DNA from: an uncultured Pseudomonadota bacterium
Lineage (GTDB): Bacteria; Pseudomonadota; Gammaproteobacteria; Steroidobacterales; Steroidobacteraceae
DNA: 37,615 nucleotides
Reading direction: 5' to 3'
Assembly (NCBI GenBank): GCA_903927005.1
Contig: CAIYLH010000117.1
Span: 1-37,615 of the forward strand
Part shown: positions 1 through 37,615 of the stretch, one piece after another
Layout: each line of letters begins with the position of its first letter
Numbering within the stretch: the stretch's first letter is position 1
Program-made: the position numbers and the translations under genes
Notes under the pieces: model-generated
What the model saw: only the letters and a program-made list of their open reading frames with translations
Database searches by the model: none
Told to the model about the DNA's origin: nothing

Positions 1-3000
1 CTCTAGGATCGGGCCGATGGAGGCCATCGCCAGCAGCTGACCCGTGGGCGCTCCGTCGGACGCCTCGATCACGGTGCGCAGCGGCGCGTGACGCTCGAGC
101 AGTGCGCGCAGCGAGAGCTCCAGCGCATCGGCCGCAACAACCCCTTCAAGCCAGAGAGCCATCGGAATGTTGTACTGGGCGGATCGCCCCCCCTCCAGCT
201 GATCCAGCATCCACAGCCGCTCCTGGCCGTAGGAGAGCATCAGACGGCCGTCGCTGGTCTGGCCGCTGCCGGGGACGACCGCGCCGGCCTGATCCTGTTC
301 GGCTGCCTCTACCGCCAGGGCCAGAGCCCGGGGCGTGGAGGTCTCAAAGACTGACCGCAGCGGCAAGCTCACTGCGCAGGCCTCGCGCAACCGGGAGACC
401 AAGCGCATCGCCAACAGCGAGTGGCCGCCCAAGGAGAAGAAGTTATCGTCGACCGAGACCTCTCTTGCACCAGTGAGCTCGGCAAAGAGCCGGCACAGCA
501 GGATCTCGCTCGCAGTCTCCGGGGGAACATAAGCGCTATCGCCTGAGATCTCAGGAGCCGGCAATGCCCTGCGATCCAGCTTGCCGCTGGAGGTCAGCGG
601 CAACGCATCGATTGTCATGAACGCGGAGGGGATCATGTACTCGGGTAGCGTCTGCGACAGGTGTGCTCGCAGGGTCAGTGCTGCAGGGATCGCTTCATCA
701 AATCCCGATACCAGATACGCAATCAGGCGTCTCTCGCCGGCCACCTCGCGCACCACAACTGCGGCCTGCAGAATCCCCTCGATACTGCTCAAGGCAGCTG
801 CAATCTCGCCAGGCTCGATCCGAAAGCCTCTTATCTTGACCTGCTCATCGGCGCGGCCGCCGAACTCGAGAACGCCTGCGTCCGTCCAGCGGGCCAGGTC
901 GCCGGAGCGGTACATGCGCTCACCATCAGATGCGAACGGACTGGCGATGAACCGTTCGGCGGTGAGAGATGCGCGGTTCACGTAACCGCGCGCAAGGCCC
1001 GCCCCTGCAATGTACAGCTCGCCCCAGACGCCGATTGGAACCGGGCGAAGGGCGGCGTCCAGCACGTGGATCTGCTCATTGACCAGCGGGGCCCCGATGG
1101 CTGTGTCGGCCCCCTGCACCCGGCGCACGGCCGACCAGATCGTGGTCTCCGTGGGGCCGTAGAGATTAAGCACCGGACCGTGAGAGGACAGTGTGGCAGC
1201 AAGGTCTGAGGGCAATGCCTCACCCCCGCACAGACTCAGCCGCAGGCCGAGCGACTGCGCCGAGAGCAGGCGCCAGATCGAAGGCGTGCCTTGCAGGACT
1301 GTGACGCCCTGAGCGTGAATCTCCTTGATCAGGCCTTCTGGGTCCTGCAGAAGCTGCCTGCTGGCCAACACCACCCGCGCTCCGCTGATCAGCGGCAGCA
1401 GCAGCTCAAGGCCTGCGATATCAAAGCTCACGGTCGTAATGGCCAGCAGGCGATCGGAGGACTGCAGGGCAATCCCCCGCTCCGGCAGCCCCAGCAGGCT
1501 CAGTGCAAGGTTGCGATGGCTGACCCCAACGCCTTTGGGTTTTCCGGTGCTGCCGGAGGTGTAGATCAGGTAGGCAAGGTTCTGCGAGTGCAGCACAGCG
1601 CGTCGATCCACATCGGTCACTAGCGCTGAACTGAGAACCTCTAGCGCATCCAGCACACTCGGATCATCCAGCGGCACTTGCTGCGCCCCAGCAGCAAGCG
1701 CTCCGCTCGTCAGGCGCTCTGCCAGATCCCTCGTAGTGATCACGAGAGACGCTGCGCTATCGCTGAGCATGTAACTCAAGCGCTCGACCGGATACTCCGG
1801 ATCCAGCGGCACGTAGGCGGCGCCGGACTTGAGCACTGCCAGGATCGCGACGATCAGTTCCACTGAGCGCTCAAGCCCGATCGCGACCCTCACCTCAGGG
1901 CCTGCGCCCAAAGAGATAAGGTGGCGAGCCAACTGGCTTGAGCGCGCATCCAGCTCCGCATAAGTCAGCATGGTGTCTTCAAACACCAGTGCGATCGCCT
2001 CCGGGGTCTTCATGACCTGCACTGCAAACAGATCCGGCAGCAGCAAAGAGTTATCAAGCAACTGGTCGGTGGCGTTGAAACGGGCCAGCGCCTCTGACTC
2101 TACCGGGCTTACCAGTTCAATCCGTGCCAGCGGCGCATCCGCGGATGCGCTACCCAGCTGTTCAAGCACCTGTTGCAGCTGCGTCAGGTACCGGGCTAGT
2201 TCCTCTTGCGTATACAGGTCGGTATTGCCATTGAGATCCAACCGCAGCTCCGGCTGGCCGGGCTCGTCATACACCATCAGGCCCAGAGCCAGCTCGGCGC
2301 CATTGGAGAGATTGTGGTTTTGCGATGGTGAATCTGCGAACCGCAGCGCGTGATCAAACGGCATCAGGTTCACGGACAAGCTGTAGAGATCCGGATCCTC
2401 AGGCCCAAGCCCCAGGTCGCGCCGCAGCTGCACGCTGTCGTAGCGCTGGTGGCGAAGCGCTGCATCAAACTGCCGCCCTACCGCGGCCAGCAACTCCGCA
2501 ACGGTCAGCTCGGGCCCACAGTCCAGCCGCAGGTGGACAACATTAGAAGTCATGCCGGGAATCAGGCGCGCCGCCCGGCCCCGACGACCCAGCACCGGCA
2601 GACCCAGCACGCAGCTGTTCGAGCGGCCGTGCAGACACTGCAACAGCGCCGAGCCCGCTGTCACTAGCTGACCGACCGTCGTATCGAGTCGCCGAGCCTG
2701 AACCCGTAGCTGCGCTGTCAGCGACGCTGGCAACACCAGGGTTTGACGGACTGAATTGCGACTCCAACCCAGCAGGCGACCCGACCAGGCCGGCGAAGGT
2801 TCACAACCGGCTAGGCGCTGCAGCCAGTACTGCCGATCCCGCTCCTGCTGGCTGGAAGCCCGATAGGCAGTCTCCTGCGCAAGCAGCCTCGCAACCTCCC
2901 CCGCCTCGTAGACCGGGAGCGGCTCGCCCAAAGTCAGCGCCGTATAGACCTGAGCCGTGCGCTGCACACACAGCAGGCCCGACAGACCATCAAATACCGC

Positions 3001-3414
3001 ATGGTGGACAATGGCAACGGCGCACCAGCGATCCTTCGCCAGCTTGACTAGCGCCCAGCGGAACAACGGGCCGACCAGCAGCTCAAACGGCGTGCGCACT
3101 AGCCGCTGCAGCAGCGCCTGCGCCTCAGCCTCCGGATCCACAGAGCCACTTAGGTCAATGACAGGCAGGCGGTAACCATCATTGGGCTCTATCTGCTGGA
3201 CGTAGCCCTCTTCTGTTACGACAATCCGAGTCCGAGGCGCCTCCGTATGAGCCACCACGTAACGGGCAGCCTCGACAAAGAGCTCCACATCCAGTGGCCC
3301 CTCGATCGCCTCGTACTGACCAATGTTGTAGGCGTAGCCGGACGCATCCAGCAGGTGGCCCAGCACCATCCCGCGCTGCGCGGCAGACAGCTCCAGTTCG
3401 CGCGACTCAGCCAT
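1..3414 (-). CDS. Non-ribosomal peptide synthetase, N-terminal part (C-A-T-C...), 3' end outside the window
   Basis: The frame is open for 1138 codons from the ATG at 3412-3414 to the window edge. Domains in order: a condensation domain with the active-site HHAVFDG at about residue 136; an adenylation domain with YTSGSTGKPKG (about 620), SFDIAGLE (about 660), NLYGPTETT (about 750), KIRGFRIEPGE (about 860) and SSGKLDRR (about 945); a carrier domain with the phosphopantetheine site LGGHSL (about 995); then the start of a second condensation domain (LSYGQERLWMLDQLEGG, about 1060). Read against GrsA, the specificity residues are D-I-L-Q-L-G-L-I-W plus the invariant Lys, a pattern I recall as glycine-type. 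The start with no preceding module and the first-domain text (AAQRGMVLGHLLD, AYNIGQYEAI) resemble EntF/DhbF-like enzymes. DhbF has the same C-A(Gly)-T-C order, so a siderophore is possible but unproven. The nearby phosphopantetheinyl transferase could load the carrier. Confidence 0.93.
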   Translation of the reverse strand, partial: MAESRELELSAAQRGMVLGHLLDASGYAYNIGQYEAIEGPLDVELFVEAARYVVAHTEAPRTRIVVTEEGYVQQIEPNDGYRLPVIDLSGSVDPEAEAQALLQRLVRTPFELLVGPLFRWALVKLAKDRWCAVAIVHHAVFDGLSGLLCVQRTAQVYTALTLGEPLPVYEAGEVARLLAQETAYRASSQQERDRQYWLQRLAGCEPSPAWSGRLLGWSRNSVRQTLVLPASLTAQLRVQARRLDTTVGQLVTAGSALLQCLHGRSNSCVLGLPVLGRRGRAARLIPGMTSNVVHLRLDCGPELTVAELLAAVGRQFDAALRHQRYDSVQLRRDLGLGPEDPDLYSLSVNLMPFDHALRFADSPSQNHNLSNGAELALGLMVYDEPGQPELRLDLNGNTDLYTQEELARYLTQLQQVLEQLGSASADAPLARIELVSPVESEALARFNATDQLLDNSLLLPDLFAVQVMKTPEAIALVFEDTMLTYAELDARSSQLARHLISLGAGPEVRVAIGLERSVELIVAILAVLKSGAAYVPLDPEYPVERLSYMLSDSAASLVITTRDLAERLTSGALAAGAQQVPLDDPSVLDALEVLSSALVTDVDRRAVLHSQNLAYLIYTSGSTGKPKGVGVSHRNLALSLLGLPERGIALQSSDRLLAITTVSFDIAGLELLLPLISGARVVLASRQLLQDPEGLIKEIHAQGVTVLQGTPSIWRLLSAQSLGLRLSLCGGEALPSDLAATLSSHGPVLNLYGPTETTIWSAVRRVQGADTAIGAPLVNEQIHVLDAALRPVPIGVWGELYIAGAGLARGYVNRASLTAERFIASPFASDGERMYRSGDLARWTDAGVLEFGGRADEQVKIRGFRIEPGEIAAALSSIEGILQAAVVVREVAGERRLIAYLVSGFDEAIPAALTLRAHLSQTLPEYMIPSAFMTIDALPLTSSGKLDRRALPAPEISGDSAYVPPETASEILLCRLFAELTGAREVSVDDNFFSLGGHSLLAMRLVSRLREACAVSLPLRSVFETSTPRALALAVEAAEQDQAGAVVPGSGQTSDGRLMLSYGQERLWMLDQLEGGRSAQYNIPMALWLEGVVAADALELSLRALLERHAPLRTVIEASDGAPTGQLLAMASIGPILE

Positions 3415-3869
3415 TTAAGTCAGCCCAAGGCGAGAGATGATAAGAAAGGGGAAAGCGCTTACGGCGCCAACCCGCTCACCGGACTCGCCGGCAGCGAATG
3501 GATGATCGACGCGGGCTCGCGCCTCGACGCTTGCCCTGGGCCTCTTAGGCCTGACACTTGGCGTCTGACACGCCAGCGTCGGCTGCTCGGCATCGACCAT
3601 GCCACGCGTTGCCGGAGCAGACGACCATCGTAACGGTTTGGCTATGCGCAAGTACGTACTTAAATACGCGTCGGAGACCAGTTTAAGAAGGGACTCAATT
3701 CGCGGGCCTTTGTGCGGCGGGCGCTCGTGGTCGCGTCCTACCCATCGGATAATTTGGCCCACCCGCCGTTCCCGCCGGGGCCCTCGCAACCGCCGATTAT
3801 GTTAAAGCGGGGCTGCCGCTCTGCCGGGCCGTGTCCGGCCGCATTCCCGGCGCCGCCGACCGCGGACTT
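3415..3869. other. Intergenic region upstream of the NRPS gene
   Basis: 455 bp with no convincing gene. It separates the NRPS start from the end of the phosphopantetheinyl transferase gene, both on the minus strand, and so presumably holds the NRPS promoter. The one clear element is a perfect 12-bp palindrome, AAGTACGTACTT, at 3650-3661, about 240 bp upstream of the NRPS start. No strong Shine-Dalgarno precedes the NRPS ATG. A 124-codon minus-strand frame here (3415-3789) has arginine- and proline-rich composition and no recognisable domain, and I do not call it. Confidence 0.5.
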
Positions 3870-4607
3870 TCAGGTCGAACTGCCTGACTGTTCGGCCCAC
3901 GCACTGGCAAGCAGCAGCCCACCCCGCGTGCAGTACCTGCCGTGGGCGCTGCTCGGGAAGGAAGCAGGCGATACCTGGCCGACCACACGGATCGTGTACG
4001 TGCCCACTTCAAATCCCTCCGCCGGCCGGTGGACCTCGACCTCCACGTCGTCAAACTCCAGCCAGCGCCCGGTGCTGGGGTACTGACTCTTGTAGAACGC
4101 CTCCTTCGCACAGAACAGCAAGGCCGCCGCCTCGTCACGCCACGCGTCGGACTGCCCCTGCAGCCAGTCGAGTTCCGTCGGCGTGTACAACCGTGACCAG
4201 AGATCGGCGCCGATCGCGCCCACCTGCTCCACGTCAATGCCAATGCCTACGTACAGCGACGCCGAGGCCACGACGGCTGCGCAGTAGCCGCTGGTATGGG
4301 TGATGCTGCCGACCAGCCCCGTCGGCCACGCCGGGGCACGATCCGGCCGCGCCGGCACCGCAACCGCCGCGTGCCCAAGCTGCGCCATTGCAACGCGAGC
4401 GCAGGCGCGCCCCGCCGCGAACTCCCAAACCCGGCCGGGGACCGCGCGCTCGACGGCCTGCGCTTCTGCTGGCCATAGCTCGATGCCAACCGCGCCGCCA
4501 CAGAGCTCTGCCGCGCCCACAGCGGCAGGGAACAGGCCTCGCAGAAGCGGCGCATCAGCCGCCGCCACGACACTCGTCGCCTCGGGCGGGGCATAGATCC
4601 CGGTCAC
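3870..4607 (-). CDS. 4'-phosphopantetheinyl transferase, EntD type
   Basis: A 245-residue protein with the Sfp/EntD signatures: VGSITHTSGYCAAVVA in the middle, the Mg-binding GIGIDVEQ, and LLFCAKEAFYKSQYP, which carries the conserved K-E-A-x-x-K. Its length and N-terminal region (RGLFPAAVGAAELCG...LWPAEAQAVERAVPGR) fit the EntD branch rather than AcpS. It transfers the 4'-phosphopantetheine arm of CoA to a conserved serine of carrier domains. The adjacent NRPS on the same strand has such a serine in LGGHSL, so that protein is the likely substrate (inference from context). The 455-bp gap makes a single transcript uncertain. Confidence 0.9.
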   Translation of the reverse strand: MTGIYAPPEATSVVAAADAPLLRGLFPAAVGAAELCGGAVGIELWPAEAQAVERAVPGRVWEFAAGRACARVAMAQLGHAAVAVPARPDRAPAWPTGLVGSITHTSGYCAAVVASASLYVGIGIDVEQVGAIGADLWSRLYTPTELDWLQGQSDAWRDEAAALLFCAKEAFYKSQYPSTGRWLEFDDVEVEVHRPAEGFEVGTYTIRVVGQVSPASFPSSAHGRYCTRGGLLLASAWAEQSGSST

Positions 4608-5145
4608 GCCATCGCCCGGGACGGGAAGCCCATCCGCATGCGGCTAGCCTGCTGTGATTGGGGCAATTTGCATCCCTCCATCAATTGAATCGGCAGAAAA
4701 ATTCGCATGACACCCGTCGCCTTCAACAGATCCCGAAATGCATATTTGCCGAACATCACTGTTGCCGCCTAACTTCGGATGGCCGCAAAGGCCCGTCGAT
4801 TGCAATTGCGCAAAACAGACCGGACCGCAGCGGCGCATCGCAACCGGAAGGCAGTCCGCAGCACGCGGCAACCGGCGACAGTGCTATCCCCCTGCAACCG
4901 TCAGTCCTTATATAGATCATAAAGTGAATGGCTTCGGCAATCCGTTGCGGGTATCTCGTTCCCGATCCGTACTTGCCAGACGCGCACGTTGTACTTACGG
5001 CTGAGCGACTATCCTGACACCCGCCCCCTGCGACGATGTCGCAGCGCTGCATGGCGCGCAAGAGCCCTGGGCCCGCCGACCGGCTCGAGGCGCGGCTGGC
5101 GACACCGCCACGCGGGCACGCACAGAGCGCAGCACGCAGGTTACA
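4608..5145. other. Divergent intergenic region between PPTase and MFS genes
   Basis: About 540 bp with no supported gene, locally AT-richer than its surroundings (4650-4770 and 4900-4950). It should contain promoters for the PPTase gene (leftward) and the MFS gene (rightward). I looked for a Fur box because of the possible siderophore context; AT-rich stretches near 4665-4710 and 4908-4930 are suggestive only and do not match the 19-bp consensus well. Confidence 0.4.
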
Positions 5146-6507
5146 GTGGCGCGATCAGGCCACCCCGGCAGCGCAGCCCTTGCCCTTAATTCCGAGCAAC
5201 CCGTATTGAACACCAGCATCGCACCAGACGCAGCACTACAAAGCGCAACCGACGAGCGCGCCACCTACGCCAAGGTCACCTGGCGCCTGCTGCCATTCCT
5301 GCTGGCAGCCTACGTCGTCGCCTACCTCGACCGGGTCAACGTCGGCTTCGCGAAGCTGCAGATGATGACCGACCTGCACTTCAGCGACGCGGTCTACGGA
5401 TTCGGTGCCGGGATCTTCTTCATCGGCTACTTCCTCTTCGAGGTACCTAGCAACATCATCCTGCACCGCGTCGGCGCGCGGGTCTGGATCGCCCGCATCA
5501 TGCTGACGTGGGCGGTCGTCTCGGCGTCGACCGCGTTCGTCACCACCCCGTTCATGTTCTACGCACTGCGCTTCCTGCTTGGCGTCGCGGAGGCCGGGTT
5601 CTTCCCTGGCATCGTGCTCTATCTTACGTACTGGTATCCGGCGCAGCGACGTGGCGCCGTCATGGCCCTGCTGTTGACTGCCGTGCCTCTGACCGGGGTC
5701 ATCGGCAGCCCGCTGTCGGGCTCGATTCTGCAGTCAATGAATGGCTGGCACGGACTCGCCGGCTGGCAGTGGCTCTATCTGGTCGAGGCCGCACCGTCTG
5801 TCGTCGCCGGTATCGTGACGCTGTTACTGCTCGACCGCGGGATCGAGAGCGCCAAATGGCTTACGGCAGACGAGAAGGCACTGCTTCTGCGGAACGTAGA
5901 GGCCGAGGCACAGGGCAAGCACAACCACACGCTCGCTGAGGTGTTCCGCAGCGCGCTGCTATGGCGGATGAGCGCGATCTACTTCAGCCTCGTGATGGGC
6001 CTGTATGGAATCAGCTTCTGGCTGCCAACCATCATCCGTGCGACCGGCGTGAGCCAACCGCTCGACATCGGGCTGCTGACCGCGATCCCGTACCTTGCAG
6101 GCGTGCTATGCATGATCCCACTGAGCCGCCGCTCGGACCGGCTTCTGGAACGGCGCTGGCACGTCGCGATCCCCGCCATCGTCGGTGGATTTGGTCTACT
6201 GATGAGCACAACGGTTACCCATGACACGACCCTCTCGTTAGTCGCAATGACGGTGGCAACCGCGGGAATCATGAGCACACTACCGCTGTTCTGGAGCCTG
6301 CCGACCGCAGTGCTGAGCGGAACCGCAGCGGCTGCGGGCCTTGCGATGATCAACTCCGTCGGCAACCTCGCCGGCTTCGCCAGTCCCTACCTGGTCGGGG
6401 TCATTGCCGACACAACACACGACACGCGCCTTGGAATGGCGCTGCTGGCTGGGTCGATGTTCATCGGCGCGGGACTAACTCTGTCCCTGCCAAAGGCTGT
6501 CCGTTGA
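5146..6507 (+). CDS. MFS transporter, anion:cation symporter (ACS)-like
   Basis: About 450 residues with 12 predicted membrane segments. Diagnostic stretches are VVAYLDRVNVGFAKLQM after the first helix, FFIGYFLFEVPSNIILHRVG before helix 3, and FLLGVAEAGFFPGIVLYLTYW in helices 4-5. This is the text of the ACS branch of the major facilitator superfamily (tartrate, phthalate, glucarate, nicotinate-type proton symporters), whose members import organic anions. The substrate cannot be read from sequence. The start is unsure: GTG at 5146 gives a long soluble N-terminus, and a TTG near 5206 (LNTSIAPDA) would also fit. It is divergent from the PPTase gene; a role in exporting the NRPS product is possible from position but unusual for this import-type family. 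Confidence 0.85.
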   Translation: MARSGHPGSAALALNSEQPVLNTSIAPDAALQSATDERATYAKVTWRLLPFLLAAYVVAYLDRVNVGFAKLQMMTDLHFSDAVYGFGAGIFFIGYFLFEVPSNIILHRVGARVWIARIMLTWAVVSASTAFVTTPFMFYALRFLLGVAEAGFFPGIVLYLTYWYPAQRRGAVMALLLTAVPLTGVIGSPLSGSILQSMNGWHGLAGWQWLYLVEAAPSVVAGIVTLLLLDRGIESAKWLTADEKALLLRNVEAEAQGKHNHTLAEVFRSALLWRMSAIYFSLVMGLYGISFWLPTIIRATGVSQPLDIGLLTAIPYLAGVLCMIPLSRRSDRLLERRWHVAIPAIVGGFGLLMSTTVTHDTTLSLVAMTVATAGIMSTLPLFWSLPTAVLSGTAAAAGLAMINSVGNLAGFASPYLVGVIADTTHDTRLGMALLAGSMFIGAGLTLSLPKAVR

Positions 6508-6550
6508 AATCACGCAGCCGTTTCACACTAAACGTCTGTGGTTCCAACTA

Positions 6551-7105
6551 GTGCGCATCATCCTGACTGACTTTGCACGCCGCAGGCTGTTCCCGCGCGA
6601 GCCACGGCCCAACACAATCCGCGACATCACGGGCGAGGACTTTGAGCGCCACCTCAACGAGCATGCACCGCTGCATGATCTGTCGGGCTACGCCCCTTTC
6701 TGTCGGTTGCACGTGCATCGCAACTGGACCTCCACGCGCTGTCTCACAGTGCCGGTGACCGATGCCAACCGCCACCTGCTGTGCTCGGCTTACGAAGCTC
6801 GAAATCGTGCCGAACTGCCGGTGCTGGTGCGCTGGTTCGAGGGACTACAGGCGCCGGTCGCCGACTACCTCATCGCAATCCTCTATAGTCGAGAGCAACT
6901 CCTGCAGGAAGGCTCACCGATCGACGCCGACTGGGGTGTGGTTGGCTGCCTCTACACCGACGCGCCCGCCGAGATGCCGATGGCACCCATCACGATGATG
7001 CGTAACGCCCTCGGCGTGGCCAAGGGCGGATCGGGCGTTCCGCTCGATGCAGCCGCCTACCGCCGCAGCGTGGAGTACTGGAGTTCACACGCCAACTGGC
7101 GGTAA
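6551..7105 (+). CDS. DUF3228-like protein
   Basis: A 184-residue soluble protein starting at GTG 6551, 43 bp after the MFS gene. Family-like stretches are YAPFCRLHVHRNWTSTRC near residue 60, LTVPVTDANRHLL, a central VADYLIAILYSREQL, and PIDADWGVVGCLYT followed by PMAPITMMRNALG near the C-terminus. I recognise these as the conserved text of the DUF3228 family, whose biochemical role I do not know. The protein is complete and ends in the family's usual YWSSHANWR. It may be cotranscribed with the MFS gene. It is the last intact gene before the guaA-type repeat at 7206 and so marks the left border of the accessory array. Confidence 0.7.
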   Translation: MRIILTDFARRRLFPREPRPNTIRDITGEDFERHLNEHAPLHDLSGYAPFCRLHVHRNWTSTRCLTVPVTDANRHLLCSAYEARNRAELPVLVRWFEGLQAPVADYLIAILYSREQLLQEGSPIDADWGVVGCLYTDAPAEMPMAPITMMRNALGVAKGGSGVPLDAAAYRRSVEYWSSHANWR

Positions 7106-7205
7106 GCCTGATATCGGGCGACCCAGCAATTAAGCAACGACGTTCGGCACCGGGTTTAGAAGCACTGCGTCGCGCAGCGCTGTGCCGTTGCCATCACCGC
7201 CCAGC

Positions 7206-7223
7206 TCAGTCCTACTCAATTGT
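7206..7223 (-). repeat. guaA 3'-end-like repeat, left border of unit V
   Basis: On the minus strand it reads ACAATTGAGTAGGACTGA against ACGATCGAGTGGGAGTGA in guaA: 14 of 18 positions agree, including a TGA stop in register. It lies in the gap between the DUF3228-like gene and virB3, exactly where gene content changes. It is the most degenerate of the full-length copies, as expected for the oldest scar. Confidence 0.6.
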
Positions 7224-7266
7224 CTTCTGGACGCAACCTATTGTTTTTGCGCATGTAAATTCGCCC

Positions 7267-7662
7267 TCAGAGATACCGACAGAAGACACCGCTGGGGAGC
7301 GAAAGCCGCACCGTGGCGGGCGCCTTGCGACGGCCATGACGATCCGGCAAGTCGAGCAGCAACGGGCTGTAGCTCGCGCCCTTCCAGAACCGGATGCTGC
7401 TGAAGTACGCGAGAAGTCGCGTCTTCGCCCACATCATCAGCAGGTCGAAGAAGCGGGCATCACGCGCGCACAGCAGCATGCAGATGCCGTGGACCGGCAG
7501 CATGATCAGCAGCACCAGCAGGTTCTTCGTCAGGAGGAAGACCTCCATCGTGAAGGCCGCGTTGAGCAGCAGTGCCGCGTACGTCACGCCGAAGCGCATC
7601 GGCGGGCGTGTGACTCCGACGAAGAGCGGATCGGCAGTGACCCCGGCATTGCGCGGTTCCAC
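7267..7662 (-). CDS. virB3: VirB3-like type IV secretion protein (remnant locus)
   Basis: 131 residues. The N-terminal DPLFVGVTRPPMRFGVTYA and the hydrophobic pair that follows (ALLLNAAFTMEVFLLTKNLLVLLIMLPVHGI, split here for description) are classic VirB3, an inner-membrane component of type IV secretion machines. The family's usual end, RFWKGASYSPL, is at about residue 92-102. Some 25 further residues have no family counterpart and run toward the left repeat at 7206. virB4, which normally follows virB3, is absent, so this is the truncated edge of a conjugation locus. It follows virB2 by 12 bp. Probably non-functional alone. Confidence 0.8.
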   Translation of the reverse strand: MEPRNAGVTADPLFVGVTRPPMRFGVTYAALLLNAAFTMEVFLLTKNLLVLLIMLPVHGICMLLCARDARFFDLLMMWAKTRLLAYFSSIRFWKGASYSPLLLDLPDRHGRRKAPATVRLSLPSGVFCRYL

Positions 7663-7674
7663 GGCCGATGCCCC

Positions 7675-7947
7675 CTACACGCCGAACAGGGTCCGAATCC
7701 AGGCCACGATCTGCGGTGCGCCGAAGATCGCTGCGATGCCGATCAGCGCGCCGATGACCCAGCCCCAGGAGATCCGGCCCACGGCGGCAGCGATGGCCAG
7801 TGCGATGACGATCAGCACCGCGACGGGCGTCGCGATCGTCAGGGCAAAGGTCACCAGTGAATTTGCGCCTGTATCGAACGGAGATGCCTGCGCGAAGGCG
7901 GCGCCAGGAGTGAGAAGTGCCGCCGCTGAGGCGAGGCGGACACTCAA
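7675..7947 (-). CDS. virB2: VirB2-like pilin of a type IV secretion system
   Basis: About 90 residues with a signal peptide (LASAAALLTPGAAFAQA), a short periplasmic stretch and two hydrophobic segments (TFALTIATPVAVLIVIALAI and WGWVIGALIGIAAIFGAPQI), the layout of TrbC/VirB2 pilin precursors. The apparent start is TTG at 7945-7947 with GGGGAG about 10 nt upstream; an upstream start in the same frame is possible. It is paired with virB3 in the usual order, but the rest of the secretion operon is missing on both sides. Confidence 0.78.
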   Translation of the reverse strand: MSVRLASAAALLTPGAAFAQASPFDTGANSLVTFALTIATPVAVLIVIALAIAAAVGRISWGWVIGALIGIAAIFGAPQIVAWIRTLFGV

Positions 7948-8086
7948 GCGACGCTGGCTCCCCGATGCCGGCGACGGATTTCGGGGACCGGCGCCGACTT
8001 CCTTCCAGCCCTTCTTTCGCTCTTCTGTGCGTCTCAGTCACGCGACCGTCTTCACCAGCATTCATCAGGCGGTGTGCCAACGCGCC

Positions 8087-8352
8087 ATGTCGCACGGCAA
8101 GTCGTGGGACCTTCAGCCGGGGCTGGAGAACGGCGAGCGGCTGTGCACCGCCTACGAAATCTTCTGCGAGTGGGAGCCATCCGCGGACATGGAATTCGAC
8201 CAGGCCGCGCTGCTGGCGCGGGGGCGGCCAGTTCAGAGGACATCGAGTTGTTCCGATGCCTCCACTGCCAGAGCGCCATGCTGATCGACAAATGGGCGCG
8301 GCGACGCGAAGTCTGTTCGGGTTGCCGGGGTCGGCGCTCTGCTAGTCCCTGA
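8087..8352 (+). pseudogene. Small zinc-ribbon protein broken by a 1-nt frameshift
   Basis: The first half reads from ATG 8087 (MSHGKSWDLQPGLENG...TAYEIFCEWEPSADM...ALLARG). The second half is in the next frame (ASSEDIELFRCLHC...LIDKWARRREVCSGC) and ends at 8352. Adding one G to the GGGGG run near 8220 joins them into a protein of about 88 residues ending in a CxxC...CxxC zinc ribbon. This suggests a single-base loss, a sequencing slip in the homopolymer, or programmed slippage. I do not recognise the family. Its 3' end overlaps the end of the convergent membrane gene by 11 bp. It lies between virB2 and the AbiE locus. Confidence 0.5.
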
Positions 8353-8614
8353 CGAGCACCATCAGCGCGAGGTGGTACAGGGCGGCGAACAGTCCGAACC
8401 CCAGCGCCATGCCGGCGATCTGCAGGAACGGGAAGCGCGGACCCACGGCGGAAAGCTCGAAGGCGACGGCCGCCACCAGACCGAAAACCAGCACGAAGGC
8501 GCAGACGGCGTCCACGACCGGCTTCAGCAGCAGCAGGCCGGCAATCAGCGGGAAAGACACCACTTTCCAAGTCATTCGGGCCGATGCGCCCAGGGCGGGA
8601 TGAATCTGCGCCAT
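8342..8614 (-). CDS. Small membrane protein of unknown function
   Basis: 90 residues from the ATG at 8612-8614, which has a strong GGAGG five bases upstream; an in-frame ATG at 8641 has no such site. There are two long hydrophobic stretches (VVSFPLIAGLLLLKPVVDAV with AFVLVFGLVAAVAF, and LQIAGMALGFGLFAALYHLA) and few charged residues. I do not recognise the family. The gene is divergent from abiEi, and the palindrome at 8645-8665 lies about 30 bp upstream of its start, so the AbiEi regulator might act on both genes. Confidence 0.55.
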   Translation of the reverse strand: MAQIHPALGASARMTWKVVSFPLIAGLLLLKPVVDAVCAFVLVFGLVAAVAFELSAVGPRFPFLQIAGMALGFGLFAALYHLALMVLVRD

Positions 8615-8644
8615 GCCTGCCTCCCAGGTCGGGTACCGCATGAA

Positions 8645-8665
8645 ATAGTCACTAATAGTGACTAT
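8645..8665. promoter_or_regulatory. Operator candidate 1, upstream of abiEi
   Basis: A perfect inverted repeat: two 10-bp arms (ATAGTCACTA and TAGTGACTAT) around one central A. The half-site AGTCAC recurs in the palindrome over the abiEi start codon; the two centres are 72 bp apart, close to seven helical turns. AbiEi-type antitoxins are known to bind paired inverted repeats and repress their own operon, so this is a likely AbiEi site. Confidence 0.6.
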
Positions 8666-8689
8666 AAATCACATTCCATAAACCTCGAC

Positions 8690-8718
8690 TTGTCATTGGT
8701 TTACGGATTGCCTATTTT
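8690..8718 (+). promoter_or_regulatory. Sigma-70-like promoter of abiEi-abiEii
   Basis: TTGTCA (8690-8695), a 17-bp spacer, then TATTTT (8713-8718). The expected transcription start falls at or within a base or two of the abiEi ATG (8726). That implies a leaderless message, consistent with the absence of any purine-rich Shine-Dalgarno there. Operator 2 begins directly after the -10 hexamer, so a bound repressor would cover the start point. Confidence 0.5.
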
Positions 8719-8735
8719 AGTCACCATGGGTGACT
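8719..8735. promoter_or_regulatory. Operator candidate 2, over the abiEi start codon
   Basis: AGTCACC-ATG-GGTGACT: 7-bp inverted arms around the start codon itself, with the same half-site as operator 1. It abuts the -10 hexamer of the inferred promoter. Confidence 0.6.
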
Positions 8736-9547
8736 CAAAAAACGAAAAGCTAAACCGGCTTCTGGAGACCCTTGGGGACACCACCCTCGTCTCCAGCCGG
8801 TGGCTGCGCGCCAACGGATACCCCAGCAATCTGGTCGCCCGCTACATGGCGGGTGGCTGGCTGCAGTCGCCGGCGCGCGGGGTCTACCTCCGCAAGGGCG
8901 GCAAACCGACCTGGGAAGGGCTCCTGCGAGCCCTACAGCGCCTGGAGCAGCTGCCCCTCCACGTCGGCGGCCGATTCGCGCTGGCCCGCCAGGGACATGA
9001 ACACTACCTGCGCCTTGGCGAGTCCGCGACCCTGACCCTGTATGGCCCGGCGAAGCTGCCGGCCTGGGCAAGCAAGCTGCCGCTCCGCGAACGCGTGCAG
9101 GCATGCGGCAAGGGACCGTTCGACTGGCCGGCACTCTCCTTCGGCGCTGACACGCTCGATGGAAACTTGAATGCACAGGGACTCGAACGCGCGGCGGAGG
9201 ACACGAGCGCGGCCGGCGTCGTGTTCTCCACTCCCGAGCGGGCAATACTGGAACTGTGCGACGAGACACCAGACAGCGCGCTGGTGCACGAAGTGAACGC
9301 TCTGATGCAGGGACTCTCCACGCTCCGGCCGCAGTTCGTCAGCGCATTGCTGCAGCACTGCGACAGCATCAAGGCAAAGCGGCTGTTCCTCGCTCTCGCC
9401 GATCGGAATCGCCACGCGTGGCTCGCCCATGTGAGCTTGCAGGACGTGGATCTCGGCAGCGGCAAGCGCGTCCTAGTCCCGGGCGGCAAGCTGAACGCCA
9501 AGTATCAGATAACGCTGCCTGCCGACCTAGATGAACAACTGGGATAA
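8726..9547 (+). CDS. abiEi: AbiEi-family antitoxin/transcriptional repressor (type IV TA)
   Basis: 273 residues from ATG 8726. The N-terminal about 90 residues form a winged-helix-like region (LGDTTLVSSRWLRANGYPSN, then LQSPARGVYLRKGGKPTW). The C-terminal part has the family's VVFSTPERAILELCDETPD and VNALMQGLSTLRPQFVSALL, and ends with a LALADRNRHAWL-type stretch. AbiEi proteins repress their own operon through the N-terminal domain and counteract AbiEii through the C-terminal domain. The gene overlaps abiEii by 17 nt, as is usual for this pair. Two matching palindromes flank its promoter. The longer open frame upstream of 8726 is not used: it would run through the operator and promoter. Confidence 0.88.
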   Translation: MGDSKNEKLNRLLETLGDTTLVSSRWLRANGYPSNLVARYMAGGWLQSPARGVYLRKGGKPTWEGLLRALQRLEQLPLHVGGRFALARQGHEHYLRLGESATLTLYGPAKLPAWASKLPLRERVQACGKGPFDWPALSFGADTLDGNLNAQGLERAAEDTSAAGVVFSTPERAILELCDETPDSALVHEVNALMQGLSTLRPQFVSALLQHCDSIKAKRLFLALADRNRHAWLAHVSLQDVDLGSGKRVLVPGGKLNAKYQITLPADLDEQLG

Positions 9548-10457
9548 CCGCTACGCCGAGCGCGTAAAGCTGCTGGTCGCGATTCTGCCGACGTTGGCGG
9601 AAGAGAAGCGCTTTGCGCTGAAAGGCGGCACCGCGATCAACCTCTTCGAGCACGATCTACCGCGCCTCTCCGTCGACATCGACCTGACCTGGCTGCCCGT
9701 CGGTGATTTCGCGAGCGACATGCGTGATATCTCCGCTGCACTGGAAACCATCGGCGAGCGACTACGCTCCGGACCGCTGCGACTGCAAGTACAGACGAGC
9801 GGAACTGCAGCGACCGGCGTCCATCGCCTGATCGCAAGTCGCAACCGCTCGCGCGTGCAGATCGAGACGACGCCGGTGATGCGGGGTACGGTCCACTCCG
9901 TTCGGACCATGCGCGTACGCCCAGGCGTCGAGCAGAACTTCGGATTCGCCGAGATGCAGGTGCTCGACTTCGCGGACCTCTACGCCGGCAAGCTCTCCGC
10001 CGCACTGTCGCGGCAGCATCCCCGTGACCTCTTCGATCTGCAGCCGCTGCTCGATGAAGGGCGACTCGATGAGCGTCTGTGGCGAACGTTCCTCGTGTAC
10101 CTCACTTGCAGTTCGAAGCCTGCTGCGGAAATGCTGTCGCCGCAGGTGCCCCGCGATTTCGACGAGATCTTCACGGCACATTTCCAGGGTATGACTGCGG
10201 TGCCGGTCACCGCCGCCTCGCTGCTCGAAGTGCGCGCACGACTCCTACGGCGCATCTTGGAATTGCTCGATGCGTCCTCACGCGCATTCCTGGAATCTGT
10301 TGAGCGAGAAACGCCGGACTTCCGCCTCATCGAACTGCCGCATGCCGCTGATCTGCCCGGAGTGCGTCGCAAGCTTGCGAACTTGGGTCAACGCTCCGCC
10401 GCGAAGCGCACTGCCGACTACGAGCAGCTCAAGGACTTTCTTCGCCGCTCGTCATAG
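9531..10457 (+). CDS. abiEii: AbiEii-family nucleotidyltransferase toxin
   Basis: 308 residues from ATG 9531. The nucleotidyltransferase signature is LKGGTAINLF...SVDIDLTW at about residues 27-55: the GG motif followed by the D-x-D metal pair. A second hallmark, FADLYAGKLSAAL...HPRDLFDL at about 145-170, is the K...R-D-x-x-D region of the DUF1814/AbiEii family. Such enzymes arrest growth by modifying nucleic acids (tRNA for several relatives) and abort phage infection. All expected catalytic residues are present. It is translationally coupled to the antitoxin gene. No terminator was recognised after it. Confidence 0.88.
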   Translation: MNNWDNRYAERVKLLVAILPTLAEEKRFALKGGTAINLFEHDLPRLSVDIDLTWLPVGDFASDMRDISAALETIGERLRSGPLRLQVQTSGTAATGVHRLIASRNRSRVQIETTPVMRGTVHSVRTMRVRPGVEQNFGFAEMQVLDFADLYAGKLSAALSRQHPRDLFDLQPLLDEGRLDERLWRTFLVYLTCSSKPAAEMLSPQVPRDFDEIFTAHFQGMTAVPVTAASLLEVRARLLRRILELLDASSRAFLESVERETPDFRLIELPHAADLPGVRRKLANLGQRSAAKRTADYEQLKDFLRRSS

Positions 10458-10630
10458 ACCTTGAGTCGCAGAGTTTCTCAGGTGCTTCACCGGAAAACCT
10501 CGAACAGATTCTGATCGCGTCGTCCATTCTGGCAGCGTTTGACCCATCTCCTCCCTGAATCCGTGCGCTGCTTTTCGCGCCTGCCCTCCGCATTCTTAAC
10601 CCCATCACGTCACGTAGATGAGGCAAGAAC

Positions 10631-11048
10631 ATGGATACCCGATCGACGAGTGAAGGCCACCCTGACGACAACACCAACGCGCGCATCGCACGATGTCTAC
10701 CTGCCTCGCTGGGTCAACGAGCCTCTCCCCGACCTGCGTGCAATCCTCAGCGCCGGCGAGATCTCGCGCCTGACTCGGCGCCCACGCTGGCTGCTGCTTG
10801 GTCTGGCGGTGCTGGGACGCTTTCCGAAGCAGCGCACTCACTACGGAACGGCGGTCGGCTGGCATCGGGCCGACGTGCTCGACTGGTTGACGCAGCACAT
10901 GACGATTGAGCCCGACCGACCGCTTACTCCGCGAACGTGTCGACAGGCGCGCCCCCGCCAGGCTTGCCTTCCGCTCGAGATCAGCTCGTCTTGCGCAGCG
11001 CACGGCGACATACATCGCCGTCGTTCCGCCCACGGAGAGCAATCGTGA
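10631..11048 (+). CDS. HTH (AlpA/MerR-like) regulator, reading frame doubtful
   Basis: The recognisable part is PDLRAILSAGEISRLTRRPRWLLLGLAVLGRFP...VGWHRADVLDWL, a short helix-turn-helix unit of the kind found in island excision regulators. The ATG at 10631 has a good GAGG 8 nt upstream, but its frame (MDTRSTSEGHPDDNTNARIA) runs into unrelated arginine/proline-rich text. The HTH lies in the next frame, open from before 10605 with only a GTG at 10648 as a plausible local start. One surplus base near 10690 would explain this. The C-terminal 50 residues look random. The stop at 11046-11048 overlaps the GTG of the next gene. Confidence 0.45.
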
Positions 11049-11341
11049 GTTCAAACCCATCGGACCGAACGGACGCAATGGGCTCTACGTGCCAACGGGC
11101 GGTGCGTCGCCGTGAGCTACGCAAAATCGTACCGCTCGCAGACACCACCATCTACGAAATGGAGAAGCGAGGGGAATTTCCGCGGCGCTTCTATCTCACT
11201 TCAAAGTGTGTGGTGTGGGATCTCAACGAAATCGAGCAGTGGCTCACCGCTCGGCGCGCCGCCAGTGTCGCGGGCCGTGTTCGCCGGTCTCCCGAACCTG
11301 ACGTGCGGTGCCGCAAGCAGCGCCCAGTCAGCGCAATCTGA
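11045..11341 (+). CDS. AlpA-family DNA-binding regulator
   Basis: 98 residues from GTG 11045, chosen because GGAGAG lies five bases upstream. The core RRRELRKIVPLADTTIYEMEKRGEFPRRF...VVWDLNEIEQWLTAR is the AlpA/MerR-like HTH unit used by P4-type islands to activate integrase or excision functions. The arginine-rich tail is of unknown use. It shares a GTGA overlap with the preceding HTH gene and is about 600 bp from the 3' end of the convergent integrase, with the PD-(D/E)XK-like gene between. A role in controlling excision of this element is inferred. Confidence 0.75.
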   Translation: MSSNPSDRTDAMGSTCQRAVRRRELRKIVPLADTTIYEMEKRGEFPRRFYLTSKCVVWDLNEIEQWLTARRAASVAGRVRRSPEPDVRCRKQRPVSAI

Positions 11342-11354
11342 TGGTTCCGCGGAG

Positions 11355-11879
11355 TCAGGCCTTCGGTGGTGCCGCAGCCGTAGTTTCAATCAAGGCGACA
11401 ACTCGCGCCCCGAGTTCTCCGGGCAAGCACCTCACGGCACTGTGTCGGTCCTTTGTATTCGGCGCTCGACTACACCGAATGACGTACTTCTTCGCGTCGT
11501 CCGTTATCGTCCCGGCCCGCGCGTACTTCGGCATGTCCGACAACGGGAATATCCATGCCATCGCGATGGCAGACGCGTCCGCCGTCAGCAGGACGAAGAT
11601 GGCGCATGCAGGTCTGTCCCGGTAGGTCGCCTTGCGCAGCTCGAAGTGAACCGTATCCGATCTCTCTGAAGTGCCGGACTTGTTGATCGTTACTGTTCTG
11701 CACTTCACTTGTGCCGGCAATGCCCGACCCGACCGCTTGTCGTAGATGAGCAGGTCGATACCGTCATCGTCCGCAACGGGCTGGAACGCCGATAGGCGTC
11801 CGTCCGTTGTAATCATGCGCATGTTGGCGACGTGATTCTCTGCGATGGCGCCGATCTGTGTGCTCGAAAGTTGTTCCAT
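11355..11879 (-). CDS. PD-(D/E)XK nuclease-like protein
   Basis: 174 residues from ATG 11879, which has GGGGAG at 11887-11892 on its strand; the frame extends upstream but without a better start. The N-terminal half shows the nuclease-fold pattern: GAIAENHVANMRM (Glu), VADDDGIDLLIYDK (Asp), and LPAQVKCRT (Q-x-K). The rest (VHFELRKATYRDRPACAIFVLL...DMPKYA) resembles DUF4365-type proteins. I cannot name the family with confidence. It could be a restriction-like effector; the neighbours AbiE and integrase suggest mobile defence cargo. The start is 57 bp from the integrase 3' end on the same strand. Confidence 0.6.
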   Translation of the reverse strand: MEQLSSTQIGAIAENHVANMRMITTDGRLSAFQPVADDDGIDLLIYDKRSGRALPAQVKCRTVTINKSGTSERSDTVHFELRKATYRDRPACAIFVLLTADASAIAMAWIFPLSDMPKYARAGTITDDAKKYVIRCSRAPNTKDRHSAVRCLPGELGARVVALIETTAAAPPKA

Positions 11880-11936
11880 CGATTGTCTCCCCGTCACGCA
11901 TGCTCGCCTGGAACGCAACTCCAGACTAACAGGCCA

Positions 11937-13193
11937 CTAGGTTAGAGCCTGTGACGCGATTAGCTTCATCGACGACGGGAGCAGTACCGGCGTGTGCGAC
12001 TTTCCGGCCACCCACGCATCAATCATGTCCGCCCACTCCTGCAGCATGTGCCTCCGCTGCTCCGCGTACTGGGCGCGATTGTACGTGCCGCGCGACGAAT
12101 CATTGCGCTCGTGCGCCAGCGCCTTTTCGATCCAGTCACGGTTGAACCCCATCTCGTTCAGGATCGTCGAGCCCGTGCGGCGCAGGTCGTGAACAGTGAA
12201 CATCTCCAGCGGCAGGTTCTCCGCTTTCGCCTTCTCGGCGATTTGCGCAGTAACGCGGTTGAGAGTGCTCGCCGCGATGTGGACATCGGCGTCGTAGCGC
12301 GACGGAAAGACGTACGGCGAGCTTCCGGCCATCAGCTTCAGCGCGGTGAAGATCTCGAGCGCCTGGCGCGACAGATAGACGCTGTGCGGCCGGCGCGCCT
12401 TCATTCGTTCCTTCGGAATCGTCCAGACGGCCTTGTCGAAGTCGATCTCGCTCCAGGTCGCCATTGACAGCTCGCTCTTGCGCACGAGCGTCAGCAGGAT
12501 CATCCGCAGCGCGAGGCGGTGGATGTGGGCAAACGACACCTTGTCGATCAACGTGAAGGCGATGCGGATCTCGTCCGGCGAGAGCGCCCGTTCCCGCGGC
12601 TTGAAAACGGCGATGGAAGTCGGCGCGACCTCGCTGGCCGGGTTCGGAACTTTGTGTCCGTGCAGGTTCGCGAAGTTATAGATCCCCTTCACGATGTCCC
12701 GGACGTGGATGGCCGTCGCGGGCGACCCCCGGTTCTTGATCTTGAGGCAGAGGATACGAACGTCGTCGGACGACACCTCGGACAACAGCCGGTTCGAGAT
12801 TTCGGGCTCAACCTCGCGCCGGTAGATGCCCCGGCGCATCCGGCGGGTGCTCTCGGCCATGGGGCCCTCGTCGAGCCACTTCGTGGCGAACTGCCCCAGG
12901 GTCTCGGCCGCCGCCAGCTGGCGCTTCTCCCGCTGCTTCACCCGGGCCGGCGAATGCCCCTGGGCGAGCGTGTTCCGGGCGGCGATGCACTTCTCCCGGG
13001 CGGCGGACAGGGATAGCCCGGCCGGGCCATAGCGACCCAGGGTGAGGGTCTCGCGCCGATTGCTGATCCGGTAGTCGAACCGGAACGTGATCGTCCCGGC
13101 CGTCGATACCGTCACGTACATCCCGTCCCGGTCCGTCACTTTGTACGGCTTTTCCCCGGGTTTGAGCTTCTTCAGGGCGATGTCGGAAAGCAT
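11937..13193 (-). CDS. P4-type tyrosine integrase (guaA-associated)
   Basis: 418 residues. N-terminal arm-binding (DUF4102) domain: MLSDIALKKLKPGEKPYKV...GMYVTV...YDYRIS-type strand text through SAAREKCIAAR. A SAM-like core-binding domain follows. The catalytic domain has Arg in LVRKSELSMATWSEID, HDLRRTG (H-x-x-R), LAHER and the nucleophilic Tyr in GTYNRAQYAEQRR. All catalytic positions are present and the protein is full length, so it may be active. Translation starts at ATG 13193 with GAGGGGGGG as Shine-Dalgarno; those bases are the end of a guaA-like fragment. It is the only recombinase in the 14.5-kb array. Confidence 0.93.
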   Translation of the reverse strand: MLSDIALKKLKPGEKPYKVTDRDGMYVTVSTAGTITFRFDYRISNRRETLTLGRYGPAGLSLSAAREKCIAARNTLAQGHSPARVKQREKRQLAAAETLGQFATKWLDEGPMAESTRRMRRGIYRREVEPEISNRLLSEVSSDDVRILCLKIKNRGSPATAIHVRDIVKGIYNFANLHGHKVPNPASEVAPTSIAVFKPRERALSPDEIRIAFTLIDKVSFAHIHRLALRMILLTLVRKSELSMATWSEIDFDKAVWTIPKERMKARRPHSVYLSRQALEIFTALKLMAGSSPYVFPSRYDADVHIAASTLNRVTAQIAEKAKAENLPLEMFTVHDLRRTGSTILNEMGFNRDWIEKALAHERNDSSRGTYNRAQYAEQRRHMLQEWADMIDAWVAGKSHTPVLLPSSMKLIASQALT

Positions 13194-13195
13194 GG

Positions 13196-13273
13196 CGGCC
13201 CCCCCTCGATAGTGGCCCGCAGCTCGCCGGAGATGTCGTACACGACGCGCAAAGCGCCAGCGCTCTCGTTAGC
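13196..13273 (-). pseudogene. Remnant copy of the guaA 3' end (att-type repeat beside int)
   Basis: On the minus strand, 75 nt (13273-13199) translate as [16 protein letters not shown] then ELRATIEGG, against [16 protein letters not shown] then KPPATIEWE at the end of the real guaA. My manual alignment gives 58 of 75 identical bases with no gap. Similarity stops abruptly at about 13273. The terminal GAG-TGG-GAG has become GAG-GGG-GGG and sits 3-11 nt upstream of the integrase ATG. Divergence is too high for a recent duplication of the resident gene and suggests an origin in another species' guaA. Confidence 0.85.
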
Positions 13274-13277
13274 AAAC

Positions 13278-13320
13278 GCGGGCGCGCCCCTCCTGTAATT
13301 CAGGCGGCAGACGCGCCCGC
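13278..13320. repeat. Nested inverted repeat beside the guaA remnant
   Basis: A 9-bp perfect stem (GCGGGCGCG at 13278-13286 with CGCGCCCGC at 13312-13320) encloses a 25-nt loop, which itself holds a CCTG-TAATT-CAGG hairpin (13292-13304). It begins 5 bp beyond the remnant and is followed by AT-rich sequence (ACTATATTTGA). It could be a terminator-like structure, or a folded or protein-bound site at the element end. There is no clear U-run. Confidence 0.45.
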
Positions 13321-13369
13321 ACTATATTTGACACTCGCTCAGGGAAAGCCAGTCAAAGACACATGACCG

Positions 13370-14431
13370 TTAGTGGGCCGCCTTGATGCGCTCCAACGCA
13401 CGAGCTTCTATTTCTTCGAGTCCCGCCGGCATCGCGGGGGACCAATGGATGTTCTTGAAGCCTTCCGGAAAGCTATGGAAAAACTGTGCTTTGAGCCTTG
13501 GATCCACCCGCGACAGCGTGCCCTGAACCGCCGTAAAGCTGCCTGTTGATTTGGTAATGCGCGCGGCAATCTCCGGGCGCAGGGTGTAGTTGATCCAGGC
13601 ATAGGCGGCGTCATCATTCTGACCCTTTGCCGCTAGCGCAAAGGTAATCATCCAACCGACTGCCCCGGACTTCGGGTTGACGAAGTGGACGAAGTGATTT
13701 TCGCGATTCAGCTCCCAGCTTGCCGAGTCCCAAAGCAGCGCGGCACTGACTTTGTCGTCACGCATGGCGGCGAACAACTGCGCCTTCGACTCGAAGTAAA
13801 GGTGCAGGTTGGGCTTACACGAGATCAATGTCTGCGCAACTTCATCCATCAGTTGCGCATAGGCTTTTTTGTCGGAATACAGCGCAAAGGGGTCCTTGCC
13901 CAGCCCGAACGCAAACGCGATCAGCGTGTGACGCAGCGCTCGCATCGACGTTTTGTCACGCAGTGCCGGGTTGCACAGATCCATGTAGTCCGTGACCTCC
14001 GCGCGTCGCCTGTTGACGACAATTCCCTGCGCGCCCCACAGGAAGGGAACGCTGTAGAGCTTGCCGTCTATCGTTGTGTTGGCTCTCACGCTTTGCAGTA
14101 ACTCGGGAAAGTATCGATCGCTATGAATCCTCGTGATGTCGATGGGCTTATAGAAGTGATACTGCTGCTGTGCGCCGGTAAGCCGATCCTGCGATGGCTG
14201 AATCAGATCAAATCCGGCGCCACCTGATGCATGTAAACGCGTGATGATGCCCACATCGTCATCCACTGTAACCTCAAGTTCAATTCCCGTTTCCTTGCGA
14301 AAATCCTCAGCCACATCAACCGGCACATAGCTGTCCCAGGTGAGGATGCGCAGCTTATTCACGGCCTGGGCCGAGGCGACCATCGCGAGGCTCCACCCAA
14401 TCGACAGCAGACAGGTATAAACGAGTTTCAA
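13370..14431 (-). CDS. Polyamine-type ABC transporter substrate-binding protein (orphan)
   Basis: 353 residues with a Sec signal peptide (LLSIGWSLAMVASAQA, cleavage near residue 23). The mature start LRILTWDSYVPVDVAEDFRKETGIE, then GAGFDLIQPSQDRL, LYSVPFLWGAQGIVVNR and AAYAWINYTLRPEIAARIT, match the PotD/PotF family that captures spermidine, putrescine or related compounds in the periplasm. No permease or ATPase gene is adjacent; the neighbours are a guaA remnant and a divergent GT51 gene. It may serve a transporter encoded elsewhere, or have a sensing role. The ligand is not predictable here. Confidence 0.82.
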   Translation of the reverse strand: MKLVYTCLLSIGWSLAMVASAQAVNKLRILTWDSYVPVDVAEDFRKETGIELEVTVDDDVGIITRLHASGGAGFDLIQPSQDRLTGAQQQYHFYKPIDITRIHSDRYFPELLQSVRANTTIDGKLYSVPFLWGAQGIVVNRRRAEVTDYMDLCNPALRDKTSMRALRHTLIAFAFGLGKDPFALYSDKKAYAQLMDEVAQTLISCKPNLHLYFESKAQLFAAMRDDKVSAALLWDSASWELNRENHFVHFVNPKSGAVGWMITFALAAKGQNDDAAYAWINYTLRPEIAARITKSTGSFTAVQGTLSRVDPRLKAQFFHSFPEGFKNIHWSPAMPAGLEEIEARALERIKAAH

Positions 14432-14823
14432 CGCAAGACCTCGCGGCGGTTTGATCGATACGCTGAGGTGACCGTCTCAGTCCGGGGAGCCCCCCTGACG
14501 CAGACTGCCACGGAACGGCAGCAGGGCGATACATGCAGCCCGAACGCCTGCTGATAGAACTTCCCCACCGCCGCCCTATCACTGGCCCCGACACGCCCAT
14601 TACGTAGGGACACCTGCGCGCGGCCAGGCGCGACCAACGGCACGAATGAGGAAAAGGGCACCCGCAGCCTCATGGCTATCTCCCCGCCTTATGCGGCCTC
14701 GATTCTGAGGCGCAGCGTCGCTGGCCGAACCCTTGGCCCGGACGGGCGACGTGCAGCCGCCGGCGCCACGCCATCAGCGCCCTAGGCGCGGGATCGGGCT
14801 GTGGCATCCTAGCCTCGCTACAT
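14432..14823. other. Divergent intergenic region in unit IV
   Basis: 392 bp between the binding-protein gene (leftward) and the GT51 gene (rightward). Short open frames here (for example 14428-14673 on the minus strand) show no domain and no clear ribosome site. I see no repeat or strong promoter. Confidence 0.4.
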
Positions 14824-16509
14824 ATGTTCAAGATCAAGCAACGGTGGTGGATCGGAGCAATCGTCGCGGCGCTGGTTGCCAGCCTCTTCACGTTGGGGCT
14901 GCGGCCGATGCTCGAGCGGGCGGTTCGCGCGCGGATCGAGGCTGCGGCCGTACGGCATGGCATGGTGGCCCGGATCGGGGCGGTGCACGTCGGCGTCTGG
15001 CCAATGCTGCGACTGGACGATCTCGATCTCGACTTCGGGCAGGGCGCGCGCCTGCGCGCCAATACGGTCGCTGCGACCTGGCCCGGCCAGCTGCGCCTCG
15101 CGGTTCACGCCGCCACGATCACGGTTCCAGGTGACGTCACGGTCAGCTTGGGGGCCTCTGCGTGGCGGCTGGCTGGCGCCTTTGGCGGCGAGCTACAGCT
15201 GGCGCTGCTCGAGCCACAGGCGGGCCTGCAGCTGCGCAGACAGGCAGAGGCGGCTGGCAGCGCCTGGACCGTCGAAGCCCGAGGACTGGATGTGGGCAGG
15301 CTGCTGGATATGCGGCGCGACGGCCACGCGCTGCTCAACGGCGGGATCGCCGACGGCCACATGGAAATCCAGTCCGGCCCCGGGACGGTCCGCTTCCGCG
15401 TGGACTTTGGCGTGCGCAGCGCGCGCCTGGGCGCGCTGGCCGGCAATTCCACCGACGATCTGCAGCCCGGCGACCCCACCGACGTGACCCTGCGATTTGA
15501 GGGTGCGTGGCAGCGTGAACGCGGTGCGATCAATATTCCGAAGATCCAGGCGACCGTGGCCGGCGCGGTCTTGTCGGGTTCGCTCGCGCTGACCGGCCTC
15601 GACACCGATCCGGCGATCGATCTGGCACTCGGCGCTCGGCAGCTGGATTTCGCGCAGCTGCTGGGTGCCTCGGGACTCGACGTGCCCGACAGCCTAGGGC
15701 TGGCCAGCGGCAGCCGTCATGACCTCGGCTCGGCCACGATCGACCTGCAAGTTCGCGGGCGCCTCGCGGTACCCGCCTCGCTGGCGGTGAGCCAGAAGGT
15801 CGCCTTCAAGCCGCCACGCGAGCTGCCGCCCGGCATCACGCGGCTGCGCGGCGAGTTCCCATTCAGCGTCACTGACGGCGTCGGCCGGCAGCGAACGATC
15901 GATGTTGCGCCGGCATCCCCCGACTTCATCGCACTGGGCGAGGTTCCGCCCTTGTTCCTGCGCACCTTGCTGCTGGCCGAAGACGCCGGCTTCTACGGGC
16001 ACCGCGGCATCGACCTGAGCGAGCTGCCCGCCGCACTGCTGACCAACTGGTCGCGCGGCACCGCCGCGCGCGGCGCGTCGACGATCTCCCAGCAGCTCGC
16101 CAAGAACCTGTTCCTGTCTCGAGACAAGCAGCTCGGACGCAAGCTGCAGGAACTGGCGATCACGTTCCTGCTCGAGTCGGCACTCGGCAAGGCGCGCATC
16201 CTGGAGATCTACTTGAACATCATCGAATGGGGACCCGATCTGCGCGGACTGCGGCCGGCGGCGCGCCGCTATTTCGGTCGCGAACCCCGGGCGCTGACAG
16301 CCGCGCAGACGGCCTTTCTGGTCGCGATCATCCCCGGCCCCATCAAGTACCAAAACGCGTTCGCGCGCGGCACGCCGGCACCCGGATTGCGTTCGCTGAT
16401 CGACGACCTGCTGGCGAAGCTGCGGTCCGTAGATGCGCTCAGTGAGGAGGAATACCGCCAGGCGCTCGATGAACAGCTAGTCGTCGCGATCGAGAGGCCA
16501 GACGGCTGA
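14824..16509 (+). CDS. AsmA-like N-terminal region fused to a GT51 peptidoglycan glycosyltransferase
   Basis: 561 residues. An N-terminal membrane anchor (WWIGAIVAALVASLFTLGL) is followed by about 300 residues of beta-rich text resembling AsmA/TamB-type repeats (ARIGAVHVGVWPMLRLDDLD, IQATVAGAVLSGSLALTGLD). The last 190 residues are a GT51 module with every motif: LLAEDAGFYGHRG (catalytic Glu near 386), GASTISQQLAKNLFL, RKLQELAITFLLE, RILEIYLNIIEWG and AARRYFGREPRALTAAQTAFL. GT51 enzymes polymerise lipid II into glycan strands. There is no penicillin-binding transpeptidase domain, so it is MtgA-like with an unusual periplasmic N-terminus. It ends 18 bp before the repeat at 16527. Confidence 0.85.
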   Translation: MFKIKQRWWIGAIVAALVASLFTLGLRPMLERAVRARIEAAAVRHGMVARIGAVHVGVWPMLRLDDLDLDFGQGARLRANTVAATWPGQLRLAVHAATITVPGDVTVSLGASAWRLAGAFGGELQLALLEPQAGLQLRRQAEAAGSAWTVEARGLDVGRLLDMRRDGHALLNGGIADGHMEIQSGPGTVRFRVDFGVRSARLGALAGNSTDDLQPGDPTDVTLRFEGAWQRERGAINIPKIQATVAGAVLSGSLALTGLDTDPAIDLALGARQLDFAQLLGASGLDVPDSLGLASGSRHDLGSATIDLQVRGRLAVPASLAVSQKVAFKPPRELPPGITRLRGEFPFSVTDGVGRQRTIDVAPASPDFIALGEVPPLFLRTLLLAEDAGFYGHRGIDLSELPAALLTNWSRGTAARGASTISQQLAKNLFLSRDKQLGRKLQELAITFLLESALGKARILEIYLNIIEWGPDLRGLRPAARRYFGREPRALTAAQTAFLVAIIPGPIKYQNAFARGTPAPGLRSLIDDLLAKLRSVDALSEEEYRQALDEQLVVAIERPDG

Positions 16510-16526
16510 TCGAAACCGCCTGCCGC

Positions 16527-16544
16527 CCACTCCCACTCAATAGC
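16527..16544 (-). repeat. guaA 3'-end-like repeat between units IV and III
   Basis: Minus strand reads GCTATTGAGTGGGAGTGG. The 12-mer ATTGAGTGGGAG is identical to the copy at 19550. It lies in the gap between the GT51 stop and the higBA module. Confidence 0.72.
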
Positions 16545-16722
16545 GACGTAGAGCTTTTTCACTTGTAAATATTCGATTTATGCGTGGCGGTCGCCGATGC
16601 GGAACTTTTGTGTAAGCGTTTGAAAACTTCGCCGACAGCGCGGCAAATCTTCCACGTCGAATGCTGACGCTAACCCGCGCAGAGTTGCTCGACGTTAGCG
16701 CGCCATCGCCGCTGAGATGGTC

Positions 16723-17016
16723 CTACGCTGCGGTTAGCTTCGCCACTTCGACTTCGTCAAGGTCGACGCGACCGCGCGCGTTCCACAAGTCGTGCGAATA
16801 CTGCATAGCCAACCAACTCTCAGCGGATCGCCCGAGACACTTTGAAAGACGCAACGCCATCTCAGGCGTGATCCCACTGCGACCTGACAGGATGCGACTG
16901 AGCGTAGACGGTGCAACCGCCAACTTCGCTGCCAGATCACGACCACTGAGCCCATTGGGCTCGAGATAAATCCGCGCGATGAATTCGCCCGGGTGAGGCG
17001 GGTTATGCATAGCCAT
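16723..17016 (-). CDS. higA: HigA-type antitoxin
   Basis: 97 residues: NPPHPGEFIARIYLEPNGLSG is the VapI/HigA signature, followed by a Xre helix-turn-helix (RDLAAKLAVAPSTLSRILSG, ITPEMALRLSKCLG) and SAESWLAMQ. HigA neutralises HigB and represses the operon. It follows higB with a TGATG overlap (the A at 17016 is shared), the reversed toxin-first order typical of higBA. A second ATG two codons inside is an equally plausible start. Confidence 0.9.
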   Translation of the reverse strand: MAMHNPPHPGEFIARIYLEPNGLSGRDLAAKLAVAPSTLSRILSGRSGITPEMALRLSKCLGRSAESWLAMQYSHDLWNARGRVDLDEVEVAKLTAA

Positions 17017-17294
17017 CAGTGATAATCCTCGTAGTCGAGCACGTACGCTTGGCCGTCACGAAACTCGAACGTCAATCGCCAGTTGCCGTTGACCCACACC
17101 GACCAACGCCCCTTTTCGGAACCTTTGAGCGGGTGCAGACGGAATCCCGGCACATCCATATCGTCGATCCGCTGGGACGTTTCGAGCGCGATCAACAGCC
17201 AGCGGAGTCGCGGCGCATGCTTAGGCTGGATTCCCGCAAGGCTCCCGTTCTGATAGAAGCGTCGCAATCCCTTGTGGCGGAAGGACTGGATCAT
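17016..17294 (-). CDS. higB: HigB-type toxin (RelE superfamily)
   Basis: 92 residues with the family pattern: IQSFRHKGLRRFYQNGSLAG, LRWLLIALETSQRIDDMDVPG, FRLHPLKGSEKGRWSVWVN, NWRLTFEF and the terminal LDYEDYH. HigB cleaves mRNA at the ribosome. Full length, with the conserved basic residues and C-terminal Tyr-His present. With higA it forms the entire gene content of the 0.9-kb unit III. The starting ATG is at 17292-17294; upstream there is about 110 bp to the repeat at 17404, which must hold the promoter. Confidence 0.9.
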   Translation of the reverse strand: MIQSFRHKGLRRFYQNGSLAGIQPKHAPRLRWLLIALETSQRIDDMDVPGFRLHPLKGSEKGRWSVWVNGNWRLTFEFRDGQAYVLDYEDYH

Positions 17295-17403
17295 GGAGCG
17301 AACATAGCGCGTTGCGCATCACGAATCAATATCCACCGCCGGCGGCCGCTTGCGATCCGGTCAGCTAAATCCGAGCAGGGGCGGACCTATCGGCCGCGCC
17401 AAG

Positions 17404-17421
17404 CTATTCCCACTCAGTCGT
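17404..17421 (-). repeat. guaA 3'-end-like repeat between units III and II
   Basis: Minus strand reads ACGACTGAGTGGGAATAG, that is Thr-Thr-Glu-Trp-Glu-stop in the guaA register, with a stop codon (TAG) where guaA has TGA. It lies between higB and the Fic remnant. Confidence 0.62.
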
Positions 17422-17469
17422 TAGACCGCATTTAAATCATTGAGTTACGGTCATTGGGAATCTCTCGGG

Positions 17470-17628
17470 GGAACGTCCCGCCACTTCCTGCTCGTCGCGG
17501 GTGGCGAACGCTTTGATGTTCAGCCGCCCCAGCAGCGCTTCCACCTCCCGGTCCGTCAGGCGACTGCCTTCGATGCGCGCGGAAGACCCGATACTCTCGA
17601 TGGTTGCTATGCGCCGCAGTGCGCTAAG
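17470..17628 (-). pseudogene. Fic-family protein fragment
   Basis: On the minus strand about 52 codons read [20 protein letters not shown], then [14 protein letters not shown] and [11 protein letters not shown]. This is the conserved N-terminal inhibitory/helical region of Fic proteins, where (S/T)xxxE(G/N) is the hallmark. The fragment has no start, and family text ends after EVAG near 17475. The catalytic HPFxxGNGR region is absent. Its upstream edge coincides with an 8-bp tandem repeat. Probably debris of a Fic gene once carried by unit II. Confidence 0.6.
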
Positions 17629-17664
17629 GCGCTCAGGCGCTCAGGCGCTCAGGCGCTCAGGCGC
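17628..17664. repeat. 8-bp tandem repeat (GGCGCTCA, about 4.6 copies)
   Basis: Four exact copies of GGCGCTCA followed by GGCGC. It sits at the breakpoint of the Fic fragment and about 200 bp upstream of the amidase start; probably a slippage tract. Confidence 0.9.
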
Positions 17665-17868
17665 AAGGATGCCAAGCGCGCGCCAAGCTCCCTTGAACTC
17701 ATCAAGTTCCGACAGCAGAGCCAGAAGTTGGGGAGTAATCTGGAGGGTATCGGTGTTGGCCGTACCAGAATATATACCGGTTTACACCCGAATAGTCGCC
17801 GGATACGCCGCCTGAATAGACCTTTTTGGTTACACAGGTGCGGCAGTGAACTACCCGCCAAGGTCCTG

Positions 17869-19425
17869 ATGAAAACGAACCGACTGCACCTGATCGCCCT
17901 GCTGTTGTGCTTCACCAACACGGCAGCGCATGCGACCCATACCGACGCATTCGACCTGCAAGAAGCCACGATCGCTTCGCTGCAGGACGCCTTGCGCACC
18001 CATAAAGTCACTTGTCACACCGTGATCGCCGGCTACCTGGCGCGCATCAACGCCTATGACCAACCGACCCGTTTAAATGCACTCGTGCTCGTCAACCCTG
18101 CGGCACTAGTCGATGCAGATCAACTAGATCAGCAGTACCGACGAACGGGGCAATTGCGACCACTACACTGTGTCGGCGTGATTGTGAAAGACAATTACGA
18201 GACCCGAGGCTTGCAGACGACAGCGGGGTCACTGGCCCTGAAAGGTTTCATCCCGACGACAGATGCGGCCATGGTCGAGCGTCTGCGCGCAGCCGGTGCG
18301 GTAGTGCTGGCAAAATCGAATATGGCGGAGTGGGCGTTCTCTCCCTACAAGACGGAAAGTTCGATCGCCGGCATCACGCGCAACCCCTACGCACTCGACC
18401 GTGTCCCAGCCGGCTCCAGCGGTGGCACGGCGGCCGCGGTGGCGGCCAACCTCGGTGCTATTGGTCTGGGCTCGGATACCGGCAACTCCATCCGCGGTCC
18501 CTCCTCACACACCGCCTTGGTCGGTCTGCGTCCTAGTATTGGGCTGACCAGTCGCCGCGGCATCATTCCTTTGTTCGGGCATAACGACGTCGGTGGCCCG
18601 ATGGGCCGCACGGTCGCCGATGTGGCGACTCTGTTGAACGTGGTTGCCGGCGCTGACCCACTGGATCCCGTGACTGCGCATGCCAACGGACAGGTGCCAC
18701 CGGACTACACCCGTTTTCTGGACCGGAATGGATTACGCGGTGCCCGCATCGGGGTCTTCCGCCGCTACCTCGATGCAGCGACCACGGACCCGGAAATCCG
18801 AAGGCTCACGCAGCGTGCCCTCGCCGATCTGGCGGCACAGGGAGCGCAGATTGTCGACCCTTTCGATTTGCCCGACTATGAGAATCTGACCACCACATTG
18901 TGGTGTGGTGATTTCCAGGCCGACGTCGACCATTACCTGGCAACACGGGGGCAAAATGCGCCGTACCATACGCTCGCGAAAATCGTCGCCTCGGGGTTGT
19001 ATCTGCCCTCTATCGAAGCCGACCTGAAGTCGGCACTGCAGCCACCCACCAGCGCCGATGACCGGCGCAGCCCCTGCCCCGATGTCTATACCGATCCACC
19101 GAAGCAGGCGTTTCGTGCTGCACTCCTGCAGGCGATCCAAGCCGCCCACCTCGATGCCATCGTGTATCCGACTTGGTCCAACCCACCGCGCCTGGTCGGC
19201 GACCTAGACAGCCCGGCCGGGGACAACAGCCAGATCCTCTCGCCCCAGACCGGGTGGCCGGCCATTACCGTACCAATGGGGTTTGCCCATGACGCACTAC
19301 CGGCAGGACTGACCTTTCTAGGGCCCGCGTTTAGCGAAGGGAGGCTCATTCGTTATGCGTATGCCTACGAGCAAGCGACCCGGCACCGTCGGCCGCCGGC
19401 CGGCTTTGGGCCGGTGGCATTCTGA
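17869..19425 (+). CDS. Secreted amidase (amidase-signature family)
   Basis: 518 residues from ATG 17869, chosen because it begins a clean signal peptide ([17 protein letters not shown]). The frame is open upstream to 17440 but crosses the tandem repeat and Fic debris. Catalytic triad: Lys in [14 protein letters not shown] (about residue 107), cis-Ser in [17 protein letters not shown], and the nucleophile Ser in [14 protein letters not shown]. The usual GGS is GNS here, as in some secreted relatives. C-terminal [10 protein letters not shown] and [11 protein letters not shown] are also typical. It hydrolyses an amide in the periplasm or outside; the substrate is unknown. It is the only intact gene of unit II. 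Confidence 0.85.
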
Positions 19426-19549
19426 CGAGTACTGGATGCTCTGCGACAGATGTCACCAGAACTAGAAAAAAGGACATTGGGCTGGACGGGTGGTGAGCCA
19501 CCCGAGGCCAGGCTACGCTCAGCGTCAGTTACGGCCGCCTATGACAGCT

Positions 19550-19567
19550 TTGCTCCCACTCAATGGT
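19550..19567 (-). repeat. guaA 3'-end-like repeat between units II and I
   Basis: Minus strand reads ACCATTGAGTGGGAGCAA: Thr-Ile-Glu-Trp-Glu codons intact, stop lost. Best of the non-genic copies. It lies between the amidase and the SEC-C gene. Confidence 0.75.
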
Positions 19568-19621
19568 CTCCGACTGCGGTAAGCCTTTGAAAACAGAAAT
19601 CTTCGCATCGGATCGCTACAC

Positions 19622-19635
19622 TTTTACCGTCAGAA
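19622..19635 (+). repeat. Arm-site-like repeat near the left end of unit I
   Basis: TTTTACCGTCAGAA, identical to 21502-21515 near the other end of unit I. Such short repeats just inside an element end are where tyrosine integrases bind with their N-terminal domain; assignment is by position only. Confidence 0.5.
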
Positions 19636-19699
19636 ACACCGGCATAACATCTCGCTTGTGAGCGATAGTCGCCGATAGAGTTCGAAAGGCCCGGCCGAA

Positions 19700-20614
19700 T
19701 CAGGCTTCTGGGGTACCAGTGAATACGCCTCCAAGACAGCACTTCTTGTACTTCCTGCCGCTCCCGCATGGACAAGGGTCATTGCGCCCTATCTTCGGTG
19801 TTTCGCGGACATACGTTTCCTGAACCTGGCGCTCGTCGTTCCAATCCGCATCGACGGATTCGCGCTGCTGGCGCCGCTGCTCCTCCTCGGCCCAACGCCT
19901 TTGGCGAGCAGCGATCCGCTCCGGTGCATAGAACTTCCACGGATCATCGAAGCGGATCCAGCCTGGTTTGTCCGGACCGGCATACGCGGCCTCGACATCT
20001 TGATGACCAAACACGGCGAATCGGCCTTCCTGCAACGCAGCCACATTCTCCAGCACGGCCCTGTGTGCAGAGCGAGGAAAGTCCAGTAACACGGTGGCAA
20101 GCATCGCGCGGTGATCCTGGTCGTGCAGTTCATTCGAGACCCAATCCGCAGTGCGTGCCAGGCAGGCATCGAGCGCGTCGGACCCGCGCCGTGCGGCGGA
20201 CGCGAGCAAGACTTCCACAGCGTGCCCACGCATATAGGGCTGCGCGTGATGACCCCATGCGAACGCCTCAACATCGGGAATGACAGAATCCGGCTTGTTG
20301 CGGAACAAGGCGGGCCAGTAGCCCGATAGCCACTCCTCGAGGTTTTCATCTTCGCCGCCAGTAAACCGCCGCATGAGGTGGAGCAACAAGCGCCCTGCTG
20401 CTGCGTCATCCATCAAGCCCAGAATGAATGCGGCGTGGAGTCGCAGCCACCAATTGCCATCGCTCTCGCACAAGCTCCAGTCAGCCTCAGACCCAATGAC
20501 TGCACCCAGCGCTTCGACCATCGCGACACCGTGCTGTGCGCACTCATCGATGCGTTCGCGCGGCACGCGATCTTCGTCGCGAATCAGCGATGCGATGAGC
20601 TCGCGCACGTCCAT
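19700..20614 (-). CDS. DUF1186-like protein with C-terminal SEC-C zinc motif
   Basis: 304 residues from ATG 20614. The N-terminal 200 residues are helical, repeat-like text ([58 protein letters not shown]) resembling DUF1186. A charged stretch ([17 protein letters not shown]) follows, and then the terminal [19 protein letters not shown], the zinc-binding SEC-C motif also found at the end of SecA. In SecA this motif contacts SecB. The gene starts 13 bp after the PemK-like toxin gene on the same strand, so it is probably the third gene of that operon. Function unknown; a chaperone-linked role in the TA module is conjecture. Confidence 0.75.
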
Positions 20615-20627
20615 CAGCCCGCCGTGC

Positions 20628-21068
20628 CTACAACAACCCCGCCACAACGGCGGCGGCACGGAAACGAGTCAGCAGACTGGGATGCAAGGTTCCCAGGCGC
20701 GGCAGCAGCCCGTGCGGTGCGGCGGGCGGCGTGGCGAACCAGTCATGCGTGTAAGGCAGCAACACCCGCTCGCGCAAATTGAATTTCGTCGGGAAGCTCA
20801 GACCCGATAGTTTGTAGGCTGCCGATTCCGCGGCTGTGATTGCGAACTCGCCGGAGAACAACTCGCCTACGCGTTGAGAGGTGCCATACGCAACAAGGAC
20901 GCGATAGAGCGGCGCCTCAGCGTCGTCAACAGTGATCGCCAGGGCCGGCCTGTGCTTGGGCCCCGGGTTTAGAGCCTTGTTCTCCGGGAATGCGCACCAA
21001 AGTATGTCACCCGCGGAAGGCATCCCCCAGCGCGGATCTGTCGCTGCGCCAGGGGCAGAGCCAGTCAC
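20628..21068 (-). CDS. PemK/MazF-like toxin
   Basis: 146 residues. The core [15 protein letters not shown]...[29 protein letters not shown] and [22 protein letters not shown] follows the PemK/MazF fold pattern: G-D-I-W start, R-P-A-L strand, a V-A-Y-G-T-S-Q strand and a terminal conserved strand. Members cut RNA. It overlaps the upstream gene by 4 nt (ATGA at 21065-21068), the usual antitoxin-toxin coupling. The C-terminal 30 residues are alanine/leucine-rich. I am fairly sure of the fold and less sure of toxicity. Confidence 0.7.
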
Positions 21069-21418
21069 AGCAATGTCGAACTGATCGAGCGGACTTCCTG
21101 ACGACCGGCAAGCCGGCGGATTGTCGCAAGTTGCTGCGCAGTGAGCGGCCCGTCGTCGGGTTCGTAGGCAGGCAGAACGCTGTCGGCCAGACGCCGTAGC
21201 GCAACGTGCACGACCTGTGTCTCGTTGAGATTCAGTTCCGCAGCAAGCTTGCGCATGGTGCTGCGGGTGACGCCGAACATTCCGTCACGGCCGCGAAAGC
21301 TCACCAGAAGTTTCTTGCCCTCCTCAGAACCACTCACCTTGGGAACGGACGTCCCAGACAACGAACCAGCGTGCTTGCCGGACGTCTTGCGCTTGCTGCG
21401 AACGTGGTTGGTGCTCAT
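21065..21418 (-). CDS. Putative antitoxin of the PemK-like toxin
   Basis: 117 residues. A basic, serine-rich N-terminus (STNHVRSKRKTSGKHAGSLS) is followed by GMFGVTRSTMRKLAAELNLNETQVVHVALRRLA, which could form a ribbon-helix-helix or similar DNA-binding unit. I do not recognise a named family. Its role is inferred from position (first gene, 4-nt overlap with the toxin) and from the inverted repeat just upstream. The start ATG at 21416-21418 has AGGGGA upstream on its strand. Confidence 0.6.
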   Translation of the reverse strand: MSTNHVRSKRKTSGKHAGSLSGTSVPKVSGSEEGKKLLVSFRGRDGMFGVTRSTMRKLAAELNLNETQVVHVALRRLADSVLPAYEPDDGPLTAQQLATIRRLAGRQEVRSISSTLL

Positions 21419-21435
21419 CGCAATTCCCCTGCCTG

Positions 21436-21456
21436 GATATATACAAACTATATATC
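21436..21456. promoter_or_regulatory. Operator/promoter candidate of the PemK-like operon
   Basis: GATATATA-CAAAC-TATATATC: perfect 8-bp inverted arms with a 5-nt spacer, about 20 bp upstream of the antitoxin ATG. The AT-rich arms contain -10-like TATATA hexamers on the minus strand, so a bound antitoxin would block the promoter. Confidence 0.55.
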
Positions 21457-21464
21457 ACATACGC

Positions 21465-21524
21465 TGACGGTAAAACTCCTCCATCCTCACGAGCGACATG
21501 TTTTTACCGTCAGAATTACCGTCA
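21465..21524. repeat. Cluster of TTTTACCGTCA-type repeats at the right end of unit I
   Basis: TTTTACCGTCA occurs in minus orientation at 21465-21475 and in plus orientation at 21502-21512 (14-nt match with 19622-19635 including the following GAA). A shorter copy TTACCGTCA is at 21516-21524. They lie 170-250 bp from the guaA end, a plausible position for integrase or excisionase arm sites. Confidence 0.5.
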
Positions 21525-21694
21525 AAAGCAATGCGTTGACCGAGCGGCGCAGTACGCAACAGCAGGTGGAATGTGTTTTTAAATCCGCCACTAGACACGC
21601 CATTCATCCCGCGGAAAGTATTGGGGATTACTCGTGCCCGGAGCATCGTAAGCAACTGATTTATAAAGGCAATAAGAACCAGCCGAAATCCCTC

Positions 21695-23305
21695 TCACTC
21701 CCACTCGATCGTAGCGGGCGGCTTGCCGGATATGTCGTAAACGACGCGCGAGACGCCGGCGATCTCGTTGACGATTCTCAGACTGACCTTCTCGAGCAGC
21801 TCATACGGCAGCCGCGCCCATCGCGCAGTCATGAAGTCGATGGTTTCGACTGCGCGGATCGCGATTACCGGCGCATAGCGGCGGCCGTCACCGGTGACCC
21901 CGACCGACTTCACCGGCAGGAACACCGCAAACGCCTGGCTGGTCTTGTCGTACCAACCAGCGCGGCGTAGTTCCTCAATGAAGATGTGGTCGGCCAGACG
22001 CAGCGTGTCGGCAGCATCCTTGGTGACCTCACCGAGGATGCGCACGCCAAGCCCCGGTCCCGGGAACGGGTGCCGGTAGACCATCTCACGCGGCAGGCCG
22101 AGCTCTACACCCAGGCGCCGAACCTCGTCCTTGAAAAGTTCGCGCAGCGGCTCGACGAGCTTGAGCTTCATATGCGCCGGTAGGCCGCCGACGTTATGGT
22201 GGCTCTTGATCAGGTGCGCCTTGCCGGTCTTGGCGCCCGCCGACTCGATCACGTCCGGGTAAATCGTGCCTTGCGCGAGGAACTCCACACGCGATCCTGC
22301 CGCGCCGGTGATCTTCTGCGACTCCTCGTCGAAGACCTCGATAAACAGGCGCCCGATCACCTTACGCTTCGCCTCAGGGTCGGTAACACCGGCGAGTTCG
22401 CCGAGGAAGCGCGCCTCCGCATCGACCCGAATCACCTTGACGCCGAGGTTCTTGTCGAACACCTGCATCACCTGGTCGCCCTCGTGATGGCGCAGCAGCC
22501 CGTGATCCACGAACACGCAGGTAAGCTGGTCACCGATTGCACGATGCAGGAGCGCTGCGACCACGCTTGAGTCGACGCCACCGGACAAGCCCAGCAGCAC
22601 GTTCGCCGAGCCCACCTGGCTGCGGACGCGTGCGATCGCGTCGGCAATGATGTTGCCCGAACTCCACGAGTCGCCGCAGCCGCAGATCTCGTGGACGAAC
22701 CGCGAATAGATCCGCTCGCCCTGGGTCGTGTGCGTGACCTCGGGATGAAACTGCAGCCCGTAGTAGCGTCGCGCCTCGTCGGCGATGCCGGCAACGGGCA
22801 CGTCGGGGGTCGAGGCGATAATCTTGAAGCCAGGTGGCACCGCAACGACACGGTCACCGTGGCTCATCCAGACGTCGAGCAGTCCGTGGCCCTCTTCGTT
22901 GACCCGATCCTCTATGTCGCGCAGCAGCTCGGAGTGTCCGCGCGCGCGCACCTCTGCATAGCCAAATTCCTTCGAGTCGTGCGGCTCGACGCGACCGCCT
23001 AGCTGGTGAGCCATCGTCTGCAGGCCGTAGCAGATGCCGAGCACCGGCACTGCCAGCTCCCAGACTGCAGGCTGCGCCCGCGGCGTGCCCGCAACGGTGA
23101 CGGTTTCGGGCCCGCCGGAGAGGATGATGCCCATCGGCGCGAACGCACGGATGTCGGCATCGGTCATGTCCCACGGGTGCAGCTCGCAATAGACCCCAAG
23201 CTCACGTACCCGCCGCGCGATCAGCTGCGTGTACTGCGAACCGAAGTCAAGGATCAGGATCCGGTGGGCATGGATGTCAGCAGTCTTCACGGCACGCTCA
23301 GTCAT
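21695..23305 (-). CDS. guaA: GMP synthase (glutamine-hydrolysing)
   Basis: 536 residues converting XMP to GMP with glutamine and ATP. Class I amidotransferase domain first: [17 protein letters not shown], the nucleophile Cys in [17 protein letters not shown], and His-Glu in [11 protein letters not shown]. Then the ATP-pyrophosphatase P-loop [17 protein letters not shown] (about 240), and the C-terminal dimerisation region ending [15 protein letters not shown]. It follows guaB by 3 nt, forming the guaBA operon. Its last 18 bp (21695-21712) are the repeated target of the accessory array; the gene itself is intact and in frame to its normal end. Confidence 0.98.
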
Positions 23306-23308
23306 CGA

Positions 23309-26146
<2,838 letters not shown>

Positions 26147-26154
26147 GCAGGCGC

Positions 26155-26424
26155 TACGCAGCCAGAGCCGGATGCACAGACCGAGGCAGTGATCGGTCCG
26201 CTCGATCGCGCCGCCGTGCAGGCGCATCACAGCTGCCACCAGCGCTCAGCATCCGGTCGACGATCATGGCGTCAGCGGCTACCTCGGCGTAGATCTCAAG
26301 CGCCGCCTCGGCGGAAGTTGCGCGGATCACCTCGTGGCCAGACGCAGCGAGTCCGCCAGCGAGTAACGCCGCGGCCTCGGGATCGTCTTCTATCAGCAGC
26401 AGACCAACGTCCGCTGCCCGGTTA
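26155..26424 (-). pseudogene. Deletion scar of a two-component system (receiver and kinase fragments)
   Basis: On the minus strand about 55 codons read DVGLLLIEDDPEAAALLAGG, LAASGHEVIRATSAEAALE and AMIVDRMLSAGG: the N-terminal half of a response-regulator receiver domain with the acidic pair and the phospho-acceptor Asp. Directly after, in another frame, VMRLHGGAIERTDHCLGLCI followed by RLWL resembles the end of a histidine-kinase ATPase domain (xLHGGxxxxxDNxPGLxxRL). The regulator lacks a start codon and its effector domain. A large internal deletion between two neighbouring genes explains the join. It fills the convergent gap between xseA and der. Confidence 0.65.
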
Positions 26425-27822
26425 TCAGCCCTTGGAATGCTTGATCAGACGGCGGCGCTTCTTGACCTGCCGCTCGGTGAGTTCATTGCGGCGCCCGGCA
26501 AAAGGGTTCGCATCCTGACGAAATTCGACACGCACCGGCGTACCCTGCAGCCGAAACGCCTCACGGTACGTGTTGACGAGGTAGCGTCTATAGGCTTCCG
26601 GCACCTGCAGCACCTGGTTGCCGTGCACGATGATGACCGGCGGGTTGCGGCCGCCCTGATGGGCATAGCGCAGCTTGATGCGTCGACCGCGCACGAGCGG
26701 TGGCTGGTGCGCCTCGATAGCGGCTTCGAGGACGCGCGTCAGCTCCGGTGTTGGCAGCTCTTTGAACGCAGCCTTGGCGGCGCGGTTGGCTTCCGCCAGC
26801 AGGTTGCCGACGCCGGTGCCATGCAGCGCCGAGATGAAGTGGCGTTGCGCGAAATCAAGGAACGGCAGCTTCAGTTCGAGCTGGTTGCGAATGTGGTCGC
26901 GCTGGCTCTCAGGGATGTGGTCCCACTTGTTCACGGCCAGCAGCAAGGCGCGCCCGCGCTCGGCAACGTGCCCGAGTAGCGTCGCGTCCTGGTCGGCGAT
27001 GGTCTCGTGGCCATCGAGCACGCCGATCACCACGTGCGCCTCGTCGATGGCCTGCATCGCCTTGATGATGCTGAACTTCTCGATCACGTCCTCGACCTTC
27101 GAGCGGCGACGCACGCCGGCGGTGTCAATCAGGATGTAATGGCGTCCATCGCGCTCGAACGGCACGTGCACACTGTCACGCGTAGTGCCTGGCTCGTCGA
27201 ACGCGACGAGGCGCTCCTCGCCAATCAGCCGGTTGATCAGCGTCGACTTGCCGACATTCGGGCGGCCGACGACGGCGATGCGGATCGCGTCACGCTCCAC
27301 TTCGAGTTCGGCAGCAAAGTCAGCGGCGCTGTCCGGCGGCAGCCCGTGCATGAAGCGCGCCACGAGATTGTCCAGACCCTCGCCGTGCGTGGAGGAGATC
27401 GCCAGCGGCGCGCCGAGCCCGAAGGAGTGGAACTCGAGCCCGGCAAGTTCAGACTCGACGCCCTCACTCTTGTTCGCGACCAAAATGACCGGCTTGCCCG
27501 AGCGGCGCAGACGCGCCGCGACCGCTGCGTCCTCGGGAGTGGGCCCGGAGCGTTGGTCGACGATGAACAGCACCCGATCGGCCTCGGCCACCGCAACATC
27601 CGTCTGCGCAACCATCAACGTCTCGAGGCCGGATGGGCTTACCACCAGCCCGCCGGTATCCACCACGAGGTAGCGGCCGCCACGACGGCCGTAGCCGTAC
27701 TGGCGGTCGCGAGTCAGCCCGGGCAGGTCGGCGACAAGCGCGTCCCGCGTGCCAGTGAGTACGTTGAAGAGCGTTGACTTGCCGACGTTTGGACGTCCGA
27801 CGATTGCAATGACCGGCAGCAT
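26425..27822 (-). CDS. der: Ribosome-associated GTPase Der (EngA)
   Basis: 465 residues from ATG 27822 (MLPVIAIVGRPNVGKSTLFN). Two tandem GTPase domains: the first with GRPNVGKST, DLPGLTRDR, DTGGL and NKSE; the second from about residue 175 with GRPNVGKST, DEPGTTRD, DTAGVRRR and NKWD. A KH-like C-terminal domain (LRYAHQGGRNPPVIIVHGN) and a basic tail (KKRRRLIKHSKG) follow. Essential in 50S subunit maturation. It follows bamB by 16 nt in the operon, as in other Gammaproteobacteria. The frame is open upstream but overlaps bamB. Confidence 0.98.
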   Translation of the reverse strand: MLPVIAIVGRPNVGKSTLFNVLTGTRDALVADLPGLTRDRQYGYGRRGGRYLVVDTGGLVVSPSGLETLMVAQTDVAVAEADRVLFIVDQRSGPTPEDAAVAARLRRSGKPVILVANKSEGVESELAGLEFHSFGLGAPLAISSTHGEGLDNLVARFMHGLPPDSAADFAAELEVERDAIRIAVVGRPNVGKSTLINRLIGEERLVAFDEPGTTRDSVHVPFERDGRHYILIDTAGVRRRSKVEDVIEKFSIIKAMQAIDEAHVVIGVLDGHETIADQDATLLGHVAERGRALLLAVNKWDHIPESQRDHIRNQLELKLPFLDFAQRHFISALHGTGVGNLLAEANRAAKAAFKELPTPELTRVLEAAIEAHQPPLVRGRRIKLRYAHQGGRNPPVIIVHGNQVLQVPEAYRRYLVNTYREAFRLQGTPVRVEFRQDANPFAGRRNELTERQVKKRRRLIKHSKG

Positions 27823-27838
27823 TTTGATCCCCTGCCCG

Positions 27839-28987
27839 TCATTTCCTCGGGCGGGCGCGCAATGCGTACAGGTGACCTGCGTCGGTCTGCACGTAAACCA
27901 TGCCGTCGGCGACGACTGGCGCGTTGGTAACACGCGCCTTCGCAGTGCCGATCCGGCCCAACAACACGCCAGTGTTGGCGTCAAGCCAATGCACATGACC
28001 TTGGAAATCCGCGACCACGACCGCATCGCCGTCGAGCGCCGGCGTCGTCAGCCCGCGGCGCGCAAGCGCCTCCTGATCCCAGGCCGGCGTGCCGTCACGC
28101 CGATGCAGCGCGATCACGTGGCTGTCGGTAGTAGTCACGAACAGCATCTCGGGAGCCGCCGCCAGGCCGCGGTAGCTGGACGCGTCGCGCGACCACCAGA
28201 CCTGCCCGGAATCCAGCCCCAGCATCGCGATGCGCCCCTGAAAGCCCGCCACGAGCACGTCATGGCCGGAGACGGAGAGTTCGCCATCGATGTCGACCAT
28301 GCGCTCGAGCTCCGTGCGGCCGTGCGGCGGACTGACCGCCGACTCCCACAGCACCTCGCCCTTGGCCACGCCGTAGGCGGCGACCTTGCCATTGTCAAAA
28401 CCCGCCACCACGTTGTCGCCGGCGACGACCGGGCGCGATGTGCCACGCAACGTCAGGCGCGGCACCGGCTGCTCATTGCTCCACAACTCAGCACCGGTAT
28501 CCAACGACAAGCCGCGGATGCGCCCGTCCACCGTGCGCACAATGACGGCCTGCGAAGAGATTGCCGGAGCCGCGAGCACCTCGCCGCTGACCCGCACGAG
28601 CCAGCGACGCGCGCCAGTGGCCTCGTTGAGCGCAACGACCTGGCCATCGCTGGTGCCAACGACGACCAGTCCATTGCCGGCCGCCGGACCCGCGGACAGC
28701 GCAAGCTTCGACGGCGCACGCCACAGGCTGCGACCAGTCACCGCGTCGAAGGCCATGACCGAGCCCTGCGGGCCCGCGGCGTAGAGATGACCGCCGTCGA
28801 CGGCCGGCGCGAGCGCGAGGCGCAGGGCACGATCCTTGCCCCCCAGACTCGCACTCCAGACGTGCTGGACGGCGAGCGTGGCCTTGAACGAGACGAGCGC
28901 CTTGGGCGGCTCGACGTCCTTGTCCTTGTCGCAGGCGACCAACGCAAGGCCGAGCAGCAGCACGGCAGCGATCAAACGGCGGTTCAT
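27839..28987 (-). CDS. bamB: Outer-membrane assembly lipoprotein BamB
   Basis: 382 residues from the ATG at 28987. Signal peptide with lipobox (LIAAVLLLGLALVAC; Cys near 19), then PQQ-type beta-propeller blades: LYAAGPQGSVMAFDAVTGRS, LVVVGTSDGQVVALNEATGA, IRGLSLDTGAELW and GMVYVQTDAGHLYAL. BamB is a scaffold of the BAM complex that inserts outer-membrane proteins. An ATG four codons upstream (28999) overlaps the preceding stop and has no advantage. It sits between yfgM and der, the conserved order. Confidence 0.95.
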   Translation of the reverse strand: MNRRLIAAVLLLGLALVACDKDKDVEPPKALVSFKATLAVQHVWSASLGGKDRALRLALAPAVDGGHLYAAGPQGSVMAFDAVTGRSLWRAPSKLALSAGPAAGNGLVVVGTSDGQVVALNEATGARRWLVRVSGEVLAAPAISSQAVIVRTVDGRIRGLSLDTGAELWSNEQPVPRLTLRGTSRPVVAGDNVVAGFDNGKVAAYGVAKGEVLWESAVSPPHGRTELERMVDIDGELSVSGHDVLVAGFQGRIAMLGLDSGQVWWSRDASSYRGLAAAPEMLFVTTTDSHVIALHRRDGTPAWDQEALARRGLTTPALDGDAVVVADFQGHVHWLDANTGVLLGRIGTAKARVTNAPVVADGMVYVQTDAGHLYALRARPRK

Positions 28988-28995
28988 GGAGCAGG

Positions 28996-29664
28996 TCACG
29001 GCTTGACGCCAGTCGCTGCCGCCACGGGGGCGGGCAGCTCGCCGCCGGCGGCGGTAATTTTCAGCTCGATGAGCTCGCGGGCAGCCGGATCGAGACCGGC
29101 ACCGGCCAGCGCCGCGTGCCAGGCACTGAGTGCGCCGGCCTGATCGCCCTTGTCGGCAAGCAGGTCACCCCGCGCGTCGGCGTAGGCCGGCAAATCAGCC
29201 GGCGTGGCCGCGCCAAGCGTCGCAAGCGCCTCGTCAGGCTTGCCGAGCGCGCGCTGCACGCGCGCCAGACGCAGGCGGGCTACCGCCTGCAGCTCCGCGT
29301 CGCGACCGCTCTTGGCGACTTCGCCGAGCAGGGTTGCCGCCTCCGCCAGCTTGCCGGTATCGACGTCAAAATGCGCCACCGCAAGCGCCGCCATGTCCGG
29401 ATAGGGCGTGCGCGAGTAATGCTCGCGCAGCTCCGCGACCAGCTTGGTCGCATCCTCCGGGCTGTTGCCGCCGAGGGCAGTGAGGGTCGCGGTGTACTTC
29501 GCCGCAGCGGTCAGGGACTGGTTTTCCTGCCAGCCGCGCCACTGCTGCACGCCGATCAGGCCGCCCACACCGAGCACGATGCCGGCGATGGCCCAAGGGG
29601 CATTCTCCTTGAGCCAATCACGCACCTGCTCGATCTGCTGCCGTTCGGACAGATTTTCTTCCAC
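28996..29664 (-). CDS. YfgM-like tetratricopeptide inner-membrane protein
   Basis: 222 residues from GTG 29664, which has GGGAG six bases upstream; a longer frame exists but overlaps hisS and lacks similarity. The N-terminus VEENLSERQQIEQVRDWLKE leads into one membrane helix (WAIAGIVLGVGGLIGVQQW), then a periplasmic helical-repeat domain (KYTATLTAL...AELREHYSRTPYPDMAAL, LRLARVQRALGKPDEAL). YfgM is an ancillary component at the SecYEG translocon and works with periplasmic chaperones. The order hisS-yfgM-bamB-der is the conserved one. Confidence 0.9.
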   Translation of the reverse strand: MEENLSERQQIEQVRDWLKENAPWAIAGIVLGVGGLIGVQQWRGWQENQSLTAAAKYTATLTALGGNSPEDATKLVAELREHYSRTPYPDMAALAVAHFDVDTGKLAEAATLLGEVAKSGRDAELQAVARLRLARVQRALGKPDEALATLGAATPADLPAYADARGDLLADKGDQAGALSAWHAALAGAGLDPAARELIELKITAAGGELPAPVAAATGVKP

Positions 29665-29689
29665 AAGCTTCTCCCGCCTAATGCTTCGT

Positions 29690-31015
29690 TCAGCGACCGC
29701 GATCTTGCCGAGCCGCGCCGTCACCGTCCACCGCCACGACGCCGAGCAGGCGCTCCAGGCACCCCGCCAGCTCCGCGAACGGACACTCCTGCTGTTCACC
29801 ACCGCTGCGCAGCGGCTTCACCGCCACCACGCCCCGAGCGAGCTCATCCTCGCCGAGCACGACCGCCACCGTCGCGCCGCTCTTGTCTGCGCGCTTGAAC
29901 TGCGCCTTGATGCCGCCGCCGCTAAGGTCGGTCTCGAGGCGCATGCCAGGCTGCGCATCACGGACCGTCTCGGCCAGTTGCAGGCCACGGGCGACCGCCG
30001 CGGGGCCCGCCAGCACGAAGTACACCTGCGGTAATTCGGCAGGAGCCGCGAGGCTTAGTTCCTGCATCAGCAACACAATGCGCTCCATCCCGAGCGCCCA
30101 GCCGATGGCCGGCGTCGCCGCGCCACCCAGCTGCGTGACCAGGCCATCGTAGCGGCCGCCGGAGCAGACCGCATTCTGCGAGCCCAGAGCGTCGGTCGCC
30201 CACTCGAACACGGTACGGCTGTAGTAATCCAGCCCGCGCACGAGGCGCGGATTGAGGCGGTAGGCAACGCCAGCAGCATCGAGCCGCGCGCACAGCCCCT
30301 CAAAGTGCTCGCGCGAGGCAGAATCCAGATAGTCGGTCAGCAGCGGAGCAGCCGCGATCAACTCAGTCAGCGCCGGGTTCTTGCTGTCCAGAATACGCAG
30401 CGGGTTACCAACCAGGCGACGGCGACTGTCGGCGTCGAGCGCCGCCTCGTTGGCGGTGAAATAGGTCCGCAACGCCTCACGATAGGTCGCGCGCGACTCA
30501 GGCGTGCCGAGCGAGTTGAGTTCGAGCCAGACACGTTCGGATGGAATTCCCAACAGGCGCCACATGCGCGCGGCGATCAGGATCAGCTCCGCATCGATAT
30601 CCGGACCCTCGTAGCCGAAGGCTTCCGCATCGATCTGCGTGAACTGCCGGTAGCGGCCCTTCTGTGGCCGCTCGCCGCGAAACATCGGCCCGATCGTAAA
30701 CAGCCGATGCCGCTGGTTGTGCAGCATTCCATTGGAAATCGCGGCGCGCACGATGCTGGCGGTGGCTTCTGGACGCAGCGTCAGGCTCTGCCCGTCGCGG
30801 TCCTCGAACGTGAACATCTCCTTCTCGACGATGTCCGTGTACTCGCCGATCGCGCGCTTGAACAGCTGCGTACGCTCCAGCAACGGCACGCGCACCTCGC
30901 GGTAGCCATACTGCGAGAACACCGCACGCGCGACGGATTCAAGCCGGCTCCACCAGCGCGCCTCGTCGGGCAGCATGTCGTTCATGCCGCGTAGCGGCTC
31001 GATGATCTCGCTCAA
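29690..31015 (-). CDS. hisS: Histidyl-tRNA synthetase
   Basis: 441 residues, class II synthetase. Motif 1 near the N-terminus (LRGMNDMLPDEARWWSRLE); motif 2 TLRPEATASIVRA with FRGERPQKGRYRQFTQIDAE; histidine-specific LVRGLDYYSRTVFEW and CSGGRYDGLVTQLGG; motif 3 PAIGWALGMERIVLL. A C-terminal anticodon-binding domain follows, ending near DGAARQDRGR. Complete. 25 bp separate it from both rodZ upstream and yfgM downstream, within one long minus-strand operon. Confidence 0.97.
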   Translation of the reverse strand: MSEIIEPLRGMNDMLPDEARWWSRLESVARAVFSQYGYREVRVPLLERTQLFKRAIGEYTDIVEKEMFTFEDRDGQSLTLRPEATASIVRAAISNGMLHNQRHRLFTIGPMFRGERPQKGRYRQFTQIDAEAFGYEGPDIDAELILIAARMWRLLGIPSERVWLELNSLGTPESRATYREALRTYFTANEAALDADSRRRLVGNPLRILDSKNPALTELIAAAPLLTDYLDSASREHFEGLCARLDAAGVAYRLNPRLVRGLDYYSRTVFEWATDALGSQNAVCSGGRYDGLVTQLGGAATPAIGWALGMERIVLLMQELSLAAPAELPQVYFVLAGPAAVARGLQLAETVRDAQPGMRLETDLSGGGIKAQFKRADKSGATVAVVLGEDELARGVVAVKPLRSGGEQQECPFAELAGCLERLLGVVAVDGDGAARQDRGR

Positions 31016-31040
31016 GTCAAAGGATCCTTCAGCTCGTGGG

Positions 31041-32162
31041 TCAACGGACGGTGCCGTCGGCGTTCAGGCCAAAGCGGGCCTTGGCGCCCTCGCGACGCGA
31101 GGCGGGGACAGCAACCGACCGACCGTCGACAGACAGTTCGATGGCATCGGCGTTACCAAAGAACACGAACCACGGTGCGGGCCCTTCGATGGTGTGGCTC
31201 TGGCCGGCATGGACGAGTCCATAGAACAAGCGCACGCCGGCGCTGCCCCGTACCTCGACCCAGCAGTCGGCCTTGCTGCGCAGCACGATGCGCGGCCCTG
31301 CGGACGCGCCTGCCGTGGCGACTGCAGGGCTCACAGGAGCGGCGACAGCGGCCGGTGACGGCGACGGCGACGGCGACGCCACCGCAGCGGCCTCCATAGG
31401 CGCCTTCACAGGCGGCGCAAGCGCGGGCGCGCCTGGCTTTGCGTTGGAGGACGAGACCACCGGCGCCGGGGCGATCGCTGCAGGACGGGTCTGCGGCTTG
31501 GCAACAGCCACCGCCGGATGCGTAGCCGCGTCAGAACCCGTCGCGGACGGCGCTGCAGCAGCAGTTGCCGGCACCGACGCTGCTGGCGAGAAGACCGCCG
31601 GCGCATCGCCGTCGGACGCGCCATTGAACGTCGCCGAATCCTGCAATTGCAGCGGGACCTCCAGCTCGGTGTCCGGCGTGACAGAGGCCAGCGGCGCCTG
31701 CGTGGCGGGCACCGCCGCTGGCGGCACCGCAGCCTCAGGCACCGCTCCGCGGGTCAACCACCACCAGTAGGAAGCGCCCACCAGCAGCAACGCCAAGAAG
31801 AGCCCCGCGACGATCTTGAGCACCGAATAGTTGCGCGGCAACGGGCCTGCCGTGGTCGGTGGAATCAGCGAAGGCGCCCGCTGCTCGCCAGCCAGGGCGT
31901 CGTAGGCGGCGAGCACCTGCTCCATCGGCAGGCCCACGAAGCGCGCGTAGGTCCGCAGAAAACCGCGGACGTAGACAGGCGCGTCGAACACCTCGAAGCG
32001 CTCAGCCTCGAGCGCCTCGATCAGCGCCGGCGTCACGCGCAGGGCGGCGGCGACAGCCGCGACATCGATGCCACGCTCGGCTCGGGCTGCCTGCAACAGG
32101 CCACCGGGCCCCGGGCGATGCTCGGCATCCGCCTCGACCAGCTCCGGCGCGCGCTCGTTCAT
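31041..32162 (-). CDS. rodZ: Cytoskeletal/cell-shape protein RodZ
   Basis: 373 residues. The N-terminal cytoplasmic HTH_25 domain (LLQAARAERGIDVAAVAAAL, VTPALIEALEAERFEVFDAP, YVRGFLRTYARFVGL) binds MreB in relatives. A single membrane helix (IVAGLFLALLLVGASYWWW) is followed by a long alanine/proline/serine-rich linker and a C-terminal DUF4115 domain (IVLRSKADCWVEVRGSAG). It helps maintain rod shape. Start ATG 32162 overlaps the pilF stop by 4 nt. Composition of the linker is low-complexity, as usual. Confidence 0.92.
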   Translation of the reverse strand: MNERAPELVEADAEHRPGPGGLLQAARAERGIDVAAVAAALRVTPALIEALEAERFEVFDAPVYVRGFLRTYARFVGLPMEQVLAAYDALAGEQRAPSLIPPTTAGPLPRNYSVLKIVAGLFLALLLVGASYWWWLTRGAVPEAAVPPAAVPATQAPLASVTPDTELEVPLQLQDSATFNGASDGDAPAVFSPAASVPATAAAAPSATGSDAATHPAVAVAKPQTRPAAIAPAPVVSSSNAKPGAPALAPPVKAPMEAAAVASPSPSPSPAAVAAPVSPAVATAGASAGPRIVLRSKADCWVEVRGSAGVRLFYGLVHAGQSHTIEGPAPWFVFFGNADAIELSVDGRSVAVPASRREGAKARFGLNADGTVR

Positions 32163-32914
32163 GGCGTACCTGCTCGGCCGCGCAACTCGCGCGCCTGCTC
32201 GGAGTCGGGGAACTCCTTCTGCAACTGGTTCTGGTATCGCGTCGCCGCCTCGTTGTCGCCGAGCGCGCGCTCGATACGCACCCCTAGCAACAGCGCGTCG
32301 GGCGTCGGCGACGCGACGCGAAAGTAACGCTCCAGCAAGCCGCGAGCGGCAAGTCCGCCGCCGTGCGCGTACGTCACATCCGCCAACTGCAACAACGCAT
32401 CGGGGAAATCGGAGCGAAGTCGCAGCGCCTTGCGAAAGAACGCCTCGGCACTCACAAGGTCGCCCGCGGTGCGGGCGCAGACGCCGGCGTTGGCATAGGC
32501 GACCTCGGGAGTCGCGTAGGCCGGGTTGCGAGCGGCCTGCTCAAACAACTTCTGGCCCTGCTCAGCGCGGCCAGCACGGCACTGGAAGACGGCGTAGTTG
32601 TTCTGGATTTCCGGGTTGCCCGGCTCGAGCTTGAGCGCCGTCGCGTAATGCTTGTCTGCCTTTTCGGGATCCTGCAGGCGCTCGAAGACAAGACCTGCAC
32701 TAATCTGCACGGAGGCATCGCGCGGGTTCTGCTGCAGAGCCTTCTCGATCTTTTCGCGCGCCACCGCCACGTCGTTCTGCTTAAGGTAAGCGACCGCCAA
32801 CTGCGCGTTCAGCCGCGCCGCGGTAACCATCGGAGCCTCGCTCGGCGCATTCGGCCCGGCGCTTACCGCTGCGGTCACAAGGACCAGCAGTATCGCTGCG
32901 AGGCAATGCTTCAT
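32159..32914 (-). CDS. pilF: Type IV pilus biogenesis/stability protein PilF (PilW)
   Basis: 251 residues with a signal sequence (LAAILLVLVTAAVSAG; no clear lipobox Cys is present, unlike most PilF proteins) and six TPR-like repeats: LNAQLAVAYLKQNDVAVARE, ASVQISAGLVFERLQDPEKA, PEIQNNYAVFQCRAGRAEQG and VAYANAGVCARTAGDLVSAE. PilF is the pilotin that helps PilQ assemble in the outer membrane. It overlaps rlmN and rodZ by 4 nt each, the standard gammaproteobacterial order rlmN-pilF-rodZ-hisS. Loss of the lipidation Cys is worth checking against the start choice. Confidence 0.9.
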   Translation of the reverse strand: MKHCLAAILLVLVTAAVSAGPNAPSEAPMVTAARLNAQLAVAYLKQNDVAVAREKIEKALQQNPRDASVQISAGLVFERLQDPEKADKHYATALKLEPGNPEIQNNYAVFQCRAGRAEQGQKLFEQAARNPAYATPEVAYANAGVCARTAGDLVSAEAFFRKALRLRSDFPDALLQLADVTYAHGGGLAARGLLERYFRVASPTPDALLLGVRIERALGDNEAATRYQNQLQKEFPDSEQARELRGRAGTP

Positions 32915-34035
32915 GCCTCGACCCCCACGCTGATCATCTTGCTGCCCAGGCGCACCAGCGTACGGTCATGGACCCGACCGGCGAGCTGACCGCACGCCGC
33001 GTCTATGTCATCACCGCGCGTACGGCGCACTGTCGCGGTGACGCCATGGACGTTCAGGTAATCACGAAATGCCGCTATCGCTTCCGGCTTCGAGCGCCGA
33101 TACGCCGTACCCGGGAAAGGATTGAACGGGATCATGTTCACCTTCGCATCGTGGCCAACGAGCAGCTTGACCAACTCGCGCGCGTGGCTGAGGTGATCGT
33201 TGACGCCATCGAGCATCACGTACTCAAACGTGATCGAGCGGCCGTTCTGCGCGTCGAGGTAGTGCCAGCACGACTCGAGCAGTTCCGCGATCGGATGGCG
33301 ACGATTGATCGGCACCAACTGGTCGCGCAACGCGTCATTGGGCGCATGCAGCGAAACAGCGAGCGCAACATTGGTGTCTTCGGCAAGACGGTAGATCTGC
33401 GGTACGAGCCCGGAGGTCGACAATGTCACCCGCCGCCTCGAAACATCGAAGCAATGGTCGGCCATGAAAATGCGCAACGCCGGCAATACGGCACGGTAGT
33501 TGGCGAGCGGCTCGCCCATGCCCATCAGCACAATGTTCGTGATTGCGCGCTCGCCAGCGGGACCTACGCCGAGGCGCTGGTTGGCGAGCCAGACCTGACC
33601 GACGATCTCGGCGGTCGACAGGTTGCGGTTGAATCCCTGCGCGCCGGTAGAGCAGAACGAGCAGTCCAGCGCGCAACCCACCTGCGAGGAGATGCACAGC
33701 GTGCCGCGCCCTAATTCAGGGATGAACACGGCCTCGATGGCCTGCTCGCGGTTGTCGGAGCGTCCCGCCCGCAACAGCCACTTGCGCGTGCCGTCGGCTG
33801 AGACATGCTCGGTGACGATCTCCGGCGCGCGCACCTCGGCCACCGCCGAGAGGCGTGCCCGCAGATCCTTGCCGAGATCCGTCATTTGTTCGAAATCGCC
33901 GATCCGCCGCTTGTAGATCCAGGTCAACAGCTGGCGCGCACGGAACGGCTTTTCCCCAAGACCCACGACAAACGCCTCCAACTCCTCGGGCGGAAGCCCG
34001 AGGAGATTGGTGCGGACGGCGTTCTCGGCGGCCAT
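32911..34035 (-). CDS. rlmN: 23S rRNA/tRNA adenine-C2 methyltransferase RlmN
   Basis: 374 residues from ATG 34035 (MAAENAVRTNLLGLPPEELE); the frame is open upstream but overlaps ndk. Radical-SAM CxxxCxxC in QVGCALDCSFCSTGAQGFNR, then NIVLMGMGEPLANY, VTLSTSGLVPQIYRL, VSLHAPNDALRDQLVPINR, MIPFNPFPGTAYRRS and a C-terminal Cys in DDIDAACGQL that takes part in methyl transfer. It modifies A2503 of 23S rRNA and A37 of some tRNAs. It follows ndk by 16 nt and overlaps pilF by 4 nt. Confidence 0.97.
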   Translation of the reverse strand: MAAENAVRTNLLGLPPEELEAFVVGLGEKPFRARQLLTWIYKRRIGDFEQMTDLGKDLRARLSAVAEVRAPEIVTEHVSADGTRKWLLRAGRSDNREQAIEAVFIPELGRGTLCISSQVGCALDCSFCSTGAQGFNRNLSTAEIVGQVWLANQRLGVGPAGERAITNIVLMGMGEPLANYRAVLPALRIFMADHCFDVSRRRVTLSTSGLVPQIYRLAEDTNVALAVSLHAPNDALRDQLVPINRRHPIAELLESCWHYLDAQNGRSITFEYVMLDGVNDHLSHARELVKLLVGHDAKVNMIPFNPFPGTAYRRSKPEAIAAFRDYLNVHGVTATVRRTRGDDIDAACGQLAGRVHDRTLVRLGSKMISVGVEA

Positions 34036-34051
34036 GGGGACTACCGCGCGC

Positions 34052-34483
34052 TCAACGCGTGCGCGGGCAAAGCTCCGTCTGGGCGAAGAAGTACGCAATC
34101 TCGCCCGCCGCGTTCTCGGCGGAGTCGGAGCCGTGCACGACGTTCTCCTCGATGCTGTCAGCGAGATCCGCACGAATCGTGCCCGGAGCGGCCTTCTTCG
34201 GGTCCGTGGCGCCCATGATGTCGCGGTGCTTGGCGACGGCGTTCTCGCCCTCGAGCACCTGCACGACCACAGGACCGGAACTCATGTAGCGGCACAGGTC
34301 GCCGAAGAACGAACGCTCGCGATGCACGGCGTAGAAACCCTCGGCCTCGCGAATCGTCAGGTGACGCATACGCGACGCCACGATCTGCAGTCCAGCCTGC
34401 TCGAAGCGGCGATAGACCTCGCCGATCAGATTCTTCTGGACGCCATCGGGTTTGATGATCGACAGGGTGCGCTCAAGCGCCAT
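34052..34483 (-). CDS. ndk: Nucleoside diphosphate kinase
   Basis: 143 residues: [20 protein letters not shown] at the N-terminus, [15 protein letters not shown], the kinase loop [18 protein letters not shown] and the phospho-acceptor His in [12 protein letters not shown]. It equilibrates nucleoside tri- and diphosphates. Full family length. First gene of the ndk-rlmN-pilF-rodZ-hisS-yfgM-bamB-der run, with a good promoter immediately upstream and GAGG seven bases before the ATG. Confidence 0.98.
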
Positions 34484-34518
34484 GGCTCAACCTCGGTAAA
34501 CACGGTGAAAGACCGACC

Positions 34519-34548
34519 ATTATACAGCCGGAAGGACCTCTCCCGCAA
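34519..34548 (-). promoter_or_regulatory. Promoter of the ndk operon
   Basis: On the minus strand TTGCGG (34543-34548), an 18-bp spacer, then a perfect TATAAT (34519-34524) preceded by TG (extended -10). The expected start is about 30 nt before the ndk ATG. A 12-bp palindrome CGCGTTAACGCG (34549-34560) abuts the -35 hexamer and may be a regulatory site. Confidence 0.65.
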
Positions 34549-34610
34549 CGCGTTAACGCGCGGAAGTTAGCGGGAATTAAGGAATTTTTGGCCCTGCAGG
34601 GCGGTCCAGA

Positions 34611-34934
34611 CTAGAGCGAAAAGCTCTCGCCACAGCCGCACTCCGAGCGCGCCCGCGGGTTCTTGAACCGGAACGCTTCGTTCAGGCCATGGCGCACGAA
34701 ATCCACCTCGGTCCCCTCGACCAGCGCGAGACTATCGGCGTCGACGACGACCTTGACCCCCTGGTCCTCGTACACCGTGTCACCGGTGCCGACGTCCTCG
34801 GCGTAATTGACGACATACGCGTAACCGGAGCAGCCGGTGCGTTTGATTCCCAGACGCAGCCCTACCCCGTGCCCACGGGCACTCAGAAAGCTTTTGACTC
34901 GATCAGCGGCGGCGGGGGTGAGTGTGACGGCCAT
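34611..34934 (-). CDS. iscA: Iron-sulfur assembly protein IscA
   Basis: 107 residues from ATG 34934: AVTLTPAAADRVKSFLSARG, LRLGIKRTGCSGYAYVV, VKVVVDADSLALVEGTEVDF and the terminal ECGCGESF. The three conserved cysteines (one in GCSG, two in CGC) that bind iron or a cluster are present. Its text and exact length match IscA more than ErpA or SufA. It is 52 bp after the IscU-like gene and probably last in trmJ-iscS-iscU-like-iscA. A palindrome GCCCTGCAGGGC at about 34590-34602 follows the stop but without a U-run. Confidence 0.92.
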   Translation of the reverse strand: MAVTLTPAAADRVKSFLSARGHGVGLRLGIKRTGCSGYAYVVNYAEDVGTGDTVYEDQGVKVVVDADSLALVEGTEVDFVRHGLNEAFRFKNPRARSECGCGESFSL

Positions 34935-34986
34935 GGGTGGTGCTGCGAACTCCGGCAAGTTAAGGGGAAACCCCAGACAGAGGATT

Positions 34987-35364
34987 CTATGCAGGTCGCC
35001 CGGCCAGTTGAAGGGCAGCGGCGCCGATAGCTTCTTGGACCACGAGAAACCGGCCGAGTTTCCCGATTGGGGCCTGCAGACGGGCGGCCAGCGCCCGCAC
35101 GTCCAGTACAACCTCGGCGGGGGCCCGCCCAGGCAGCCAGGCGGCGGCAAGGGCCGCCAGCGCGATCGTGTGCGGGCAGCCGCGCACCTCATAGCGCGCG
35201 GCCGCTATCCGCCCCGCGCTCGCCTGCAGATGGAAGCGCACGTGGGTCGCCGTCAGCGGTTCGCGGGCCTCGCCGCTCACCCAGCCAACCCCGTCGGGAC
35301 GCCCGGCCCCTGGCGCCCGCGCAAGCAGGTCGAGCACCTCCGCGCTGTAGCCCTGCAAGCTCAT
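34987..35364 (-). CDS. Degenerate IscU-like scaffold protein with one cysteine
   Basis: 125 residues aligning over their length with IscU: YSAEVLDLLARAPGAG (IscU: YSEKVIDHYENPRNVG), ARYEVRGCPHTIALAALAAAW (RFKTYGCGSAIASSSLVTEW) and LGRFLVVQEAIGAAAL (IHCSILAEDAIKAAI). Only Cys63 remains. The position of IscU Cys37 is Glu or Arg in SGEAREPLT, and that of Cys106 is Arg. The HscA-binding LPPVK is replaced by LQAPIGK. It overlaps the cysteine desulfurase gene by 4 nt and precedes iscA, exactly where iscU belongs. It may be a sulfur carrier or regulator rather than a cluster scaffold (inference). Confidence 0.8.
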   Translation of the reverse strand: MSLQGYSAEVLDLLARAPGAGRPDGVGWVSGEAREPLTATHVRFHLQASAGRIAAARYEVRGCPHTIALAALAAAWLPGRAPAEVVLDVRALAARLQAPIGKLGRFLVVQEAIGAAALQLAGRPA

Positions 35365-36509
35365 GCCGGCGCCAGCGACCGCAGCCGCAGCACCACCTCA
35401 CGCACCTGAGCTGCGGCCGCGTCGACCTCCGGGGCGGTCTGGCCGCGCCCCAGACTGAAACGTAGCGATGCCTGCGCCAGCGCGTCGTCCCGACCCAGCG
35501 CGCGCAATACGTAGGACGGCTCACCGCTCTCCGCGCCGCAGGCGGCACCGCTGGCGACGATCAGGCCACCCAGACCGGCCAGCAGGGCCTCGCCGTCGAC
35601 CCCCTCGAACGACACGTTGAGGATGTGCGGCGCGCGCGCCGTCGGGTGGCCGTTGAGGTAGGTGCCGGGCAGATCCGCCAGCGCCGACCACAGCCGGTCA
35701 CGCAGCAGCCCGAGCGCCGCCGCCTCGGCAGGCCCCGAAATGCGCGCCAGGCGAAACGCCGCCCCCATGCCGACCAGCTGGTGGACCGGCAGCGTGCCCG
35801 GCCGCAATCCTCCCTCCTGCCCGCCACCCACCAGCAGCGGCTGCAGCGCAGGCCGCGGCTCGCGCCGCACATACAGCGCGCCCACCCCGACCGGACCGTG
35901 AATCTTGTGGGCCGACAGGCTGACCAGGTCAGCCTCCAGCACGCTGACATCCAGCGGCACCCGACCGGCCGCCTGGGCCGCATCAACATGCAGCAAGACG
36001 CCGCGGCGCCGGCATTCGGCAGCAATCGCGGCAATGTCCTGAATCACGCCGGTTTCATTGTTGACCAGCATCACCGAGACCAGCGTCGTTGTCGGCCCGA
36101 GCACCGCCGCGATGGCTGCGGGGTCCACGCGCCCATCGCGTGCCGGGGTCAGCAACGTCAGCCGGTGCCCTTCCCGCTCCAGCCTGCGGCAGGCGTCGAG
36201 TACCGCTCGATGCTCGGTCCGCAGGCTCACCACGTGGCCGCCCGGCCGCGCCCGGCCAGCGCCCAGGATCGCCAGATTGTCCGCCTCGGTAGCGCCGGAA
36301 GTGAACACGATTGCAGCGGCAGGCGCCCCCAGCAGCGCGCCGACCTCGGCACGGGCCTCCTCCACCCGTTCACGCGCGGCACGCCCCGCGGCGTGCGTCG
36401 CGGACGGGTTGCCCGGGGCGGCGTCCAAGGACGCGAACATCGCCGCCCGCACGCGCGGATCGAGCGGCGTGGTCGCGGCGTGATCGAAATACAGCGGCGG
36501 GGCGCTCAC
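35361..36509 (-). CDS. Cysteine desulfurase (IscS/NifS family)
   Basis: 382 residues, PLP enzyme. YFDHAATTPLDPRVRAAM and GNPSATHAAGRAARERVEEAR at the N-terminus; VFTSGATEADNLAI; His in TEHRAVLDACRRLE; SVMLVNNETGVIQDI; PLP Lys in LVSLSAHKIHGPVGVGALY; the persulfide Cys in VASGAACGAESGEPSYVLRA. It removes sulfur from cysteine for clusters or thiolation. Somewhat shorter than IscS (404). It overlaps trmJ and the IscU-like gene by 4 nt each. The full isc set (iscR, hscBA, fdx) is not here, so whether this is the main IscS is open. Confidence 0.92.
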   Translation of the reverse strand: MSAPPLYFDHAATTPLDPRVRAAMFASLDAAPGNPSATHAAGRAARERVEEARAEVGALLGAPAAAIVFTSGATEADNLAILGAGRARPGGHVVSLRTEHRAVLDACRRLEREGHRLTLLTPARDGRVDPAAIAAVLGPTTTLVSVMLVNNETGVIQDIAAIAAECRRRGVLLHVDAAQAAGRVPLDVSVLEADLVSLSAHKIHGPVGVGALYVRREPRPALQPLLVGGGQEGGLRPGTLPVHQLVGMGAAFRLARISGPAEAAALGLLRDRLWSALADLPGTYLNGHPTARAPHILNVSFEGVDGEALLAGLGGLIVASGAACGAESGEPSYVLRALGRDDALAQASLRFSLGRGQTAPEVDAAAAQVREVVLRLRSLAPA

Positions 36510-37234
36510 CGCTCTGAATCCGCCGAACTGCGCTGGGTGAGTACCGCCGCAAGCAGGCCGCGCAGCATGTTGACCTCATGCTGATCGAGCTCGGCACGGG
36601 CAAAGATCCGCTCGAACCGCTTAAGCAGAGTCGGGCCTCCGGCCCGATCGGTGAAGCCCACCGCGTTGAGGACCTGGTCGATATGCGCGGTCAGCCGGTC
36701 CAGTTCGGCAGCCGGCGCCAGTGGCACCAGTCGGCGCGGTCGGGGGATGGCCAGGTCAGCCGCGCAGCGCAGCTCGTAGGCGATGATCTGCACCGCCTGC
36801 GACAGGTTCAGCGACTCGTAAGCGGGATTGGCCGGCACGTGAATCAGCGCATTGCAGCGCTCGAACTCGGCGTTGGTGAGCCCGCTGCGCTCGGTCCCAA
36901 ACACGACCGCAGCGGTGCCCTCCTCGCCAGCCGCAAGCAGCCGTGGGGCGGCCTCGCGCGGGGTCAGGCCCGGCCAGTAGAACTCGGTCCTGAGCCTGGC
37001 ACTGGTGCCCACCACGAAATTGCAGTCGGCGACGGCTTCTGCCAGCGTCGCGACCACCTGCGCCCGCTCGAGCAGGTCGGCCGCTCCTGCGGCCCGGGTC
37101 GTGGCCTCCGGATCGGGGAAACTGGCGGGCGCGACCAGCCACAGGTCGTCGGCCCCCATGGTCTTCATGGCACGGGCCGCAGCGCCAATGTTGCCGGGGT
37201 GGCGGGGGGCGACCAGAATGAAGCGAATCGACAC
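36506..37234 (-). CDS. trmJ: tRNA (cytidine/uridine-2'-O)-methyltransferase TrmJ
   Basis: 242 residues from GTG 37234, which begins the family text SIRFILVAPRHPGNIGAAAR directly; upstream codons show no similarity and would overlap suhB. SPOUT fold with the knot motifs TAAVVFGTERSGLTNAEFERC and LIHVPANPAYESLNLSQAVQ, and a C-terminal helical part (LDQHEVNMLRGLLAAVL). It methylates position 32 of several tRNAs. It is divergent from suhB and followed by iscS, a recurrent proteobacterial arrangement. A TAGAAT -10-like hexamer lies on its strand at 37264-37269. Confidence 0.94.
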   Translation of the reverse strand: MSIRFILVAPRHPGNIGAAARAMKTMGADDLWLVAPASFPDPEATTRAAGAADLLERAQVVATLAEAVADCNFVVGTSARLRTEFYWPGLTPREAAPRLLAAGEEGTAAVVFGTERSGLTNAEFERCNALIHVPANPAYESLNLSQAVQIIAYELRCAADLAIPRPRRLVPLAPAAELDRLTAHIDQVLNAVGFTDRAGGPTLLKRFERIFARAELDQHEVNMLRGLLAAVLTQRSSADSER

Positions 37235-37326
37235 TCGGGGCAGGGCTCCTCGGCTCGTCTGATATTCTACGCGCCGCTCGAGGCCGCGCACCCCCGCTCG
37301 GCCAACCTCGGTGACCTGACGTGGCA

Positions 37327-37615
37327 ATGCATCCGCTCGTGAACATCGGCATCCGCGCCGCCCGCCGTGCCGGCAGCCAGATCCTGCGCGGTTTGAACCG
37401 CCTGGAGTCCCTGGAGGTGACCGCCAAGGGCCTCAATGACTATGTCAGCGAGGTCGACCGATCCGCCGAGGCGGAGATCATCGACGTCATCCGCAAGGCC
37501 TATCCCGGCCACGGCATTCTCGCCGAGGAGAGCGGCGCGTCGGCTGGCAGCCAGGACGAATTCGTCTGGATCATCGACCCGCTCGACGGCACGACCAACT
37601 ACCTGCACGGCTTCC
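37327..37615 (+). CDS. suhB: SuhB inositol-1-monophosphatase family protein, 5' part
   Basis: The first 96 codons from ATG 37327: MHPLVNIGIRAARRAGSQIL, then KGLNDYVSEVDRSAEAEIID, HGILAEESGA with the metal-binding Glu, and WIIDPLDGTTNYLHGF with the metal-binding D-x-x-D. The gene continues beyond the window. SuhB is a phosphatase homologue that also acts in rRNA antitermination complexes. Divergent from trmJ with a 92-bp gap. Confidence 0.95.
   Translation, partial: MHPLVNIGIRAARRAGSQILRGLNRLESLEVTAKGLNDYVSEVDRSAEAEIIDVIRKAYPGHGILAEESGASAGSQDEFVWIIDPLDGTTNYLHGF

Follow-up and report, generated by a model that had tools for sequence, protein, structure and literature searches.

Integrase-less units in tandem at the guaA 3' end of Steroidobacteraceae and their probable movement by integrases of guaA islands

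Introduction

How do gene units that carry no integrase come to stand in series behind a single gene? The question is raised by a window of 37,615 nucleotides from an uncultured Steroidobacteraceae bacterium (contig CAIYLH010000117.1 of assembly GCA_903927005.1), which contains the GMP synthase gene guaA (21695..23305, minus strand). A paper of 2012 reportedly named the GMP synthase gene as a hotspot of island insertion. The original prediction for this window described degenerate copies of the last 18 bp of guaA as the borders of five units, and proposed that units without an integrase are added there. We analyzed this array and its counterparts in related genomes.

Results

Core repeats of the guaA array

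The six repeat strings were all present on the minus strand where they had been predicted, namely at the guaA stop codon (21695..21712, ACGATCGAGTGGGAGTGA), at 19550..19567 (site a), 17404..17421 (site b), 16527..16544 (site c) and 7206..7223 (site e), and at 13196. The exact 12-mer common to two copies is ATTGAGTGGGAG, found at 19550 and 16527. Compared with the guaA 18-mer, the copies at 7206, 16527 and 19550 have four mismatches each, that at 17404 has five and that at 13196 has six. When up to four mismatches were allowed, the window gave four matches, one of them guaA itself and every one on the minus strand, where 0.375 would be expected from the two strands together. Five matches were found against 3.4 expected at five mismatches, and 22 against 23 at six, the level of 13196. 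The signal from the 18-mer alone is moderate within the window.

The core centre ATYGAGTGGGA was decisive for specificity. It has three exact copies in the whole 3.99-Mb genome, all in the guaA array, with none on the opposite strand and none for the reversed control. The pattern ACNAYYGAGTRGGA gave four exact genome matches, all inside the array, in a test that is partly circular because the pattern was fitted to the sites themselves. We conclude that the array exists as described, except for the junction at 13196, which had been misread.

Units of the window

The window contains about four integrase-less units, as well as a compact integrase island whose left arm has been lost. Unit 1 (19568..21694, minus) carries two small ORFs (21065-21418 and 20628-21068) and a SEC-C protein (19700-20659, Pfam SEC-C), a relative of which directly adjoins a guaA end in G232. 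The small ORFs had been described as a PemK-like operon. This resemblance is by eye only, as Pfam gave no match even at E 10; profile searches assigned no family to either ORF, and comparison of the 146-aa ORF with PDB sequences returned one match at chance level. The left end of this unit has a weak match to the arm repeats (21485..21528, minus; model positions 38-81 of the arm model R1, E 1.5e-4), and its right end a type A attachment arm (19566..19684, minus; R1, 71.8 bits, E 2e-20). The latter is one of the 44 arms from which R1 was built, and was also found by plain BLAST against arms of G014, G118, G119, G155 and G164.

Unit 2 (17422..19549, plus) contains an amidase gene (Pfam Amidase, 1.8e-88) and, at its right end, the remnant of a Fic cassette (17477..17822, minus; 82% identity over 346 bp to a unit of G155_C26). 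Site b, which follows, is recognized by core matches alone, and the arm-model search found no type A arm there. Unit 3 (16545..17403, minus) consists of higB (17016-17294, minus; PF05015, 3.6e-23) and higA (16723-17016, minus; TIGR02607, 2.6e-29). Unit 4 (13271..16526, no strand assigned) carries a GT51 transglycosylase gene (14824-16509, plus) and a solute-binding protein gene (13370-14431, minus). Site c is the edge of the GT51 unit, since the DNA match to the corresponding unit of G008 starts 3 bp into the core. In G008, GT51 stands by itself between two cores 1768 bp apart.

The integrase island follows. It comprises a tyrosine integrase of the guaA-island family (11937..13193, minus; identified with Pfam), a DUF4365-like ORF below Pfam's cut-off (11355..11918, minus), a candidate AlpA-family excisionase (10937..11341, plus; PF05930, 2.6e-12), AbiEi/AbiEii (8642..10457, plus) and part of a transfer operon with virB3-like, virB2-like and small ORFs (7267..8641, minus). 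The virB3 call lies below NCBIfam's cut-off, and virB2 was named by eye and by a 94% match beside virB3 in G598. The right end of the island has a degenerate type A arm (7256..7307, minus; R1, E 4.5e-4) and the core at site e. As only site 19550 retains a good arm in the window, it is doubtful whether the other units are still mobile.

The 13196 junction and the resident integrase

The contig gave one PF00589 match, in agreement with the single integrase originally reported. The site at 13196, which had been counted as an attachment copy, is not an attachment core. It is the end of a degenerate guaA 3' tail of approximately 70 bp (13201..13270, minus), 77% identical to guaA of G183 and G005, and fused to the integrase leader and start codon. 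The resident integrase lacks the leader of approximately 330 bp and the left arm that its relatives have, and owing to this loss may not serve its own element.

Upstream sequences were scored over all 80 loci of related integrases (an earlier comparison used 41 of the 80). An 18-mer scored as core-like by sequence lay within 420 bp upstream in 75 of these, and at least two TGACGGTA on either strand were found upstream in 78. By this measure the relatives mostly lie just behind a guaA-type core; in the window the leader is missing.

Islands that encode the integrase

In G598, the order behind guaA is core, left arm, integrase (93.8% identical to that of the window), AbiE (86.7% identity to that of the window), virB2/B3, type A arm and core. 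The far-end arm (approximately 120 bp) and core of this island lie 42.3 kb on, and the same type of right arm also ends many integrase-less units. Behind the DUF4365-like ORF, 32.6 kb of other DNA follows in G598, approximately 10 kb in G183 and none in G203. The contiguous arrangement of the window also occurs in G203, which does not favour the idea that the window is a deletion derivative of the G598 island.

The G598 island was considered as an intact ICE, with full conjugation genes and a relaxase. A scan of 19 of its 29 listed ORFs did not bear this out, as it found no relaxase, only a partial VirB4-like protein and metabolic cargo; the window has the virB2/B3-like genes only. Judged by sequence, the integrase segment of the window is a member of a guaA-island family, in which some islands may be conjugative.

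Attachment arms

Arms of 44 units, picked for a visible arm, align over 126 columns. The model R1 was built from them without the core, except for its first two bases. At loci outside the building set, 26 of the 42 matches reaching model position 105 were followed by a core at offset 0 with at most two mismatches. The other 16 have no good core, and several of them retain only its first 8 bases. The held-out table contains 52 of 64 matches, leaving out six duplicates on overlapping loci and six short matches, three of which are copies of one place.

In 36 of 66 units, a repeat pair, CGGT-N8-CGGT, begins precisely 91 bases ahead of the final base. This motif, picked after the arms had been viewed, occurs 3.84 times per kb within the terminal 150 bp and 0.043 times per kb in unit interiors. 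These 66 units are not a random sample, because the loci were mostly selected for at least two cores; three weak cores (G009 778, G023 3009 and G009_C165 6640) were left out when the units were cut. The pair is absent from the last 150 bp of 28 units, some of which have a guaA tail or a different arm at this end. The fixed spacing from the pair to the core, and the presence of the pair at both ends of integrase-bearing islands, point to a predicted binding site for the integrase. One arm searched against plasmid and phage records gave no match, and we observed no excision circles. A further "type B" arm with AGATACCCG repeats was noticed, by eye only, in G014, G009 and G119, and perhaps at 17404 in the window.

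Arrays in related genomes

At least two matches to the core pattern were found in 49 of 217 genomes of the family (those of G013 belong to a pair of guaA genes), and the reversed control gave three matches in total over the 217. Arm-model matches occurred in 60 of the 217, some being partial matches to integrase leaders. Among the matches listed, all 40 contigs with at least two cores had them on one strand. Downstream of guaA in 20 of 60 relatives, mostly fetched before the motif scan, we found 15 further cores with at most two mismatches, in 6 of the 20. All have the guaA orientation and none is reversed; two are probably due to chance, and the window adds four. The richest genomes have 9-10 cores.

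The units range from 0.5 to 19 kb (smallest 0.46 kb), and each contains a single gene, a toxin-antitoxin pair or cargo of another kind. By sequence assignment, the cargo often appears to be of toxin-antitoxin or defence type. PF00589 was absent from seven of the nine fetched arrays scanned (G008, G009, G014, G003, G016, G118 and G164), and one match each was found in G119 and the window. For 107 cassette ORFs (106 of 129 ORFs and the corrected higA), the 25 Pfam families listed of 62 included none for integration or transfer. The long ORFs in large cassettes of G008, G035, G136 and G164 resembled by eye TonB receptors, PepSY-type membrane proteins, oxidoreductases and a transposase; none of them looked integrase-like.

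The original prediction proposed a search of related genomes for guaA followed directly by DUF3228. Among 20 loci downstream of guaA, several very short, DUF3228 was present in three, namely G006 and, within or past the arrays, G014 and G035, and there was no clean empty site of this form.

Units shared between species

A unit of 722 bp with YoeB/YefM is 98.75% identical from core to core between species, compared with 79.7% for the guaA locus, and its flanks are unlike. A Fic unit is 95.6% identical over 1254 bp (guaA locus, 75.8%), and a third shared unit 87.9% over 1582 bp (71.5%). The 722-bp unit and most of another unit stand in swapped order in G014 and G009. On these identities, at least three integrase-less units have passed between species as units. 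The proposal that guaA is an accretion site for such units holds for the lineage, with sizes down to 0.46-0.7 kb.

Discussion

We consider it probable that the units are miniature CIME-like cassettes moved in trans by the integrases of guaA islands. The guaA 3' end would be the attachment site of islands that encode a tyrosine integrase and an AlpA-like helper. The tandem units would retain the attachment sequence of such an island, that is, the core GAGTGGGA, the right arm with the CGGT-N8-CGGT pair and sometimes left-arm repeats, together with cargo. The integrase of a visiting or resident island would act in trans, cutting out the stretch from one core to the next as a circular unit, and the unit would be inserted at the core beside guaA in a single orientation; its cargo may be of benefit. 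This reading starts from the cores, the arms, the island with the same far-end arm and core, the lack of an integrase in all but two of the arrays scanned, the whole-unit transfer and the changed order. Against it stand the units that have no repeat pair near their end, the held-out arms that have no good core, and G444, outside the family, where two cores point head-on at guaA.

The units might instead be passive wreckage, the remnants of separate tandem islands that have decayed and no longer move singly. The missing left arm of the window's integrase island fits this reading, and decay of tandem elements into CIMEs is the route described in the literature (PMC5704250). The integrase is also held by few genomes: among at most eight candidates scored per genome, one at least 58% identical to that of the window was found in 9 of 217 genomes, the window's included, compared with 60 that match the arm model, and none in G009, G119, G118, G130 and G164. 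MAGs often lose mobile DNA, so this scarcity is weak counter-evidence to movement in trans. We regard wreckage as unlikely, since units that measure 0.7-1.6 kb and contain a single gene or toxin-antitoxin pair are 88-99% identical across species, against 71-80% for guaA, and one is swapped; this suggests that small units moved after reaching their small size.

The units could also be shuffled by homologous recombination, with the repeated guaA ends and arms as substrates, making an integrase unnecessary. Guided by guaA tails of approximately 70-160 bp at the ends of some units (G026, G236, G171, G211 and G223) and by arms that are approximately 70-90% alike, such exchange is conceivable, yet we find it improbable given that the 722-bp unit is shared from core to core between unlike flanks and that the CGGT pair keeps its distance from the core and also marks integrase-bearing islands at both ends.

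An integron with unusual attC sites is very improbable. Arrays with toxin-antitoxin pairs recall integrons, and an integron-type integrase gene scoring above the curated cut-off is present in 4 of 10 array genomes (G164, G016, G008 and the window's own, G000). However, these genes are on contigs other than the arrays, no gene reached that score in the remaining six, among them G009, G119 and G130 with their rich arrays, the 44 arms gave no consensus pairs of a conserved attC-like hairpin, and the target is the guaA end. Chance repeats of the conserved guaA 3' end, a reading that suits only the chance-level 18-mer match at 13196, are refuted for the whole array by genome-wide counts, strand bias, arms and cross-species units.

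Movement of cassettes by island integrases has a precedent. GIsul2 and CR2-sul2 share with the present arrays the guaA 3' end as target, the core GAGTGGGA, an integrase with AlpA, three att sites and an adjacent integrase-less unit, which the GIsul2 integrase excises and integrates (PMC9376610). That integrase is 52% identical to the one in the window. Movement in trans is proven for GIsul2 and its neighbour, and by analogy the guaA cassettes may move likewise. GIsul2 differs in having one unit, with a transposase and a resistance gene (PMC9376610), whereas here units are many, most have no mobility gene, and the arrays are family-wide. On pAB3, no TGACGGTA was found upstream of the GIsul2 integrase.

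CIMEs likewise no longer carry genes for integration or transfer, retain attL and attR, and lie in tandem at one target gene (PMC5704250). Here, the units retain the core and type A arm that also close the G598 island at its far end, except for units with other ends, and the arms are common to units and integrase-bearing islands. Unlike CIMEs, described there as decayed ICEs or IMEs (PMC5704250), the present units are as small as 0.46 kb, and some are shared singly between genera. The additive flexible islands of Ca. Methylopumilus also repeat the last 20 bp of their target gene and extend from 330 bp to 42 kb, but the target is tRNA-Lys, and the part of the report available names no attachment arm or cognate integrase (PMC10872708). 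Integron arrays, for example in Alteromonas, are similar in their small serial cassettes with toxin-antitoxin pairs (12% of genes there), and depend on intI and attC (PMC4119200), in contrast to the island-type arm without a conserved fold found here. Tycheposons have a tRNA as target; here the target is guaA, and the window contains no tRNA.

The present arrays link a known trick, the moving of a neighbour by GIsul2 and the accretion of CIMEs, to a wide set of small cassettes in Steroidobacter relatives, many of which carry genes of toxin-antitoxin or defence type. If the cassettes move in trans, guaA would be a fixed address at which such genes could be sampled and exchanged with no integron involved, and arm and core alone would suffice to find new cassettes. 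We are evenly divided on whether this amounts to a second gene-cassette system beside integrons, in which miniature elements, each an island attachment site with one gene or one toxin-antitoxin or defence module, would be gathered and reshuffled behind guaA in a single orientation throughout a bacterial family, through integrases that passing guaA islands provide in trans, the island integrase corresponding to IntI and guaA to attI.

Repeats of the guaA end in the window

The original prediction placed five units in tandem behind guaA, delimited by degenerate copies of the last 18 bp of the gene. All six strings concerned, the guaA end and the copies at 19550, 17404, 16527, 13196 and 7206, lie at these positions on the minus strand. 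As a repeat, the 18-mer alone gave a moderate signal in a scan of the window: three non-guaA matches carried four mismatches and shared one strand, against approximately 0.4 such matches expected over both strands, and the string at 13196, with six mismatches, was at chance level. The repeat centre is far more telling than the whole 18-mer. The 3.99-Mb genome contains ATYGAGTGGGA exactly three times, at window 16531, 19554 and 21699, with no occurrence on the opposite strand. When a pattern was fitted to the sites themselves, all four of its exact genomic matches fell within the window array.

Unit 1 (19568–21694) carries a SEC-C protein and two small ORFs, for which no protein family was found. 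Unit 2 carries an amidase, and its right end (17477–17822) holds a truncated piece 82% identical to the Fic cassette of genomes G155 and G009; given this remnant, one further (Fic) unit probably once stood there. Unit 3 holds higBA, and unit 4 a GT51 transglycosylase and a solute-binding protein. In G008, the same GT51 lies between two cores (the 18-bp attachment sequence) 1768 bp apart, and its match to the window, at 86.6% identity, runs from inside the site at 16527. In G237, G107 and G169, no same-strand core was found near GT51 as far as the fetched stretches extend. The last segment encodes a tyrosine integrase, an AlpA protein, AbiEi/AbiEii and virB2/virB3-like genes.

Arrays across the family

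The core pattern was found in 176 of 217 family genomes, mostly as a single copy. By manual count, 49 of the 217 had at least two matches, including G013, whose matches are two guaA genes; a reversed control pattern gave 3 matches in total over the 217 genomes. Among the matches listed, the cores were on the same strand in all 40 contigs with two or more. The guaA array is a family trait. The richest arrays were those of G009 (ten core matches) and G119 (nine), and the 66 units cut between consecutive cores in fetched loci ranged from 458 bp to 18.9 kb. The two guaA genes of G013 (contigs C14 and C42) are 72% and 66% identical to that of the window, and one core stands at the end of each gene.

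Comparison of unit sequences with guaA indicates that units have moved between genomes. A YoeB/YefM unit (Pfam) common to G014 and G009 is 98.75% identical over all 722 bp, core to core, against 79.7% for the guaA loci of the two genomes. A second unit, shared for the most part (2.1 kb, 96%), follows it in G009 and precedes it in G014. Between genera, a Fic unit reaches 95.6% identity over 1254 bp (guaA, 75.8%). For another shared unit the value is 87.9% (guaA, 71.5%). Pfam analysis of 107 cassette ORFs identified Fic (7), HigB-like (6), AbiEii (5), ParE (2) and PIN (2), and PADLOC gave SoFic (7) along with several candidate defence families; from these raw counts, enrichment in toxin-antitoxin and defence genes is an impression.

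As a kind, the arrays are closest to CIMEs (att-flanked elements without a recombinase) and tRNA-based additive islands. What seems new is the small, single-gene size and the number of the units, a conserved island arm on units lacking an integrase, and the transfer of single units between genera. No earlier description of such arrays was found in the open-licence literature, represented mostly by titles and the starts of abstracts.

A conserved arm before the core

Alignment of right ends revealed that approximately 120 bp before the core (type A arm) is conserved among units of unlike cargo from different genera. An alignment of 44 of these arms spans 126 columns, and no shared fold was found in them. 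A model built from them matched 60 of 217 family genomes and 14 of 370 across the class, the window's own included, counts that contain some partial matches to integrase leaders. In held-out loci, 42 matches reached model position 105; the core followed at offset zero after 26, and of the 16 without it there, several retained just its first eight bases.

In 36 of 66 units, the arm contains a CGGT-N8-CGGT pair whose first base lies exactly 91 bases ahead of the final base of the unit. Its density is 3.84 per kb in the last 150 bp vs 0.043 in unit interiors; it also occurs within the first 320 bp of ten units, and 28 units have none at the right end. Pairs with this 12-bp step recur in 56 of 80 integrase leaders and, in the G598 island described below, at its end. 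We read the pair as a putative arm-binding site of the integrase, which links units without an integrase to this integrase family. A further type of arm, in which AGATACCCG repeats precede the core, was noticed by eye in loci L036 (16825–16944), L038 (15244–15363) and L060 (793–912), and G119 has a weak integrase match inside a unit with such an arm.

The integrase segment

The integrase segment of the window is a member of a guaA-island family. The island on contig C11 of G598 has both ends, 42.3 kb core to core: on the left the guaA end with the core, a left arm and an integrase 93.8% identical to that of the window, and on the right AbiE (86.7%), virB2 and virB3, followed by a type A arm and a core. 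Both of these end regions have counterparts in the window, from which the intervening 32.6 kb is absent. A deletion in the window is not required, because G203 joins the integrase and the following genes as the window does, and G183 has approximately 10 kb at that position. The 32.6-kb middle (L306–L308), an insertion at a point where nothing stands in G203 and the window, holds repeated genes for aldo-keto reductase, SDR, S15 peptidase and efflux. Of 29 long ORFs listed for this island, a few of them at its edges, 19 were scanned, yielding a partial VirB4-like protein, transporters, reductases and peptidases. As these 19 included no relaxase and only the partial VirB4-like protein, they do not show the island to be conjugative. 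On plasmid p1UC20804, a 58.5% identical integrase adjoins trb genes.

In relatives, a leader of 305–340 bp with TGACGGTA repeats separates the core from the integrase start behind it. The core was present in 41 of 44 loci of the integrase-leader comparison; among all 80 relatives fetched, 75 had a core-like 18-mer at most 420 bp upstream and 78 had at least two TGACGGTA on either strand. This leader is missing from the window, where a 70-bp degenerate guaA tail runs directly into the integrase start codon. The string at 13196, previously taken as an attachment-site repeat, is actually the end of that tail.

Displaced guaA tails also occur in G026, G236, G171, G211 and G223. They belong with a second class of units, whose end is a copy of the last 70–160 bp of guaA rather than a type A arm (L047 on contig C44 of G026; also L077, L093, L083 and L084). 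This class looks as if another integrase had cleaved within guaA, leaving the tail of the gene displaced. Our guess is that in the window such an element, inserting approximately 72 bp before the guaA stop, landed between guaA and an older island.

Proposed mobilization of the units

In published work, the GIsul2 integrase, aided by AlpA, excises and integrates its own island as well as a neighbouring unit that is flanked by cores centred on GAGTGGGA (PMC9376610). This integrase is 52% identical to that of the window. By analogy, either resident or passing guaA islands probably move these small integrase-less units in trans. Close integrase relatives were found in 9 of 217 family genomes, and the richest arrays had none this close; this rarity counts against a resident integrase system.

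An integron integrase driving the arrays is no better candidate. Integron-type integrases exceeded the curated cut-off in 4 of 10 array genomes (G000:C129:92239-93174, the window's own genome; G008:C31:2493-3413; G164:C6:561-1502; G016:C62:251-1189), but they lie on contigs other than those of the guaA arrays, and the other 6, including those with the richest arrays, had none over that cut-off.

Mobilization in trans by guaA islands, in its simple form, does not explain an array outside the family, in G444 (contig C80, L310; 4155, 5622, 5803), where two armed cores stand head-on to a guaA end and do not follow guaA. A 3975-bp record (L228, NZ_CP155767.1), deposited as plasmid p5 of Sphingomonas parapaucimobilis, consists only of guaA, a guaA-type integrase and alpA, and may represent either a circle or an artefact of assembly.
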